64,000 nucleotides of DNA from Nitrospirota bacterium (GTDB lineage Bacteria > Nitrospirota > JACRHJ01), in contig JAJYHX010000001.1 in assembly GCA_021784575.1 (NCBI GenBank), positions 149,280 to 213,279 on the forward strand, written 5' to 3'. Below the pieces are notes generated by a model that was not told the DNA's origin, ran no database searches, and saw only the letters and a program-made list of their open reading frames with translations. A program made the translations under genes and the position numbers. Positions 1 through 64,000 of the stretch are shown one piece after another (position 1 is the first letter of the stretch; each line of letters begins with the position of its first letter).

Positions 1-22
1 TCCTGCGGCGCGGGATCCCCGT

Positions 23-1069
23 TCAGATCAGGACTTCCGTTTTCAGTCTCAGAAACAGGTCTTCCGCCGTCAACCGCCTGTTGAATGTCCTCGTGAGCGC
101 CGCCCCCGTCTGCTCCAGGAGTATAATTGCCTCCTCCGACCTCCATCCGTCTATCCTCCTAACCCATGCCCTTAACTCGTCCGTTAAGTCTCGGTTTATT
201 GCGAGCGATTCGTCCGCGCCCGCGCTTAATATCATTATATCCCTGAACCACGCGCTCCCGAAGCTCACAATGTCTTCGAGCGCGCCTCCTTCTGCGGAGG
301 CCTTCTCCGCTTCCTTCAGGACCTGCGCGAGCGTAAGACCAGGAAGTCTTGCGATAAACTTCAGCGCGCCCCGCCTCCGCTCGACAAGCTCGGATGGCTC
401 GACAGCCAGGGCATCGCCCGGCCTTCCACCCGTAAGCCGCGCAGCCATCAACGCCATATCGTGCGAAAGTCCATTCCGCTCCATCAGAAGGCCGGCCACC
501 GCCTCCTCGCTCAGGGTGGAGAATCCTACTGAGCGGCACCTGGAAAGCACGGTCGGAAGGAGCGAGTCCGGCTTCGAGCTTACCAGAATCACGTGGCTTG
601 AATCCGGCGGTTCCTCCAGCGTCTTTAAGAAGGCGTTCATGGCCTCCTCGTTCATCAGGTGCGCGTCGTCGACAATCAATGCCTTCCTGCCGCCGCCGAC
701 GGCCTTCAGCGATATAAACTCCTGCGCCGCGCGAACCTGCGAGATGACAATCTCCTGGCGCATCTTCCCGGTATCCTGGTTAATCTCCAGGGCGATCGTC
801 ATCACGTTCGGATGACAGCCGGAATCGATATTGCGGCACGACTGGCAGACGCCGCAGGAATCTGCCGGTAGAGCCGGTAGGCCGGCTTCCGACGGGCCGG
901 CTGCCGGGTTCATGCAATTCAGCGCCTTCGCCAGCGCAAGCGCCGCAAGTCTCTTGCCGATGCCGTCCTCGCCGCGAAAGAGGTACGCCGGGGGAAGCTG
1001 TCCGGTGGACATATCCCGCCTGATTACCTCAATCTGCCGCTTATGACCGAGTATCGATGAGAAGTTCAT
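23..1069 (-). CDS. holB: DNA polymerase III delta' subunit (clamp loader)
   Basis: Encodes the delta' subunit of the clamp-loader complex, which opens and loads the sliding clamp at replication forks. The 348-residue protein starts with the usual AAA+ fold: a GIGK phosphate-loop motif near residues 36-39, a zinc-module cysteine set (C52, C72, C75, C78) and an SRC arginine-finger-type motif (TVLSRCRSV) near the middle. Residues 54-70, between C52 and C72, are a Pro/Ala/Gly-rich insert encoded by a palindromic repeat (864-908) that the family normally lacks. The start codon sits exactly at the edge of another repeat (1069-1115), whose terminal GGGGG supplies the apparent Shine-Dalgarno. It follows tmk on the same strand, the common tmk-holB arrangement. 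Family assignment is firm. Confidence 0.93.
   Translation of the reverse strand: MNFSSILGHKRQIEVIRRDMSTGQLPPAYLFRGEDGIGKRLAALALAKALNCMNPAAGPSEAGLPALPADSCGVCQSCRNIDSGCHPNVMTIALEINQDTGKMRQEIVISQVRAAQEFISLKAVGGGRKALIVDDAHLMNEEAMNAFLKTLEEPPDSSHVILVSSKPDSLLPTVLSRCRSVGFSTLSEEAVAGLLMERNGLSHDMALMAARLTGGRPGDALAVEPSELVERRRGALKFIARLPGLTLAQVLKEAEKASAEGGALEDIVSFGSAWFRDIMILSAGADESLAINRDLTDELRAWVRRIDGWRSEEAIILLEQTGAALTRTFNRRLTAEDLFLRLKTEVLI
864..908. repeat. GCCGGT/ACCGGC palindromic repeat inside holB
   Basis: A GC-rich element with overlapping GCCGGT and GCCGGC/ACCGGC half-sites lies in frame in holB and encodes about 17 extra residues between two zinc-module cysteines. It shares CGGTAGAGCCGG plus AGGCC with the element just after pcrA (10757-10774), and the GCCGGT-NN-ACCGGC core with two sites in metH (3304-3317 and 3905-3918). 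Because the insertion is in frame and in a loop, the gene still looks functional. Confidence 0.65.
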
Positions 1070-1115
1070 AACGCCCCCTCGGTCCCCCTCTTAAATCTTA
1101 AGAGGGGGATGAAGG
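1069..1115. repeat. TAACGCCCCC...CCCCCTCTTA palindromic spacer repeat, copy 1
   Basis: This intercistronic element reads TAACGCCCCCTCGG, then CCCCCTCTTAA paired with TTAAGAGGGGG. Four more copies occur at 6660-6706, 19967-20012, 32295-32337 and 42271-42327. Read on the minus strand, its end GGGGGCGTTATG carries both the purine-rich ribosome site and the start codon of holB. Confidence 0.75.
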
Positions 1116-1117
1116 AA

Positions 1118-1774
1118 TTAAAAATTGTCATTCCCGCGAAAGCGGGAACCCAGCGACTTTTGAATTAATGCCTGCACCTCTTCCGCCGTCCCCGACGCAT
1201 CTATAATTTTAAATCTGTCGGTCTCACGCGAGGCTAAGGTCAGATACCCCTGCCGCACCTTTTTATGAAACTCATCCGGCTCTTCCTCGAAGCGGCCCTC
1301 GCTGGCCTGGTTATTGTCGCCGTTTCTTTTTCGGGCGCGTCTTAAACCCTCGGCAACCGGAATGTCGAGGAGAAGCGTCAAATCCGGCGCGAGCCCCTGC
1401 GTAGCCGCTTCGTTTAGATCCGCGATTAATTCCAGGCCAACGCCCCTGCCGAAGCCCTGATAAGCCAGTGTCGCGTCCGTGAACCTGTCGCATATCACGA
1501 CGGCGCCGTCGGCCAGCGCGGGTTCTATGACTTCGGCGACATGCTGTGCGCGGTCGGCAAAATAAAGCAGAAGCTCGGCCCGGCTGTCGATACCCTTGCT
1601 CTCCGGGTCGAGAAGAATTTCACGAATCCTTTTCCCGATGACCGTCCCGCCCGGCTCGCGCGTGAGGACGACGCGCCTGCCCTTGCTTTGGATATACTCA
1701 GACATGAGCCTCGCCTGCGTTGTCTTCCCGCAGCCCTCTATGCCTTCAAGCGTGATGAAAAAACCGTTGGACAT
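1118..1774 (-). CDS. tmk: Thymidylate kinase
   Basis: Phosphorylates dTMP to dTDP with ATP in dTTP synthesis. The protein has 218 residues. The P-loop GIEGCGKT lies at residues 11-18, a DRF motif followed by an AYQGFGRG segment near residues 95-110, and a lid region near residue 150 (GRFEEE, where the family usually has DRFE). The last ten residues, ending SRFRGNDNF, are encoded by a dispersed palindromic repeat (1131-1148) and are not part of the conserved fold. The start lies 2 nt after the metH stop on the same strand, so translation is probably coupled. holB follows downstream. Confidence 0.93.
   Translation of the reverse strand: MSNGFFITLEGIEGCGKTTQARLMSEYIQSKGRRVVLTREPGGTVIGKRIREILLDPESKGIDSRAELLLYFADRAQHVAEVIEPALADGAVVICDRFTDATLAYQGFGRGVGLELIADLNEAATQGLAPDLTLLLDIPVAEGLRRARKRNGDNNQASEGRFEEEPDEFHKKVRQGYLTLASRETDRFKIIDASGTAEEVQALIQKSLGSRFRGNDNF
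1131..1148. repeat. TTCCCGC-GAAA-GCGGGAA hairpin repeat (dRS3-like)
   Basis: A perfect 7-bp inverted repeat with a GAAA loop, flanked by TCA and CCC, resembles the ATTCCC...GGGAAT class of dispersed repeats known from many bacterial genomes. Here it forms the 3' end of tmk and is translated as the SRFRGND tail. A degenerate trace (GCGGGAATGAC) is visible near 32378. Confidence 0.7.
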
Positions 1775-1776
1775 TT

Positions 1777-4248
1777 TTACCGGCGGCCCTGCTCCCTTAT
1801 TATCCTCTTGAATATCTCCACCGCCTCCATCGCGTCGCGGGAAAAGGCCGCCGCGCCGACGGACTTCGCATAACCCTCCGTAATCACCGCGCCGCCAAGC
1901 ACGACGGGAATCTTCATCCCGCGCCTGTCCCGCTCATTTATCACCGCGCCCATCTGCGTCATGGTCGTGGTCATAAGCGCGGAGAGGCCGATGACGTCAG
2001 GCTTCTGTTTCTCGGCTTCGTCCAGTATTGTCTCGGTCTTCACGTTCTTGCCGAGGTCGATTACCTCCAGCCCGTGGTTCTCAAGGAGCGTGGCGAGGAT
2101 ATTCTTTCCTATGTCGTGCACGTCTCCGTAGACGGTGGCGAGCAGCACCTTTCCGGCGCTCTTGCCCTGCCCTTTCATCTCTTTTTTGAGCCGCGCGAAC
2201 GCCGCTTTCATCGCCTCCGCCGACTGCATCACCTGCGGCAGGAATATCTCGCCTTTCTCGTAGAGTTTGCCGACTTCCTCCAAAGCGGGAACAAGGCAGG
2301 TGTTGCTTATAACCATCGGTTCCATCTCAAATAAATAAAGGGCTTCCTCAATTAAAGAAGAAATGTTTTCTTTATCACCCTCTATAACCGCCTGAATAAT
2401 TTTTCTTTGAATTGTGGGATTTTCTCTTAAGGCTGCTTCTAACATTCCTTCCATCAAAGTCTTGCCGTTCTTTTTATACTTCTTCACATATTTGCCCGCA
2501 TTCCTATCCCTCCCCGTCAACACCGCGCCGGCGGCCATAGCATTCCTTATCCGCTCGTCGTAGATATTCACCATCGCGGCGTCGAGGCCGTGTCCGAGCG
2601 CCATCGCAAGATATGTCGCGTTGATAAGCGGCCTCTCCGGGAGGCCGAACGAGACGTTACTGATGCCGAGAGACGTTGAAAGGCCAAGTTTCTCCTTTAT
2701 GAGCGAGATCGCTTTTAACGTCTCCATGCCCTGCGCCTGCTCGGCGGACGCGGTCATAACAAGGCAGTCGATAACCAAATCTTCTTTTGGAATTCCGTGC
2801 GCGAGGCAGGCGTCCAGAATCTTCTCCGCTATCTTAAGCCGCGCCCCGGCAGTGGCCGGGATGCCGGATTCGTCTATCGTGAGGCCCACGACCGCCGCGC
2901 CGTATTTCTTCACGAGGGGCAGGATCGATTCCAGACGCTCTTTGTCGCCCGTAACGGAATTTACAAGGCACTTCCCGCCGATTTCCTTCAGCGCGGCCTC
3001 GATTGCCTTCGGGTCTGTGGAATCTATCACGAGCGGGAGGTCGCTCGATTCCTGTGCCGCGCGGACTACCTTCGGCATCAGCGCCGCCTCGTCCGCCCCG
3101 GGCAGCCCGACGTTTATGTCTATGAGCGCGGCCCCGGCCCGGGTCTGTTCCCTTGCCTCGCGCTTTACGATATTAAAGACGCCCTTCGAGAGTTCCTCCG
3201 AGAGTGCTTTTCTTCCAGTGGGGTTAATCCGCTCGCCGATTACGGCGGGCATGAATGACGTGCCGACGGATACGAGCCTTGTCCGGCTGGTGAGGCGGGT
3301 GCCGCCGGTAGACCGGCTGCGGGCGGTTATGCCGCCGCCCTTTTTACGCACTGCCTCCGCTATTGCCTTTGTATGCGCCGGAGCGGAGCCGCAGCAGGAA
3401 CCGATAAACCTTACGCCGAGTTCAAGGAATTTCCCGGCCCATTGCCCAAGCTCTTCGGGCGAGGCGGGATAGACGGTCTTCCCGTCGATAAGCTTCGGAA
3501 GCCCCGCATTCGGCTGGAAGATGAGCGGAACCGTCGCGTAACAGGACATTAGCTTGGCCACTTCGTAAAGCCCTTCCGGCCCAAGGGAGCAGTTCGCGCC
3601 CACAATATCCGCGCCTGCCGCCTCCAGGACGGCGACCGCGACATCCGGCGGCGTCCCGAGCAGCGTCCGAAGGTCTTTCTGGAATGTCATTGTTACGGCT
3701 ACGGGCAGTTTAGTCGCCGCCTTAGCCGCAATCACGGCGCATCGGGCCTCTTTCAAGTCCGACATGGTCTCGATGAGCACTAAATCCGCTCCGGCGTTTG
3801 AAAGCGCCTCTGCCTGCTCGTAGAAATTGTCATATGCCGCATCGAAGGAAAGCTCGCCCACGGGTTCAATGAACTTCCCCGTCGGCCCCATGTCACCAGC
3901 TATGGCCGGTAAACCGGCTGCGGGCCGCATGTCCGATGTCCCTTTAGCGGCCTCTTTTGCCGCCTTTACCGCCGCGCGGGATATTTCCGCGACCTTGCCC
4001 CCCAGGCCGTATTCCGAGAGCTTTATCCGGCTCCCGCCGAAGGTGTTCGTGGTTAGTATATCCGCCCCGGCAAGGGCATATTTTCTGTGTATTTCCCTAA
4101 CGATTTCAGGATGTTCCAGGCTCATGGACTCCGGGCACGCCCCAGGCTTCAGCCCTGATTCCTGGAGCATTGTCCCCATGGCCCCGTCAACGACAAAAAC
4201 CTCGCCTTGCCCGCGGATTAATTTATTGATAAAATTGTTCTTGTCCAA
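1777..4248 (-). CDS. metH: Cobalamin-dependent methionine synthase, short form
   Basis: Transfers the methyl group of methyltetrahydrofolate to homocysteine through bound cobalamin. Domains in order: homocysteine methyltransferase (about residues 10-300, zinc cysteines in GANCSLG and GSCCG), pterin-binding domain (about 340-600), B12 cap domain and B12-binding domain with the cobalt-ligating DVHDIG motif near residue 715. The protein stops after the B12 domain, so the SAM-dependent reactivation domain of the E. coli type is absent, as in several anaerobic lineages. I chose the TTG start at 4248 because it follows a GGGG-rich ribosome site and matches where homologues begin. A TTG at 4284 gives 12 more residues. 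Two palindromic repeats lie in linkers (3304-3317, 3905-3918). Confidence 0.92.
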   Translation of the reverse strand: MDKNNFINKLIRGQGEVFVVDGAMGTMLQESGLKPGACPESMSLEHPEIVREIHRKYALAGADILTTNTFGGSRIKLSEYGLGGKVAEISRAAVKAAKEAAKGTSDMRPAAGLPAIAGDMGPTGKFIEPVGELSFDAAYDNFYEQAEALSNAGADLVLIETMSDLKEARCAVIAAKAATKLPVAVTMTFQKDLRTLLGTPPDVAVAVLEAAGADIVGANCSLGPEGLYEVAKLMSCYATVPLIFQPNAGLPKLIDGKTVYPASPEELGQWAGKFLELGVRFIGSCCGSAPAHTKAIAEAVRKKGGGITARSRSTGGTRLTSRTRLVSVGTSFMPAVIGERINPTGRKALSEELSKGVFNIVKREAREQTRAGAALIDINVGLPGADEAALMPKVVRAAQESSDLPLVIDSTDPKAIEAALKEIGGKCLVNSVTGDKERLESILPLVKKYGAAVVGLTIDESGIPATAGARLKIAEKILDACLAHGIPKEDLVIDCLVMTASAEQAQGMETLKAISLIKEKLGLSTSLGISNVSFGLPERPLINATYLAMALGHGLDAAMVNIYDERIRNAMAAGAVLTGRDRNAGKYVKKYKKNGKTLMEGMLEAALRENPTIQRKIIQAVIEGDKENISSLIEEALYLFEMEPMVISNTCLVPALEEVGKLYEKGEIFLPQVMQSAEAMKAAFARLKKEMKGQGKSAGKVLLATVYGDVHDIGKNILATLLENHGLEVIDLGKNVKTETILDEAEKQKPDVIGLSALMTTTMTQMGAVINERDRRGMKIPVVLGGAVITEGYAKSVGAAAFSRDAMEAVEIFKRIIREQGRR
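3304..3317. repeat. GCCGGT-AG-ACCGGC palindrome in metH linker
   Basis: A perfect 6-bp inverted repeat followed by TGCGGGC, translated in the linker between the homocysteine and pterin domains. It is nearly identical to 3905-3918 and related to elements in holB and after pcrA. Confidence 0.6.
3905..3918. repeat. GCCGGT-AA-ACCGGC palindrome in metH
   Basis: A perfect 6-bp inverted repeat followed by TGCGGGC. It is translated as RPAAGLPA just before the conserved AGDMGPTG segment of the homocysteine domain, where homologues have a shorter loop. Confidence 0.6.
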
Positions 4249-4323
4249 ATGCCGTCCCCGCCCCAACCTTAAGACGCCCAGCAAGGCGAAAAAACCGAAA
4301 AATGATAAGCAGTTGAAGTGAAA

Positions 4324-4352
4324 ATGATACTATAAAAAGCGGAGCAAAGCAA
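4324..4352 (-). promoter_or_regulatory. Putative promoter for metH-tmk-holB
   Basis: On the minus strand TTGCTT is followed after 17 nt by TATCAT, placing transcription start 30-80 nt before the candidate metH starts. The -10 box is good and the -35 is weak. It faces a divergent promoter at 4364-4392. No cobalamin riboswitch fold was recognised here. Confidence 0.4.
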
Positions 4353-4363
4353 TAAGAAAAGAC

Positions 4364-4392
4364 TTGAGATTAGAAGTGAAAAGGCTTATCAT
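4364..4392 (+). promoter_or_regulatory. Sigma70-type promoter for the DUF502-glmU-glmS genes
   Basis: TTGAGA and TATCAT are separated by exactly 17 nt; each box has one mismatch to consensus. It lies about 90 nt before the DUF502 start. Confidence 0.6.
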
Positions 4393-4481
4393 ATAAAGTA
4401 TTTGACGCCGCCGAAGTCTATCAACGGTCTTTCGTTGGAAGGTTTGTTTGGCGGCCAAAATTCGGACAATAACAGTTAAGT

Positions 4482-5267
4482 ATGGCTGAGGATTATAAGA
4501 GCTCGATAAAGAAGAAGATGCTCGCGGGGCTTTTTGTCACTTTCCCGCTTGCGCTCAGCATACTCGCCGTGGTTTGGCTGTTCCGGATACTTGATGGTAT
4601 ACTTGGAGGAGTGCTGTACAGGCTCCTGGGCCGCCAGTATCCGGGCCTTGGGCTTGTCCTGTCGCTTTTCGTCATATATATCTTCGGGACGCTTGCCACA
4701 ACCGTCCTTGGCAAGAAGATGCTTGACAGGCTGGAGCGTTTTATGCTTCGCCTGCCGGTATTTAAGAGTTTCTACAGCACATTTAAACAGCTTGGCGATG
4801 CCTTCTCTCCGGAGAACCGCTCAGCCTTCAAAAAATTCGTCATAGTCGAATATCCCCGCAAGGGCGTGCATTCGTTTGGTTTCCTTACAAAAGAATGCAG
4901 CATCGAGGGCCGGAGGGATTTGTCTGCCGGCGGCGAGGAGGGCAGGCAGTGCCATTATACCGTATATATCCCAACGAATAACCTCTATCTTGGAGACGTG
5001 AGGCTGTTCCCGAAAGACCAGGTAATACTTACGGATATAAGCATTGAGGAGGGGATAAAGATACTGCTTTCGGCAGGAATTGCCGCCCCGAACCTTATAA
5101 TCAGGGAGGATATGACCCACGTAACCCATATAATCAATGCCTCCGCCCCGGGCAGAATAGCGCCGGGCTTGACCCCCGCACGCAAGACCACGCCTGATCC
5201 GGCGCCCGCCGCGGACGACGCCCCCGTCTCAGGCGAACCGGCCCATATCCTCAAGGAGAACCCTTAA
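4482..5267 (+). CDS. DUF502 family membrane protein
   Basis: A 261-residue inner-membrane protein of the DUF502 family, whose biochemical role is not established. Two hydrophobic segments lie near residues 14-35 and 52-75, joined by a short loop. A conserved soluble part follows, with the family motifs LPVFKSFYSTFKQ, a long beta-rich domain (GFLTKE... YIPTNNLYLGDV) and a Pro/Ala-rich C-terminal tail from about residue 225. The stop codon is immediately followed by the GTG start of glmU, so the two are almost certainly co-translated. That linkage suggests, but does not show, a role near cell-envelope synthesis. Confidence 0.85.
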   Translation: MAEDYKSSIKKKMLAGLFVTFPLALSILAVVWLFRILDGILGGVLYRLLGRQYPGLGLVLSLFVIYIFGTLATTVLGKKMLDRLERFMLRLPVFKSFYSTFKQLGDAFSPENRSAFKKFVIVEYPRKGVHSFGFLTKECSIEGRRDLSAGGEEGRQCHYTVYIPTNNLYLGDVRLFPKDQVILTDISIEEGIKILLSAGIAAPNLIIREDMTHVTHIINASAPGRIAPGLTPARKTTPDPAPAADDAPVSGEPAHILKENP

Positions 5268-6656
5268 GTGAAGGGTCTCTATTGCATTGTCCTTGCCGCA
5301 GGCCTTGGGACAAGGATGAAATCGGGGCTTGCAAAGGTATTGCATCCGCTGGCGGGCCGCCCGATGCTCATGCACACGCTGGATAACGTCCTGGCGCTTA
5401 GGCCCGAAAAGACAACCGTCGTTATAGGCCATCAGGCGGACAAGGTGCGCGCGCTCCTGCCGCCCGGGGTTGTCCCGGCCCTCCAGAAAGAGCGGAACGG
5501 CACGGCGCACGCCGCAGGAGCCGGCCTCGCCGCATTGCGGGGCGCGGACGGGGTTCTCCTTCTGGTATCTGGGGATACGCCGCTTTTGGACGTGGAGACG
5601 CTCAAGGGCCTTGTCTCATATCATAAACATAAAAAGGCCGATATAACCGTCCTTACAGCCGTCCTGGACGAACCGTTCGGCTACGGCAGGATTGTCCGGG
5701 AAGACGGGAGTATAAAGAAAATCGTCGAGCAGAAGGACGCAAACCCTTCGGAGCGCAAGATAAAGGAGATAAATTCCGGGACGTATTGCTTCAATATAAA
5801 GAGCTTAAAACAGGCGCTGCGGCATGTGCGTTCCGCTAACGCGCAGGGAGAATTTTATCTTACGGACGTGGTGGAAATCGTAAGGCGGAAAGGCGGCAGT
5901 GTCGCGGGAATTCCGGTGGCGGAGCCTGCAACCGCGCTCGGGATAAACTCGCGCGTGGAACTGGCCGAGGCGGAAAAGATTATACGCGCGAAGATAAACC
6001 GCCGTTTTATGGCCTCCGGAGTTACTATAATCGACCCGGAGAACACTTATGTATCCGCCGGAGCGGAGATCGCCCCGGATACGGTTATCCATCCCGGCAA
6101 TACCATAACGGGCAGGACGGAGATAGGCGCAGGCTGTGTCCTGATGCCGGGGAATATCATCTCGGACAGCGTAATCGGAGGCGGGGTCAAAATCAAGGGA
6201 TACTCGGTAATCGAGGACTCTGAAATCTCCGACGGAGCGCATATCGGCCCGTTCGCGCACCTCCGGCCCGGAAGCGTGGTCGGGGCAAACGCCCATGTCG
6301 GCAATTTTGTCGAGCTTAAGAAGGCCTCCCTCGGAGAGGGAACGAAGGCTTCACATCTGACATACCTGGGCGATGCCCTTGTAGGAAGGAATGTCAATAT
6401 CGGCGCGGGAACCATAACCTGCAACTACGACGGCTTCTCGAAGTTCAAAACCGTCATAGGAGACGATGTTTTCGTTGGCAGCGACAGCCAGTTCATCGCC
6501 CCGGTAACTGTCGGAAAGGGCGCGCTTATCGCCGCCGGGAGCACGATTACAAAAGACGTTCCGAAGGACGCCCTCGCGCTTTCGAGGACGCCGCAAACGA
6601 ACCGGGAGAACTGGGCGAAAGAGAACAGGGAAAAAAAATCAAGGACGAAGAAATAA
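5268..6656 (+). CDS. glmU: Bifunctional GlmU: GlcN-1-P acetyltransferase / UDP-GlcNAc pyrophosphorylase
   Basis: Makes UDP-N-acetylglucosamine, the precursor of peptidoglycan and lipopolysaccharide. The 462-residue protein has the N-terminal nucleotidyltransferase signature LAAGLGTRMKSGLAKVLHP (residues 10-28) and a C-terminal left-handed beta-helix of hexapeptide repeats from about residue 255, with the acetyltransferase-site sequence ITCNYDGFSKFKT near 385. The start is GTG, preceded by AAGGAG, directly after the DUF502 stop codon. glmS follows after a 61-nt spacer filled by a repeat element, giving a two-step pathway unit. Confidence 0.95.
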   Translation: MKGLYCIVLAAGLGTRMKSGLAKVLHPLAGRPMLMHTLDNVLALRPEKTTVVIGHQADKVRALLPPGVVPALQKERNGTAHAAGAGLAALRGADGVLLLVSGDTPLLDVETLKGLVSYHKHKKADITVLTAVLDEPFGYGRIVREDGSIKKIVEQKDANPSERKIKEINSGTYCFNIKSLKQALRHVRSANAQGEFYLTDVVEIVRRKGGSVAGIPVAEPATALGINSRVELAEAEKIIRAKINRRFMASGVTIIDPENTYVSAGAEIAPDTVIHPGNTITGRTEIGAGCVLMPGNIISDSVIGGGVKIKGYSVIEDSEISDGAHIGPFAHLRPGSVVGANAHVGNFVELKKASLGEGTKASHLTYLGDALVGRNVNIGAGTITCNYDGFSKFKTVIGDDVFVGSDSQFIAPVTVGKGALIAAGSTITKDVPKDALALSRTPQTNRENWAKENREKKSRTKK

Positions 6657-6659
6657 TCA

Positions 6660-6706
6660 TAAACGCCACCTCGCTCCCCCTCTTATCTCAGGAGGGGGAA
6701 GAAGGA
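6660..6706. repeat. Palindromic spacer repeat, copy 2
   Basis: TAAACGCCACCTCGCTCCCCCTCTTATC and its paired AGGAGGGGGAAGAAGG fill almost the whole gap between glmU and glmS. Same family and orientation as copy 1. The distal purine-rich arm may serve as the ribosome site of glmS. Confidence 0.7.
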
Positions 6707-6717
6707 AAGAAAATTTT

Positions 6718-8550
6718 ATGTGCGGCATAGTCGGATACATAGGCGGACAGAACGCGGTGCCCATACTCATCGACGGCCTTAGGAGGCTTGAGTATCGCGG
6801 ATACGACTCTGCGGGAATCGCCTTCTTCAAAGACGGCGGGCTGAACGTCAGGAGGAGCGCAGGGAAACTCAAAAACCTTGAGACGTCCATACAGGGCCAG
6901 CTTTTGTATTCAAACATCGGCATCGGACACACCCGCTGGGCGACGCACGGCCGCCCTTGCGAAGAAAACGCGCATCCGCACCGCTCCGGCAGGTTCGTCG
7001 TGGTGCATAACGGTATTATAGAAAACTACGTCCCGCTTAAGGAAAAACTCAAGGAACAGGGGCACGTGTTCAAGTCCGAGACGGATACGGAGGTCATCGC
7101 CCATCTGATAGAGGAACACGCAAAGAAGGGCGGGAACCTTGCCACGGCAACCAGAAAAGCCCTCCTGGAGCTTAAGGGGGCGTATGCAGTCGGCGTGGTC
7201 TGCGAGGACGAGCCGGATACGCTCGTCGCCGCGCGGGCCGGCTGCCCTCTGGTGATTGGCATTGGAAGGCAGGAATATTTCATTGCATCAGACCTGCCGC
7301 CCATCCTAAACTACACGAAAGAGGCTATATTCCTTGACGATTTTGAAATGGCCGTGCTCTCCCGGGACGGGGTGGTGGTGACAGACCTGAAAGGGCGGCT
7401 TAAGGAAAAAGAAATATCCACGGTGCTCTGGAACCCCATAATGGCGGAGAAGGGCGGATACAAGCACTTCATGCTGAAAGAGATATACGAGCAGCCCAGG
7501 GCGATTACGGACACATTCCGGGGCAGGATATCCCCCGAAACCGGGAGCGTTTATCTCGACGAAATCGGCCTCTCGGAGGCCGGAATCAGGAAGATAAAGA
7601 AAGTTACGCTGGTTGCCTGCGGGACATCCTGGCATGCGTGCCTCATAGGGAAGGCCATGCTCGAAGAGCTTGCAAGGATACCGTGCGAGGTTGACATAGC
7701 CTCCGAGTTCCGCTATCGACAGCCCGTAATCGACAAAAATACGCTTCTTATCGCTATTACGCAGTCCGGCGAGACGGCGGACACACTTGCCGCCATGCGC
7801 GAGGCCACGGCCAGGGGCGCGAGGACGATAGCCATATGCAACGCCGTCGGCAGCACCGCGGCGAGGGAGGCCCAGGGCGTGGTATATACGCATGCCGGGC
7901 CGGAGATTGGCGTCGCCTCCACGAAGGCCTTCACCTCCCAGCTTGTCGCGCTGTTTCTCCTCTCGCTTCGCGTGGGAATATCGCGCGGTAATCTCGACTC
8001 CGGGCAGGTAAAGGAATACCTTGACGAGCTTGTGAAAATACCGGCAAAGGCGGAAAAGCTCCTTCTGGATACGGAAGACGGGATAAAAAAACTTGCCAAG
8101 GATTTCTTCAGGCATACGGACTTTCTCTATCTTGGGCGCGGCTACAGCTATCCTGTAGCATTGGAAGGGGCGCTGAAGCTGAAGGAAATTTCATACATAC
8201 ATGCGGAGGGCTATCCCGCGGGAGAGATGAAGCATGGGCCGATAGCCCTTATCGACGAGAAGATGCCCGTGGTGGCTCTCGCGCCGAAAGACCCGGTCTA
8301 CGAGAAGGTGTCGTCGAATATCGAGGAGGTGCGCTCGCGCGGCGGGAAGGTAATAGCCATTGTTACCGGCGGGGATAAAGGCCTTAACACGAAGGCGGAC
8401 TATCTTTTCCGCGTCCCGGAGACAATCCCGTGCCTCTCCCCGATACTGACGACCATGCCATTGCAGCTGCTGGCTTACCACATCGCGGTGCTGCGCGGGA
8501 GCGACGTGGACCAGCCCAGGAACTTGGCCAAGAGCGTTACAGTGGAGTGA
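6718..8550 (+). CDS. glmS: Glutamine--fructose-6-phosphate aminotransferase
   Basis: Converts fructose-6-phosphate and glutamine to glucosamine-6-phosphate, the first committed step of amino-sugar synthesis. The 610-residue protein begins MCGIVGYIGG, with Cys2 as the N-terminal glutaminase nucleophile after Met removal. The class II glutamine amidotransferase domain (about 1-220) carries HTRWATHG and HNGIIENY. Two SIS sugar-isomerase domains follow (about 285-420 and 455-600), containing CGTSWHA, SQSGETADT and STKAFTSQ, and the protein ends in the expected PRNLAKSVTVE. Length and motifs are normal for the family. Confidence 0.96.
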   Translation: MCGIVGYIGGQNAVPILIDGLRRLEYRGYDSAGIAFFKDGGLNVRRSAGKLKNLETSIQGQLLYSNIGIGHTRWATHGRPCEENAHPHRSGRFVVVHNGIIENYVPLKEKLKEQGHVFKSETDTEVIAHLIEEHAKKGGNLATATRKALLELKGAYAVGVVCEDEPDTLVAARAGCPLVIGIGRQEYFIASDLPPILNYTKEAIFLDDFEMAVLSRDGVVVTDLKGRLKEKEISTVLWNPIMAEKGGYKHFMLKEIYEQPRAITDTFRGRISPETGSVYLDEIGLSEAGIRKIKKVTLVACGTSWHACLIGKAMLEELARIPCEVDIASEFRYRQPVIDKNTLLIAITQSGETADTLAAMREATARGARTIAICNAVGSTAAREAQGVVYTHAGPEIGVASTKAFTSQLVALFLLSLRVGISRGNLDSGQVKEYLDELVKIPAKAEKLLLDTEDGIKKLAKDFFRHTDFLYLGRGYSYPVALEGALKLKEISYIHAEGYPAGEMKHGPIALIDEKMPVVALAPKDPVYEKVSSNIEEVRSRGGKVIAIVTGGDKGLNTKADYLFRVPETIPCLSPILTTMPLQLLAYHIAVLRGSDVDQPRNLAKSVTVE

Positions 8551-8580
8551 CGCAAAAGTTTTAACGGAAGGCGGCATTGT

Positions 8581-10746
8581 ATGAAGGTTTTGGGCGACCT
8601 GAATAAAGAGCAGAGGGAGGCTGTAACCTGTTGCGACGGCCCCCTGCTGATTCTGGCGGGCGCCGGAAGCGGCAAGACCAGGACTATTACCTACAGGATT
8701 GCGTATCTGATAAACAACCTGGGGGTGCGTCCGGGGGAGATATTCGCGGTAACATTCACGAACAAGGCCGCGCGCGAAATGCTCTCCCGCGTCGAGGAAC
8801 TTCTCGGCCGCTCCGCAAAGGGGATGTGGGTGTCGACGTTTCATTCCGCATGCGCAAGAATCCTTAGAGAAGACATAGGTCTTTTGGGGTACCCGAAGAA
8901 CTTCACCATAATCGACGCGGCTGATTCGCTCTCGCTTATAAAGTCCTGTATGCACGACCTTGGAATAAGCGACAGGCTGTTCTCTCCCCGCGAGGTGGCG
9001 GGCAAGATAAGCTCCCTGAAAAGCACAATCGTCACGCCGGAGGAGTTCGCCGGAAGCGCCCAGCAGTTCGGTTTCGAGTCCAAGGTCGCGAAGATATATT
9101 CCCTGCACCAGGAGCGGCTGAAGAGTTCCGGGGTGTTGGACTTCGACGACCTCCTGATGCTGACCGTCTTCCTCCTGCAAAGGCACCGGGGCGCGCTGAA
9201 CAAGTACCAGGACATCTTCAGATATATCATGGTGGACGAATACCAGGACACCAACACCGCCCAGTATAAACTGATAAAGCTTCTCGCGGGGAAAAGCAGG
9301 AACGTCTGCGTCGTCGGGGACGACGACCAGTCCATATACGGCTGGCGAGGCGCAGACATCAGGAACATACTGGAGTTCGAGAAGGACTACCCGGAAGCGA
9401 GAGTCATAAAGCTCGAGCAGAATTACCGTTCCACGCAGAGGATCCTCGACGCCGCATGGTCTTTGGTGTGCAATAACCCGGGCCGAATGCCGAAGAAGCT
9501 CTGGACGGAGCTTGGACATGGCGAGAAGGCGGAGCACGTCCGGGTAATGGACGAGGAGGCGGAGGCCGCCTGCATCGCCAAGGAAATATCAAAACAAATA
9601 AAAGAGGGCCGCTCCTTGAAGGACTTCGCCGTCCTCTATCGCACGAACACCCAATCCCGCACGATTGAAGAGGCATTCCGCCGCGAGGGCATACCCTACG
9701 TTGTCGTCGGCGGCATGAAGTTCTACGACCGGAAGGAGATAAAAGACCTCATAACGTACCTGAAGGCCGTCTCCAATCCCAAGGACTCCGTGAGCTTGAA
9801 GCGCATCGTGAACTGCCCGCCGCGCGGAATAGGCGAGGCTACCATGAAAAAGGCTATGGAACCGGGGCCGCACCAGAACCTGCCGCTTGTCGAAAACCTT
9901 CTGCGGCTTTCCGAAGACGAGTCTCTCGGCGCGGGGCCGAAGCGAAGGATAAGCGAGTTTCTGGCCATGCTCTCCGAGCTTGTCGAGATGAAGGCTGGGC
10001 ATGGCCCGGGGTATCTGCTCGAAAAAATAATAGCAAAAACGAAATACCTTGAGCATCTGCGGGAAAGCCTGGGGGCGGAATCCCAGAGCAGGATAGACAA
10101 CATAAAGGAGCTTCTGTCGTCCGTCAGGCGTTTCGAGGAGGAGACCGACGACTCATCCCTTGAGGCCTACCTGGCCCAGGTATCGCTGATTACGGACTGG
10201 GACAACCAGAAGGCCTCAAGCCAGGCTGTGACGCTTATGACCCTGCACCTTTCCAAGGGCCTGGAGTTCCCGGTGGTATTTATCGCGGGGATGGAGGAGG
10301 GGCTTATACCGCACGCACAGTCGAAGTCCGACGAGCGGGAGATGGAAGAGGAGCGAAGGCTTTTGTATGTCGGGATGACGCGGGCCAGGAAGAAGCTTTA
10401 TCTGTTTTCCTCCGTGACCAGACGGCTGGCCGGTCTTACGCAGTCGAACAGGCCCTCACGGTTCCTGGAAGAGATACCGGCGGAGCTTATCCGCTGTCGT
10501 GAAATCGGAGTTTCGAGGAAACAGGCGGAATCGCGCGCGCCTGCAACCATGCCCTGCGCCTCCGAGACGAGGACAGCCGCCCCCAGTCCGTTCAAAAGCG
10601 GTTGCCAGGTGCGGCATCCGTTATGGGGATGCGGAGTGGTGGAGAAGTCCGAGGGCAGGGGGGAAAGCCAGAAACTGACAGTGCTCTTCGCAAGCGTCGG
10701 TAAAAAGAAACTCCTTGCCAGGGCCGCGAACCTAAAGCTGACTTGA
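8581..10746 (+). CDS. pcrA: UvrD/PcrA-family ATP-dependent DNA helicase
   Basis: A superfamily 1A 3'-to-5' helicase acting in repair, replication restart and removal of transcription complexes. Of 721 residues, the Walker A motif GAGSGKT is at 27-33, the Walker B/Q-type VDEYQDTN near 218-225, and QSIYGWRGAD, QNYRS and TLHLSKGLEFPVVF (about 545-560) give the remaining SF1 motifs. The last 45 residues (VRHPLWGCGVVEKSEG...) form the Tudor-like tail typical of PcrA, which binds RNA polymerase. It begins 30 nt after glmS. A palindromic repeat follows the stop codon. Confidence 0.93.
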   Translation: MKVLGDLNKEQREAVTCCDGPLLILAGAGSGKTRTITYRIAYLINNLGVRPGEIFAVTFTNKAAREMLSRVEELLGRSAKGMWVSTFHSACARILREDIGLLGYPKNFTIIDAADSLSLIKSCMHDLGISDRLFSPREVAGKISSLKSTIVTPEEFAGSAQQFGFESKVAKIYSLHQERLKSSGVLDFDDLLMLTVFLLQRHRGALNKYQDIFRYIMVDEYQDTNTAQYKLIKLLAGKSRNVCVVGDDDQSIYGWRGADIRNILEFEKDYPEARVIKLEQNYRSTQRILDAAWSLVCNNPGRMPKKLWTELGHGEKAEHVRVMDEEAEAACIAKEISKQIKEGRSLKDFAVLYRTNTQSRTIEEAFRREGIPYVVVGGMKFYDRKEIKDLITYLKAVSNPKDSVSLKRIVNCPPRGIGEATMKKAMEPGPHQNLPLVENLLRLSEDESLGAGPKRRISEFLAMLSELVEMKAGHGPGYLLEKIIAKTKYLEHLRESLGAESQSRIDNIKELLSSVRRFEEETDDSSLEAYLAQVSLITDWDNQKASSQAVTLMTLHLSKGLEFPVVFIAGMEEGLIPHAQSKSDEREMEEERRLLYVGMTRARKKLYLFSSVTRRLAGLTQSNRPSRFLEEIPAELIRCREIGVSRKQAESRAPATMPCASETRTAAPSPFKSGCQVRHPLWGCGVVEKSEGRGESQKLTVLFASVGKKKLLARAANLKLT

Positions 10747-10756
10747 GAGCGCTTTA

Positions 10757-10774
10757 TCGGTAGAGCCGGCAGGC
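10757..10774. repeat. CGGTAGAGCCGGCAGGCC repeat after pcrA
   Basis: An 18-bp stretch nearly identical to the core of the element in holB (864-908). It lies in the 47-nt gap between the convergent pcrA and SurA-N genes, so this copy is intergenic, unlike those in holB and metH. Confidence 0.55.
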
Positions 10775-10793
10775 CCGCGCGACGCGCCGGGAA

Positions 10794-11513
10794 CTACGAG
10801 TTGGCGCTCGTTATTGAGGGATTCAATATTATCTTCGCGCGCGCTCTCAGACCTTCCTTGAACGTCTCCACCTGCTTTTCCTGCATTATCAGGGTCAGCA
10901 TCCCGGAAAGGTTCTTCTTCTGCGCCTGGAAATCCTTCTCGTCGAACGGCTTGTTCTGCATGGCGAGCTGGGACTTGTAATAGTCCCTGGCCTCGTCTTC
11001 CGTAACATAAACGGAACTCTTTACCAGATCCTGCAATTTCTCCGTCAGTATTTCGTCCCTGAGACGCCGTTCATATATCGCGGGCGTCATCCCGTTCTGC
11101 TGAAGAGCCTGGATATAGAGCTTCTTGTTGAACCTGCCGTTCTCATCCTGAAAGGACTTGCTCTGGACTACGACGTCCGAGATTTCCCTGTCGGATACGG
11201 AAAGACCTTCCCTTTTCGCCTCCGCCAGAAGGAGCCTTCTGTCTATCATGCCTTTTATTGTATTCATACCCAGCTGCTTGGATATATTGTCGGGTATGTT
11301 TCCCTTGTAGAGGTTGCGATAGATGTCCTGCATCCTGTACAGGGCGTCCTGGTATTGCGGCATGGTTATAACCCGGCCGTTCACCTTCGCGGCGTATTCC
11401 TCGACCGTCTGCCCGCCAAGCATAAAATAACCGCCCGTTATTATGAACGTGAGGGTTACTACCGTCAGGAGGGCCTTGATGATTATCGGATGTCTGTGTA
11501 TGAACTCTATCAT
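10794..11513 (-). CDS. SurA-N-domain periplasmic protein without a PPIase domain
   Basis: A 239-residue protein with one N-terminal membrane anchor (about residues 10-32), followed by the SurA/PpiD-type chaperone domain. The typical pattern VNGRVITMPQYQDAL...MIDRRLLLAEAKREGLSV is visible, then a helical segment up to about residue 195. No parvulin-type isomerase domain follows, so it would act, if at all, as a holdase or anchor for outer-membrane protein passage; this is inference from the family. The ribosome site is AAAGGAG, about 11 nt before ATG. It is convergent with pcrA and lies downstream of moaA-moaC across a repeat-bearing gap. Confidence 0.75.
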   Translation of the reverse strand: MIEFIHRHPIIIKALLTVVTLTFIITGGYFMLGGQTVEEYAAKVNGRVITMPQYQDALYRMQDIYRNLYKGNIPDNISKQLGMNTIKGMIDRRLLLAEAKREGLSVSDREISDVVVQSKSFQDENGRFNKKLYIQALQQNGMTPAIYERRLRDEILTEKLQDLVKSSVYVTEDEARDYYKSQLAMQNKPFDEKDFQAQKKNLSGMLTLIMQEKQVETFKEGLRARAKIILNPSITSANS

Positions 11514-11544
11514 AAGCGAAAAACTCCTTTTTAAACCTTCGTCA

Positions 11545-11627
11545 CTTTCTTTTCACGCGAAAAGAAAGCAACTAAAGAAAAGCGGGACCGTTTAAAAGTT
11601 TTTAGTGTTACCTTTTTACCAAAAAGG
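11545..11627. repeat. Pair of AT-rich hairpins between moaC and the SurA-N gene
   Basis: CTTTCTTTTC and GAAAAGAAAG form a perfect 10-bp stem (11545-11568), and CCTTTTT and AAAAAGG form a 7-bp stem (11611-11627). Both match commonly dispersed bacterial repeat types. Neither is followed by a convincing T-run on the minus strand, so I do not call them terminators. Confidence 0.5.
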
Positions 11628-11637
11628 CAGCGGTTTT

Positions 11638-12120
11638 TCAAGAGGATTTCCGCACGAAATGCCCGGAGCGCCCGCCGGACTTCTCCAGCAGGCGTATATC
11701 CGTAATCTCCATGCCGCGGTCTGCCGCCTTGCACATGTCGTAAATTGTGAGCGCCGCGACTGCCGCCGCCGTCAATGCCTCCATTTCCACGCCGGTCCTG
11801 GCGGTTACCTTTGCCTCCGCCCGAATCCCGACAGAGTGCGTCGCCTCATTCAGCGTAAAGTCTATCGACACCCTTTCGAGCGGCAGGGGATGGCATAGCG
11901 GGATAAGACCGGAGGTCTTCTTCGCGGCCATTATGCCTGCCAGACGCGCCACCTCCAGGACATCGCCCTTTGCGGCTTTTTTGTCCTTTATAAGTTTAAA
12001 CGTCTCAGGCGCCATCAGCACCCTGCCCTCGGCGGCGGCTATGCGCTCTGTTATGTCCTTCCCGGATACGTCCACCATCCTGGACGCGCCCTTTTCGTCG
12101 AAATGGGTGAGGCTTGACAT
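11638..12120 (-). CDS. moaC: Cyclic pyranopterin monophosphate synthase
   Basis: Converts the MoaA product into cyclic pyranopterin monophosphate, the first stable molybdopterin precursor. The 160-residue protein has all family blocks: [12 protein letters not shown] (15-26), [42 protein letters not shown] and [10 protein letters not shown] near the C-terminus. It starts 7 nt after moaA ends, so moaA-moaC form an operon. The rest of the molybdopterin pathway is not in this window. Confidence 0.95.
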
Positions 12121-12127
12121 CAGCAGG

Positions 12128-13129
12128 TTACCCCCCGATTTTGCTCATGGAGCGGCGGTATTTGTCCTTTATGCCGCCCGCGATGGAATGGCCTTCGGGT
12201 TTCACGGCGAGGGCGAGGGATATAAGCCTCGACAGTTCCGCGTCGCCGCACCCCGACCTAAGCGGCGCTTTTATATCTATCTCCGTCTCCGAGAAAAGGC
12301 ATGGCCTGAGTTTGCCGTCGGCTGTCAATCTCAGCCTGTTGCAGCTTCCGCAGAAATGGTTCGAGAGCGCGCTTATGAACCCCAGAATACCCATTGCATC
12401 CGGGAGCTTATAGAGTTTCGCGGGGCCGCCGGCCTTCGCTTTTTGGCCTCCCTGGCTGTCCTGGTTCACTGCTGAAAGCCTGCCCAGGGCGGAGATTTTG
12501 TCCATTATTTCGTCCGCCGTAATTATCCTGCCGCCGTCCCAGGTTGCGATGCCGCCGGTGGGCATGAACTCTATAAAACGGACATGATAGGGCCTGGTGA
12601 GCGTAAGACGCGCAAACTCGCGGATTTCATTGTCGTTTATGCCTTTTATTGCCACGACGTTTATTTTTATGGGGTCAAAACCCGTTTCCTCCGCCCGGCG
12701 TATGCCGTCCAAAACGGCGCGTAGGTCCCCGCCCCTTGTAAGCTCGCCGAACCGCACAGGGTTGAGCGAGTCGAGGCTGATGTTTATGCGCCTCAAGCCC
12801 GCATCGTATAGCCCCTCCGCCATCTTCCCGAGCAGGATGCCGTTGGTGGTGAGCGAGAGGTCGTCGATGCCGGGTATGGCGGCGATTTCCTTTATCAGGC
12901 TCACCACGTCCTTCCTGACGAGCGGTTCCCCGCCGGTCAGGCGCACCTTGCGTATACCTTTCTTCGCCGCCACCCGGACTATCCGCAGTATCTCCTCGTA
13001 TCGGAGGATCGCCTCGTGGGAGAGCCCCGGGACGCCGCCTTCCGGCATACAATACACGCAGCGGAGGTTGCACCGGTCGGTAATGGATACCCTGAGATAT
13101 TCTATGTTCCTGTTTGCCCGGTCCAGCAT
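12128..13129 (-). CDS. moaA: GTP 3',8-cyclase (radical SAM)
   Basis: Radical SAM enzyme that starts molybdenum cofactor synthesis by rearranging GTP. The 333-residue protein shows the SAM-cluster motif [15 protein letters not shown] near residues 18-32, [11 protein letters not shown], the C-terminal substrate cluster motif [14 protein letters not shown] and PCLF. A short Gln/Lys/Gly-rich insert (about 228-242) lies before the C-terminal cluster region. Paired with moaC. It implies the organism makes molybdo- or tungstoenzymes. Confidence 0.95.
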
Positions 13130-13197
13130 TCTGTCTTTATTTTAGTTTTAAAAGGGACGGAAGGCAAGAAATTAAAGTTTCGGGGGTTATTTTGGTC

Positions 13198-13226
13198 TTG
13201 ACACGCGCGGTTTTAAGGATTAAACT
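13198..13226 (+). promoter_or_regulatory. Promoter of the hyf-like operon
   Basis: TTGACA is followed after 17 nt by TAAACT, about 50 nt before hyfB. It sits in the 143-bp divergent gap between moaA and hyfB. Confidence 0.5.
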
Positions 13227-13272
13227 CCCGCCGACGTTTTTTTGTTCTATGGGAACCTGATAAGTCTTTGAG

Positions 13273-15255
13273 ATGGAAACGGACCGTCCGGATAAAGCCG
13301 TATCTGTAGTCAACGGGGAAATTTCCAGCGCCTGCTATCTCCTCTACGCCGCCGGATGCCTTTTCCTTGGACTTTTCTCGCTTCGGGACCTGCTCTTCGG
13401 CTATTCCTGGTATCTCTCCCTGCCCCTCTCCGGCGTTCTGTCTCTAAGCTTCGGCGGCGGCGGACTTTCGGCATATTTCGTCATCATACTCTCGCTGCTC
13501 GGTTTTTGCGTATCCATATATTCGGTTGGATACACAAAACATTCCGGCGGCGGTTCGCCCTGGCCTTCCTTTTTCATCTTCGGAATATTCCTTTCCTCGA
13601 TGTGCGCCGTGTTCTATTCGGCGAACATCCCGGCATTTCTTATTTCCTGGGAGACGATGTCCCTTTCGTCGTATTTTCTCGTCGTCTCGGATACGACAAA
13701 TATTGAATCCTCGCGCGCCGGGCTTCTCTACGCCGTGATGACCCATGTCGGCACGGCGTTTATAATGGCCGCTTTCATGGTCATGTTCTTCGCCACGGGG
13801 TCGCTTGAGTTCACGGCAATAAAGGCGGGGCTTGCGGGCGCGGGAGGGCTTCGCTCCGTCATATTTGTCCTCGCGCTCACAGGTTTCGGGACAAAGGCGG
13901 GCATAATCCCGCTTCATACATGGCTTCCGAGGGCGCATCCGGCGGCTCCGTCGAACGTCTCCGCGCTGATGTCCGGCGTGATGATAAAATCCGGCATCTA
14001 CGGAATCCTCCTTGTAGCTTTCAATATACTGGGCGCAGGCGCGGGTCTGTCGGCGGCCCCGCTCTGGTGGGGAGTGGCGGTTCTTTCCGCGGGGGCGGTA
14101 TCCTCGGTTATGGGGATTATGCACGCGCTGATGGAACGCGACATCAAGAGGCTTCTGGCATACAGCAGCGTCGAGAACATCGGGATTATACTGCTTGGAG
14201 TCGGCGCATCGATGATTTTCTCATGCAATAACCTTCCGGTTCTGGCCGGGCTGGCGCTTGCCGCCGCGCTCTATCATACGCTGAACCATGCGGTATTCAA
14301 AGGGCTCCTCTTCATGGGGGCCGGGTCTGTCGTAAATACCACGGGCACAAAGAACCTGGAGGAGATGGGCGGGCTGATAAAGCGGATGCCCTGGACGGGC
14401 CTTTTCTTCCTTGTCGGTTCCATCGCCATATGCGCGCTCCCGCCATTCAACGGGTTCATGAGCGAATGGCTGACGTTTCAGTCCCTTATCATGGGAATAA
14501 AGACCTCCGTCGTCCTCGCAAAGACATTAATGCTCCTCTCCGGGGCCGCGCTGGCGCTCACCGGGGCGCTTGCCGCGTCGTGCTTTGTGAAGGCGTTCGG
14601 GATAAGCTTCCTTGGGGTTCCCAGGAGCCGCGAGGCGCAGGCGGCGAAAGAAGCGCCCGCAGCCATGCTCCTGGGGATGGGTATTTTGTCGCTGTTCTGC
14701 CTCCTGCTCGGAATATTTCCGGGATACATCCTGAAGCTTCTCTCCGGCATACCCCTGCCGGTGCTTGGGAGTCTTCCGCAGTTCGTCCCAGGCGGTCTGG
14801 CCGTCTTTGGCATAGGCTCCTCAGGCGTCCTGCCGGTCACCCTGCTCGGCTCTTTCCTCGCCGGGGCCGCGTTTATTTTTGTCTTCCCGCTTGCCGCCGG
14901 AGGCGGGAGGAAATCCACATGCGCCGACCCGTGGGACTGCGGCATCCAAAAACTTACGCCGAGGATGCAGTATACGGCTACCGCGTTCACGCATCCGCTT
15001 CGCAGGATATTCAAGAAAATATACAAGCCCAGGAAGGAAGTGCGGATAGAGTATATTGTGAAGCCGTTTTTCACGCGCGAGATAGAATATCGCTCCGAGA
15101 TAACTCCGCTTGCAGAGGCATATTTCTACAGGCCGCTTGTCCGCGCGCTCCACGGCCTGGCGCACTTTGCAAAGAGGCTTCAATCGGGCAATCTGCAGCT
15201 TTATCTGGGATACATCCTGGGGACGCTTGTAGTCCTGCTGGTGGTCTGGGGTTAG
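13273..15255 (+). CDS. hyfB: HyfB-like proton-pumping antiporter subunit
   Basis: A 660-residue integral membrane protein of the NuoL/MrpA/HyfB family, the proton-translocating arm of complex I-related enzymes. It has about 14-16 hydrophobic helices. The central antiporter block includes the helix-breaking KAGIIPLHTWLPRAHPAAPSN region (near 212-232) with Lys and His typical of proton paths, and HALMERDIKRLLAYSSVENIG (about 283-303). The C-terminal end carries the soluble segment and final helix characteristic of HyfB. First gene of a six-gene operon; the next gene starts 1 nt after its stop. It would couple electron transfer to ion pumping in the complex. Confidence 0.88.
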   Translation: METDRPDKAVSVVNGEISSACYLLYAAGCLFLGLFSLRDLLFGYSWYLSLPLSGVLSLSFGGGGLSAYFVIILSLLGFCVSIYSVGYTKHSGGGSPWPSFFIFGIFLSSMCAVFYSANIPAFLISWETMSLSSYFLVVSDTTNIESSRAGLLYAVMTHVGTAFIMAAFMVMFFATGSLEFTAIKAGLAGAGGLRSVIFVLALTGFGTKAGIIPLHTWLPRAHPAAPSNVSALMSGVMIKSGIYGILLVAFNILGAGAGLSAAPLWWGVAVLSAGAVSSVMGIMHALMERDIKRLLAYSSVENIGIILLGVGASMIFSCNNLPVLAGLALAAALYHTLNHAVFKGLLFMGAGSVVNTTGTKNLEEMGGLIKRMPWTGLFFLVGSIAICALPPFNGFMSEWLTFQSLIMGIKTSVVLAKTLMLLSGAALALTGALAASCFVKAFGISFLGVPRSREAQAAKEAPAAMLLGMGILSLFCLLLGIFPGYILKLLSGIPLPVLGSLPQFVPGGLAVFGIGSSGVLPVTLLGSFLAGAAFIFVFPLAAGGGRKSTCADPWDCGIQKLTPRMQYTATAFTHPLRRIFKKIYKPRKEVRIEYIVKPFFTREIEYRSEITPLAEAYFYRPLVRALHGLAHFAKRLQSGNLQLYLGYILGTLVVLLVVWG

Positions 15256-15256
15256 G

Positions 15257-16207
15257 ATGGAAAAACTTCAGTTCATGTTGATACTGCTCCTCTCGCCGCT
15301 CGCGCAGGGGATAATAAAAAAGCTGAAGGCCATGATGCAGGGAAGGCGCGGGACACCCGTGCTCCAGCCGTATTACGACCTGGCAAGGCTTTTCAAAAAA
15401 GACATGACGATTCCCGGCACCGCCTCGTGGATATTCCATGCCGCGCCATATGTCGTGTTCGCGTCCGTGCTCGCGGCGTCCATGCTTGTGCCGGTATTTT
15501 CGGCCGGAGGCCGTCCGTCCGGCCTTTTGGCGGGCGGGGGCGGTTTTTTCGGGATGGGCGATATTATCGCCATAATCTACACCCTTGCGCTCGGCAGGTT
15601 CTTCATGGCCCTTGGCGGGCTTGACGCGGGCACGGTCTTCGGCGGCGAGGGTTCGAGCCGCGAGATGACCGTGGCAATACTGGTGGAACCGAGCATGATG
15701 CTTGCCATATTCACCGTCGCCGCGGCGAGCGGTTCCACAAACCTCGGCGTAATCGCAAACTCCGGGAATTTTTTCTTCTCGCCCGCGCACGTCCTGGCCC
15801 TGGCGGCGTTTTTCGTTGCCGTCATTGCCGAGACGGGCAGGATTCCCGTGGACAACCCGGACACGCACCTTGAGCTTACGATGATACACGAGGGGATGCT
15901 CCTGGAATATTCAGGGAAATACCTGGCCGTGATGGAGTGGGCGCATTACATGAAACAGATGCTGCTTTTTACCCTGGCGGCGGACCTTTTCTTCCCTTAC
16001 GGGATAGCCGGGGCCGGCGCCGGCGCCGGTATCGGAATCGCGGCGGCGGGTTTCTGGGCGGGGAAGATGCTGGCGCTGTGCTTCGGGATGGCGCTTGTCG
16101 AGTCCACGAGGGCGAAGATGCGTTTCTTCCAGCTTCCGTCGCTTCTGGGCGCGGCGTTCGTTCTATCGGCCCTCTCGATGATAACCTTCGTAATGACAGG
16201 AAAATAA
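15257..16207 (+). CDS. hyfC: HyfC-like membrane subunit (NuoH family)
   Basis: A 316-residue membrane protein of the NuoH/HyfC family, which connects the electron-carrying module to the membrane arm. Visible family signatures are RRGTPVLQPYYDLARLFKKD (residues 32-51, cytoplasmic loop) and AETGRIPVDNPDTHLELTMIHE (about 194-215), the acidic loop near the quinone-site region in complex I. About eight helices are predicted. It is separated from its neighbours by 1 nt on each side. Confidence 0.9.
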   Translation: MEKLQFMLILLLSPLAQGIIKKLKAMMQGRRGTPVLQPYYDLARLFKKDMTIPGTASWIFHAAPYVVFASVLAASMLVPVFSAGGRPSGLLAGGGGFFGMGDIIAIIYTLALGRFFMALGGLDAGTVFGGEGSSREMTVAILVEPSMMLAIFTVAAASGSTNLGVIANSGNFFFSPAHVLALAAFFVAVIAETGRIPVDNPDTHLELTMIHEGMLLEYSGKYLAVMEWAHYMKQMLLFTLAADLFFPYGIAGAGAGAGIGIAAAGFWAGKMLALCFGMALVESTRAKMRFFQLPSLLGAAFVLSALSMITFVMTGK

Positions 16208-16208
16208 A

Positions 16209-16871
16209 ATGCCGAAGGAGTGGGTGGTAGTCTATTCCATAACTGATTTCATAACCGTCGGCATGTTGCTTACGGTCGTGGCGATGAACTCGCTTAAGAG
16301 GATGGAGAGCTTCCTTCGGGCATATACCATAAACTCGATTCTGCTCGCCGCGCTCATGGCCGTCAGCGCGTTCTACCTCGACGCCGCGCATCTCTACATT
16401 GCCGCCGCGGTTACGCTTGCCTCCAAGGGTGTCGCAATACCGCTCCTCCTCAGGAAGGTCGTGCGGAGCCTCAAGATTACCCACGAAGCGGAGCCCAATA
16501 TCAACACCCCGCTCTCGCTCGTCATATCGTCCGTCCTTGTGGTGATAGTCTATTCCTCGCTCTCGAAAGGCATTTTCATAGAAGGCTTCACGGAGAACAC
16601 CCTGAAGGTCTCGATCTCCATAATACTCATAAGCCTCTTTATTATGATAACCAGGAAAAAAGCCGTAACACAGGTAATCGGTCTTCTGCTCATGGAGAAC
16701 GGGCTTTTCCTGGCCGGGTTCTCCCTGACGTACGGGATGTCTACTATAATCGAGCTCGGTGTTGTTTTCGATGTCCTGATGGGCGCGATAATACTGGGCG
16801 TCTTCCTAAGCCAGATAAAGAAGACGTTTATAGACCTGGACCTGGACAAACTGACGACGCTCAAGGGATAA
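16209..16871 (+). CDS. hyfE: HyfE-like membrane subunit
   Basis: A 220-residue, six-helix membrane protein of the HyfE family; its N-terminal half resembles NuoK/MrpC-type subunits. The family pattern VIGLLLMENGLFLAG (about 154-168) contains the glutamate conserved in this family. It lies between hyfC and hyfF with 1-nt gaps, as expected for translational coupling. Confidence 0.85.
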   Translation: MPKEWVVVYSITDFITVGMLLTVVAMNSLKRMESFLRAYTINSILLAALMAVSAFYLDAAHLYIAAAVTLASKGVAIPLLLRKVVRSLKITHEAEPNINTPLSLVISSVLVVIVYSSLSKGIFIEGFTENTLKVSISIILISLFIMITRKKAVTQVIGLLLMENGLFLAGFSLTYGMSTIIELGVVFDVLMGAIILGVFLSQIKKTFIDLDLDKLTTLKG

Positions 16872-16872
16872 C

Positions 16873-18414
16873 ATGCTTTTACCCCTGATACTTATACCGC
16901 TCGCCGCCGCCCTCGTATGCCTGCTGACCGGCAACAGGCGCGTCTATGAATACGCCACGGTATTGTCCTGCGCCGCTGTAAGCGGCATGGCGCTTCTTAT
17001 GGCGGACGCAGCGCTCGAAGGCGGCATGACGGCCCGGCCCGGCGGCGCGATATATGCCGACGCGCTCTCGGTGTTCATGATTGTCGTGATAACCCTGCTC
17101 TCCCTTGCGACGTCCGTATATTCTGTTGAATACATGGGGAACGAGCTGGAGCATGGCCACGTAGACGGGAAAGCCCACCGTTACTACTACATGCTGTATA
17201 ACCTCTTTGTCATGACGATGCTGCTGGTGCCCCTGGTCAACAACCTGGCGGTCATGTGGATGGCCATAGAAGGGACCACACTTGTCTCCGCGCTCCTTGT
17301 GGGTCTTTACAGGAAACGCCAGTCCGTCGAGGCCGCATGGAAGTATATAATCCTCTGCACTGTCGGCATCACGTTCGCGCTGCTTGGCACGTTTATCGTC
17401 TATTACGCCTCTTCAGGGGCATCCGGAGGCGGCAAAGGCGCTCTTGAATGGACGACACTCATGGCGATGGCGCCCTCGCTTAATCCGGCCACGGTCAGGC
17501 TCGGTTTTATACTCATAGTCGTGGGCTACGGCACAAAGGCGGGCCTTGCCCCCGTGCATAACTGGCTCCCGGACGCCCACAGCGAGGCCCCGACGCCGAT
17601 AAGCGCGCTCCTCTCCGGGATACTCCTTAACTGCGCGTTCTACGGGATTATCCGGTTCGCCGTCATCGCAAGGGCGAGCCTCGGACAACCCTTCGTCCGG
17701 GACATGATGTTCCTCTTCGGCATATCCTCGGTTGTCGTTGCATCGATATTCATGTTAATCCAGAGGAACGCGAAAAGACTCCTCGCATACAGCAGCATCG
17801 AACACATGGGCATAATAGCTCTGTCGTTCGGCGCAGGCGGCCCTTTCGGGTTCTACGCGGCGCTTCTGCATATATTTAACCACGCAATCGGAAAGCCGCT
17901 CATGTTCTTTGTGACCGGGCGGATAAAGGGGCGCTGCGATACTGTGGAGACCGAGCAGGTCTCGGGCGTGATAAAGGCCATGCCGCTGGTCGGGACTGTC
18001 GGTTTCGCGGGGATAATGGCCCTGGCGGGCGCGCCGCCTTTCGGCATGTTCATAAGCGAGTTTTTGATGCTGAAGGCCCTGGCGTCGGGGGGCCATTGGG
18101 TAATAATGGGCGTTTTCCTGGCGGCGGGCGGGGTGGTCTTTTACGGGCTTCTGAGGAGCTTCGGCGGGATGTTCCTGGGAGCGTCTCCCCCGCCCGCGCC
18201 GGCCGAACTGCCCATGCAAATATCATCCCCGGCCCGCATTCCGATGCCGGTCGGCGCGGATGTAAACCGCAGGCTTGCCGTTCGACGTTTTCGCGGGCTT
18301 TTATCCGGCATTGTGATGTTTCTTATGGCCGGAACGCTCCTTGTTCTCGGCCTGTATATACCCGGCCCGCTGGACAGGCTTATAACCCTCTCCGCCGGAA
18401 TAATAGGGAGATAA
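16873..18414 (+). CDS. hyfF: HyfF-like proton-pumping antiporter subunit
   Basis: A second NuoN/NuoM-type antiporter subunit, 513 residues and about 14 helices. The proton-channel block GYGTKAGLAPVHNWLPDAHSEAP is seen near 216-238 and the AKRLLAYSSIEHMGIIALS region near 299-317. A Pro-rich loop (about 436-455) precedes the last helix. With hyfB it gives the complex two antiporter-like modules, so several protons or sodium ions per reaction cycle are possible. Confidence 0.88.
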   Translation: MLLPLILIPLAAALVCLLTGNRRVYEYATVLSCAAVSGMALLMADAALEGGMTARPGGAIYADALSVFMIVVITLLSLATSVYSVEYMGNELEHGHVDGKAHRYYYMLYNLFVMTMLLVPLVNNLAVMWMAIEGTTLVSALLVGLYRKRQSVEAAWKYIILCTVGITFALLGTFIVYYASSGASGGGKGALEWTTLMAMAPSLNPATVRLGFILIVVGYGTKAGLAPVHNWLPDAHSEAPTPISALLSGILLNCAFYGIIRFAVIARASLGQPFVRDMMFLFGISSVVVASIFMLIQRNAKRLLAYSSIEHMGIIALSFGAGGPFGFYAALLHIFNHAIGKPLMFFVTGRIKGRCDTVETEQVSGVIKAMPLVGTVGFAGIMALAGAPPFGMFISEFLMLKALASGGHWVIMGVFLAAGGVVFYGLLRSFGGMFLGASPPPAPAELPMQISSPARIPMPVGADVNRRLAVRRFRGLLSGIVMFLMAGTLLVLGLYIPGPLDRLITLSAGIIGR

Positions 18415-18451
18415 ACGCATACTTACTACGGCGGTTAATTTGCAGGAATTC

Positions 18452-19969
18452 ATGTCCCCGGAAAACGAAAAATACATAGAGGTGTCCGCCCCGGATTTCT
18501 CCCGGAAGTGCGCGGAATACTCCCGCAGGCATTTCCTGCGTATGATGTTCGCCGCAGACGAGCGCGAGCTGGACGGACACTTCCGGGTGTATGCCGTGTT
18601 CTCGCCCGCGGGCTGCGACCGTTTCGATATTCTGACAATGAAACTCAAGGAGGATAATCTCTCCTATGAGAGCATAACGCCTCTTGTCCCAGCCGCGCAC
18701 TGGTACGAGCGCGAGATGCGCGACATGTTCGGGATTATCCCATCGGGGCACCCGGACGCAAGGCCGCTCATAATGCACGGGATGTACGGAGACGTTTATC
18801 CTCTGCGGCGGGACGTGACCGCCGCCGGCATAAAAAACGCCGTCGATCTCTCGCGGGAGGACGGCTATTCGTTCATGAATGTAAAGGGCGAAGGCGTCTA
18901 TGAAATACCCGTCGGCCCCGTCCACGCCGGGATAATCGAGCCGGGGCATTTCCGTTTCAGCGCCGTGGGCGAGACAATATACCACCTGGACCCCAGGCTC
19001 TTCTTCACGCACAAGGGCACGGAGAAGCTGTTCGAGTCGGTCGGCTTCGAGAAGGGCGCGCAGCTGGCGGAGAGGATATCCGGGGTATCGTCTTTTTCGC
19101 ACTCCTCGGCCTATTGCATGGCCGTGGAGCGCACGGCGGGGATTGAAATTTCCCCGCGCGCAAAGGCCGTCAGGACGCTCATAATCGAGCTGGAGAGGCT
19201 TTACAACCATATCGGCGACATCGGGAACATGTGCGCCGGGACGGGTTTCGCCGTAGGTTACGCGAAGGGGGCCATCCTTAAAGAGGAACTTATGGCGTTA
19301 AACGAAAGGCTCACGGGCAGCAGATACTTAAGGGGAATAAACGTGACGGGCGGCGTTACGCGGGACGTGTTCGAGGATGCCGACGAGATAATATCCGTAC
19401 TCGACGGCGTAAAAAGAGGGTTCAAGGATTTCATGGAATTTCTGCTGGACTCGGTATCGCACACGGAGCGGCTCGAGGGCACGGGTCTTCTTTCCCGCGA
19501 GATTGCGCTGCGCATGGGCGCGACCGGCCCTGCGGCCAGGGCCTCCGGCATATCGGACGACATCAGGCGCGCGCACCCGCACCTCTCTTACGGGAGCCTT
19601 ATATTCGAGGCGCACACGTATCTGAAGGGCGACGTATACTCCCGTATGATGGTGCGGCGCGATGAGGTGGAATGCTCATTTTCGATTATAGACTCGCTCA
19701 TGGAGCGCCGCCACGAAGGAGAGCTTGGGACGTCCATCAATGAAATCATGGCAGGCAGGTCTGCCCTTGGCTATACGGAAGGGCCGAGGGGTTCGATTTT
19801 TTACTGGATAAAAGCCGCGGGGGACGGGAAACCGCTCAGAGTAAAGGTCCGTTCGGCGTCGTTTTGCAACTGGCCGCTTTTATCCTACGCCATACACGGA
19901 AATATCGTGCCGGACTTCCCTCTGGTGAACAAGAGCTTCAACCTCTCATACTCCGGATGCGACTTATAA
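18452..19969 (+). CDS. hyfG: HyfG/Ehr-like large subunit lacking the NiFe ligands
   Basis: A 505-residue fusion of a NuoC-like domain (about 15-120, with HWYEREMRDMFG) and a NuoD/hydrogenase-large-subunit domain (about 130-505). The N-terminal NiFe motif, normally R-I-C-G-x-C, reads RISGVS here, so both cysteines are serines (S210, S213). The C-terminal D-P-C-x-x-C motif reads NLSYSG followed by CDL, so its two ligand positions are S499 and G502. All four metal ligands are therefore missing, as known for energy-converting hydrogenase-related (Ehr) complexes. I prefer the ATG at 18452, with AGGA just upstream; a TTG at 18440 adds four residues. The 37-nt gap after hyfF is the widest within hyfB-hyfG. 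Confidence 0.85.
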   Translation: MSPENEKYIEVSAPDFSRKCAEYSRRHFLRMMFAADERELDGHFRVYAVFSPAGCDRFDILTMKLKEDNLSYESITPLVPAAHWYEREMRDMFGIIPSGHPDARPLIMHGMYGDVYPLRRDVTAAGIKNAVDLSREDGYSFMNVKGEGVYEIPVGPVHAGIIEPGHFRFSAVGETIYHLDPRLFFTHKGTEKLFESVGFEKGAQLAERISGVSSFSHSSAYCMAVERTAGIEISPRAKAVRTLIIELERLYNHIGDIGNMCAGTGFAVGYAKGAILKEELMALNERLTGSRYLRGINVTGGVTRDVFEDADEIISVLDGVKRGFKDFMEFLLDSVSHTERLEGTGLLSREIALRMGATGPAARASGISDDIRRAHPHLSYGSLIFEAHTYLKGDVYSRMMVRRDEVECSFSIIDSLMERRHEGELGTSINEIMAGRSALGYTEGPRGSIFYWIKAAGDGKPLRVKVRSASFCNWPLLSYAIHGNIVPDFPLVNKSFNLSYSGCDL

Positions 19970-20012
19970 CCCTTCCCCCTCTTAAAACAAGAGGTGGATT
20001 AAGGGGGAGTTA
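19967..20012. repeat. Palindromic spacer repeat, copy 3
   Basis: Its terminal TAAC includes the hyfG stop codon. CCCCCTCTTAA pairs imperfectly with AAGAGGTGG, and the other end reads GGGGGAGTTA. It fills the gap between hyfG and hyfI and supplies the only ribosome-site-like sequence (GGGGGAG) before hyfI. Confidence 0.7.
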
Positions 20013-20021
20013 TTAAAAAAT

Positions 20022-20546
20022 ATGTTCAGACATATCTTCCTAAACTTCTTCTGTAAAAAACCGGCGATTGGCATGGACGCCATCCGAGCCGTAACGGGCG
20101 GCGCCACAGGCGAGTGGGCCGGCGGCCCTGCGCGGCTGGACGCGGCGTTCAGACGCTCGATTCGCATAAGGCAGGTGGATGCAGGTTCCTGCAACGCCTG
20201 TGAGTGGGAATGCACGGCGCTCGGAAACCCGATATACGACGTCTCCCGTTTCGGAATCGATTTTGTCGCATCGCCCAGACATGCGGATGTTATCCTGGTT
20301 ACGGGGCCCGTGTCGCTCGGCATGGCCGGGGCGCTGAAGAAGACGTATCTTGCCGTCCCGGAGCCGAAGATCGTTATCGCATGCGGAGACTGCGCAAAGG
20401 ATGGAGGTGTATACAGGGATGCTTACGGTGTGCTGGACGGGGCGGCTTCGGTTGTGCCGGTGGACGGATACATACCGGGATGCCCTCCAAGCCCGGCGGC
20501 AATAATGAAATGCATCATGGACATACTGGAATCAGCCGCGAAGTGA
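20022..20546 (+). CDS. hyfI: HyfI/NuoB-like small subunit with intact 4Fe-4S site
   Basis: The 174-residue small subunit of the complex. Cluster ligands are all visible: SCNAC (C57, C60), CGDC (C121, C124) and PGCPPSP (C154). That is the set coordinating the proximal/N2-type cluster in NuoB and group 4 hydrogenases. So the electron-carrying half is intact while the partner's NiFe site is gone. It is the last gene of the operon, after a repeat-filled 52-nt gap. It converges with the histidine kinase gene, 6 nt away. No polyferredoxin (HyfH/HyfA-type) gene is adjacent. Confidence 0.88.
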   Translation: MFRHIFLNFFCKKPAIGMDAIRAVTGGATGEWAGGPARLDAAFRRSIRIRQVDAGSCNACEWECTALGNPIYDVSRFGIDFVASPRHADVILVTGPVSLGMAGALKKTYLAVPEPKIVIACGDCAKDGGVYRDAYGVLDGAASVVPVDGYIPGCPPSPAAIMKCIMDILESAAK

Positions 20547-20552
20547 AGGGTA

Positions 20553-22061
20553 TTACGGCGCCTGGTTCGCTTTCAGGTCTTCCGGGATGACAAGCCTGAA
20601 GGTGCTGCCCTTGCCCTCGACGCTTTCAAGTTCCACCCAGCCCCTGTGCGCTTCCGTTACGGCCTTTACTATCGCAAGCCCAAGGCCGGTCCCGGCGGAG
20701 CGGGAACCCCTCGACGTCCTGTAATATTTCTGGAAAATCTTGGATTGTTCCGCAAGCGGTATGCCGGAGCCGGTGTCGCTTACGGATATGACCATGAAAT
20801 CCCTGCCGTCCTGAAATGTCATTTCCGCCTTCAGCCGTATGCGCCCCCCCCCGGGGGTATAATTGATGGCGTTCTGGAGCAGGTTCGAGACGGCGCGCTG
20901 TATAAGCCTCGCGTCCAGGTATAGTGCCGGGATGCCGGGGGCAAATTCCGCTTCAAGCGACAGGGCTTTTCTGGCCGCGAGGTTCCTGAAATCACTTATT
21001 ACGCCCTTTAAAGCATCGCGCACATTTACAACGGCAAACTCCGGCGCGAGTCCCTCGGAGTCCAGCCTGGAATGCACGAGAAAATCCTCCACAAGCCGCC
21101 GCAGCCTCTCGCCGCTTCGGAGGATTGCGTCGGCCATGCCGGCGGTTTCGACGTCCGCGCCGGCTTTTATCATGGAGATTAGCTCCGCATTGGCGAGGAT
21201 GGTCGTCAGGGGGCTTTTGAAATCGTGCGTTATCATCGCCAGGAAGTCTGTCCTCTGCCTCTCCAGGAATCTCCTCTCGCTGATGTCAAGGGCTGTGCCT
21301 ATGATGGCCGGCCTGCCGCGGTAGAGCGTGAAGGCGGCCTTGCCCTCGACCTCAATCGGCGCCCCGTCTTTCTGAAGCCACATGCCGTGATAGCCAAGAC
21401 CCGGGTGCTGTCCTTTCAGGATACTCTCCATTCCCTGCCTTGCAATCGCCTGCTGGTCAGGATGCACGCACTCCAGCATGTCCTTCATCCCGGTCAGTTC
21501 GTCCACGGTATACTTCAGCATCTGCGCAAGCTCCGGGTTCACATACTCGAACCGCATGTCCTGGATGAGGTATATTCCGATGAGGGCGTCCTCCGAGAGG
21601 GTCCGGAACTTGGCCTCGGATTCCTTGAGCGCGGCCTCGACTTTCTTGTTTTCGGTGATGTCCCGTAGTATGCCCGTGAACATCCTCCTGCCGTCTACGC
21701 GCATCTCCGTAACGGCGAGGTCGAGCGGGAATTCGCTCCCGTCCTTTCGCTGCCCCTTTACTTCACGGCCTATGCCTATGATCTTTTCCCGGCCCGTGCG
21801 GAGATAATTGTTTATGTAGGTGTCGTGTTCGGAGCGATACGGCTCCGGCATAAGAATGCGGACGTTCCTGCCGATGACTTCGGAACTTTCGTAGCCGAAG
21901 ATTTTTTCGGCGGCGGGATTGAACTTTATGACGGTGCCGTCGGGAGTTATCGTTATAATGCCGTCCAGGACGGTGTTTAGGACGGCGCGGTTGACCTCGC
22001 TCTCGAAGGCGGCTTCCATCTCATTTCCGGTTTTTTCGATGGGAATTTCCGAGTTTTTCAT
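20553..22061 (-). CDS. PAS-PAS sensor histidine kinase
   Basis: A soluble 502-residue histidine kinase with no membrane segment. PAS domain 1 spans about 25-145 (FNPAAEKIFGYESSEVIG), PAS domain 2 about 148-265. The HisKA block carries the phospho-accepting histidine in ITHDFKSPLTT (about 278), and the HATPase domain follows (about 375-495) with N-box LLQNAINYTPGG, G1 SDTGSGIP and G2 GTGLGLAIVK. No response regulator lies beside it, so it is an orphan. It probably senses redox state or a small cytoplasmic ligand through PAS; no cofactor residue can be named. Confidence 0.9.
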   Translation of the reverse strand: MKNSEIPIEKTGNEMEAAFESEVNRAVLNTVLDGIITITPDGTVIKFNPAAEKIFGYESSEVIGRNVRILMPEPYRSEHDTYINNYLRTGREKIIGIGREVKGQRKDGSEFPLDLAVTEMRVDGRRMFTGILRDITENKKVEAALKESEAKFRTLSEDALIGIYLIQDMRFEYVNPELAQMLKYTVDELTGMKDMLECVHPDQQAIARQGMESILKGQHPGLGYHGMWLQKDGAPIEVEGKAAFTLYRGRPAIIGTALDISERRFLERQRTDFLAMITHDFKSPLTTILANAELISMIKAGADVETAGMADAILRSGERLRRLVEDFLVHSRLDSEGLAPEFAVVNVRDALKGVISDFRNLAARKALSLEAEFAPGIPALYLDARLIQRAVSNLLQNAINYTPGGGRIRLKAEMTFQDGRDFMVISVSDTGSGIPLAEQSKIFQKYYRTSRGSRSAGTGLGLAIVKAVTEAHRGWVELESVEGKGSTFRLVIPEDLKANQAP

Positions 22062-22090
22062 ATTGCTCTCTTATGAATTCGCCTAAAGCA

Positions 22091-22121
22091 ATTATACCAC
22101 GACTCCGGTTTGAAAAATCAA
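22091..22121 (-). promoter_or_regulatory. Extended -10 promoter of the histidine kinase
   Basis: On the minus strand a perfect TATAAT is preceded by TGG (extended -10), with TTGATT 19 nt further up. The start codon lies 30 nt downstream. Confidence 0.5.
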
Positions 22122-22160
22122 TCGAAGTTACCGGATGTCTTTAATCAAGATGTTCATGGA

Positions 22161-23267
22161 TTAAAGGAGCCTTATGTCCACGATTTCCGGCGTGTTCCCT
22201 GTCCGCATGGGCGGCCCCCAGCCTCCGACGCCGTCCGTTACGTACAGAGAATAGTCGCCCATGGTGAAGAGGCCGTAGTCGCGGCCCTTGTATATCGCGT
22301 GGGTGATGAAATTGACCGGGAATATCTGGCCCTTGTGCGTATGGCCGCAAAGTTCGAGGTTTACTCCGGCCTCCCTTGCCTGGCCAATCATCACCGGGGC
22401 GTGATATAGCAGTATCGTGGGCATCCCCGGCACAAAACCGGGCATGTTTTTTATTGTGTTCAGAATATTTTTTGTATGTCCCCGCTTCGGATAACTTATG
22501 CCGATTAACTGAAGGCCGCGGATGTCCCTGAGCGAGTCGTCAAGGATAGTCACCCTGGTCGTTTTCAGTATGGCGTAGGCCTTCCTCACGCCAAGGTAAG
22601 TCTCGTGGTTCCCGGTCACGAAATAGACCCCGTCAGGCGCGACAAGGTCGTTTAACGGGGCCACAAGGCCGGGCGAGGCGCCGTCCGTTCCGTCGAAAAG
22701 GTCGCCCGTGATGACCACCATGTCCGGGTGCAGGCCGTTGGTCATCTTGACAATTTTTTTAAGAAAACCCCGCCGGTAGATAGATCCCAGATGAACATCC
22801 GAGATCTGCACGATTGTCTTTCCCGTCCACGAGGCAGGAAGGTTCCTGATGTTTACCGTAATTTCCCTGACGCGCGGATGAAACGCGTTCCAGACGCCGT
22901 AGACGGAATATGCAAGGGCAATGAAAAGGAATATCCCTCCGATTGCGGAGGCAGAGGCCTTGTGGCCGGCAAAAGAGGCAAGCCGGATTATAATCCATGC
23001 GGCGACAGAGGCCATCAGGAGGTTAACAAGCAGGCCGAGCCAGAAACCGGAGGCGGCGTAATAGGCCCGCGTGAATATGTTCTCTCCACGGCGGACAAGG
23101 AGCGTCGCGAGGACAAAGCTCAGGGATAAAAAAAAGAATATCGCAAGAGTCCAGTGCCTGCCGGCGGCGGAGGTTATTCCGAAGAACCCGGCAAAGGAAT
23201 AATAGCAGAAATACGTGATGCCGAGGAGAACCGCGAGGGCGATTGATATGAATAGGATAAATGACAC
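22161..23267 (-). CDS. Membrane-anchored metallophosphoesterase
   Basis: A 368-residue protein with four N-terminal transmembrane helices (about 1-130) and a C-terminal calcineurin-type phosphoesterase domain. All metal motifs are present: SDVHLG, GDLFDG, GNHE, a YHAP histidine and CGHTHKGQ. Related proteins include YkuE-type phosphodiesterases; the substrate here is unknown. The start is GTG directly after the nodT stop codon, with GGAGGG upstream, so it is translationally coupled to the efflux operon. An efflux link is unusual and not explained by the family. Confidence 0.88.
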   Translation of the reverse strand: MSFILFISIALAVLLGITYFCYYSFAGFFGITSAAGRHWTLAIFFFLSLSFVLATLLVRRGENIFTRAYYAASGFWLGLLVNLLMASVAAWIIIRLASFAGHKASASAIGGIFLFIALAYSVYGVWNAFHPRVREITVNIRNLPASWTGKTIVQISDVHLGSIYRRGFLKKIVKMTNGLHPDMVVITGDLFDGTDGASPGLVAPLNDLVAPDGVYFVTGNHETYLGVRKAYAILKTTRVTILDDSLRDIRGLQLIGISYPKRGHTKNILNTIKNMPGFVPGMPTILLYHAPVMIGQAREAGVNLELCGHTHKGQIFPVNFITHAIYKGRDYGLFTMGDYSLYVTDGVGGWGPPMRTGNTPEIVDIRLL

Positions 23268-24677
23268 TCAGATTGACCCTCCGCCCAGGACCTTGTACAG
23301 GGTGACAAGGTTTGCAAGCCGCGCGAGGCGCGCGCTGATGAGGTTCTGCTGGGCGGCATAAAGGGAGCGCTGAGATTCGAGCACGTTTAAATAGCTGTCC
23401 ACGCCCTGTTCGTAACGGGCCTTGGCGAGGCGGTAACTTAAGGCGTCGGCGTCTGTGAGGGCCTGCTGTGCGGCCAACTGCTCGTCGATGGTCCCGCGTT
23501 CGGCCAGCGCGTCCGCCACCTCCCGGAATGCGGTCTGGACAGCCTTTTCGTAGTCCGCCACCGCGATTTTTTTGTCTGTTTCCGAGACCTTTAAGTTGGC
23601 CCGGTTGCTGCCGGCGTTGAATATGGGCACGGTTATCTGCGGCGCAAACTTCCAGGCGAAAGAGCCGGGCTTGAAAAGCCCCGCGAGGTCGTCGCTGCCG
23701 AGGCCGACCGAGGAGACAAGCGTGATGCGCGGGAAGAATGCCGCCCTCGCCGCGCCGATATTCGCGTTCGCCGCCTTTAAAAGGTCCTCCGCCTGGAGAA
23801 TGTCGGGGCGGTTCAGAAGCGTCTCGGAGGGCAGGCCGGGGGTAATGTCTTTCAGAGACGTGAGCCTGTCGGAAAGCTTCCCGGGCAGGAGGCTTGCCGG
23901 AACCGGCGCGCCGGAAAGGAGATTAAGCGCATTTTCGTCCTGGGCCGCCACGGTCATGTAATAAGCAATATCGAACCGCGCCGCCTCGACACTGGTCTTG
24001 GCCTGTTGCACGTCGAGCGCGGAGGCGATTCCGTCCTCGAAGCGGTTTTTGACGAGGCGGTAATAATTCTGCTGGGTGGAGAGGGTCTCCTCCGCGAGGC
24101 TGTATCGCTCCTGGTCGGCGGCGAAGTCCAGGTAAGAGAAGGCAACCTGGGCGACGAGGCTTATCTGGACGCTCCGGCGGGCCTGCTCGGTGGCGAAATA
24201 CTGGTTAAGCGCCTGCTCTTTCAGGCTTCGTATCCTGCCGAAGAGGTCAAGTTCGTAGGAACTCATGCCCAGGCCCACGTCGTATTCCTGGGCCGTTTCG
24301 TTATGCCCGGTTACGGAAAGCTCTCTGGGCACGCCCTGCAAGTCCGCGTCGGCAAAGGCGTCTATCTTAGGGAACAGGTTCGACCTTTGAATCCGGTACT
24401 GCGCCCTGGAACGCTCGATATTAAGCGTTGCGACGCGGAGATCGCGGTTGTTTTTCAGCGCCAGGGATATGATATTTCGCAGGTTGCGGGCGAGGAAAAA
24501 CCTCTTCCAGGGTATATCCGCCGCGGCCTTTGCCGGTTTGCCCGCAGCCTTTTTATAGGCCGGGCCGACCGGCCAGGCTGCGGGCACGGGAGACGCGGGG
24601 CGCGAGTATTTCGGGGCCATAGTCGCACAGCCCGCGAGGATAACTGTTGCAAAGATAACAATAAATTTCCTGGTCAT
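23268..24677 (-). CDS. NodT-type outer-membrane efflux lipoprotein
   Basis: A 469-residue TolC-superfamily channel of the OprM/NodT group, the outer-membrane exit duct of the tripartite pump. The N-terminus has a lipobox (LAGC, Cys16), followed by the usual PxYxRP segment. Two repeats of long coiled-coil helices follow, with conserved [16 protein letters not shown] (about 286-301) and [13 protein letters not shown]. The start overlaps the acrB stop codon by 4 nt. A GC-rich segment near 24559-24586 faintly resembles the holB/metH palindrome. Confidence 0.92.
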
Positions 24678-27600
24678 TCTTCAATAATCTCCGCTTGGCG
24701 GCCTAAATCCGCCCCGCCCGAAGGGGTGTTTTCGGCCTCGTTTCCCGTCCCTCCGGTGTTTTTTTGCCTTACCGGGAAAGCCCGCCGAATGACGACGAAA
24801 AAGACCGGAACGAAGAAAATCGCAAGCACCGTAGCCGAGAGCATTCCGCCCATGACGGCGGTGCCGATGTCGTTCTGGGCGCCGGAACCGGCGCCGTTGC
24901 TGACGACCATCGGAAGAACGCCGAGGATAAAGGCCAGGGACGTCATAAGGATCGGTCTCAGGCGCAGCCTTGCCGCTTCGAGCGTCGCCGCAAACAGGTC
25001 TTTTCCCTGTTCCATCTGGCTTTTGGCGAATTCGACGATTAAGATGGCGTTTTTCGCTGACAGGCCGATGGTGGTGAGCAGCCCCACCTGGAAATAGACA
25101 TCGTCCGAAAGGCCGCGCAGCCCGGCCGCCGTCAGCGCGCCGATTACGCCGAGCGGCACGACGAGCATCACGGAAAACGGCACCGCCCAGCTCTCGTATA
25201 GGGCGGCGAGGCACAGAAATACGACAAGGAGCGATATGGCGTAGAGCGAGGGCGCCTGGGCGCCCGACAGCTTCTCTTCGTAGGAAAGTCCTGTCCACTC
25301 ATAGCCTATCCCCTTCGGGAGCTTTGCCGCCATTTCCTCCATTGCCTTCATCGCCTCGCCGGAGCTCTTTCCGGGCGCGGGCTGGCCAAGGATTTCAACC
25401 GACGGGAAACCGTTGTAGCGCTCCAGGCGCGGACTGCCGTAAGTCCAGTGCGCCGTGGCGAAGGCGGAAAACGGCACCATTTCCCCTTTGTTATTGCGGA
25501 CGAACCAGTAGTCAAGGTCTTCGGGTTTCATGCGGTAATTCGCGTCCGCCTGCATATAGACCTTCTTGATTCGCCCGTGGTCTATAAAATCTCCTATGTA
25601 TGCGCTTCCCCAGGAAGACGATATCGTGTTGTTGACATCGGAGAGGGACAGCCCAAGCGCGCCCAGCCGCCCGATGTCTATGTCGAGCTTGAACTGCGGC
25701 GTGTCTTCCTCGCCGTTAGGCCGGACTCCCATGACGACCGGGTTCTTCGAGGCCATGGCGAGGAGCTTGTTCCTCGCCTGCATGAGCTTCATGTGACCAA
25801 GGCCACCCCTGTCCTGAAGCTCGAAATCAAACCCGGAGGCGTTTCCAAGCTCGCGCACCGCCGGAGGCGCGAAGGCGTACGCAACGGCGTCCCGTATCTT
25901 CGAGAACGCGGCCGTTGCCTTCTTTACCACCGCATCGACCTTCAGGCCGGGTTTTTGCCGCAGGCTCCAGTCCTTTAATTTTACGAACGCAAGCCCCATG
26001 TTCTGGCCGCTGCCGGCGAAGCTGAAACCGGCGACGGTAAAGAGACAGTCTACGGCGTCCTTCTGCTCCACGAGGTAGTCATGTTCGACCTGCTTCAAGA
26101 CCTTCAGCGTCCGCTCCTGCGTGGCGCCGACGGGAAGCTGGACCATGCTGTAAAGAAATCCCTGGTCTTCGTCCGGCAGGAACGCCGTCGGCATCCGCAT
26201 GAAGACGAAAGCCATGACCGCCACAAGCGCAAGGTATATGAGCATGTAACGCTTCGTCCTGCCGACAATCCTCCCGACCTTCGCCTGGTAGTTTTTGCTC
26301 GACCAGTTGAACAGGCGGTTGAAGTAGCGGAAAAAGCCGGAGAACCAGCCGCTCTCCGCCGCCACGTGTCCCTTCCGCACGGGCTTCAGAAGCGTTGCGC
26401 AGAGCGCGGGCGTAAGTATCATCGCCACCAGCACGGATAGTATCATCGCGGAGACAATCGTCACGGAGAACTGGCGGTAGATGACGCCCGTAGAACCGCC
26501 GAAGAATGCCATCGGGACGAAGACGGCCGAGAGGACAAGGGCGATGCCGACGAGCGCGCCGGTAATCTGCCCCATCGATTTCCGCGTCGCCTCTTTCGGG
26601 GAGAGCCCCTCTTCCGACATTATCCTTTCCACGTTTTCGATGACGACAATCGCGTCGTCCACCAAAAGCCCGATGGCCAGGACCATTGCGAACATCGTAA
26701 GGGTGTTGATGGAGAAGCCGGTTGCGGCAAGGACGGCGAACGTCCCAAGCAGGACTACCGGCACGGCTATAGTCGGGATAAGTGTCGCGCGGAAGTTCTG
26801 GAGGAAGAGGAACATCACCAGGAAAACGAGCGCGATAGCCTCCAGGAGGGTCTTCACGACCTCTTCGATGGAGGTTTTCACGAACGGCGTCGTATCGTAC
26901 GGGAAAACCGCCTTCGTCCCCGGCGGGAAATACTTCGACAGCTCGGCGACCTTCGCCTTCACCGCAGCGGCGGTCTTGATGGCGTTAGCTCCAGGCGCGA
27001 GCTTGATTGCCAGCCCCGCCGCCGGTTTGCCGTCGTAGCGGGCGATGGAGTCGTAGTTCTCGCTCCCGATCTCCGCCCGCCCGACGTCCCTGAGCCTTAT
27101 GGTGGAGCCGTCCGGGTTGGTCCTCAGGACTATGTTCTCGAACTGCGCCGGAGTCTTGAGAAGGGTCTGCGCGGTGATGGTAGCGTTAAGCTGCTGGTTC
27201 GGGGCGGCGGGTGTCCCTCCAAGCTGGCCCGCGGAGACCTGGGCGTTCTGCGCCTCGATGGCGGAGCGCACATCCGCAGGCGTCAGGTGATAGTTGTCGA
27301 GCTTGACGGGGTTGAGCCATATGCGCATTGCGTGCTGGGAGCCGAATAGGAGCATGTCGCCGACTCCTTCGACCCGGCTGAGAGGGTCCTGAACATATGC
27401 GGCGAGATAGTCGGCCAGGTCGTACCTGCTCAGCCGCCCGTCCTCGGAGATAAAGCCCATGACCATCATGAAGTTCTTCGTCGCCTTGGATACCTGCACG
27501 CCCTGCTGCTGCACGCTCTGGGGCAGAAGCGGCATCGCGAGCTGAAGCTTGTTCTGCACCTGCACCTGGGCTATGTCCGGGTTTGTCCCGGCGTCGAAGG

Positions 27601-27880
27601 TGAGGATGATGGCGGATGTCCCGGTGGAGTCGCTGGTGGAGGACATGTAGCGCAGGTGGTCGATGCCGTTCATCTTCTGCTCGATGACCTGGGTTACGGA
27701 GTCGTCGACGGTTTTTGCGGACGCGCCTGGATATACCGCGGTTACGCCTATCTGCGGAGGCGCGATGGACGGATACTGCGACACGGGCAGGATTTTTATG
27801 GCCAGAAGCCCCGCCATCATTATGATGATGGCTATGACCCAGGCGAATATCGGGCGGTCTATGAAAAATCTCGGAAGCAT
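24674..27880 (-). CDS. AcrB-type RND efflux transporter (HAE1 family)
   Basis: Inner-membrane proton-driven multidrug pump, 1068 residues with 12 helices and two large periplasmic loops. It begins in the typical way ([18 protein letters not shown]). The proton-relay residues are intact: the DD pair in [16 protein letters not shown] of TM4 and the lysine in [14 protein letters not shown] of TM10. The C-terminal tail is Gly/Asn/Glu-rich. It lies 9 nt after acrA and overlaps nodT. Substrates cannot be read from sequence; HAE1 pumps export hydrophobic and amphiphilic compounds. Confidence 0.95.
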
Positions 27881-27889
27881 AATACGCTC

Positions 27890-29086
27890 CTAATCCTTTG
27901 CCCGGGAAGCCGAAGCGCCTGCGGCTGCCGATGCGGCCGCATCGAGGCTCGCCGGGACGGCTTTCACGACCGAGCCCGGTTTGGCCTTCTGCAGTCCTTC
28001 CACGATGACCCGGTCGCCGGGTTTCAGGCCGCCGTCCACAAGCCACTTGTCCCCGATTGTGCGGCTGACATTTATAATCTTCTGTTCCACCTTGCCGGAC
28101 GGGTCCACAAGGAGCGCGGTCGCGTCGCCGGAGTAGTCGCGCGTTACGCCCTGCTGGGGCACGAGCAAGGCGTTTTCGTCAACCCCCTCCTCAAGTATCG
28201 CCTGGACGTACATCCCCGGCAGGAGCGTTTCCTTCGGGTTCGGAAATACCGTGCGGACCGTAACGGAGCCGGTGCTTTCGTCCACGGTTACATCCGAGAA
28301 CCTGAGCGTCCCGGGGAGCGGATAGGGCGTTCCGTCCTCGAGGACGAGCCTTACGCGGGCCTGGCCCGCACCCCTTTTCATGCGCCCTTTCGCCAGATTT
28401 TGCCTGAGCTTCAGGAGGTCGGACGCGGACTGGGTAACGTCCACATAAACCTTGTCGAGACGCTGGATAGTCGCCAGAGGCGCGGCCTGGTTCGCGGTAA
28501 CGAGCGCCCCTGTTGTTACGGACGACAGCCCGATGCGTCCTGAGATGGGCGCCGTTATCTTCGTGTAGGCAAGGTTTATCCGCGCCAGGTCGAGCGCGGC
28601 CCTGGCCGCCTCCACCTGCGCCTCGGCCTGTTTCAGCTGGGCTGAGACCTCGTCCGCGTCCTGCCTGCTTACGGCGTTTATTTTGACAAGCCTGGCGTAA
28701 CGCCCGGCCTTGAGCCGGAGCGGGACGACATTCGCGGAGGCGTTGTCGAGCGCTGCCTTCGCGCTTGCGTATGCGGCCCGGTAAGTCGCCGGGTCGATTT
28801 GATAGAGGACTTCCCCCGCCTTCACGTCGGAGCCTTCGGTGAAGAGGCGCTTCAGGATAATTCCTCCGACCTGCGGCCTGACTTCCGCCACGAGATATGC
28901 CGAGATGCGTCCTGGAAGCTTGGTTGTAAGCGTAACGCGCCGGGGTTTTAAGGTTACCACTCCGACTTCCGGCACAGGCATCTTCATCTTTGAGATGGCC
29001 CCGGCTTTCTTGCCGCAGCCGCTTATCAGAACCACGCCGGCCGCAACTACGGCAAGCGCGGACAATATCCCTATCTTAAATCTCAT
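27890..29086 (-). CDS. AcrA-type RND periplasmic adaptor lipoprotein
   Basis: Membrane-fusion protein bridging the AcrB-like pump and the NodT channel. Of 398 residues, the signal peptide ends in lipobox LISGC. Next come a beta-barrel edge, the split lipoyl domain, an alpha-hairpin (about 90-165) and the ITAPISGRIGLSSVTTGALV lipoyl half (about 170-190). I chose the ATG at 29086, which follows TGAGGTG and directly opens the lipoprotein signal. A GTG at 29092 adds two residues. First structural gene after tetR, 83 nt away, probably in one transcript. Confidence 0.92.
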   Translation of the reverse strand: MRFKIGILSALAVVAAGVVLISGCGKKAGAISKMKMPVPEVGVVTLKPRRVTLTTKLPGRISAYLVAEVRPQVGGIILKRLFTEGSDVKAGEVLYQIDPATYRAAYASAKAALDNASANVVPLRLKAGRYARLVKINAVSRQDADEVSAQLKQAEAQVEAARAALDLARINLAYTKITAPISGRIGLSSVTTGALVTANQAAPLATIQRLDKVYVDVTQSASDLLKLRQNLAKGRMKRGAGQARVRLVLEDGTPYPLPGTLRFSDVTVDESTGSVTVRTVFPNPKETLLPGMYVQAILEEGVDENALLVPQQGVTRDYSGDATALLVDPSGKVEQKIINVSRTIGDKWLVDGGLKPGDRVIVEGLQKAKPGSVVKAVPASLDAAASAAAGASASRAKD

Positions 29087-29169
29087 AAACACCTCACATG
29101 CAAAATGGCGCCGAAACGGCGTCTCCCGCGCATATTGCGCCGCCGCAAGTTTGCCCCCGGCCTGTGAAA

Positions 29170-29742
29170 TTAACGCCTGATGGCATCCCAGCAGGCCTCT
29201 ACGCAGCGTGAAACAAGTTCGTCGTCCAGTTCGATGAAATGAAGGATGTGGTCCCGGCAGATGTCGAGCAGAGGCCCGAAGGCGAGCCCGAAAAGCGCGG
29301 GAAGAGGCAGGTCTTTTACTATCCCCGCGCCGAGCGCTTCGCTGAAAAGCTCGGTAATGACGTCCCGGTTGTCTTTATTGAAAAACTTTTCCCGGCAGTG
29401 TGCCACCCCGTAGGGGGAGTTATGGAACTGTTCCAGGAACCGAAACTCAAGCGGAGCGCCGATGCAGTATCTGACAAGCACGCCGCCTATATGGAGAAAG
29501 CGTTCGCGCACCGGCGCGCCTTCAGGGTAATGTTCCATCACCGCGGCAAAAAAACGCTCCTCGAGGTAGTGAAACACCTCGTTTATCAGGGCGTCCTTGC
29601 TCTCGAAGTAGCGATAAATAGTCCCTGCCGCAACGCCCGCGCGCTCCGCGACAAGGGCCATCGGCGCCCCGTGAAAGCCCTGCTCCGCGACAATGTCAAG
29701 GGTTGCGCGGACGATTGCGCAACGCTTGTCTGTCTTCTCCAC
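29170..29742 (-). CDS. TetR-family regulator of the acrAB-nodT operon
   Basis: A 190-residue TetR/AcrR-type repressor. The N-terminal helix-turn-helix is clear (LVAERAGVAAGTIYRYFESKDALI, about residues 25-49), and the C-terminal domain is a helical ligand pocket. It lies directly upstream of acrA on the same strand, and a perfect 14-bp palindrome occurs just before its own start (29755-29768), so autoregulation of a tetR-acrA-acrB-nodT transcript is likely. The inducer is unknown. Confidence 0.9.
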   Translation of the reverse strand: MEKTDKRCAIVRATLDIVAEQGFHGAPMALVAERAGVAAGTIYRYFESKDALINEVFHYLEERFFAAVMEHYPEGAPVRERFLHIGGVLVRYCIGAPLEFRFLEQFHNSPYGVAHCREKFFNKDNRDVITELFSEALGAGIVKDLPLPALFGLAFGPLLDICRDHILHFIELDDELVSRCVEACWDAIRR

Positions 29743-29754
29743 CTCTCCTCCCGA

Positions 29755-29768
29755 AATGAACGTTCATT
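29755..29768. promoter_or_regulatory. Palindromic TetR operator AATGAACGTTCATT
   Basis: A perfect 7+7 inverted repeat 13 bp before the tetR start and just downstream of its -10 box. This layout and sequence are typical of TetR/AcrR operators. Confidence 0.65.
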
Positions 29769-29798
29769 CTTTTACCACATCCTCCGGCCTGAAGTCAA
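29769..29798 (-). promoter_or_regulatory. Promoter of tetR-acrAB-nodT
   Basis: On the minus strand TTGACT is followed after 18 nt by TAAAAG. The palindromic operator begins right after the -10 box, so a bound repressor would block initiation. Confidence 0.45.
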
Positions 29799-29998
29799 GA
29801 ACCAAAAAACTTTCAACCTCAAAACCATATAACGATATGCCGGAGAAAAGCCGCCTTTTTGGTTGACACTCCGAAGGAATTTCTGGTAGGTTTGGTAAGG
29901 TTCCGCCCGGCGAGGGGAACGATATTCCGGCGCGAAGGCGTTATGTTGCGGGCCGGTGACCGCGCCGGACGCGGGCGGCTTAAACAAAAGGGATTTTT

Positions 29999-31087
29999 AT
30001 GCGCAGGGGTTCGTCCATATACGTGGCGGGACACAGAGGGCTTGTCGGCTCGTCGATCTCCAGTGGGCTTGCAGCCAAGGGCCATGACAGGCTTATTATA
30101 AGGACGCGCGCCGAGCTTGACCTGAAGGTCCAGGCGTCCGTGGAGGCCTTTTTTGAAGAAGAGAGGCCGGAGTATGTCTTCCTTGCCGCGGCGAAGGTCG
30201 GCGGGATACTGGCGAACGACACCTTCAAGGCGGACTTCATATCCGACAATCTCCTTATCGGCATCAACGTAATCCGCTCCGCGCACAAATACGGCGTCAG
30301 GAAGCTTCTCAACCTCGGTTCCTCGTGCATCTACCCGAAGTTTGCTCAACAGCCGCTGAGGGAGGAAAGTCTTCTTGCCGGCAGCCTGGAGCCTACAAAC
30401 GAACCCTATGCGATAGCCAAGATAGCGGCCATAAAGCTATGCCGGTATTACAACGAGCAATACGGGACCGACTTTATATCGGTGATGCCCACGAACCTTT
30501 ACGGGAACAACGACAATTTCGACCTTGAGACCTCGCACGTGCTTCCCGCGCTAATCCGCAAGTTTCATCTGGCCAGGCTGGTTTCGGACGGCAGGTTCGA
30601 CCTGATAGAGAAAGACCTGGCCATATTCGGGAACCGCCCGGCCCCTTCCGCCTCGCCTGAGGCCATGGAAAACCTCCTGGCGAAATTCGGCATAACAAAA
30701 GAGGCGGTTACCCTGTGGGGCACCGGAGAGCCGTACAGGGAGTTCCTGCACGCAGACGACCTCGCCGGCGCCTGCATTTTCCTGATGGAGAAATACGGCA
30801 GCAAGGACATAGGCGAATTTGTGAACATCGGCACGGCGGAGGACATAAAGATAAAAGACCTGGCCGCGATGGTCGGGAGGATTGCGGGTTTCGAGGGCGA
30901 CATACGGTTCGACACAACCAAACCGGACGGGACGCCAAGGAAGCTTCTTGATGTTTCAAGGATACGTGCGCTTGGCTGGAGGCCGGCCGTGAAGCTTCAG
31001 GACGGGATTGAGATGGTTTATAAGTCATACCGGGCGTTGTTGGAGACCGGGGATGTTCATGGCGGGCAAGGCGAAGGATCTCGTTAA
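29999..31087 (+). CDS. fcl: GDP-L-fucose synthase
   Basis: Epimerises and reduces GDP-4-keto-6-deoxymannose to GDP-L-fucose for surface polysaccharides. It has the Rossmann motif AGHRGLVGS (residues 9-17) and the catalytic YAIAK, with Ser/Cys in LGSSCIYPK. At 362 residues it is longer than the usual 310-325; an extra segment near 200-235 (SDGRFDLIEKDLAIFGNRP...) explains this and occurs in some homologues. The partner GDP-mannose dehydratase is not in the window, and no other sugar gene adjoins it. Confidence 0.93.
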   Translation: MRRGSSIYVAGHRGLVGSSISSGLAAKGHDRLIIRTRAELDLKVQASVEAFFEEERPEYVFLAAAKVGGILANDTFKADFISDNLLIGINVIRSAHKYGVRKLLNLGSSCIYPKFAQQPLREESLLAGSLEPTNEPYAIAKIAAIKLCRYYNEQYGTDFISVMPTNLYGNNDNFDLETSHVLPALIRKFHLARLVSDGRFDLIEKDLAIFGNRPAPSASPEAMENLLAKFGITKEAVTLWGTGEPYREFLHADDLAGACIFLMEKYGSKDIGEFVNIGTAEDIKIKDLAAMVGRIAGFEGDIRFDTTKPDGTPRKLLDVSRIRALGWRPAVKLQDGIEMVYKSYRALLETGDVHGGQGEGSR

Positions 31088-31174
31088 AAAACTCTTTAAT
31101 CTTGCCGGTCCGGACATTGTCCGGGCATGTCGGAATCCACGGCATAACCTCCAAAGCGGCGGCCCGAGACTAAA

Positions 31175-31206
31175 AAGGGGCTACGCTTTTTTTAGCGTAA
31201 CCCCTT
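31175..31206. terminator. Bidirectional terminator between fcl and tRNA-Asn
   Basis: AAGGGG-C-TACGCT pairs with AGCGTA-A-CCCCTT, with one internal mismatch. T-rich runs follow on both strands, so it can end fcl rightward and the tRNA leftward. Confidence 0.75.
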
Positions 31207-31214
31207 GTTTTTCC

Positions 31215-31290
<76 letters not shown>

Positions 31291-31309
31291 ACATCGGTTC
31301 AGACCGGTA

Positions 31310-31339
31310 TTTTTACCACAGCCGTCCCCATTCTGTCAA
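31310..31339 (-). promoter_or_regulatory. Promoter of tRNA-Asn
   Basis: Minus-strand TTGACA and TAAAAA are separated by 18 nt, ending about 20 nt before the tRNA. The -35 lies immediately beyond the stop codon of the nuclease gene. Confidence 0.55.
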
Positions 31340-31340
31340 G

Positions 31341-31925
31341 CTATTTCGGCCCGATTTGCTCGCCGAAAGCCCCGGCTTTTTCACGAGATTTCCTCTTGGC
31401 CGCTCCGGACTTGCGATAGCGGAAACGCAGCCTGATGTCCTTCGCGGCCTTTTCCTCGCGGCGAAAATCCCAGGGCGGGATGGGGTTAAAGTCCGCCCAG
31501 AGGCCAATTTGCGCGTCCTGGGCCGCATGTTCAAGGTGCGCAAGCTTCCGGGAGTGGTCATATTGCGAATAATGCCAGGCATATCCGACCCTTAGCATCT
31601 CCTCCGAGAAATCCCGCCCGTCCGGGAGAGTAATCCATGCCATGGTCCGCCCGTACCTGTCCATACCGGTATCGCGCACTACTACGCTCTTGTCGTAAGC
31701 CAGCGATTCTGCAAATCTTTTCGCATCAATGCCGTAGGGCTGCTTCAGCTCCGGCGCGTCGATTCCGTTTAAGCGGATGTCTACCTGTATGTCTTTTTTG
31801 TAGAGCACGACGATGGTGTCTCCGTCCTTGACTTTTATGCATTTGCCTTTAAAATCCGCGAGGGCGGCGGAAGGGACAAGCGCGAGGACGAGGATTGGCG
31901 CGATGAGGATTTTACGAATGTTCAT
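31341..31925 (-). CDS. Secreted thermonuclease (SNase family)
   Basis: A 194-residue nuclease with an N-terminal signal peptide (cleavage after about ALA, residue 23) and an OB-fold SNase domain. The staphylococcal nuclease catalytic residues are matched: DGDT (34-37), R51 in IRLNGIDAPE, D56, E59 and R93 in DRYGR. It would cleave DNA or RNA in the periplasm or outside the cell. The C-terminal 40 residues are basic. Transcribed alone; no neighbour suggests a specific role. Confidence 0.9.
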   Translation of the reverse strand: MNIRKILIAPILVLALVPSAALADFKGKCIKVKDGDTIVVLYKKDIQVDIRLNGIDAPELKQPYGIDAKRFAESLAYDKSVVVRDTGMDRYGRTMAWITLPDGRDFSEEMLRVGYAWHYSQYDHSRKLAHLEHAAQDAQIGLWADFNPIPPWDFRREEKAAKDIRLRFRYRKSGAAKRKSREKAGAFGEQIGPK

Positions 31926-32294
31926 GACGAGTTACATATACTATTTTTAAAAAATAATCAACAGAATTTTAGATCAGCCTGGTTGCATACACTATTATCT
32001 ATTGGTTCTGACAGACCCTTCAAACAGCCCTGCGGATTAATTTCATTTTGCCGACGGTTTTTGCCCCAAAATCACGCCGTCCCCGCGCCCCCTTTTTGGC
32101 CTGAAATTGCCAAAAAACGGCCCGTTTTGAGCCGCTTTCGACACTGCCCGAAAAATGTGATTTATTCTTATTTTTACTTTAATAATCAATAAGTTGTATA
32201 ACCAATTCGGAATATCCATTGACAACGAACTTTGCCTACCGATGAGGATTACTCACGGGTGTTCGGACTGAAGTATTAGTAAACAGCATCACCA

Positions 32295-32337
32295 TTCATC
32301 CCCCTCTTAAGATAAGAGGGGGAACGAGGGGGCGTTA
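32295..32337. repeat. Palindromic spacer repeat, copy 4
   Basis: CCCCCTCTTAAGATAAGAGGGGG followed by AACGAGGGGGCGTTA. Its half that remains is nearly identical to copy 1 read in reverse. This is the only copy not in a short spacer within an operon. Confidence 0.75.
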
Positions 32338-32406
32338 TGACAACTGCGGATTTTTTGCGGTGCTAAGAATGACAGGCGTGGAGGGCGGGAATGACGGGCC
32401 AATGCC

Positions 32407-32583
32407 GGGCGCAACAAGTTGCGCCCCTACGATGAGCAGGTCGGCGGCGAACCCTCTCCCGGCCTGTGGCCACCCTCTCCCATGAAAGGGAGAGGGGTAA
32501 ACTCTTACCCTCCCCCGCCACTGGGGGAGGGGGGACCGGCTCTTCTCCTGCCGGTGGGAGAGGGCCGAGGGCCGGGGCGCGGG
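32407..32583. repeat. Cluster of GC-rich palindromes
   Basis: GGGCGCAAC-AA-GTTGCGCCC (32407-32426) is a perfect 9-bp inverted repeat. It is followed by several CCCTCTCCC/GGGAGAGGG and CTCCCCC/GGGGGAG pairs. These look like nested remnants of mobile palindromes of the kind scattered in many bacterial intergenic regions. Confidence 0.55.
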
Positions 32584-32597
32584 GAAAATCCGGCCTT

Positions 32598-32659
32598 TGT
32601 TAATGAATACTAACAAAATACTTGACATCCGGTAAATATTATGTTAGTAAATACTAACA
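32598..32659. promoter_or_regulatory. Twin TetR operators with overlapping promoter
   Basis: Two 18-bp palindromes flank a TTGACA box (32622-32627): TGTTAATG-AA-TACTAACA (32598-32615) and the perfect TGTTAGTA-AA-TACTAACA (32642-32659). The second covers the -10 region (TAGTAA, 17 nt after TTGACA). Centres are 44 bp apart, close to four helical turns, as expected for cooperative repression of the tetR-tolC-hlyD-RND operon. Confidence 0.7.
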
Positions 32660-32721
32660 AGAGGACGCCCTCACCCCTTATCCCCTCTTCCAAAGGGCGA
32701 GGGGAGAAAGCGTCAAGACGC

Positions 32722-33312
32722 ATGGAACGGAAGAATACAAAAATCAGGCAGGCGGAGATTATAAACACCGCAATTGCCGTCATCGGCGAGCTGGGGGTGG
32801 GCGGGCTTACGACCGCGAAGCTGGCCGAGAGGCTCGGAATGTCCGAGCCCGCGCTTTACAGGCATTTTCAGGACAAAGAGGCTATACTTTCAGCAGTGAT
32901 AGACGAAATCGCCCTTGTCATCACCGGCAGGGCGTTCGAACTGGCGAGGCAGGAAATCTCCCCGAAGGAGAAGCTCAAAAGAATAATGGCCAGCCACGTC
33001 TCCCAGGTGGAAGAGAGGAGCGGTATCCCAAGGCTCCTTTTCTCCGACGAGATGCACATAAAATACCCGGCGCTTCGGGCCAAGCTCGTCATGTGCATGG
33101 GCGGCTACCTCTCCACGATAGAAAACGTCCTTTCGGAAGGCATAAGAGACGGGAGCATAAAACCGGAAATAAACATCCAGGAGACGGCCAGGACCTATCT
33201 CGGCATGATACAGTTCGCGGCCATGAGTTGGTCCCTGAGCGGCCTTTCGTTCTCGCTTTCGGAGGAGGGCGAGAGGCTGTGGCTGAACTTCTGCGGGATG
33301 TTGAGGGCATGA
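32722..33312 (+). CDS. TetR-family regulator of the second RND operon
   Basis: A 196-residue TetR-type repressor with helix-turn-helix LAERLGMSEPALYRHFQDKEAIL (about residues 33-55) and a helical C-terminal domain. An upstream in-frame ATG at 32641 falls inside the promoter and operator, and the 27 residues it would add are encoded by a CCCCTC/GAGGGG repeat, so I place the start at 32722, with GAGGGGAG upstream at a rather long spacing. It is 4 nt from tolC, so it probably controls the efflux genes through the twin palindromes at 32598-32659. Confidence 0.85.
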   Translation: MERKNTKIRQAEIINTAIAVIGELGVGGLTTAKLAERLGMSEPALYRHFQDKEAILSAVIDEIALVITGRAFELARQEISPKEKLKRIMASHVSQVEERSGIPRLLFSDEMHIKYPALRAKLVMCMGGYLSTIENVLSEGIRDGSIKPEINIQETARTYLGMIQFAAMSWSLSGLSFSLSEEGERLWLNFCGMLRA

Positions 33313-33316
33313 GGTT

Positions 33317-34660
33317 ATGAAAACCATCGTATGGATTCTGCTCGCCATGATAACTTCCGTGATAACTTCCGTCCCGGCGGCGCTGGCCGAAGGCCCGGCG
33401 TCTCTGACGCTCGGCGATGCGGTAAATACCGCGCTCAGGCACAACCGCCCGCTCCTATCGGAGGGAGAGAAGCTGAAGGCCGCCGAGGCGGGCATTGGCG
33501 AGGCGAGGGCCGCATTCCTGCCGAAGGCGGACGTATCGGAGACCTTCGTGCGCTCGGACAATCCCGTGACGGTCTTCGGCTCGAAGCTGAACCAGGGGGA
33601 CTTCCAGGCGTCGGACTTCGCAATCGACAAGCTGAACAGCCCCTCGCCCATAAACGACTTCAACTTCAGGGTGCAGGTAATCCAGCCGCTCTTTAACGGC
33701 GGGAAGGAGATACTCGGCTACAGGCGCGCGAAGCTCGCGCTTGAGTCCGCGAAGATGAAGCACGAGCGGGCGCGGATGGAGACGGCGTATGAAACGGTGC
33801 AGGCATACTGGGGAGTGGCGCTGGCGGGCGAATACATAAAGACGGCAAAGCAGGCGGAGAAGTCCACGGAAAAACACCTTAAGCTTGCGCAGGCCCTCTA
33901 CGGACAGGGAATGATACTCCGCTCGGAGGTATTGCTTGCGAAGGTGCACCTTGCCGACGTGGAGGAGATGCTCATCAAGGCCGAAAACCGGGAGGCGACG
34001 GCAAAGGCCGCGCTGAACATGATACTCGGAAGGCCGCAGGACGCGCAGTTGACGATTGCCGACCCGCTCGCCTACAGCCCGTTCCCCGCCGGGAGCCTCG
34101 AAAGCCTCCAGGCCGAGGCGCTTAAGGACAGGCCGGACCTGAAGGGCATGAAGTTTAACGTGGAGAACATGGGCGAGGGCGTGAAGCTCGCGCAGACGGA
34201 CTACCTGCCGGACATAAACCTTATAGGGCGGTATGACCGGAACAGCGAAGACGCCTTCGGACACGGCGGAGACTCCTACACTATAATGGGCAGGCTGACA
34301 TGGAACGTCTTCGACGGCTTCCTGACGACGAGCAGGGTGCGCGAGGCCCGCGCCAGGCGAAACGCCGCGTCCTACATGTACGGCCAGATGAAAGAGGGAG
34401 CGCTCTTCGAGGTGCGCAAGGCCTATAACGACCTCCGGGAGGCTAAAAAACGCATGGACGTGGAATCCGCCGCGGTGAAGGAGGGCAGGGAGAGCCTGCG
34501 GATAATCACGAAGCGTTTCGGGGCGGGCATGGCGAAGTCCCTCGACGTGATTGACGCGGACACGGCGCTCACCCGCGCGCGCACGAACTACGCCTCTGCG
34601 CTCTACGACTATAACGTCTCCGAGGCTGCGCTCAGGCTGGCGATTGGGGAGAAATATTGA
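33317..34660 (+). CDS. TolC-family outer-membrane efflux protein
   Basis: A 447-residue outer-membrane channel with a signal peptide (about 1-24, ending ALA). Two TolC repeats of coiled-coil helices follow; LGDAVNTALRHNRPLL (29-44) and the second-half KDRPDLKGMKFNVENMGEG (about 269-287) are family blocks. Its ending is aromatic (GEKY). It forms a tripartite system with the adaptor and RND pump downstream. Its stop codon overlaps a TTG upstream of the adaptor start. Confidence 0.92.
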   Translation: MKTIVWILLAMITSVITSVPAALAEGPASLTLGDAVNTALRHNRPLLSEGEKLKAAEAGIGEARAAFLPKADVSETFVRSDNPVTVFGSKLNQGDFQASDFAIDKLNSPSPINDFNFRVQVIQPLFNGGKEILGYRRAKLALESAKMKHERARMETAYETVQAYWGVALAGEYIKTAKQAEKSTEKHLKLAQALYGQGMILRSEVLLAKVHLADVEEMLIKAENREATAKAALNMILGRPQDAQLTIADPLAYSPFPAGSLESLQAEALKDRPDLKGMKFNVENMGEGVKLAQTDYLPDINLIGRYDRNSEDAFGHGGDSYTIMGRLTWNVFDGFLTTSRVREARARRNAASYMYGQMKEGALFEVRKAYNDLREAKKRMDVESAAVKEGRESLRIITKRFGAGMAKSLDVIDADTALTRARTNYASALYDYNVSEAALRLAIGEKY

Positions 34661-34686
34661 ATGCGAGATTATCGAGGTATTTTAAA

Positions 34687-35829
34687 ATGAGACGACTCCT
34701 GTTTTTCTCACTCGTTTTTACCCTGTTCCTCGGCTGCTCAAGAGGCCCGCAAAAGGCGCCCGAAGCGCAAAACGCGGCGGCGGCGGAAGTCCCGACTGCG
34801 GTCGTTTCGGCGCGCGAGATAACGAACACGCTCCAGACGGCCGGCACGGTGGAGGCGAAATTCGAGGCGACCCTCTCGGCGAAGATTATGGGCGCGATAA
34901 CGGCGATTGACGTAAGCGAGGGAAGCGCCGTCAGGAAGGGAGAGACGCTCGTAACAATAGACGCCGCCGACATCGCCGCCAGGAGGCAGCAGGCCGTTGA
35001 CGCCAGGGCCGAAGGGCAGGCGGCTCTCACGGAGACGATTGCCGCGATTGCCGGGGCGAAGGCCGCGCTTGCGAACGCGAAGATAAACTACGCGCGCTTC
35101 CGGAACCTCTACAGGGAGCAGGCCGTAACGAAAAAAGAACTGGACGACATGGCCGCGCAGTTCAAGATGGCAAGGGCGGGCGCCGAGCAGGCCTTGGCGA
35201 AGAAGAAACAGGTACAGGCGAAGATCGCCCAGGCCAAAGCCGCCGTAAAAGAGGCGGACGTGATGCTCGGCTACGCCGTCATACGCTCGCCGATTAACGG
35301 GGCCGTTACCGCGAAGATGGCGAATGCGGGCGAGATGGCCGCGCCCGGCAGGCCTCTCCTGAAGGTGGTGAACGACAGTTCGCTCCGGCTTGCGTGCAAT
35401 GTCAGCGAGGACGATATCGCGGGGATTCATAAGGGCGAGGGCGTGAAGGTTACGGTGGACGCCTTGAACGGGAGGAAGATGGAAGGCAGGGTCTCGGAGA
35501 TTGTCCCGGCGGCCGACCCGTCCACCCGCTCGTTCACGGTAAAGATAGACCTGCCGAAAAATCCGGACTTAAGGCCGGGCATGTTCGGGCGCGCATGGCT
35601 CCCGTCCGGCAGGACACGCGCAGTCCTCGTGCCTGACGCCGCGCTTGTAGACAAGGAGGGCATGAAGGGCGTGTGGGTTGTTACGCCCGAGAAGACGCTC
35701 TCCTTCCGGGCCGTGAGGCTCGGGCAGGAGGCGGATGGCGAAAGAGAGGTCCTGGCGGGGCTTTCCGGCGGCGAGAGGGTCGCGGTCGGGAACCTGGGAA
35801 ATCTGCAAGAGGGGATGAAGATAAAATAA
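34687..35829 (+). CDS. RND/HlyD-type periplasmic adaptor lipoprotein
   Basis: A 380-residue membrane-fusion protein. I chose the ATG at 34687, which opens a clean lipoprotein signal with lipobox LFLGC (Cys17). A TTG at 34657 would place ten extra residues before it. The lipoyl halves flank a long alanine-rich alpha-hairpin (about 85-180), then come IRSPINGAVTAKMANAGEMAAPG and beta-barrel segments with RPGMFGRAWLP. It joins the inner-membrane pump to the TolC channel. Confidence 0.9.
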   Translation: MRRLLFFSLVFTLFLGCSRGPQKAPEAQNAAAAEVPTAVVSAREITNTLQTAGTVEAKFEATLSAKIMGAITAIDVSEGSAVRKGETLVTIDAADIAARRQQAVDARAEGQAALTETIAAIAGAKAALANAKINYARFRNLYREQAVTKKELDDMAAQFKMARAGAEQALAKKKQVQAKIAQAKAAVKEADVMLGYAVIRSPINGAVTAKMANAGEMAAPGRPLLKVVNDSSLRLACNVSEDDIAGIHKGEGVKVTVDALNGRKMEGRVSEIVPAADPSTRSFTVKIDLPKNPDLRPGMFGRAWLPSGRTRAVLVPDAALVDKEGMKGVWVVTPEKTLSFRAVRLGQEADGEREVLAGLSGGERVAVGNLGNLQEGMKIK

Positions 35830-35842
35830 GAGAGGTTTTTCC

Positions 35843-38800
35843 TTGAAGTTGAACCTGGCGGGAAGGATAACCGAGTATTTCATAAACTCCCAGCTCACCG
35901 TTCTCCTGATGGTCGCGGCTGCGGCATTCGGGGTTTTCGCGCTCTTCAATACGCCGAGGGAAGAGAACCCGCAGATTGTCGTCCCGGCGGCGAACATATA
36001 CGTCATGTATCCGGGCGGAAGCGCGAAGGAAGTGGAGGAGCTTGTCGCAAGGCCGCTTGAGCGGATAATGCGCGAGATAAAGGGCGTCAAGGACGTCTAT
36101 TCCATCTCGATGAACGGGATGGCCGTCGTGACGGTGAAGTTCCATGTCGGGCAGGACAGGGAGAAGAGCCTTGTAAACCTCTACAACAAGGTCATGTCGA
36201 ACATCAACTTCGCCCCGCCCGGCGCGGTGATGCCGCCGCTCGTGAAGCCGATAGAAGTAAACGACGTGCCGATTGTCGCAATCACGCTCTCCGGCGGCGG
36301 ATACAGCGACTATCAACTAAGGCGCGTCGCGGACAACGTATTGATCGACCTTCAGAAGGTGCCGGGGACGTCTAAGTCCTACATCGTTGGCGGGCGCAAC
36401 AGGCAGGTGCGCGTCACGCTCGACCCGGCCCGCCTCGCGGCTCACAATATCTCTCCGCTCCAGGTGCAGGCGGCGCTGACGGGGGCGAACGCGAACCTCC
36501 AGACCGGAAGCTTCGAGACCGGCGGCAAAAAATTCTCCATCGAGACCGGCGGGTTCTTCAGCTCCGTGCAGGACGTAAAAGACCTTGTCGTCGGTAGCTC
36601 GGGCGGCAGGCTCGTGTACCTCCGCGACGTGGCCGATGTCGTGGACGGGAAGGCTCCGACGACGCACTTCACAAGGATCGCCTTCGGCCCCGGAAGCGGC
36701 GCCTCCGACATGACGGAACACGCCGCCGTGACGATTGCCATAGCCAAGAAAAGAGGCGAGAACGCCGTCAAGGTGTCGGAGGCCATACTTAAAAAGCTGG
36801 ACCAGCTTAAGGGCTCGCTCCCTCCGGGGATAACCGCGACCGTTACAAGGAACGACGGAAAGACCGCGAACGACGCCGTGAACGAGCTCGTCCGGCACCT
36901 TGTCCTGAGCATAATCATAGTCGTAACGCTCCTGCTCTTCGCGCTCGGATGGCGGGACGCCATGATCGTCGCGCTCGCCATACCGCTTACGCTCTTCGTT
37001 ACGCTCGGGACGGGGATGCTCGCGGGGCAGACGATTAACAGGATTACGCTATTTGCGCTGACATTGTCCCTGGGGCTTCTCGTGGACGACGCGATTGTCG
37101 TCGTGGAGAACATCCACAGGCACTACCAGGCGCAGAAGATGCCGCGCCTACAGGCCGCGATAACCGCCGTGAACGAAATCGGAAGCCCAACGGCGCTCGC
37201 GACGCTTACCGTAATACTCGCGTTCCTGCCGATGTTTTTCGTGACGGGCATGATGGGGCCGTACATGGCGCCGATACCCTTCAACGTCCCGGTCGCCATG
37301 CTTGCGTCTTTGATGATCGCGTTCATCGTGACGCCCTGGGCGGCCTTCAGGCTGGTGAAGGTCCGGCACGCGGGCGAGGGGAGGCTCGAAGACACGCGGA
37401 TATTCAGGATTTATAAAAAAATACTCGGCCCGCTGCTGGAGAACAGGTCGAAGAGGCGGATGTTCGTAGCCGTTATAATTATCCTGTTCTTGTCCGTTAT
37501 GACGTTCCCGCTTTTCGAGTGGGTGCAGTTCAGGATGCTGCCGAAGGCGAACAAGAACACCTTCCTTATTACCGTTGACATGCCGAGGGGCACGGCGCTC
37601 GAAGACACCGACAGGGTTGCGAGGGCAGTGGGAAGGTATATGTCCACGATACCGGAGGTGAAGAACTACGAGACGTTCGTCGGCGTGCCCTCCGTGATAG
37701 ACTTCAACGGCCTCCTGCGCGGGAGCGGCGCCCGGAACATGCCGCAGTATGCGGACGTAAGGGTGAACCTCGTGGACAAGTCCCGCCGCTCCATATCGAG
37801 CGAAGACCTGGTGCTGAAGATCAGGCCGGAGATCGCCGCGCTCGGCAGACAATACGGCGCGAACATAAAGATTGTCGAAGACCCGCCGGGCCCGCCCGTC
37901 CGGGCGACCGTCCTGGCGGAGATTTACGGGCCGCGCTACAGCGAGCTTCGCCGGCTTGCAAGGGAGGTGCGCGGGCTTTTCTCGAGGACAAAGGGCATTA
38001 CGGACATCGACGACAGCCTCCAGGCGGACTCGACGATGTACCATATAGTCGTGGACAAGACAAAGGCCGCGGAGAACGGAATATCCACCGAGCAGATTAT
38101 CGGCGCGATGAGGATTGCGCTCCAGGGGGCGACGGTCACCACGCTCCACGCCCCGGACGAGAAAAACCCGGTGGACATATTCCTGCGCTTCCCGCGCGCC
38201 ATGAGGGCGGCGCCGTCGAGCCTGGGGCAGATATACGTCATGGGGAAGGACGGAGGCCAGATACCCCTGACCGAGCTTGCCCATGTCGTGCCCTCCGGCG
38301 AGGACAAGCCGATATACCACAAGGACATGAGAAATGTTACCTACGTATACGGAGAGATGGCCGGAAGGCCGCCGCTCTACGCCGTCATCGACATGATGCG
38401 CTGGCTTGGCAAACACCCGCTCCCGAAAGGATACAGCCTGAGGTGGGGCGGGGAGATGAAGCTCACGAAAGACGTCTTCCGGGACCTGGGCGCCGCCATG
38501 GCCGTGGCCCTTGTCCTGATATATCTCCTGCTCGTGGGCAAGTTCCGCTCGTTTATCGTGCCGTTCATCATCATGGGTCCGATACCGCTCGCCATGATTG
38601 GCATAATGCCGGGGTTCGCCGTCACGGGCGTTTATTTTTCCGCGACATCCATGATTGGCGTCATAGCGCTTGCGGGCATAGTCGTCCGGAACTCGATTAT
38701 CTTAATCGAGTTCATACAGGACAAGAAGAACGAGGGGATGCCCATAGAGCGCGCGCTCATGGAGGCCGGGGCGATCCGCACGAGGCCGATAGTCCTGACG

Positions 38801-38965
38801 GCCCTGGCGGCAATACTCGGCGCGTCCGTAATCGCGTCCGACCCCGTCTGGAGCGGGCTCGCATGGTCGCTGATATTCGGCATGGCCGCGTCCACGGCGC
38901 TCACGCTCGTCGTGATACCGGTTTTATATTACATATTCCAAAGGAAGAAGTGGGAGGAGGTGTAA
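35843..38965 (+). CDS. RND efflux transporter, second system
   Basis: A 1040-residue inner-membrane RND pump. It starts with TTG after AGAGAGG. TM4 keeps the acidic pair ([17 protein letters not shown]), but the TM10 position where AcrB has its relay lysine reads arginine (LAGIVVRNSIILIEF). It therefore belongs to a different RND branch from the HAE1 pump at 24674-27880. It follows tolC and the adaptor; an enoyl-CoA hydratase-like gene starts 1 nt after its stop. Substrates are unknown, though lipids or acyl compounds are possible given that neighbour. Confidence 0.92.
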   Translation: MKLNLAGRITEYFINSQLTVLLMVAAAAFGVFALFNTPREENPQIVVPAANIYVMYPGGSAKEVEELVARPLERIMREIKGVKDVYSISMNGMAVVTVKFHVGQDREKSLVNLYNKVMSNINFAPPGAVMPPLVKPIEVNDVPIVAITLSGGGYSDYQLRRVADNVLIDLQKVPGTSKSYIVGGRNRQVRVTLDPARLAAHNISPLQVQAALTGANANLQTGSFETGGKKFSIETGGFFSSVQDVKDLVVGSSGGRLVYLRDVADVVDGKAPTTHFTRIAFGPGSGASDMTEHAAVTIAIAKKRGENAVKVSEAILKKLDQLKGSLPPGITATVTRNDGKTANDAVNELVRHLVLSIIIVVTLLLFALGWRDAMIVALAIPLTLFVTLGTGMLAGQTINRITLFALTLSLGLLVDDAIVVVENIHRHYQAQKMPRLQAAITAVNEIGSPTALATLTVILAFLPMFFVTGMMGPYMAPIPFNVPVAMLASLMIAFIVTPWAAFRLVKVRHAGEGRLEDTRIFRIYKKILGPLLENRSKRRMFVAVIIILFLSVMTFPLFEWVQFRMLPKANKNTFLITVDMPRGTALEDTDRVARAVGRYMSTIPEVKNYETFVGVPSVIDFNGLLRGSGARNMPQYADVRVNLVDKSRRSISSEDLVLKIRPEIAALGRQYGANIKIVEDPPGPPVRATVLAEIYGPRYSELRRLAREVRGLFSRTKGITDIDDSLQADSTMYHIVVDKTKAAENGISTEQIIGAMRIALQGATVTTLHAPDEKNPVDIFLRFPRAMRAAPSSLGQIYVMGKDGGQIPLTELAHVVPSGEDKPIYHKDMRNVTYVYGEMAGRPPLYAVIDMMRWLGKHPLPKGYSLRWGGEMKLTKDVFRDLGAAMAVALVLIYLLLVGKFRSFIVPFIIMGPIPLAMIGIMPGFAVTGVYFSATSMIGVIALAGIVVRNSIILIEFIQDKKNEGMPIERALMEAGAIRTRPIVLTALAAILGASVIASDPVWSGLAWSLIFGMAASTALTLVVIPVLYYIFQRKKWEEV

Positions 38966-38966
38966 G

Positions 38967-39773
38967 ATGGCCTATGTGACGTTTACAGACCCGGAGTGCA
39001 TCGGAGCGATTGTCTTGAACGACCCGCCGGACAACCACATATCCCGGAAGGTGATGGCGGACATAAACAAGTTCATAGAAGAAGACCTGATGCCGAAGAT
39101 AAAGCTTTGCAGCGTCGTCATAACCTCCGAAGGCCCGAACTTCTCCTCCGGCATGGACATAAAGGACATGGTGAAGGTCGGGCGCGAGGAGGCGAAGCTC
39201 CTCTCGCGCATAGGCCACAAGGCGATGCGCGGCCTCGAGGAGCTGCCCGTGCCGGTAATCGCGGCCATAAGCGGCAAGGCGTTCGACATAGGCTTCGAGC
39301 TCTCGCTTGCGTGCGATATGCGGATATGCACCAAAGACGCCGTGTTCTCGATGTCCACGATAAAAATCGGCGTGCCGCCGTCTTCCGGGGCGACGGCGCG
39401 TCTCCCGGCGATTGTCGGCGCCGGAAGGGCGAAGGAGATACTCTTTACGGGCAGGGAGGTGGACGCTCAGGAGGCCCTTGAGATCGGGCTTGTGAACCTG
39501 GTCGTCAAAGACCAGCGCGAGCTTATGGACGCGGCGCGGGATTTTGCGTTCAGGATTGCCAACAACGCCCCGGACTCCGTGCGCCAGACGAAGACGCTCG
39601 TTAATTCCGGCCTGGACAAGGGTTTCTCCGACATACTCGAAGAGGCGGAGATAAACGCGTTCGGGGAGTCGTTCGGCCCGGGAACGGAGCAAAGGGAAGG
39701 AATGGAAGCCCGTCTCGAAGACAGGAAAAGTCCCTGGAGCAAGGACAAGGTGGAGTGGTGCAAGTTCAAATAG
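38967..39773 (+). CDS. Enoyl-CoA hydratase/isomerase family protein
   Basis: A 268-residue crotonase-fold protein. The oxyanion-hole segments are present (NFSSGMDIKDM at about 58-68 and the SGKAFDIGFELSLACD block). Of the two catalytic glutamates of true hydratases, the first is present (E111) while the second position, normally P-E, reads S-T (T131). It may therefore be an isomerase, hydrolase or decarboxylase-like member. It is translationally coupled to the RND pump, suggesting modification of the exported acyl compound; that is inference. Confidence 0.85.
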   Translation: MAYVTFTDPECIGAIVLNDPPDNHISRKVMADINKFIEEDLMPKIKLCSVVITSEGPNFSSGMDIKDMVKVGREEAKLLSRIGHKAMRGLEELPVPVIAAISGKAFDIGFELSLACDMRICTKDAVFSMSTIKIGVPPSSGATARLPAIVGAGRAKEILFTGREVDAQEALEIGLVNLVVKDQRELMDAARDFAFRIANNAPDSVRQTKTLVNSGLDKGFSDILEEAEINAFGESFGPGTEQREGMEARLEDRKSPWSKDKVEWCKFK

Positions 39774-39971
39774 TCAGAACCTGTTCGCGTATTTGATGTA
39801 GAAATCGCAGCTCCGGCAGTATTCGATCTTCTCCGCCCGCGACTTCATCCGGAGCTTTCCGGAATTGCAAAGCGTCCCGGTAACCTTCCAGCAGTCTGCG
39901 CCCTGCTCGGGATATGCAGGGCAATCTTTCATTACCCCATCATCGCACTTCCTGAATTCCCAGCAGTTCAT
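39774..39971 (-). CDS. Two-CW-domain cysteine-rich small protein
   Basis: A 65-residue protein with seven cysteines: C3-W4, C9, C17, C27-W28, C35, C52 and C55. The spacing NCWEF...DCPAYP...DCW...GTLC...CRSC matches the two-CW family of small presumed metal-binding proteins. The start is placed at the ATG preceded by GGGGAGGGG, which also begins the conserved block; an upstream start would add 16 residues. It converges with the crotonase gene, with no gap. Function unknown; a zinc or iron site is likely. Confidence 0.75.
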   Translation of the reverse strand: MNCWEFRKCDDGVMKDCPAYPEQGADCWKVTGTLCNSGKLRMKSRAEKIEYCRSCDFYIKYANRF

Positions 39972-40022
39972 GGGCACCCCTCCCCTATTGCGCATCATTA
40001 TTAATATTAATTGCCTCAATTA

Positions 40023-40051
40023 CTCATACAATATCTGCCATATTTTGTCAA
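40023..40051 (-). promoter_or_regulatory. Promoter of the two-CW gene
   Basis: Minus-strand TTGACA, 17 nt, TATGAG; the start codon lies about 50 nt downstream. Confidence 0.5.
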
Positions 40052-40158
40052 GATAAAATCTGTTTAATCTTGGGTCTAAAGCTGTGGTTTTAATACTGGC
40101 CGTGCCGCAGGAGATACGGGAGTTTTTCTACCCGGCGCCACTGTCATATTTCTTTGCT

Positions 40159-40187
40159 TTGTGATACAATCCTGCGTCTGCTATACT
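40159..40187 (+). promoter_or_regulatory. Promoter of the alpha/beta hydrolase gene
   Basis: TTGTGA and TATACT are separated by 17 nt, about 32 nt before the ATG. A good AAGGAG ribosome site follows. Confidence 0.5.
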
Positions 40188-40218
40188 TTCTGAAAACTCC
40201 GCGAAAAGGAGCCTGCCC

Positions 40219-40950
40219 ATGAAAAGTCTGGCGGCGATATTTGTCATCCTGGCGTTTATCCCCGCAGCCGCATGCGCCGCAAGGCCGGGGAAGGAGATAA
40301 CCGTCAACACGCCGGACGGCTGGACGCTCCACGGCACGTATTATCCAGGCAGAAAGGGAATGCCCGTAATCCTCCTGATGCACAAGCTCGGAAGCGACCG
40401 CTCGGAATTCATACCCCTTGCGCGGGAGCTGAGCGCGCGGGGATATAATGTCGTCGCATACGACGCGCGCGGGCACGGAGAGAGCACGATGCATGACGGC
40501 AGGCGAGAGACGTTCGAGAGCTTCTCGGACCGGGACTTCGAGGACATGACGACAGACGAAGGCGCGGTGCTGGATTACCTGCGCAGAAACGGGGCGGGAA
40601 GGAACGTCCCCGTCGGGCTTGTCGGGGCCTCCATACAATCCTCCACGGGGCTTATCTATGCCGCGAAACACCCGGCGGTCAAAGCGCTCGTAATGCTCTC
40701 GCCGGGGCTTGCCTATCACAACATAGACACGACCGCTCCCATGAGGCAGTACGGGGAAAGGCCCGTGTTTATCGCCGCATCGAGGGAGGATACGGCGTCA
40801 TATGAGGCCGTGGGGGTATTGTCGGGGCTTGCGCGGGGGCCGAAGAAGGTGGTGATGCTATCCGACGCCGGGCACGGCGCGCAGATGTTTCAGAAGGACC
40901 CGAAACTGCTCGCGCAGGTTGCGGACTGGCTTGGCGAATATCTGAAATAG
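40219..40950 (+). CDS. Secreted alpha/beta hydrolase (dienelactone-hydrolase-like)
   Basis: A 243-residue hydrolase with a signal peptide (about 1-20, ACA/ARP cleavage). The fold is clear: VILLMHKLGSDRSEF oxyanion loop, DARGHGES, nucleophile elbow GASIQ (S138; the family usually has GxSxG, here the last Gly is Gln), acid D191 and base H219. It acts in the periplasm on an ester or similar bond. The substrate cannot be inferred. Own promoter, not in an operon. Confidence 0.85.
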   Translation: MKSLAAIFVILAFIPAAACAARPGKEITVNTPDGWTLHGTYYPGRKGMPVILLMHKLGSDRSEFIPLARELSARGYNVVAYDARGHGESTMHDGRRETFESFSDRDFEDMTTDEGAVLDYLRRNGAGRNVPVGLVGASIQSSTGLIYAAKHPAVKALVMLSPGLAYHNIDTTAPMRQYGERPVFIAASREDTASYEAVGVLSGLARGPKKVVMLSDAGHGAQMFQKDPKLLAQVADWLGEYLK

Positions 40951-40953
40951 GAT

Positions 40954-41049
40954 TTAATATCCGGCGGTACCGGAAAGGGCGTAGTTCAGCATACCGAGGC
41001 CGACGTAGGCGCCGAGAAGCACGACGAACAGAAGGACACGCTTAAACAT
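40954..41049 (-). CDS. 31-residue single-pass membrane peptide
   Basis: A small gene too short for ordinary calling: ATG preceded by ACGGAGAT at a normal distance, 31 codons, TAA. The peptide has a basic start (MFKR), one hydrophobic helix (about residues 5-24) and a short polar end (SGTAGY), as in small inner-membrane regulatory peptides. It converges with the hydrolase gene. Its leader contains a perfect 15-bp hairpin (41071-41107). I do not recognise a family. Confidence 0.55.
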   Translation of the reverse strand: MFKRVLLFVVLLGAYVGLGMLNYALSGTAGY

Positions 41050-41070
41050 TTTTATCTCCGTAAACTTAAA

Positions 41071-41107
41071 ATAATTTCAGCCATCCGGCATCGATGGCTG
41101 AAATTAT
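41071..41107. promoter_or_regulatory. Perfect 15-bp hairpin before the small membrane peptide
   Basis: ATAATTTCAGCCATC and its exact complement are separated by 7 nt. On the minus strand the hairpin is followed by TTTTAAG and then, about 8 nt later, by the ribosome site of the 31-residue peptide. It could act as an attenuator, RNA stabiliser or protein-binding palindrome. Confidence 0.5.
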
Positions 41108-41187
41108 AGCGCATTATCGTTAAACGGGCGTTAAGCCTATATTAATTTTCATTAAGAAGCAACACAAAAACGAGGAGGCAGGCAAAA

Positions 41188-41682
41188 ATGAAGATCGTCA
41201 TCATAACCCATGCTAAGACCGCGAACAGGCCGCCCAAGAGACTCAGCCTCACCGGGAGGTATGAAGTGGAGCAGGTGGTGGATATGGTAAAGGGCAGGCT
41301 CGGAGAGCGCTATAAGATACAGAAGGCAGTGTCATCTCCGGCGGCAAGGTGTCTGGACACCGCGCTCCTCACGCTTGAGGAACTCGGCTCGGACGACATA
41401 TCGAAGGTGGACACGGACAAGAGGCTTGGCCGCCTCGACAAGGCAGAGCCTCTTGAGGCCGTCATACGCGAGAACGCCCAGGAAGGGCTTGCGATATTCT
41501 GCCATGCGGACGTGGCCGGCGTTCTCCCGCACAAGGAGAATATAAAGGGCATAAAAGAGGGCTGGTTCGAGATGAAGCCCGTGCTTGTGATTATGGACTG
41601 GGCGCCCTCGCATAAGTGGAACGAAAACACAATCGACGCCGTGCTCACCGTCCCGGAAGAGACGTCTCTGATAAAGGAATAA
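41188..41682 (+). CDS. Histidine-phosphatase-superfamily-like protein
   Basis: A 164-residue protein with the SixA/phosphoglycerate-mutase-like pattern in reduced form. The RHG signature reads T7-H8-A9, the second arginine is kept in SSPAARCLDTA (R54), and a second histidine is in IFCHADV (H106). The phospho-accepting histidine is thus present, but the first arginine of the pocket is missing. It could be a phosphatase with altered specificity or an inactive binder. Ribosome site GAGGAGG; followed by a strong terminator. No neighbour indicates a substrate. Confidence 0.6.
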   Translation: MKIVIITHAKTANRPPKRLSLTGRYEVEQVVDMVKGRLGERYKIQKAVSSPAARCLDTALLTLEELGSDDISKVDTDKRLGRLDKAEPLEAVIRENAQEGLAIFCHADVAGVLPHKENIKGIKEGWFEMKPVLVIMDWAPSHKWNENTIDAVLTVPEETSLIKE

Positions 41683-41684
41683 AA

Positions 41685-41710
41685 AAAGCCCCGCGACAGC
41701 GCGGGGCTTT
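41685..41710 (+). terminator. Rho-independent terminator
   Basis: AAAGCCCCGCG-ACAG-CGCGGGGCTTT: an 11-bp stem directly after the histidine-phosphatase stop, with A- and T-rich flanks. Confidence 0.85.
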
Positions 41711-41734
41711 ATACTTTTTTCCGGGTCCGGTACG

Positions 41735-41848
41735 GCCTGAATTTTAATTACTGTTCGGTTGGCGCGCGGCCATGTTAACTGTCTGGTAGAACCCGCGCCT
41801 GAACTTCGATTAATCCGGCCTGTTCGGTTAGCAATTTGCCACGTCAAC
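41735..41848. repeat. Imperfect tandem duplication of about 50 bp
   Basis: Two related blocks (41735-41779 and 41798-41848) share GCCTGAA-TT, ATTA, TGTTCGGTT and a CCA-GTTAAC/CCACGTCAAC end. They lie in the gap after atpE. Meaning unknown. Confidence 0.45.
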
Positions 41849-41875
41849 CCGCCCGGCCCACCTCTCCGGCCCCTT

Positions 41876-42232
41876 TTAGAATATCTTGTAGGGGTTTACG
41901 AAGAGCAGGATTAGCGAAACGACCAGGGCGTAGATGGCCAGGGACTCGATCATGGCGAAGGCGATGATCATGGTGGTCATTATCTTGCCGGATACGCCCG
42001 GGTTCCTTGAGATGCCCTCAAGGGCGCCGTTGGCGGCGATACCCTGCCCGATACCGGTGCCGAGCGCTGCGAAGCCGATGCCGAGGCCGGCGCCGAGCGC
42101 CACGAGGCCGTAAACACCCTTGCTGCCGCCGCCGGTCGCCGCCGCTGCTGCCGCCTGGTTCGCCAGCGCGACAGGCGCGGATATTGCCACTGCGATGAGG
42201 CTGAAGAGCACAAGAAGAAGCGATTTCTTCAT
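41876..42232 (-). CDS. atpE: F-type ATP synthase c subunit
   Basis: The ion-carrying rotor subunit, 118 residues. The start is set at the ATG with GGAGG upstream. A cleavable signal-like N-terminus (about 1-25, ending ALA) precedes the two-helix hairpin. Ion-site residues: Q63 in GTGIGQG, E96, S97 and Y101 in MIESLAIY. That set equals the Na+-coordinating side chains of the Ilyobacter c-ring (Q32, E65, S66, Y70), although the next position is Leu. The loop SRNPGVSG is as expected. It follows atpB across a repeat-filled gap; F1 genes are elsewhere. Confidence 0.92.
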   Translation of the reverse strand: MKKSLLLVLFSLIAVAISAPVALANQAAAAAATGGGSKGVYGLVALGAGLGIGFAALGTGIGQGIAANGALEGISRNPGVSGKIMTTMIIAFAMIESLAIYALVVSLILLFVNPYKIF

Positions 42233-42270
42233 TTTGTATTTCCTCCTTTCCTGAAAGATGGATCCTTTCA

Positions 42271-42327
42271 TAACTCCCCCGGCTTCGCCTCCCCTCTTAT
42301 CTTAAAAGGGGGAACGAGGAGGCGTTA
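42271..42327. repeat. Palindromic spacer repeat, copy 5 (full length)
   Basis: This 57-bp copy shows both ends: TAACTCCCCC on the left and GGAGGCGTTA on the right, nearly inverted, around a CCCCTCTTATC/AAAAGGGGG core. It separates atpB from atpE. Confidence 0.75.
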
Positions 42328-42339
42328 CTTAATCTTTAA

Positions 42340-43011
42340 TTAGTGCGCCTCTTCCACGGCGCCGGAGATATAGAGCATTGTCAGGAGTATAAAAACGAAG
42401 GCCTGGACAAAGCTTGTAAAGACCTGGAGTCCGACCATTATCGACGGCACGGCCAGGGGCACAAGCAGCAGGAGCACGGCGACGACAAGGTCCTCGCCCT
42501 TGATATTCCCGAAAAGCCGGAGAGAAAGGGATATCGGACGGGCCAGGTGGCCGATAAGCTCTATGAAGAACATCGCCGGGGCGAGCCACGTGACCGGCCC
42601 AAGGAAGTGCTTTATGTAGTGAAGGCCGTGCTTCTTGATGCCGACGAAATGCGTTGAAACAAATACGACGATGGCGCACGCCAGGGTGGTGTTTATGTTG
42701 TCCGTAGGGGACTCGAACCCGGGGATTACGTCCATTATATTGGCGAGGAGGATGAAAGCGCCCGCAGTGGCGATGAGCGGGAAGTAGTCCATGCCCTTGG
42801 GGCCCATTGTCGTGGTCGTGAAATCCCGGAGGCCGCCGACGAACGCCTCCACTATATTCTGAAGCTTGCCGGGCACGGGCTTGAGGCTGCCGCGAACCAT
42901 AAGCGCGACGACTATAAGGATGGCCATCACGAGCCATGTATAGGCGACAAACGAGGGGACGTGCCACGACCCCAGGGTAAAACCATGTATGAAAAGCGGC
43001 GCTTCTTTCAT
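42340..43011 (-). CDS. atpB: F-type ATP synthase a subunit
   Basis: The stator half-channel subunit, 223 residues and about six helices. The essential arginine lies in the family block LARPISLSLRLFGNIKGEDL (about 155-174), and PxxxxE/LAPAMFFIELIGHLARP precedes it. The start ATG follows GAGGTAGAG. The N-terminus is short. It is cotranscribed with atpE; no atpI or other F0 gene is upstream, so this operon contains only the a and c subunits. Confidence 0.94.
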   Translation of the reverse strand: MKEAPLFIHGFTLGSWHVPSFVAYTWLVMAILIVVALMVRGSLKPVPGKLQNIVEAFVGGLRDFTTTTMGPKGMDYFPLIATAGAFILLANIMDVIPGFESPTDNINTTLACAIVVFVSTHFVGIKKHGLHYIKHFLGPVTWLAPAMFFIELIGHLARPISLSLRLFGNIKGEDLVVAVLLLLVPLAVPSIMVGLQVFTSFVQAFVFILLTMLYISGAVEEAH

Positions 43012-43051
43012 CTCTACCTCTATGGATTATGGAATTTTAGACTACCGGAAG

Positions 43052-43081
43052 TTTATATATCCAAGGGACGGGCGCTGTCAA
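43052..43081 (-). promoter_or_regulatory. Promoter of atpB-atpE
   Basis: Minus-strand TTGACA, 18 nt, TATAAA, about 40 nt before atpB. Confidence 0.55.
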
Positions 43082-43144
43082 GAATTTTCGATATAAAAAG
43101 TTTTTATAATAAGCTAAGAAAACATAAGGCTTTTGATGATTGTA

Positions 43145-43173
43145 TTTACAAGTTTATTTTAAGATGTTATAAT
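43145..43173 (+). promoter_or_regulatory. Sigma70-type promoter of the chemosensory/cytochrome operon
   Basis: TTTACA, exactly 17 nt, perfect TATAAT. Transcription would begin near 43180, about 26 nt before the first ATG. The short leader contains an inverted repeat CGGATT/AATCCG (43177-43193). This is the only convincing promoter found before 61126 on this strand. Confidence 0.65.
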
Positions 43174-43205
43174 CCGGCGGATTCGGAAAATCCGATGGAG
43201 ACAGA

Positions 43206-44456
43206 ATGAGCCTGGTTGGACGCCTGGAGGACCTGGCGCTTGCAGATATCTTCCAGATTATAAGCCTTAGCAAGAAAACAGGAACCCTTATCCTGAAAAA
43301 CAAGGCGAAGGGCTCCGCGGCTGTCGTTTTTAAAAACGGGCAGATAATTCAGGCGGCAACGGACGACATCCGCGACACGCTTGGGAATATCCTTATATCT
43401 AAAGGATATATCTCGGAAGACAGCCTGGCGCGCGCGCTTAATGTTCAGAAGAACATGAAGGGCGTTAAGCGCCTGGGCCAGATACTCGTGGAGACGGGCT
43501 CGATTTCCCGCGAGGTGCTGGAAGAGACGATAAGGGAACAGATAGAGGGCATGGTCTACTCCCTCCTGGGGTGGGAGGACGGGTTTTTCAACTTCGACCT
43601 GGGCTCCGTTTTGGTATCCGACAAGATAGAAGTCGTGACCCAGGATTTCCTGCTCAAGGCAGGCCTGAACCCGGAGTATCTCCTCATGGAGAGCGCCCGC
43701 GTTCTCGACGAGAAGAAGCGGGGGAAAAAGGGAACGCCGGCCTTGCCCGCGGGCGGCGGAGAACCCGGACCCGGGCCCGAGGACAAGACAAAGGTCTCCG
43801 AGTTCGCGCAGTTCCTGCAGGAGCAGGGGGTTGCGCCTTCGGTCCCGTCGCCGGAGGAAAACGCGGCGTCGGACAAGGACAGGGAGCTTAACCAGCTCAA
43901 GTCCATGTTCGAGGAGCTGAGGTTCCCCTCGGCCACGGCGGAGATAACGCTTCTTATACTCAGGTTTGCGAGCGAGCTTGTAAGCCGGTCGGTGCTTTTC
44001 ATGGTCACGAGGGACGAGGTGCGCGGGCTTGGGCAGTTCGGGATGGAGTTCCCGGACGATTCCCCCGACAGGCGCGTAAGGAAGATAAGAGTTCCGGTGA
44101 AGGAGTCGTCCATTTTCTCCGACGTCATCCGCGACAAGCGGACAAAGATAGGCTGCTTCACGGAAAGCGCCTGGGATATGTACCTCATAAAGGAACTGGG
44201 CGGGGAACCGAAAGGGTATTTTCTGGTGCCGATGATAAGCAACGGGAGGGTCGCGGCAATTCTTTACGGCGACAACCTCCCGGACGGCAGGCCTATTCCG
44301 GGCATTTCCGGACTCGAAATATTCGTGCATCAGGCCGGGCTCGCCATGGAAAAGGCGCTTCTTGAGCGCAAGATTTCGGAACTCGAAAAACAGCTGTCGT
44401 CAGGACGCGCCCAGCCCGGGACAGAACAGGCTGAGAGCGGGAGGAAACAGCCGTAA
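43206..44456 (+). CDS. DUF4388 (PATAN-type) protein with C-terminal GAF-like domain
   Basis: A 416-residue cytoplasmic protein. The N-terminal DUF4388 domain (about 1-110, beginning LEDLALADIFQIISLSKKTG) is a module common in gliding, chemosensory and two-component adaptors of Myxococcota and Desulfobacterota. Residues 110-170 continue a helical extension, 175-235 are a Pro/Gly/Glu-rich linker, and 235-400 look GAF-like (FLVPMISNGRVAAILYGDN). The stop overlaps the cheY start (TAATG). It probably acts as an input or scaffold for the CheA pathway; inference from position and domain. Confidence 0.75.
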   Translation: MSLVGRLEDLALADIFQIISLSKKTGTLILKNKAKGSAAVVFKNGQIIQAATDDIRDTLGNILISKGYISEDSLARALNVQKNMKGVKRLGQILVETGSISREVLEETIREQIEGMVYSLLGWEDGFFNFDLGSVLVSDKIEVVTQDFLLKAGLNPEYLLMESARVLDEKKRGKKGTPALPAGGGEPGPGPEDKTKVSEFAQFLQEQGVAPSVPSPEENAASDKDRELNQLKSMFEELRFPSATAEITLLILRFASELVSRSVLFMVTRDEVRGLGQFGMEFPDDSPDRRVRKIRVPVKESSIFSDVIRDKRTKIGCFTESAWDMYLIKELGGEPKGYFLVPMISNGRVAAILYGDNLPDGRPIPGISGLEIFVHQAGLAMEKALLERKISELEKQLSSGRAQPGTEQAESGRKQP

Positions 44457-44824
44457 TGCCGTATTCCGTCCTGATAGTTGAAGATTCAAGGGCCATGAGA
44501 GGGCTTATCAGGGCAACCGTCGAGCAGATGCCCGGTTTTGCGACGTTCGAGGCCGTGAACGGCTTCGACGCGCTGAAGAACCTGCCTGCGCGAAAGTACG
44601 ACCTTATTATTACAGACATCAACATGCCCGACATCAACGGGCTGGAACTGATAAGCTTCGTGAAGGGGCATCCCGGCTACAAGGACATCCCGCTCATCAT
44701 CGTCAGCACGGAGCGCAGCGACGAGGACATGGAACGCGGCCTGAAGCTTGGCGCGTCCGGTTATATAATAAAGCCGTTCAAGGGGAATGAGCTCCAGGAA
44801 CTTGTGAGGAAAGTCCTTAAGTAG
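44456..44824 (+). CDS. cheY: CheY-like single-domain response regulator
   Basis: A 122-residue receiver. The acidic pocket VEDS (8-11), phospho-acceptor D53 in IITDINMPDING, conserved Thr/Ser in VSTE and lysine in IIKPF are all present. No output domain. It overlaps the DUF4388 gene by 1 nt and lies 15 nt before cheA, so it is likely a direct phosphate target of that kinase. A second CheY closes the operon. Confidence 0.9.
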   Translation: MPYSVLIVEDSRAMRGLIRATVEQMPGFATFEAVNGFDALKNLPARKYDLIITDINMPDINGLELISFVKGHPGYKDIPLIIVSTERSDEDMERGLKLGASGYIIKPFKGNELQELVRKVLK

Positions 44825-44839
44825 CAGGAGGATTTTCGG

Positions 44840-46822
44840 ATGGCGGGAAAGGACGAAAGATCCAGGGGCGAGTTCCTGGCCGAGAGCGAGGACATCCTCG
44901 AAGACCTTGGACAGCAGCTTACCCGCATGGACGAAATGACCGAGTCCGGCGAGGTTGACCCGGATGTCGTCAACGCCATATTCCGCGGAGTCCATTCCTT
45001 AAAAGGCCTCTCCGGCATGTTCGGTTTCGAGGGCATCTCGCAGCTCTCCCACCGGCTCGAATCGCTCCTCGACGCCCTGCGCCTGGGCAAGCTGCCCATC
45101 TCCCATGAAATGACCTCCGTAATATTCGCCGCTATGGACAGGCTCAAGATACTCTCCGAGGACATAAGCCGGGGCGGGGCCGAGCGCTCGGACTACGCCG
45201 ACATATCCTCCATGATAGAGGACGCGCTCTCCAGGGGCCATGGCCGGGATTCAAAGGACCTCACGGACGAAATAGAGATAGACTCCCGGATGCTGAAGGT
45301 GCTGACCGAATACGAGGAGCATCGCCTCCGGGAAAACATCAAGGCCAAAAATTCCATACTCCTTGTAACGGCCCGTTTCGACCTTGCGAGCTTCGACAAA
45401 GACCTGACCTCCCTTAACGACCGGCTGAAGGTTATGGGCGAGATAATCAGCACCCTGCCCGCCACAGGCACGGGCCCGGAGGCCGGCATAGAGTTCAATA
45501 TACTTGTCGGGACAAAGGAGCATGTCGAGAAATTTGTTTCGGAGCTGTCCGGGCCGGACACCGCGGTCTCGGTAATCAAGTACAAGGCGGCGCAGAAAAA
45601 GGCCGAGCCGGAGGCCAAGACGGTGCGGAGCCTGTCCAGGACTATCCGCGTGGACATCGCCCGCCTCGACAGGATAATGAATATAGTCGGAGAGCTGGTG
45701 CTCTCGAAGAACATCATTACACGGCTCTCGACGGACCTTAGGGCCGTGCAGGGATTCCAGGGGCTGGCGATAGACCTCTACAAGGCCTCGCGCGGGCTTG
45801 AGAGAAAGCTTTCCGAGCTTCAGGAGGGGGTTATCGAGGCCCGGATGGTCCCTATCGGCCAGATATTCACCAGGCTCTCGCAGGCGGTGAGGAAATACTC
45901 GGCGGAAGTGGGCAAGGATATACGCATGGAAATGCTCGGCGAGGACACGGAGCTCGACAAGCTCGTGGTCGAGGAAATATCCGATCCGCTGATGCACCTG
46001 ATAAGAAACGCCATAGACCACGGCATAGAGCCGCCGCAGGAAAGGGCTCGGCGCGGGAAACCGCCGCGCGGAAAGATACGCCTGAACGCATACCCGAAAG
46101 GAAACAGGGTCGCCATATCCGTCGAGGACGACGGCGGCGGCATAGACCCGGAAAGGATCTGGCGCAAGGCTGTCGAGAAAGGGCTTGCGGAGCCTTCCGA
46201 GACGCTCACAAGGCGCGAGATGCTCGAACTTATATTCCTGCCGGGCTTCTCGACCAAGGAAGAGGTGAGCGAGGTTTCCGGGCGCGGCGTCGGCATGGAC
46301 GTGGTCAAGCGGAACGTCGCAAAACTCTCCGGCATCATAGACATAGACACCGAAATCGGCAGGGGCACAAATATCACCATAACCCTGCCCATCACGCTCG
46401 CTATAATAAAGGGGCTGATGGTGGAGTCCGGCGGGGAGAAGTTCGCCATGCCGCTTTCGGCTGTGTCCGAGACGCTTATGTTCGACCCGGAGAATGTTAA
46501 CTCCGTCGAAAGGCGCGAGGTGATAACGCTCAGGGGCGAAACCCTGCCGCTCTTGAGGCTCGACGAGGTATTCCGGCTTCCGAAGCAGGAAGACCGGGAG
46601 TTTATTTATGTGGTTGTGGCGGGGATTGCGGAACGCAGGATAGGCTTTGTGGTGGACAGGCTGCTCGGGCAGCAGGAAGTTGTCATAAAGAGCCTGGGGG
46701 AGAAGCTTAAGGAACTGCCGGGCATTGCCGGGGCTACGGAGCTTGGCGACAACGAGGTCGTGCTCGTCCTCGACCTCGAATCCCTGATAAACGAATCGAC
46801 CAAGAAAAGGCAGATGCGCTAA
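44840..46822 (+). CDS. cheA: Chemotaxis histidine kinase CheA
   Basis: Central kinase of the chemosensory array, 660 residues. The HPt domain (about 5-105) carries the phosphorylated histidine in FRGVHSLKGLSGMFG. A region without an obvious P2 match follows (about 145-255), then the dimerisation domain (IRVDIARLDRIMNIVGELVLSKN, from about 268), the ATPase core (HLIRNAIDHGIEPP, DDGGGIDPE, SGRGVGMDVVKRNV) and a C-terminal CheW-like domain (about 520-655). All catalytic boxes are intact. It is followed 5 nt later by the AAA ATPase. Confidence 0.95.
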   Translation: MAGKDERSRGEFLAESEDILEDLGQQLTRMDEMTESGEVDPDVVNAIFRGVHSLKGLSGMFGFEGISQLSHRLESLLDALRLGKLPISHEMTSVIFAAMDRLKILSEDISRGGAERSDYADISSMIEDALSRGHGRDSKDLTDEIEIDSRMLKVLTEYEEHRLRENIKAKNSILLVTARFDLASFDKDLTSLNDRLKVMGEIISTLPATGTGPEAGIEFNILVGTKEHVEKFVSELSGPDTAVSVIKYKAAQKKAEPEAKTVRSLSRTIRVDIARLDRIMNIVGELVLSKNIITRLSTDLRAVQGFQGLAIDLYKASRGLERKLSELQEGVIEARMVPIGQIFTRLSQAVRKYSAEVGKDIRMEMLGEDTELDKLVVEEISDPLMHLIRNAIDHGIEPPQERARRGKPPRGKIRLNAYPKGNRVAISVEDDGGGIDPERIWRKAVEKGLAEPSETLTRREMLELIFLPGFSTKEEVSEVSGRGVGMDVVKRNVAKLSGIIDIDTEIGRGTNITITLPITLAIIKGLMVESGGEKFAMPLSAVSETLMFDPENVNSVERREVITLRGETLPLLRLDEVFRLPKQEDREFIYVVVAGIAERRIGFVVDRLLGQQEVVIKSLGEKLKELPGIAGATELGDNEVVLVLDLESLINESTKKRQMR

Positions 46823-46827
46823 AAATT

Positions 46828-47631
46828 ATGTACGAAGAGTTCTACGGACTTAAAACGAGGTGTTTCTCCAAGACGCCCGACCCGGCTTTTCTTTACATGA
46901 GCCGCTCTCACGCCGAGGCGCTGGCGAGGCTACAGTACGCCGTGGAGGAGCGCGAGGTGGCGCTCCTGACGGGCGAAGTCGGCTCCGGCAAGACCACCCT
47001 TACGCGCGCCCTGATAGATTCCCTGGACAGCTCCTTCAAGCCCGTGTTGATTACGAACCCGCGGCTCTCCCCGGCGCAGTTCCTCCGGGCGCTGGCCAAT
47101 AAGCTCGGCGCCGAAAGGCCGATGCACTACAAGGCCGACCTTGTCGAGCAGATAAATTCCTTGCTGTATCAGTTCCATGAGAGAGGGCAGTGCCCCGTAA
47201 TTATCATAGACGAGGCGCAGTTGATACCGGGCAAGGACACGTTCGAGGAAATAAGGCTCCTTACCAACTTCCAGCTCGACGACATGAACCTCCTCTCTCT
47301 TGTGTTTGTCGGTCAGACGGAGATAAAGGACAGGCTTAAGCGTCCGGCATACAGGGCGCTTGTGCAGAGGATAGGAATAGCGTATCACCTCCCGCCCCTG
47401 ACGAAAGAGGAAACCGGGATGTACGTGGCGCACCGCCTTAAGGTGGCGGGCGGGAGGGGGAAGATTTTCGACGAAAAGGCAATCGAGCTTATACATGCCC
47501 GCTCCGGCGGCGTGCCGAGGCTCATAAATACCATAGCCACGGGCGCGCTCCTCGCCGGTTTCGGCGCAGGGGAGAGCCTGGTCGGCGCGGGGCTTGTCGA
47601 GGACGCCGTAAGGGACCTGGGGTTCCTCTAA
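46828..47631 (+). CDS. ExeA/GspA-type AAA ATPase
   Basis: A 267-residue ATPase of the type found with general secretion and pilus systems (ExeA, MshM). Typical start MYEEFYGLKTRCFSKTPDP; Walker A GEVGSGKTT (about 50-58), Walker B VIIIDEAQ (about 128-135), sensor VFVGQTE and the C-terminal lid SGGVPRLINTIATGAL. No peptidoglycan-binding domain or membrane segment is seen. Such a protein between CheA and CheW is unusual; it might organise or position the array, by analogy with ParA-like proteins in other chemosensory clusters. Confidence 0.85.
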   Translation: MYEEFYGLKTRCFSKTPDPAFLYMSRSHAEALARLQYAVEEREVALLTGEVGSGKTTLTRALIDSLDSSFKPVLITNPRLSPAQFLRALANKLGAERPMHYKADLVEQINSLLYQFHERGQCPVIIIDEAQLIPGKDTFEEIRLLTNFQLDDMNLLSLVFVGQTEIKDRLKRPAYRALVQRIGIAYHLPPLTKEETGMYVAHRLKVAGGRGKIFDEKAIELIHARSGGVPRLINTIATGALLAGFGAGESLVGAGLVEDAVRDLGFL

Positions 47632-47646
47632 AAAAGGCTTAAGTGT

Positions 47647-48468
47647 ATGGATTTACTGGAGATAAGAAAAAAGGCCAGGGAGGCAAAGGAGGCCAGGGAG
47701 CAGGCGGAGCCTAAAGCGGCAAGCCAATCCCCCGAATCTCCATTGCAGCAGCCCGGCTCCGCCGCCGGAAAGGCGGCAGGGAGGCGGGTCTCCCGGAAAA
47801 AGAAGGCATCGCGGGGGAAAACGGCTGATGCCGGGGCCGCGGTTGTGCAGCCGGAAGAAGGGCCTCCGGTGTTAGTGGAGGGTCCCGGGACCGGGATAGT
47901 ATCAGACGCCGTGCCTGCTCCGCCGCCGGACGTTGAAGCGGCCCGCGAAGCTTCTCCCGCCCCGTCCGCAGGGCCGGAAGAGCGGCCGGCCGCGCCGCCC
48001 TCCGCCGAGGCGGCTCCCGCGTCTTTCGTTCCTCCGGAGAGACTTGAGCTTCTGTCGTTCATGCTCGCGGGCGAGGAATATGCGCTGAAGATGGAAGAGG
48101 CCAGGGAGATAATCAGATGGAGAAGGCCCACAAAAGTCCCGCGCGCGCCGGAACATATAATCGGCATAATCTCTCTTCGGGGCGTTATACTGCCGGTTTT
48201 CGACATAAAAAAACGCCTGGGCCTGGGCGAGCTTGAGCCGTCCCGCCGGACGAGGATTGTAGTCGTTTCGGACGGCGGCTCTTCCTTGAGCGGGATGGTG
48301 GTTGACCGCATAACGGGCGTCAGCTCCATGTCAAGAGAAGGCATAGAGCCGCCTCCGTCGGTGATAGGCGGGAACGAGGCGGAGTTTATCGAAGGTGTCG
48401 GAAGGGCGGACGACGGCGGCAAGAGACTGCTTATTTTGATAAAGACTTCAAAGGCGCTTTCGACGTAA
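47647..48468 (+). CDS. cheW: CheW-domain coupling protein with long disordered N-terminus
   Basis: A 273-residue protein. Residues 1-130 are Ala/Pro/Glu/Lys-rich and probably disordered, with a basic patch (RRVSRKKKASRGK). The CheW domain follows (about 132-270), with FMLAGEEYALKMEEAREI, IIGIISLRGVILPVFDIKKRLG and MVVDRITGV. It links receptors to CheA. The extension is far longer than in ordinary CheW and may bind a neighbour such as the AAA ATPase. A second, compact CheW is at 55447-55947. Confidence 0.88.
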   Translation: MDLLEIRKKAREAKEAREQAEPKAASQSPESPLQQPGSAAGKAAGRRVSRKKKASRGKTADAGAAVVQPEEGPPVLVEGPGTGIVSDAVPAPPPDVEAAREASPAPSAGPEERPAAPPSAEAAPASFVPPERLELLSFMLAGEEYALKMEEAREIIRWRRPTKVPRAPEHIIGIISLRGVILPVFDIKKRLGLGELEPSRRTRIVVVSDGGSSLSGMVVDRITGVSSMSREGIEPPPSVIGGNEAEFIEGVGRADDGGKRLLILIKTSKALST

Positions 48469-48547
48469 CGAGTGAAGCTGTACTGCTATATCGGCATGTT
48501 CGAGTTTTTCAAGATTAACAAGCTCTAAGGACAAAAAGGAGGAGAGG

Positions 48548-49534
48548 ATGTTCCGAGGAGGTGGAAAGGCCGCGCTGCTGGCCGTGTTACTGGCGGCTGT
48601 TGCCGTTGTCGCGGGATGCGCCGGCATACAGGAAAGCGAGCCGATAATACCGGTGAGCGAGTATGAAAAATTAATTGTCGGAAGGCTGGACGCAAATTAC
48701 GTGGGCGACCAGGCGTGCCTCGCAAAGTGCCATGCGCACGACCAGATCAAGAAGTGGTTCGACGCATCGACCATGGGGGCGCAGCTAAGTTCGGATTCCG
48801 GTCTGCCGCTTGTGAACTGCGAGTCCTGCCACGGCCCGGGGAGCCTTGCAATTGCGAACATAAGGGTGATAAACGGGAGGCGCACCTGCGACTACTCCAC
48901 GTTTATCGACCTGAAACACCTCCCGAAGCAGGCGCAGTCGCTCATCTGCCTTAAATGCCATACGCAAAACGCCACGTTCAGCCTGCACTACTGGAACACG
49001 AGCAAACACAACCTATCCGGCGTCTCGTGTTTCGACTGTCATAATGTCCATAAGGGTGTGGACCTTAAGGTTGGCCGGAGGAACGTGGCGCAGCTGTGCT
49101 ACAAGTGCCACCCGGAGATAAAGGCGCAGTTCTCTCTTCCGAACCATCACCCGGTCAACGAAGGGGCGGTTACGTGCCTTGACTGCCACGACCCGATGGG
49201 CTCGCCCAACAGGTATATGCTGAAAGACGGGAGCATGAAGGAGCTTTGCGGCAACTGCCACGCCGAGAAGACCGGGCCGTTTGCCTTCGAGCATGGGGAC
49301 GTTACGGAGAAATGCGTCAATTGCCATCGCCCGCACGGCTCCGTGAACCAGCACCTGCTCAAGGTGCGGCTGCCGTACCTGTGCTACCAGTGCCACGAGG
49401 CCCAGCACCCCGTGACGAATGATTATCCCAACCAGAACCAGTGGGCGCACACGATATGCACGGATTGCCACAGCGAGATACACGGCTCCGATACGCCCGG
49501 ACTTTTCAGCAACGGCGGAACATTCACGCGTTAA
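48548..49534 (+). CDS. Decahaem c-type cytochrome, MtrA/DmsE/PioA family
   Basis: A 328-residue multihaem cytochrome with exactly ten CXXCH motifs (CLAKCH, CESCH, CLKCH, CFDCH, CYKCH, CLDCH, CGNCH, CVNCH, CYQCH, CTDCH). Length and haem spacing fit MtrA-type proteins, which sit inside an MtrB barrel and carry electrons across the outer membrane. The signal ends VAGCAG, so Cys24 may be lipidated. The next gene encodes the barrel. The gap before it (79 nt) is the largest within the operon, with a strong AAGGAGGAG ribosome site. Confidence 0.92.
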   Translation: MFRGGGKAALLAVLLAAVAVVAGCAGIQESEPIIPVSEYEKLIVGRLDANYVGDQACLAKCHAHDQIKKWFDASTMGAQLSSDSGLPLVNCESCHGPGSLAIANIRVINGRRTCDYSTFIDLKHLPKQAQSLICLKCHTQNATFSLHYWNTSKHNLSGVSCFDCHNVHKGVDLKVGRRNVAQLCYKCHPEIKAQFSLPNHHPVNEGAVTCLDCHDPMGSPNRYMLKDGSMKELCGNCHAEKTGPFAFEHGDVTEKCVNCHRPHGSVNQHLLKVRLPYLCYQCHEAQHPVTNDYPNQNQWAHTICTDCHSEIHGSDTPGLFSNGGTFTR

Positions 49535-49555
49535 GGACCAATAAGGAGGGATTTT

Positions 49556-51565
49556 ATGAAAAAGATCATATTAATCGCCCTGCTGGTCCTTACGGCTGTC
49601 CTTATGGACGGCAGGGTATTCGCGGACGGAAATGCGGCGCCGGACACCGCCGCATCGGATGGGAGTCAGACGGGGGCCGACGGCGGCTCGCAGGGGAATA
49701 CCAATTACTCCCTGCCGCCGGAGGGCAACGCATGGCTGGGCTATGATTTCTTCGACCTGCAAGGATCGAGGAAGGCCGCCGAGTATGAATATCCATACAG
49801 CTCCGTGGTGGGCGGGTTCAATGTTGTTTATGTCCCTATGCCAACAAGGTTGGAGGCGAACCTCGACTGGGTGAACCCCAACAGCTGGGATGCGGACCTT
49901 TCCTTCGCATACAAGGACATGATAAAGGTCGATTATACCGGGTGGGCGCTCTGGCGCAACTACAACCACTACGGTCTGATAGGAGGAGAATCAGCCCCCC
50001 CGCCGGTTCCACACCCGCTGGGGACGCCCTTCGACGAGAACCCCGGGGACAATTATTTTACCGACGACCGGGACAACAGGCTGTCCCTGGTGCTGAAATG
50101 GCCGGACAGGCCGTATCACATATTCGTGAACATGCGGCGCTTCGAGAAGGAAGGGACGATCCAGGCGAGGTTCTACAATGTAATTAATCCGACCGATCAC
50201 TTTAAAGAATCCCTGTCAAGGGATATAGACTGGGTGACCACCAAACTTAACCTGGGTATAAACGGTCATTTCGGTCCCGTGGAGGCCGAGTACAGCCATA
50301 CCGCGAAGACCTTCGATCCGCATGGAGAGGTTGAACTGCCTGTTGTGGAAAACGGTCTTTATCTAAGCCACGTGCCGCAGTACGACGACAACCTCGATAC
50401 CGTGAAACTGCATACCGACTACACCGGAAGGATCGTGGCGGACAGCACGTTCATAAACGGCGAGCGCAGGAACGAACACTCGCAGGCGGACCTTAAATAC
50501 CACAGGGCATACGGCGACGTTATCCTGATACCCGCGAACGGCCTGACCGTGGCGATACGCTACCGCGGCAACTGGACGGACGAGACCGTCGAGGCCGTCC
50601 CGGCGGGAACAGGCAGTTCGACACCTACCGTTACCCCGGGGGCTATCCCCCTGACAGCCGCCCCTATGAGCTACAGGTCGAACAGGGCCGAGGTATCCGT
50701 CCGGTATAACCCGGTCACCGTGCTCGCATTCAACGCCGGCTACTCCTATGAGAACCTCCAGAGATACAATGTCGATGCATGGAATGCGATAGTATCCAGC
50801 GGCTCTCCCATAATCCCGTTCCAGAGCATACCATCACAGCAGAACATCCATAAAGTAACCGCCGGGGTAAGCTCCGACCCGGCCAGATGGATAAACTTCA
50901 GAGGCAGCGTGGAATATACCTACACCGGAGAGCCCGCATACCCTGTAAACCCGAAGAATTCCTACAAGGCGCGCGTGGACGCGAACATCATCCCCCTGGC
51001 GGAACTGAGCGCGAACCTGCATTACAGGTTCACCGCGGACGACAACAACACCTCCGACATGCACTCCGATTACAACAACCCCGGCGTCGGTCTGATATGG
51101 TCTCCCGGCGGGTCGTTCACGATGTCCGTAAACTACGACTACTTCCGCTACAACATGAAGAGGGAAATGATTCTTCAGCCCCCGCCGCTCACGGTGGTGT
51201 CGCTTTCGGAGGAGCTTGCGCCGTATGACGACCAGTCCCATGTCTACTCCGTCTCCGGCGGTTATGTCTTTGCCGTCATTCCGCTCACGCTGGACGCGGA
51301 GTTTCACCAGAGCTTCAGCAAGGGTGTATTCAGAATTGTCGAGACAGGCAGCGCGGGCAGCACCGAGGGGCTTGGCGAGCTTGCCGACCTTGCCGACAGG
51401 GAGACCGGCGGCAGCATCACGGCGAAATACGCCCTGCACAAGGGCTGGGGATTATCTGCCACTTACGAGATAAACAATTTTGTCGACTTCAAGAACAAGC
51501 CCCAGGATGGGCCTCAGAACGGAACGGCACAGACGGTAATTATGCTGGCGACAAAAAAATGGTAG
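49556..51565 (+). CDS. MtrB/PioB-family outer-membrane beta-barrel
   Basis: A 669-residue outer-membrane barrel with signal peptide (about 1-24), an Asp/Gly/Ser-rich N-terminal stretch and many alternating aromatic/polar strands up to a C-terminal ATKKW. The decahaem-associated barrel family is suggested by YDFFDLQG, FAYKDMIKVDYTGWALWRNY and by its position directly after an MtrA-like gene. I see no cysteine in it, so the N-terminal CXXC pair of Shewanella MtrB is absent. With the cytochrome it would form a porin-cytochrome conduit. Confidence 0.88.
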   Translation: MKKIILIALLVLTAVLMDGRVFADGNAAPDTAASDGSQTGADGGSQGNTNYSLPPEGNAWLGYDFFDLQGSRKAAEYEYPYSSVVGGFNVVYVPMPTRLEANLDWVNPNSWDADLSFAYKDMIKVDYTGWALWRNYNHYGLIGGESAPPPVPHPLGTPFDENPGDNYFTDDRDNRLSLVLKWPDRPYHIFVNMRRFEKEGTIQARFYNVINPTDHFKESLSRDIDWVTTKLNLGINGHFGPVEAEYSHTAKTFDPHGEVELPVVENGLYLSHVPQYDDNLDTVKLHTDYTGRIVADSTFINGERRNEHSQADLKYHRAYGDVILIPANGLTVAIRYRGNWTDETVEAVPAGTGSSTPTVTPGAIPLTAAPMSYRSNRAEVSVRYNPVTVLAFNAGYSYENLQRYNVDAWNAIVSSGSPIIPFQSIPSQQNIHKVTAGVSSDPARWINFRGSVEYTYTGEPAYPVNPKNSYKARVDANIIPLAELSANLHYRFTADDNNTSDMHSDYNNPGVGLIWSPGGSFTMSVNYDYFRYNMKREMILQPPPLTVVSLSEELAPYDDQSHVYSVSGGYVFAVIPLTLDAEFHQSFSKGVFRIVETGSAGSTEGLGELADLADRETGGSITAKYALHKGWGLSATYEINNFVDFKNKPQDGPQNGTAQTVIMLATKKW

Positions 51566-51573
51566 GAGGAACA

Positions 51574-52515
51574 ATGCCTCTTAAAAAAGCCATCTTCTCC
51601 CTTCTATTCCTGCTTGCGACGGCTTGTTTTTGTGCGCCAGGAGCGTTCGCGGCCAAAAAGACTATCGGCGTGGTGTTTTCAGGCGACCTGCCGCGCTATC
51701 AGGAGGCACAGAAGGCCTTTATGTCAACCCTCGCCAGGGCCGGGTTCGGCCACGGCAAGGTCTCGGTCTATGTCCAGACGCCTAACCCCGACCCGATGTC
51801 ATGGACGAACAGCGTCAGGAAGTTCATCGGGATTCAGGCGGATGTCATAGTCGCCTACGGGGCGGGCGCGGCGATTACCGCGGTTAAGGAGACAAGCGGG
51901 ATACCAATCGTGTTCGCCTATGTGTACGACCCCGCCGCCTGCGGGTCGAAGAGGGCAAACTCCACGGGGGTCAGTTCAAAGGTTCCGATGGTCACCCTGC
52001 TTCGGACTATGAAGTCGATAAAGCCCTTTACCAGGCTTGCCGTGCTTTATAACCCGTACGAAAAGGATTCCATTGTCCAGTGGGACGACGCCGTAAGGAA
52101 TGCGCCCGCCTTGAGGTTCAGCCCGCTTGGGGTGCGGGTCAGAAGCGCCCAGGCGGCGAAGGCGGCGATGCAGACAACCGCCGCGGACTGCGTTTATATA
52201 TCGTGCAGCGCGGCCATAGGCAAAGGCGTGTCCGGTATCATCGCGGTAACCAACAGGAGGAAGATTCCGGTAATCGCTCAGGTCTCGGGAATAGCCGAAA
52301 ACGGAGGGCTTCTCGCCATTGCGCCGTCTCCGGAAGAGCAGGGCTCCGACGCCGCGGAGATGGCGGCAAAGATACTGAAGGGAGTGCCGGTTTCGAGTAT
52401 CGGCATGGAAAGCGCCAGGAAGATAAACCTTGTGGTTAACCTGAAGGCCGCGAACGCATTGTCCCTAAAGGTGCCTTTCGACGTCCTGAACGCGGCTACG
52501 AAGGTAATCAAGTAG
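51574..52515 (+). CDS. Lone ABC-type substrate-binding protein (TrpX-like)
   Basis: A 313-residue periplasmic binding protein of the ABC_sub_bind (TrpX-like) class, with a signal peptide ending AFA near residue 27. Two Rossmann-like lobes start at [15 protein letters not shown] and at [15 protein letters not shown] set the start at the ATG preceded by AGGAGGA; an ATG at 51559 lies before that site and overlaps the barrel gene. No permease or ATPase gene is nearby, so it may serve sensing rather than transport, perhaps presenting a ligand to the chemoreceptor encoded 13 nt downstream; that is inference. Confidence 0.85.
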
Positions 52516-52528
52516 GAGGAGGAAGGCA

Positions 52529-55435
52529 ATGAGAACAGGTCGTCTTAAATCCCTCCGGGTAAGGGTGCTCGTAATCGTAACCCTGGTGCTGCTGGGCGTT
52601 ATATCCGTTTCCACCGCCGCCCTGACGTACGGGTTTACGACCCTTTACACCCAGGCCCTCCTGGGCAAGGCGTTCGCGGTGGGGGATTCCTTCAAGAGCA
52701 ACCTTCAGGACTCGCTGAACCTTGGGCTGCCCCTGGAATCCCTCTCCGGCGTCAACGAGCGCTGCGCCCAGTTGACCGGCAAGGACTCGGACATCGGATA
52801 CTGCATGGTGGTGGATCCTTCCGGAAAGATTCTTTTTTCCAACAAGGCGGGGGACATAGGCAGGACGCTTACCGACCCGGTCAGCGTGGCCGCGGCGAGG
52901 GCAACAACGGAGAATAAGAAGAGCGCGCCGATATTCGAGTACGGGCACAAGAGCTACTACGACACGGTCATACCGCTTTCCGACCCGGAGGGGAAGCACG
53001 TAGGCTCCATCAGGCTGGGCCTGAACTACGACAACGTGTACGCTCAAAAGCGGAAACTTATATTCAGGTCGATGCTCATAGCCGTCGGCTCCATGATTCT
53101 CTCGATCATCGTTTTCGCCTTCTTCGTCTCAAGGTTTATAACCGGCAGAATATCAAGCCTGGTAATCACCGCCAAAAAAATAGCGAGCGGCGATTTGACC
53201 AAGCTTATCGAGACTGATTCGGACGACGAACTGGGCGAGCTCGGCAAGGCCATTAACGGCATGGTGTCGAACCTCAAGAACATGCTGGCGAAGGTGAAGG
53301 ACGCCTCCATAAGCGTCGCCAACGCCACCGAGCGGATAGCCATGAACGCAAAGAAGATATCCGAAGGCTCGGAGGCCCAGCACGAACTCACGGAAACGAC
53401 CTCGTCCTCGATGGAGGAGATGAACGCATCTATAAAGGAAGTTGCAGAGAGCGTGGATTCCCTTTCGTCGTCCGCCGAGTCGTCGTCCTCGTCTATCATG
53501 GAGATGGCCGCATCCATAGACCAGGTCGCGGGCAGCACCGGGCAGCTCTCCGCTTCGGCGGAATCCACCTCCTCTTCGATTATGGAGATGGCGGCGTCCA
53601 TAAAACAGGTCGCGGAGAACATGGACGTGCTCTCCGGCTCGGCGGAGGAGACCACGGCCTCCGCAACCGAGATGGGCGCCTCCATAAAAGAAGTCGAGGC
53701 CATATCGAAGGAGTCGGCGTATCTCTCCGAACAGGTGACGGAAGAGGCGTCCGGGCTGGGCATGAGGTCGGTCGAGAAGACCATCGAGAGCATGGGCAAC
53801 ATCAAGGAAACGGTCAATAAGGCGGCGCAGGTAATCGAACAGCTCGGCGTGCGCTCCGAAGAGATAGGCGAAATACTTACCGTCATAGACGACGTTACAG
53901 ACCAGACCTCGCTCCTTGCGCTCAACGCCGCGATACTCGCCGCCCAGGCGGGCGAGCACGGCAAGGGTTTCGCCGTCGTGGCCAACGAGATAAAAGACCT
54001 GGCGGAACGCACCTCCTCGTCTACCCAGGAGATAGCGAAACGCATAAGCGCCGTGCAGACGGAGGCCAAGGACGCGGTGAAATCCATCAAGACGGGCCGC
54101 GAGAGCGTGGAGCAGGGGGTCAGGATAGCGAACGAGGCCAAGGAGGCGCTGAAGAAGATAGTGCAGAGCTCCACCCGCGCCGCCTCGATGTCCAAGGGCA
54201 TAGAAAAGGCGACCGTGGAGCAGGCCGAGGGGATACGGCAGGTTTCCGCGGCGATGCTGTCCATTTCCAACATGGTGCAGCAGATACTTGCGGCCACGCA
54301 GGAGCAGAGCCAGGGGTCCGAGCAGATTATGGTGGCGTCCGAGAGCATGAACGACATAAGCCGCCAGGTAAAGACCGCCATGGCCGAGCAGACGAAGGGC
54401 AGCAAGCAGATTACCGTCGCCGTCGAGAACGTCTCGGACAAGGTTCAAAATATCGCTGCGGCTACATCCGAGCAGAAGAAGGGGAGCCAGGAGATAGTGC
54501 GGGCGCTCGGCAAGATAAGGGAAATAACGGCCGCTTCCGTGAAACTGGCCGAGGAGATGGACCAGTCCGTAACGGAGCTTTCCAGCCAGGCCGACCTCCT
54601 GAGGGAGGAGATAAACCACTTCTCGCTCATGTCCCAGTACAGCCTGTCGTCCGGCAAGATGCGCCTTGGAGTCCTGCCGCTCGAGGAGCCGGAAATCATG
54701 AAGAAGCGTTTCATGCCGCTTGCCGGCTATCTCTCGGACAGCCTTGGCGTGGAGGTGGAGGTTGTGCCGGGGCAGGATATGGCCGCCGCCGTTAACGACC
54801 TCGGCCTCGGAATTACCGATGTCTGCTGGCTCGGCCCCGCGACATATGTCGAAGCGAGATACAAGTACGGAGTCGAGGCTGTCGTAAAATCCATAGGCAA
54901 GGGAAACACGTTTACGCGTTCGGTTATCGTTGTAAAGGACGGTTCGGATATTATGGACGTAAAGGATATACGGGGCAGGAGCTTCGCCTTCGGGAACGAG
55001 AAATCCACCTCCTCGCACCTGATGCCGAGGGCGTTGCTGGGCGACGCCGGCATAAGGCTCTACGACCTTAAGTCCTACAAATACCTTGGCCGCCACGATG
55101 CGGTTGCAAAAGCCGTCATGGCCGGAGAGTGCGATGCCGGCGGGATGATGGAATCCGTGGCCAGGGAATATCTGAACAAGGGCTTAAAGATAATCTATTA
55201 TTCGGATTCGATCGCGAACTTTAATTTCTCGGCCGGCAAGAAAGTGGACTCGGCCATACGGGAAAGACTCAAGAAGGCGTTCGTCGATCTTTCGACGGCG
55301 GACCCGGCGCAGGCCAGGATACTCAAGGCCATAGACTCGGAATGCGAGGGCTTTACGGACGTAAGCGACGGGGAATACGACGCCATCAGGAAAATGATGA
55401 AGAGGCTGTACGGCATAGATTACTCGGTCTCCTGA
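52529..55435 (+). CDS. Chemoreceptor with cytoplasmic C-terminal PhnD-like binding domain
   Basis: A 968-residue methyl-accepting chemotaxis protein. Order: TM1 (about 11-36), periplasmic sensing domain (about 37-178, Cache-like), TM2 (about 180-202), HAMP (203-255), and a long signalling coiled coil (256-700) with the conserved tip [21 protein letters not shown]. The extra part is a complete PhnD/phosphonate-binding-type periplasmic-binding fold (about 711-965; [39 protein letters not shown]). It comes after the signalling helices and therefore lies in the cytoplasm. Residues about 292-403 contain four 28-residue repeats. It is followed by CheW. Confidence 0.9.
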
Positions 55436-55446
55436 AAGAGGCGGCG

Positions 55447-55947
55447 ATGCAGGAAGGCGCGCTAAAACGAGAAGACAGGCGGGTCCAGCTGGCGGTATTC
55501 CGCGCCGGCGCGGGCGAATACGCCGTGGACATAATGAGGATAACGGAGATTATCAGGCCACAGAAGCTCACGCTGATCCCGAAGGCCCCGGATTTTATCG
55601 AGGGCGTCATAAACCTGCGCGGAAGCGTCGTCCCGGTGATAGACATCAGGAAGAGGCTTGGGATAACACATTCAGGCGAAGAGACCAAAAGCAAGATACT
55701 CATACTGCTTATAGACGGCAGGAAAGTCGGGGCGGTGGTTGACGACGTGAAGGAAATCCTTTATATGGACATGGGTTTGATAGAAGACGCCCCGGAAATA
55801 GTAAAGGGGTCGGAAGCGCAGTTCCTCCAGGGAATAGGCAAGTTCGGCGAGAGACTCATAATGGTGCTCGACCCGGAGAAGCTCCTTAACCCGGGCGAAC
55901 TGGCGGAACTGGACCGGGCGCGGACAGATCCGGAAATCAAGGGATAG
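55447..55947 (+). CDS. cheW: CheW coupling protein
   Basis: A compact 166-residue CheW. Recognisable parts: LAVFRAGAGEYAVDIMRITEII, FIEGVINLRGSVVPVIDIRKRLG and VVDDVKEIL. The start is set at the ATG with AGAGG upstream, 11 nt after the receptor stop; a longer frame would run back into the receptor gene. Adjacent to its likely receptor partner. Confidence 0.92.
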   Translation: MQEGALKREDRRVQLAVFRAGAGEYAVDIMRITEIIRPQKLTLIPKAPDFIEGVINLRGSVVPVIDIRKRLGITHSGEETKSKILILLIDGRKVGAVVDDVKEILYMDMGLIEDAPEIVKGSEAQFLQGIGKFGERLIMVLDPEKLLNPGELAELDRARTDPEIKG

Positions 55948-55956
55948 GGCTTGGTG

Positions 55957-57933
55957 ATGGAGATATTGAAGAGACTCGAGGCGGAAGACCCGGAGGCGCG
56001 GCGCCTCGCTGCGGCGGAGATGGCCGAAAACGTTTCCGCCGAATATATCCCGCCGCTCCTGAAGGCCGTCGCCGACCCAGACTGGCGGGTTCGCAAGACC
56101 GCGCTCGACGCGCTCGTTTCCTACGGCGGCGAAGAGGTCTTCGAGGGGCTGTACCGGTCGCTTTTTTCCGAGGATAACGCCGGCGCTCGCAACTCTGCGG
56201 CGGAAGGACTGATAAGGCTTGGGCCTCCGGCGGCGAAGGCTCTTTCCATGCGGCTTGGCGAGCCGGACAGGGATGTCAGGAAATTCATCGTTGACATCAT
56301 AGGCGAGATAGGCGATTTATCCTGCGTGGACGCCCTGATTGGCGCGCTAGACGACAGCGACATGAACGTCCGCTCCTCGGCCATGGAACACCTGGGCAAG
56401 ATGAAGGCAAAGAGCGCGATTCCGGCGCTTATACCGTTTTTGAAGGCCGGCGAGCAGTGGCTCGCTTTCAACGCCGCCGCGGCGCTTGGAGAGCTCGGAG
56501 ACGTGGGAGCCGTCGGCGCGCTCATGGAGGCATCCAGGGACGACTTCCTTCGGGAGCCTGCGCTCGACGCGCTTTACAGGATTGGCGACCCCTCGGCCTG
56601 GCCGGTTTTCAAGGATGCGCTGAAAGACGAAGTCCCGGTTATCCGGGAAATAGCCGTAAAGGGCGCGGCCAGGATAATGGCGTCCTCGCCGGAGCCGGGC
56701 GCGCTTGCGCAAGAGCTAAAGTCGGAGCTTGGCCCGGATGAGGCGGAATTCATAAAAGGGCTTATCAGCTCCTACGAGCCGGAGCTAAGCAGGTCCGCCG
56801 CCAGCGTTGCCGGATGGATGAGGGAGCGAGGAGCGGTGGGCGCCATAGCGAGGCTTCTGTACGACGACGAACTGCGTGAAGACGCGATGGCCGCGCTTTT
56901 CGAGATTTCCAGGGACGGAGTGGAGCCCCTGATATTTCTGCTGAACGACGAAGACGCGGCGGTGAGGCGCGCCAGCGCGGAGCTTCTTGGCGTCGCGGGG
57001 GACGCCAGGGCGGCGAAATTCCTCCTGCCGCTCCTCGACGACGAGGACGGACATACCCGTTCCGCGGCGGTTGCGGCGCTGGGCAGGCTTAAGGCGGAGA
57101 AATCCGCGCTCAGGATGCTGGAGCTTCTGCGGGACGAATACCCCGACGTCCAGGAAACGGCGATAAAGGCCATCGCATCCATGCCCGGCGTAAGGGACGA
57201 GCTTGACCTTCACGCACTCGCACAGGACCCCGAGCCTTCCTTCAGGAGGAATATAGCGTTTCTGTGCGGCCTCCTGGGGAAAGGGAACGCTCCGGTCATC
57301 GAGGGGCTTTTAAAGGACGAGGACGCAGAAGTCCGCGCCGCGGCTGTCGATTCCATCGCCACCGCTGGCGAGGACGCGTCGCTCGGCGCGGTGCTCAGGT
57401 GCGTCGTGGACGAGGACGCGAGGGTGCGGCTCTCCGCGGTAAACGCCCTGATGGGCAAAAACGTCCACGGAGCGGCGGAACCGATGTTCCTGCTTTTGAA
57501 AGACTCCGACCCCTGGGTGCGGGCGCAGGCCGCAAGGGCCTTGTCTTACGAGCCAGACCCGAGGGTTTTCGCCGCGCTTCTTTCGCTTTTGTCGGATGTC
57601 TACGGCCCTGTCAAGATGGAGGCTGTCGAGGGGCTCGGCAGGACGGGAAAGCCGGAGGCCGGAAAGCATATACTGAGCGCGATGGCGGACAGGGACCCGG
57701 AGGTGCGGAAGGCGGGCATATCCGCCGCGTTGTCGTTGAACGCTCCGGAAACGCTTCTTAATCTGAAGACGCTTGCGAAAGACCCGGACTGGAGCGTCCG
57801 GAAGGCCGCGCTCGAAGCGCTGGTCCGCGCGCGTGTTGAGGGGAGCGCGGAGCTTCTGGCCGCGGCGGCGGAAAGCGACCCGGAGCGAATTGTAAGAGAG
57901 GCCGCATCAAAGCTTGTCGGGGAAGGCAAATGA
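55957..57933 (+). CDS. HEAT-repeat scaffold protein
   Basis: About 658 residues made of some twenty HEAT/PBS-lyase-type repeats of about 31 residues (for example DPDWRVRKTALDALVSYGGEEVF and DDEDGHTRSAAVAALGRLKAE), with no catalytic domain. Such solenoids act as protein-binding scaffolds. Frames open at TTG 55951 and GTG 55954; I chose ATG 55957. The stop overlaps cheR by 4 nt. HEAT proteins are seen in some chemosensory clusters beside CheR, where a role in adaptation has been proposed; the partner here is unknown. Confidence 0.85.
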   Translation: MEILKRLEAEDPEARRLAAAEMAENVSAEYIPPLLKAVADPDWRVRKTALDALVSYGGEEVFEGLYRSLFSEDNAGARNSAAEGLIRLGPPAAKALSMRLGEPDRDVRKFIVDIIGEIGDLSCVDALIGALDDSDMNVRSSAMEHLGKMKAKSAIPALIPFLKAGEQWLAFNAAAALGELGDVGAVGALMEASRDDFLREPALDALYRIGDPSAWPVFKDALKDEVPVIREIAVKGAARIMASSPEPGALAQELKSELGPDEAEFIKGLISSYEPELSRSAASVAGWMRERGAVGAIARLLYDDELREDAMAALFEISRDGVEPLIFLLNDEDAAVRRASAELLGVAGDARAAKFLLPLLDDEDGHTRSAAVAALGRLKAEKSALRMLELLRDEYPDVQETAIKAIASMPGVRDELDLHALAQDPEPSFRRNIAFLCGLLGKGNAPVIEGLLKDEDAEVRAAAVDSIATAGEDASLGAVLRCVVDEDARVRLSAVNALMGKNVHGAAEPMFLLLKDSDPWVRAQAARALSYEPDPRVFAALLSLLSDVYGPVKMEAVEGLGRTGKPEAGKHILSAMADRDPEVRKAGISAALSLNAPETLLNLKTLAKDPDWSVRKAALEALVRARVEGSAELLAAAAESDPERIVREAASKLVGEGK

Positions 57934-58799
57934 TTTTTACCGAGGACATAGTTGAGCTTCCGGATGACGTTTTCCGGCTGATGAGGGACTTTATCCGGGA
58001 TTACTGCGGGCTTTATTTCGACGACTCCTCGAAGTATCTTCTGGAGAGGCGGCTCTCGCGCCGCGTCCGCCTGCACCAGTTCAACACCTTCCTCGACTAT
58101 TACCGCTTCTTGTCCTACGACAGAAGAAGGGAAGCGGAGCTCGTGGAGGTGGTGGACAGCCTTACCACGAACGAGACGTATTTCTTCCGGGAAGAGGCGC
58201 AGCTCAGGGCGTTCAGGGATGAAATACTCCCTGAAATCATAGGCCCCGGATGCCAGAAGACGTTAAAGGTGTGGAGCGCGGGCTGTTCAACCGGCGAGGA
58301 GCCGTATACAGTAGGCATGATACTCTCTGAGGCCGGGTTCCTCGGCGGCGCGGAGGTGGAGATAATAGGCAGCGACATAAACCAGAAGGTCCTGACAGCC
58401 GCGCGCAGGGGCGTCTACAGGCGCGGCTCCTTCCGCGTCATAAAGGACGACATGATGCGAAAATATTTCAAGGAGGAGTCGCCGGGGAGCTTTAGAATAT
58501 CGGACGATATAAAAAAGCTCGTGACGTTTTCCCACTTAAACCTCTTCGACCCGTACCGCTTGAGCTTCCTGAGGGGATTTGACGTAATATTCTGCCGGAA
58601 CGTGATGATATATTTCGACCCCGAGTCGAAGAAGAAACTCATAAAGATGTTCTACGACAAGCTTTCGCCGGGCGGGTATCTCCTGCTTGGCCACGCAGAG
58701 TCGCTCTTGAACGTTACGACGGCATTCAGGCTCGTTCACCTAAGAAACGACATGGTTTACCAGAAGCCGGTTTCAGTCAGGGAAGCGATGCCAATATAG
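57930..58799 (+). CDS. cheR: Chemoreceptor methyltransferase CheR
   Basis: A 289-residue SAM-dependent glutamate methyltransferase that methylates chemoreceptors for adaptation. N-terminal all-helical domain (about 10-80), then the SAM site in KVWSAGCSTGEEPYTVGM (about 109-126), the conserved CRNVMIYFD (about 223-231) and PGGYLLLGHAESL. No TPR extension. Starts inside the HEAT gene stop (ATGA overlap). Confidence 0.94.
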   Translation: MIFTEDIVELPDDVFRLMRDFIRDYCGLYFDDSSKYLLERRLSRRVRLHQFNTFLDYYRFLSYDRRREAELVEVVDSLTTNETYFFREEAQLRAFRDEILPEIIGPGCQKTLKVWSAGCSTGEEPYTVGMILSEAGFLGGAEVEIIGSDINQKVLTAARRGVYRRGSFRVIKDDMMRKYFKEESPGSFRISDDIKKLVTFSHLNLFDPYRLSFLRGFDVIFCRNVMIYFDPESKKKLIKMFYDKLSPGGYLLLGHAESLLNVTTAFRLVHLRNDMVYQKPVSVREAMPI

Positions 58800-58818
58800 A
58801 GAACGGACGCTGCCCCGG

Positions 58819-59862
58819 ATGAAAAATATAAGAGCGCTTGTGGTCGATGACTCGCTCCCGAACAGGAAGGCCCTGACCGGGATACTGGGACAATCGCCGG
58901 GAATAGAGGTCGTCGGCGTTGCCGCGGACGGCGAAGAGGCCATAGAGAAGGTCATAAGGCTGAAGCCCGACCTCATCACACTCGACCTCGAAATGCCGCG
59001 GATGGACGGCTTCACGTTCCTCCGGTGGCTTATGAGGGTCGCGCCGACGCCGACCCTGGTGATAAGTTCAAAAGACGACGACAGGAGCGTTCTTACCGCG
59101 CTTGAGTTCGGGGCCGTCGATTTTCTGCCGAAGCCGGTCTCGCCGGAAGACATGGAGGAGCTCGGACGGGACCTCGTCGAGAAGGTAAGGTTTTTCGCCG
59201 GGATCGAAATATCCAGGGTAAGCAGGTCAATGGACCTGCTCCAAAAAATAGGCCCCGGCGGGGACGAGGAAGAAAACCAGGCGCCCTCGGTGCGGCATGT
59301 CGATATTGTCGCAATAGGGGCCTCCACGGGCGGGCCTCCGGCGGTGCAGGCAATATTGGCCGGATTGCCAAGGCGGTTTCCTGCGGCAATCGCGGTAAGC
59401 CAGCATATGCCGCCGATATTCACGAAGTTCTTCGCGGAGCGGCTTAACAAGGTATGCAAGATCTCCGTGAGGGAGGCCGTCGAGGGAGAGCCGCTTCTTC
59501 CGGGAACGGCCCTCGTGACGCCGGGAGGGTATCATATGTCCTTCAAGAGGATCATGGGCGGGGTTGCGGTCTCGCTTAAGGAAGCGCGTGAAAGCGACAG
59601 ATACATACCCTCCGTGGATATTATGATGCGATCGGCCGCTCAGAATTACGGCAAGAGGACGATGGGCGTCCTCCTGACGGGTATGGGAAACGACGGACGG
59701 GAGGGCATGTCGCTTATAAAAGGACTCGGTGGGACAACCATCGCGGAATCTCCGGAGACCGCGGTGATATACGGCATGCCGAAAGAAGCTGTTGAGGCTG
59801 GGGCGGTGGACATATCCGCGCCTTTGGACAGGATAGCCGCCGAGATAATAAGGCTCTGCTGA
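58819..59862 (+). CDS. cheB: Chemotaxis methylesterase/deamidase CheB
   Basis: A 347-residue receiver-methylesterase. Receiver: VDDSLPNR (9-16), phospho-acceptor in TLDLEMPRMDG, lysine in FLPKPVSP. The esterase domain (about 155-345) has the triad: Ser in GASTGGPPAVQ, His in SQHMPPIF, Asp in TGMGNDGREG. It removes methyl groups added by CheR, so the operon has a full adaptation pair. Confidence 0.95.
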   Translation: MKNIRALVVDDSLPNRKALTGILGQSPGIEVVGVAADGEEAIEKVIRLKPDLITLDLEMPRMDGFTFLRWLMRVAPTPTLVISSKDDDRSVLTALEFGAVDFLPKPVSPEDMEELGRDLVEKVRFFAGIEISRVSRSMDLLQKIGPGGDEEENQAPSVRHVDIVAIGASTGGPPAVQAILAGLPRRFPAAIAVSQHMPPIFTKFFAERLNKVCKISVREAVEGEPLLPGTALVTPGGYHMSFKRIMGGVAVSLKEARESDRYIPSVDIMMRSAAQNYGKRTMGVLLTGMGNDGREGMSLIKGLGGTTIAESPETAVIYGMPKEAVEAGAVDISAPLDRIAAEIIRLC

Positions 59863-59890
59863 CACCAGGGCCGATGCACGGGAGGTAGAT

Positions 59891-60721
59891 TTGGACAGCA
59901 GAGAAGGGCACAAAGACCTGAAGGCGAGGACGGAGGAATTCCTCCAGATATTCAGAAAAGGGGAGGAGTTCACGCAGGAGGTTCTGACGGAAAACGAGAA
60001 GCTTCGCTTCAAGCTTGTTCAGCTTGAGGAAGAGAACAAACGGGCCAGAGAAGTCGATCCCACAAAGGTAAGGACGCTCGAAGAGCAGGTAACTTCGCTC
60101 GAGGAGGAGAACCGGCGCCTGATGGAACGGTACCGGGAGGTGGAACTGGAGAACAAGAGCTTCGCCGAGAAATACCTCGAGGTGGAGCAGGAGAACAATA
60201 ACCTGGCGAACCTCTACGTCGCAAGCTACCAGCTCCACTCGACGCTCGATTTTTCAGAGGCTGTAAAGACGGTGCTTGAAATAATAATGAACCTTGTAGG
60301 CGCTGAGAAGTTCGCGATAATGCTCCTGGACGAAAAGACGATGGAACTCTCTGCGGTGGCGTCTGAGGGCGTGAAGCTGGAGGACATGCCGTCCATAGCC
60401 ACGGGCGATGGTGTAATTGGCCGCGTCGCAGCCGAGGGCGAAAGCTATTATGCCAATGACGCGCCCGGCGAAAAGCTGGACCTCTCGCTCCCGATAGTCT
60501 GTATTCCGCTTAAGATAAAGGAACACGTAATCGGCGTTATAGTGATTTACAGACTGCTCGTGCAGAAGAAGGAGTTCACGGAAGTGGACTACGAGCTTTT
60601 CTCCATGCTCGCCGGACATGCGGCGACGGCCATATTCTCATCGAGGCTTTATTCTCAGTCGGAGAGAAAACTCGTAACCATCCAGAGTTTCCTTGACCTC
60701 ATAAAAGAGAAACCGGCTTAA
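59891..60721 (+). CDS. Coiled-coil plus GAF domain protein
   Basis: A 276-residue soluble protein with a Glu/Leu-rich coiled coil (about 15-105; NEKLRFKLVQLEEENKRAR) and a GAF domain (about 115-265; LVGAEKFAIMLLDEKTMEL, ATGDGVIGRVAAEGESYY). The start is TTG, with GGAGG five nucleotides before. GAF domains bind small ligands or haem; no haem-ligating residue can be assigned with confidence. It lies between cheB and the last cheY, so it is probably a signalling partner of that regulator. Confidence 0.8.
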   Translation: MDSREGHKDLKARTEEFLQIFRKGEEFTQEVLTENEKLRFKLVQLEEENKRAREVDPTKVRTLEEQVTSLEEENRRLMERYREVELENKSFAEKYLEVEQENNNLANLYVASYQLHSTLDFSEAVKTVLEIIMNLVGAEKFAIMLLDEKTMELSAVASEGVKLEDMPSIATGDGVIGRVAAEGESYYANDAPGEKLDLSLPIVCIPLKIKEHVIGVIVIYRLLVQKKEFTEVDYELFSMLAGHAATAIFSSRLYSQSERKLVTIQSFLDLIKEKPA

Positions 60722-60751
60722 GCAGGCCGCATCTGTATAAGGAGCGAAAAA

Positions 60752-61126
60752 ATGGCTGAAATAAATTTCCTGATAGTCGAAGACTCGCCAACCATGAGGC
60801 AGCTTATTTCCTTTGCCCTGAAGAGGGTGCACGGGGCCAAGATAATGGAGGCCACGGACGGCATAGACGCGCTGAAGAAGCTCTCGGCGCAGAAATTTGA
60901 CCTCATCCTGACGGACATAAACATGCCGATAATGGACGGCCTGAAGCTTGTCTCGCTTATCCGGGGGAACGACCAGCACAAGGACATACCGATAATCATA
61001 ATAACGACGGAGGGCGCCGAGGAGGACAGGAAAAAGGGCCTGGCTCTGGGCGCGAACGCCTATCTCTCGAAGCCGATCCAGACGGCGGAGCTCTTAAAGC
61101 TCGTGAACGAATACGTCAAGAAGTAA
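60752..61126 (+). CDS. cheY: CheY-like single-domain response regulator
   Basis: A 124-residue receiver, with VEDS (9-12), phospho-acceptor D54 in ILTDINMPIMDG, TTE and lysine in LSKPI. Last gene of the operon. It overlaps the DUF3786 gene on the other strand by 11 bp at their 3' ends. It is similar to the first CheY but clearly distinct, so the two may divide output and phosphate-sink roles. Confidence 0.9.
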   Translation: MAEINFLIVEDSPTMRQLISFALKRVHGAKIMEATDGIDALKKLSAQKFDLILTDINMPIMDGLKLVSLIRGNDQHKDIPIIIITTEGAEEDRKKGLALGANAYLSKPIQTAELLKLVNEYVKK

Positions 61127-61709
61127 ATGCCAGCAGCCTCTGGCAGGCGGTGAGCGCCGCCGCCCAGAGGGCGTCAAGGGCCATGTGGCGGTCGGCGTTT
61201 GAATCGAATAACATGCTCGCCCTGGCCTCGAACTCCTCGTCCGCGAGCCAGAGCATGAACGCCATGCCTATCCTGGGATAGGCCCTGAAGGCAAAAGCCG
61301 CGTCTCCGCCCGGCATTGGAACCCCGCCAACGCACGCCGCCGCTTGAAGGAAGAAATCCCTGCCCCCCCCGTATTTGCCTGCGATGGCGTCGAGCGGCAG
61401 GGTATGTGACCCCCGGAAAAAGAATCCACCGCCCTTAAGCTCCTTCACAAGCTCGCCTGAAGGAGGAATCGGTTTTGCCTGCACGAGGTAAATCGGCGCC
61501 GTGAGGTTTATGAAATACTCGGGTCTCCTGCCCGGCTCGGAAATGCAGGTTATCCTTCTCTCGCGGGCGGACACCTCGTACACACCGCCAAGTATCTCAA
61601 GCCTGTAGGCGTCTTTCGGTTCGATATATTCTGCGCCGCTGTTCGTCTCGACCTCGCGCGGGTCGGCCTCGCCAAGCTCACGCCAGGCCTTTTCCTCGCC
61701 GGATTCCAT
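61116..61709 (-). CDS. DUF3786 family protein
   Basis: About 197 residues. The family of unknown function is recognised by its C-terminal pattern PRIGMAFMLWLADEEFEARASMLFDSNADRHMALDALW, and by YFINLTAPIYLV plus the FFFRGSHTLPLD segment. DUF3786 genes occur mainly in anaerobes with corrinoid metabolism. I place the start at the ATG at 61709, behind GGAAAAGG; a GTG at 61727 overlaps the stop codon of the upstream gene. The open frame extends to 62141, but that part is a shadow of the neighbouring gene. Confidence 0.75.
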   Translation of the reverse strand: MESGEEKAWRELGEADPREVETNSGAEYIEPKDAYRLEILGGVYEVSARERRITCISEPGRRPEYFINLTAPIYLVQAKPIPPSGELVKELKGGGFFFRGSHTLPLDAIAGKYGGGRDFFLQAAACVGGVPMPGGDAAFAFRAYPRIGMAFMLWLADEEFEARASMLFDSNADRHMALDALWAAALTACQRLLAFTS

Positions 61710-61726
61710 ATTGTACGCCTTTTCCA

Positions 61727-62809
61727 CTAATTCACGCCCTTCGTCTTTCTTATTCCCGCCGCCTTGTAGAAGGCGGAGAAATCGAAATGCGCGCGCATCA
61801 GGTCCATCGCCCGCGCAACCTTTCTCTCCTCCCGGATGCGCACCTTGCCGAGGGTGGATTCCAGCCGCTCGACGGTTGAGAGCGTGTCGCCCTTGACCGT
61901 TATCACGGGCACGCCGGAGAGTTTCGCCTTTGCGATGATAAGGCTGTTCGGCAGGAGGTCTCCTGTCAGAATCAGGCACTTTGTCGATGTCTCCAACGCC
62001 GCAAGCTGAATGTCGGAGCGGTGTCCGCCGGTTATCACGGCCTTGTTGTGCGTGCGCCTGAAATACTTCAGCGCGCTCTCGACGTCCATCGCGCCTATTG
62101 AGAGGTTCTCGACGAGTTCGTCCATGTTCTCCTCGCAGCACAACATCGTCCCGCCTATCGACTCGTTCACCTGGCGGACGGTCATGGAGTTCAATACCGG
62201 GTCTGCCGGCAGTATCCCCACGAGAGGAATGCCCTTCTTCTTTAAAAACGGCCCGGCGGATTCTTTCAGATAATCCATGCCCTCAGGCGGGACGCGGTTT
62301 ATGACGGCTCCGACAAGGCTCTCGCCCAGGAAATCCTTGACGGAAAGCAGGCAGTCCACGCACGTCTCGCCGTTAAAGGGGTCAACTATCAGGGCCTTCG
62401 CGCCCGTCTCCCTGATTATCCTTGCGCCGGAAATGCCGAGGGATATGCCGTCGAAGATATTCCTTGCCCCGCCGAGGATTACGGCGTCCGCATCGGAGGA
62501 GACTGCTTTATATGCCGCCATGACCTTCTTCAGGAGGTCTTTGCCGCGTCCGCGCAGGGCTTCCGCCATGAGGTCGTGCGAGTATACGACCGGGCAGAGC
62601 CTCTCGATAGGACCCGCGAGGCCCAGCCTTTTTTTCATGAAAAGGACGTCACCGTCCGTGAGGACGCCGCCCTCAACGGCCGGCACCCTTCCGTAAGGCT
62701 TCATGTATGCCACGCGAAGCCCGTCTTCCTTCATCTTGAGCGCAAGGCCCAGGGAGACAAGGCTCTTGCCGGAATATCCTGCCGTGGAACCTACGTATAG
62801 CGGGACCAT
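61727..62809 (-). CDS. BioD-like/DRTGG-domain protein (phosphotransacetylase N-terminal type)
   Basis: A 360-residue protein with an N-terminal P-loop GTPase/dethiobiotin-synthetase-like domain (about 1-210; STAGYSGKS at 8-16) and a C-terminal DRTGG domain (about 215-330). This is the regulatory N-terminal half of long phosphate acetyltransferases, without the catalytic PTA domain. Ribosome site GGAGGGG. It lies between an acyl-CoA synthetase and a DUF3786 gene; a regulatory role in acetyl-CoA/acetate metabolism is plausible but not shown. Confidence 0.8.
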   Translation of the reverse strand: MVPLYVGSTAGYSGKSLVSLGLALKMKEDGLRVAYMKPYGRVPAVEGGVLTDGDVLFMKKRLGLAGPIERLCPVVYSHDLMAEALRGRGKDLLKKVMAAYKAVSSDADAVILGGARNIFDGISLGISGARIIRETGAKALIVDPFNGETCVDCLLSVKDFLGESLVGAVINRVPPEGMDYLKESAGPFLKKKGIPLVGILPADPVLNSMTVRQVNESIGGTMLCCEENMDELVENLSIGAMDVESALKYFRRTHNKAVITGGHRSDIQLAALETSTKCLILTGDLLPNSLIIAKAKLSGVPVITVKGDTLSTVERLESTLGKVRIREERKVARAMDLMRAHFDFSAFYKAAGIRKTKGVN

Positions 62810-62863
62810 TTTCCCCTCCGCTCGATTGAATATTAATACAGCTTTCTTCCGGTTACTTTTCGC

Positions 62864-64000
62864 TCACGATGGAAAATTAACCACGATCCTCGCGTCGATG
62901 GCGACCGCGCCTTCTCCCTCCGGCATGACCAGGAGAGGATTTATGTCCATCTCCACAATCTCCGGGAAATCGACCGCAAGCTGAGAAAGCCTTAAGATGC
63001 AGTCTCTCGCCGCATTCAAATCCGACGGCCTCTCGCCGCGAAGCCCCTTGAGCAGCCTGAACGAGCGCACCTCCTCCATCATGGCGCCGGCCTCAAGCGC
63101 GCCGACGGGTGCAATCCGGAACGAGACGTCTCCAAGCGCCTCCACGTAAATCCCGCCCATCCCGAACATTATCATCGGGCCGAAGCTTTGGTCAAGCGTC
63201 ATGCCGAGGATTACTTCCTTTCCGCCCGCGACCATCTCCTGCACCAGACAGCCCCATACCATCGCCCCCGGCATGAGCCTCCGGGCGTTGGAGGTTATTT
63301 CGAGGAAGGCCTTTTCCACGTCGCGCGGCGTGCGAAGATTCACCCGGACGCCGCCGATGTCCGTCTTGTGGAGTATGTCCGGGGACGAGATCTTGAGCAC
63401 GACGGGGAAGCCGGTCTTGACCGCCTCCTTCACCGCCTCGCCCGAAGTTCTGGCCAGGGCGCTCCTCGGCGTGCGGAACCCGCAGGCCGAGACTATCTCC
63501 CGCGCGTCCTTCTCGCCCAGCTCGTTCCTGCCCGCCTCGCGCGCCCTCGATATAACCCCGCGCGCCCTTTCCGTGTCCATGTCAAAATGCATGAAGCCGG
63601 GATCCGGTTTTTCTCTCTCGCGGCGGTATCTGACCAATGCGTCGAAGGCCCGCACGCCGTCTTCGGGGTAGGGATATGTCGGTATCCCGCCGGAGCGGAG
63701 CATCTCCGCTCCTTTCCTTATGCTGTTGCCGCCCATGAAACAGGCCAGAACAGGCTTCGATTTACCGCCCTGAAGCTGGAGGATTGTCCTGGCCGTCCCC
63801 TCAACTTCCGTCATGGCCTGGGGCGTGAGTATGACGAGGGCGCCGTCGACGCCGGGGTCTTTCAGAACTGCCGACATCGCCGCCGCATACCTGTCCGCCC
63901 TCGCGTCGCCTATGACATCCACCGGGTTGTAGAATCCGCCCGTCGGAGGGAGGCTCCTGCGAAGCGCGGCTACCGTGCCGGAAGAGAGCTCCGCCATCCT
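62864..64000 (-). CDS. ADP-forming acyl-CoA (acetate-CoA) synthetase, C-terminal part
   Basis: Partial: the frame is open to the window edge, so the N-terminus with the CoA-binding domain is missing. The visible 378 or so residues hold the end of the succinyl-CoA-ligase-like domain (GFYNPVDVIGDARADRY, VILTPQAMTEVEGTA), a linker and the ATP-grasp beta domain (GFPVVLKISSPDILHKTDIGGVRVNL, FGMGGIYVEALGDVSFRIAP, EMDINPLLV). The enzyme makes ATP from acetyl-CoA or other acyl-CoA, a typical energy-conserving step in anaerobes. It lies 54 nt upstream of the DRTGG gene on the same strand. Confidence 0.88.
   Translation of the reverse strand, partial: RMAELSSGTVAALRRSLPPTGGFYNPVDVIGDARADRYAAAMSAVLKDPGVDGALVILTPQAMTEVEGTARTILQLQGGKSKPVLACFMGGNSIRKGAEMLRSGGIPTYPYPEDGVRAFDALVRYRREREKPDPGFMHFDMDTERARGVISRAREAGRNELGEKDAREIVSACGFRTPRSALARTSGEAVKEAVKTGFPVVLKISSPDILHKTDIGGVRVNLRTPRDVEKAFLEITSNARRLMPGAMVWGCLVQEMVAGGKEVILGMTLDQSFGPMIMFGMGGIYVEALGDVSFRIAPVGALEAGAMMEEVRSFRLLKGLRGERPSDLNAARDCILRLSQLAVDFPEIVEMDINPLLVMPEGEGAVAIDARIVVNFPS

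Follow-up and report, generated by a model that had tools for sequence, protein, structure and literature searches.

Our findings that genes for an outer-membrane electron conduit are coupled to chemosensory genes, and that the cytochrome, the barrel, a periplasmic binding protein and a receptor stay together across about 14 families of one phylum, lead us to lean, if only slightly, towards a reading in which the MtrA-MtrB-binding protein trio forms the sensory input module of a non-flagellar chemosensory system. The gene layout was identified in a 64,000-nucleotide stretch of Nitrospirota DNA (the window) and recurs in other genomes, where the type of receptor is swapped while the trio is kept.

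A chemosensory operon that encloses an electron conduit

Fifteen open reading frames, all on the plus strand (43206-61126), encode a full chemosensory pathway, a conduit and a binding protein, with protein families that all score above Pfam gathering thresholds where named. This agrees with a sequence-only reading of the window, which had described fifteen co-directional genes with short gaps or overlaps. The operon begins with a DUF4388 (PATAN-type) protein that carries an MshE-type c-di-GMP motif (43206..44456; PF14332, with NF053729 over cut-off), CheY-type response regulator 1 (44456..44824; PF00072), the histidine kinase CheA (44840..46822; Hpt, H-kinase_dim, HATPase_c and CheW domains), an AAA_22 ATPase (46828..47631; PF13401) in the gene-order position of Geobacter GSU2221, and CheW 1 (47647..48468; PF01584). 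These are followed by an MtrA-type decahaem lipoprotein cytochrome (48548..49534), a divergent, GSU2204-like outer-membrane barrel, probably of MtrB/PioB type (49556..51565), recognised also through its homologues, a periplasmic substrate-binding protein (51559..52515; PF04392, with relatives in the PDB) and a chemoreceptor (52529..55435). Downstream lie CheW 2 (55447..55947; PF01584), a HEAT-repeat protein (55951..57933; PF13646), the methyltransferase CheR (57930..58799; PF01739), the methylesterase CheB with a receiver domain (58819..59862; PF01339, PF00072), a coiled-coil GAF-domain protein (59891..60721; PF13492) and CheY-type response regulator 2 (60752..61126; PF00072). For CheW 2, the longest reading frame starts at 55342 and overlaps the MCP gene; we set the start after the end of that gene, at a later ATG (55447), and the overlap is gone. 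CheA with all of its domains, CheW and an MCP, which mark a chemosensory system, are all present, as are both adaptation enzymes (CheR, CheB). While the Che, cytochrome, barrel and binding-protein genes had been named correctly before, the DUF4388/c-di-GMP-motif, AAA ATPase, HEAT-repeat and GAF proteins had not been named.

Spacing between the genes ranges from -7 to 30 nt, with a sole larger gap of 79 nt between cheW1 and mtrA, and from this spacing the fifteen genes are probably transcribed as one unit. Ahead of them lies a sigma-70-type promoter with an extended -10 (TTTACA-17-TATAAT, 43145..43173, plus strand), the best of 11 promoter matches in a region where 7.2 +/- 2.4 are expected by chance; two congeners have exactly the same pair of hexamers. 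A strong promoter or terminator that sets the cytochrome genes apart would speak against one transcript: we found no strong terminator within the operon that splits them off and, in comparison with the congeners, no conserved promoter-like site in the cheW1-mtrA gap. The operon matched no Rfam riboswitch.

Conduits of the MtrAB type carry electrons through the outer membrane. The cytochrome passes the cut-off of TIGR03508 (decahaem MtrA/DmsE-type) and its profile matches chain A of 6r2q (2.4e-52). Ten haem sites had been claimed for it and ten are there, but nine are CXXCH and one, the first, is CX3CH. By alignment, the latter is kept in 20 of 21 homologues; hence, the protein is likely a decahaem cytochrome with one unusual site. 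The barrel is divergent: it passes MtrB_PioB (PF11854) with 26.7 bits against a cut-off of 23, reaches 19 of the 240 bits of TIGR03509, also stays far below the cut-off of NF041027 and retrieved no solved relative by profile search. An AlphaFold2 model of it, with only three near-identical sequences as input, had a pLDDT of 24.7 and is uninformative. GSU2203 (OmcK) and GSU2204 are the nearest named families of cytochrome and barrel; at 219 of 325 and 71 of 350 bits, the window's proteins fall short of both curated thresholds. No outer-surface multihaem cytochrome of the MtrC type is encoded in this operon; MtrC-like neighbours occur at 18 related loci. The conduit presumably conducts electrons; in which direction these would flow, and to what use, we infer. 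A separate, canonical MtrAB pair in the same genome (L029; PF11854, 264 bits) has no sensory neighbours, so the role of respiratory conduit need not fall to the operon's pair.

The sequence-only reading had placed a lone binding protein beside the conduit. The PF04392 protein is indeed there, but the receptor itself bears a further binding-protein domain, of PhnD type, at its C-terminus. This receptor (sCache_3_2, HAMP and MCP signalling domains) has two TM segments only and its PhnD-type domain is cytoplasmic. Neither a haem motif nor the periplasmic CXXCH sensor (PF21563) is present in the window's MCP, so that direct transfer from haem to receptor is impossible here and any relay rests on the binding protein. 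In related che clusters, the receptor slot is filled by receptors with a PF21563 c-haem sensor and one CXXCH; one such genome (G005), whose PF21563 receptor matches the solved haem sensors 3b42/3b47, has both receptor kinds within one operon. Among the partner kinases listed, every one has a CXXCH at residue 89, between two TM segments. A covalent haem at this site would thus be periplasmic and in a position to exchange electrons with MtrA. The periplasmic sensor of these kinases matched no Pfam family and no solved haem sensor, a single PDB hit being weak and unconvincing.

As for output, it had been suggested that the signalling senses, steers towards or controls extracellular electron transfer. 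Steering by means of flagella is improbable here: a search that detects flagellin in control genomes returned none for this genome (96.7% complete), and ATPases of the type IV pilus type are present. The output of the chemosensory system is therefore probably non-flagellar (pili, biofilm, c-di-GMP).

The conduit travels with a binding protein and a receptor

Uniqueness of the layout to this genome is ruled out: three congeners have it, as do a sister genus and, in another family, seven genomes, with others of that family cut by contig ends. In that second family, MtrA is only 53-57% identical and gene order is kept nonetheless. The proposed link between chemosensory genes and MtrAB thus reaches far beyond the window, but in altered form: the unit conserved throughout the phylum is MtrA-MtrB-binding protein-receptor, while embedding in a che operon is seen in two families only. 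Among GSU2203-type MtrA loci, 56 of the 64 that could be assessed have a PF04392 binding protein directly after MtrB, and at 50 of these 56 a Cache chemoreceptor or histidine kinase is found as well (39 with an MCP, 11 with a PhnD protein plus histidine kinase); one more has the PhnD protein alone. At canonical MtrAB loci of the phylum the binding protein is absent (0/9) and a receptor occurs once (1/9), a contrast for which Fisher values are inflated by the shared descent of the loci. Beside canonical MtrA in L004, a Planctomycetota record, and in L005, there is no MCP, no kinase and no binding protein of this kind.

The receptor type swaps while the trio stays, as grouping the kinase-type loci into one MtrA clade is rejected (AU p 0.0001). 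We considered two independent insertions into che operons: a quick MtrA tree places the two families apart, but one clade for the che-embedded loci is not rejected (AU p 0.59), and embedding could have had a single origin. This, together with its confinement to two families, is what may be said for chance or hitch-hiking, where unrelated genes came to share an operon or a mobile cassette and have no functional link. Against it stand gene order that outlasts such divergence, the spread of trio plus receptor over so many families with no binding protein in the controls, and the even GC content and tight spacing of the operon, so to our minds this explanation is very improbable.

A conduit for sensing or for respiration

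A more serious alternative, which we regard as plausible but would not ourselves back, sees a respiratory conduit in an operon that makes the wire together with a pathway for taxis or attachment, which would take cells to the acceptor; the receptor would sense something else, be it a soluble ligand of the binding protein or an energetic effect of respiration, and the conduit would not report to it. The haem-free MCP of the window fits this, as does the MtrC-like surface cytochrome added at the f5 loci. Moreover, eight GSU2203-type MtrAB pairs have no binding protein, so MtrAB can act without it. What it does not readily account for is that binding protein and receptor accompany the conduit even away from che operons, that a kinase bearing a periplasmic haem motif can serve as the receptor, and that such neighbours are missing beside canonical MtrAB in this phylum. 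The company that the conduit genes keep with binding protein and receptor suggests, rather, that the wire is used to sense external acceptors, besides or instead of respiring them.

Gene adjacency speaks for coupling, not for its direction, and the pathway could regulate the conduit. In such a scenario, binding protein and receptor would detect the acceptor and the signalling genes would turn on expression or assembly of the conduit, making it output rather than input. Some kinase-type units, such as L060 and L084, carry an NtrC-type regulator, as is usual where a two-component system acts on adjacent genes. In most units, however, the receptor is an MCP, with no direct action on transcription, and there is no regulator; the window's operon encodes no DNA-binding protein. 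We consider this scenario unlikely.

In the sensory reading that we prefer, MtrA inside the MtrB barrel would provide electrical contact between periplasm and cell surface, and the redox state of the conduit, or the flux through it, may be relayed via the periplasmic binding protein to the state of the chemoreceptor array; in relatives, a haem-bearing receptor might also take part in the relay. That the conduit reports to the receptor in this way, with the binding protein as go-between, we infer. CheA would then signal to CheY1, CheY2 and the DUF4388/c-di-GMP-motif protein, and through these to type IV pili, attachment or biofilm, with CheR and CheB providing adaptation. More tentatively still, the cytochrome-porin conduit may be envisaged as an antenna that serves a chemoreceptor or kinase, gauging the power of surfaces beyond the outer membrane to accept or donate electrons by electrical contact rather than by diffusion of a ligand. 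That this is a new class of sensor is, we feel, a credible proposal. For the question of how bacteria locate and assess solid electron acceptors, the conserved conduit-binding protein-receptor module offers a candidate, defined by its genes, for sensing extracellular redox state directly; it also sets conduits that may be sensory apart from respiratory ones.

Relation to known systems

The sequence-only reading knew of no described system with this exact layout; precedents exist, however, in Geobacter and Shewanella. In the Mtr survey PMC8805035, the terms chemotaxis, methyl-accepting, histidine kinase, signal transduction and Nitrospir do not occur. The conduit resembles MtrCAB (PDB 6R2Q) in the MtrA profile match and a barrel probably of MtrB_PioB type, but its MtrA is a lipoprotein whose first haem site is CX3CH, its barrel has diverged far, it has sensory neighbours and its operon lacks MtrC. 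In Shewanella, neither the Mtr genes nor a Cache-domain MCP can be spared for gathering at minerals. There, however, the genes are separate, the output is flagellar and congregation/electrokinesis is explained by respiration and pmf with no dedicated conduit or sensor, which favours the respiratory explanation. Sensors of the AioX/ArrX type, in which a binding protein serves a kinase, resemble the PhnD-fold domain of the window's receptor and the lone PhnD protein that adjoins the kinase in relatives; here, though, PhnD is a cytoplasmic, C-terminal domain of an MCP, and there is an electron conduit besides. The periplasmic c-haem chemoreceptors of Geobacter (PF21563; 3b42, 3b47) have the same sensor as those in the slot of related che clusters, while a Cache domain takes its place in the window's receptor.

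Delta-proteobacterial che clusters of the beta group, one of which was reported to control extracellular matrix, contain CheA, CheW, CheB and CheR as does the window, yet those of Geobacter have no MCP gene and the window's cluster has one. GSU2220-2222 probably belong to this group. By published gene order, these Esn genes (esnC-GSU2221-esnB) follow the CheA-ATPase-CheW order of the window, and receptors annotated as class 40H and a connection to c-di-GMP are shared by both; the EsnA receptor is encoded elsewhere, whereas the window's receptor lies inside the operon. Growth on electrodes requires EsnC (CheA) and EsnB (CheW), and esnB disruption alters cGAMP signalling. GSU2203/2204, which were not among the conduits deleted in the cited Geobacter studies, lie about 16 locus tags from the Esn genes rather than inside a che operon. 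Their up-regulation with haematite and magnetite is again in keeping with a respiratory role. With conduit genes related to those of the window, and similarly arranged CheA/CheW genes that have an electrode phenotype, Geobacter is where the question can be put to the test.

Results

All fifteen co-directional reading frames claimed by the sequence-only reading were found on the + strand, spanning 43206-61126, where Pfam assigns them in order to a DUF4388 protein, CheY, CheA, an AAA_22 ATPase, CheW, a multihaem cytochrome, an MtrB_PioB barrel, a PF04392 binding protein, an MCP, CheW, a HEAT-repeat protein, CheR, CheB, a GAF protein and CheY. Intergenic gaps are short throughout (maximum 79 nt, 5' of mtrA), GC content is even (0.53-0.64; window 0.578), two congeners have the same two promoter hexamers (43145-43173 in the window) and comparison with congeners revealed no conserved promoter-like site 5' of mtrA, so that, judged by these sequence features, the operon is likely to be one transcript. 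Upstream of the promoter lies a perfect 17-bp palindrome (TATAAAAAGTTTTTATA, 43092-43108), kept in two congeners, which may be an operator or may act on the divergently oriented gene for ATP synthase subunit a (42340-43011).

The cytochrome (48548-49534) exceeds the cut-off of TIGR03508, the DmsE-family decahaem model of NCBIfam, which also names the GSU2203 family for the cytochrome and the GSU2204 family for the barrel, both below cut-off. Across 21 aligned MtrA homologues, nine CXXCH sites are invariant, an N-terminal G-C lipobox is present in most and the first haem site is CX3CH in 20 (CLAKCH in the window, residues 57-62); the sole exception (locus L010) has CXXCH here and is also without the binding protein. 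The MtrA profile matches 6r2q chain A (2.4e-52), labelled cystathionine beta-synthase in the database but corresponding to MtrA of the Shewanella MtrCAB complex. Since the barrel is divergent (17/17 homologues match the GSU2204 family, 13/17 match MtrB_PioB at E 0.01) and sequence search found no related solved structure, we base its assignment as MtrB on family profiles and on its position immediately 3' of MtrA.

We searched for window CheA and MtrA first in 61 and then in 396 genomes of the phylum; of the 396, 107 have a close CheA and 74 a close MtrA. Both genes adjoin in the window genome, three congeners, a sister genus (G005) and seven genomes of family f5 (G009, G026, G041, G047, G052, G057, G062); G018 and G079, interrupted by contig ends, are compatible with adjacency. 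Co-occurrence of CheA with MtrA/MtrB thus recurs, and the layout first noticed in the window is not that of a single genome. Other members of the window's che family are without a conduit. The slot shared by the loci read comprises CheW1, MtrA-MtrB-binding protein-MCP and, where the contig extends, CheW2 and HEAT, with an additional receptor 5' of MtrA in G005. Most f5 genomes encode a large protein with 8-10 haem motifs (749-909 aa where complete) before MtrA, and both examples examined have MtrC/MtrF domains, which makes the conduit three-part. A third arrangement occurs at L049 (G131, family f13), where MtrA of this type is divergent beside DUF4388-CheY-CheA-ATPase at a contig end.

Outside che operons, the order downstream of an MtrA of this type is in most cases still MtrB, PF04392 protein, receptor. 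We read 73 loci of this MtrA type, 64 of them judgeable, and the PF04392 protein is the second gene after MtrA in 56 of the 64. These 56 loci carry an MCP (39), a PhnD-type protein plus histidine kinase (11) or a PhnD protein alone (1), and three of the remaining five are cut by contig ends. Canonical MtrAB loci, by contrast, show the binding protein in 0/9 judgeable cases and an MCP nearby in 1/9 (Fisher, 2.5e-7 for binding protein and 1.7e-4 for receptor, the true significance being weaker owing to common ancestry of loci). The pattern spans about 14 numbered families. On the MtrA tree, kinase-type loci as one clade are rejected (AU p 0.0001), which implies repeated exchange of the receptor type around a constant trio of MtrA, MtrB and binding protein; che-embedded loci are compatible with one clade (AU p 0.59). 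In a family f26 variant (L058, L059, L085, L095, L097), the binding protein and a short MCP flank a 13-haem MtrC-like protein.

MtrA-MtrB-PF04392-PhnD-histidine kinase units with a periplasmic CXXCH kinase are those at L036, L047, L054, L060, L073, L074, L076, L084, L087, L090 and L093. All partner kinases long enough to list carry CXXCH at residue 89. Their TM segments lie near residues 5-27 and 171-194, which puts the haem motif in the periplasm; the one sensor domain tested (L036) had no match among Pfam families or solved haem sensors. In conduit-less che clusters, and beside the G005 conduit, the receptor slot is often occupied by MCPs with a single CXXCH, several of which have a PF21563 sensor. 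The G005 MCP sensor aligns across the haem-binding CQSCH site to 3b42 and 3b47, the structures of the Gsu0935 and Gsu0582 sensor domains. Tran et al. describe Gsu0935 and Gsu0582 as sensor domains of MCPs that bind haem covalently.

The window MCP (52529-55435) is a Cache-domain receptor without a haem motif. Its residues 713-950 form a C-terminal PhnD domain, whose relatives include PtxB, AioX and ArrX and which is predicted to be cytoplasmic because the protein has two TM segments only. C-terminal PhnD-MCP fusions also occur at L009, L021, L025, L066 and L068, and in none of these proteins does a TM segment follow the signalling domain; apparently, a periplasmic-type binding fold is used in the cytoplasm.

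The window's genome (2.1 Mb, 14 contigs, 96.7% complete), whose closest named records are 'Nitrospirae bacterium' MAGs (MtrA identity 88-90%), has three MCP loci only. On its contig C5 (locus L029, 8996-12305) the genome encodes a second MtrA-MtrB pair, of canonical type; the barrel matches MtrB_PioB strongly (264 bits), and no sensory genes adjoin the pair. Flagellin was not found in this 96.7% complete genome by a search that was positive in control genomes; type IV pilus/type II secretion family ATPases were.

Discussion

We favour a sensory role for the conduit, rather than a respiratory conduit linked to the signalling genes by no more than a common promoter, because it is steadily paired with exchangeable receptors, many of these have periplasmic haem motifs, and the genome has an ordinary MtrAB at another locus. 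A respiratory conduit having its own taxis or attachment pathway is less favoured, and it retains some likelihood since gene neighbourhood gives no direction of influence. If the conduit is sensory, the window version, whose receptor is without a haem motif, would have to use either the binding protein or some soluble redox compound as relay to that receptor. Missing flagellin, an MshE-type c-di-GMP motif above the NCBIfam cut-off in the first operon protein (DUF4388 type) and analogy to Geobacter suggest that the output is likely to be pili, attachment or biofilm rather than swimming.

The operon parts are all of known kinds. Neither the MtrA-MtrB-PF04392-receptor unit nor its placement within a che operon appears to have been described so far, as we found no description of a conduit-binding protein-receptor unit in a literature search that most subscription journals lay outside; if the sensory reading is true, the unit would constitute a new sensor class.

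In Shewanella, gathering at minerals needs both Mtr genes and a Cache MCP. Geobacter beta-group che clusters are without an MCP gene, and one is reported to regulate extracellular matrix. The window's CheA-ATPase-CheW order equals that of GSU2222 (esnC), GSU2221 and GSU2220 (esnB) in the G. sulfurreducens electrode-sensing network (Esn), which also comprises a class 40H receptor and a diguanylate cyclase. Deletion of esnB or esnC impairs growth on electrodes but leaves growth on Fe(III) oxide unimpaired; when esnB is disrupted, the signal of a cGAMP reporter goes up. Expression of GSU2203 (OmcK) and GSU2204 rises with haematite and magnetite, and neither is among the Geobacter conduits tested by deletion in the literature found. 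The che part of the window operon resembles Esn, and its conduit resembles OmcK/GSU2204.
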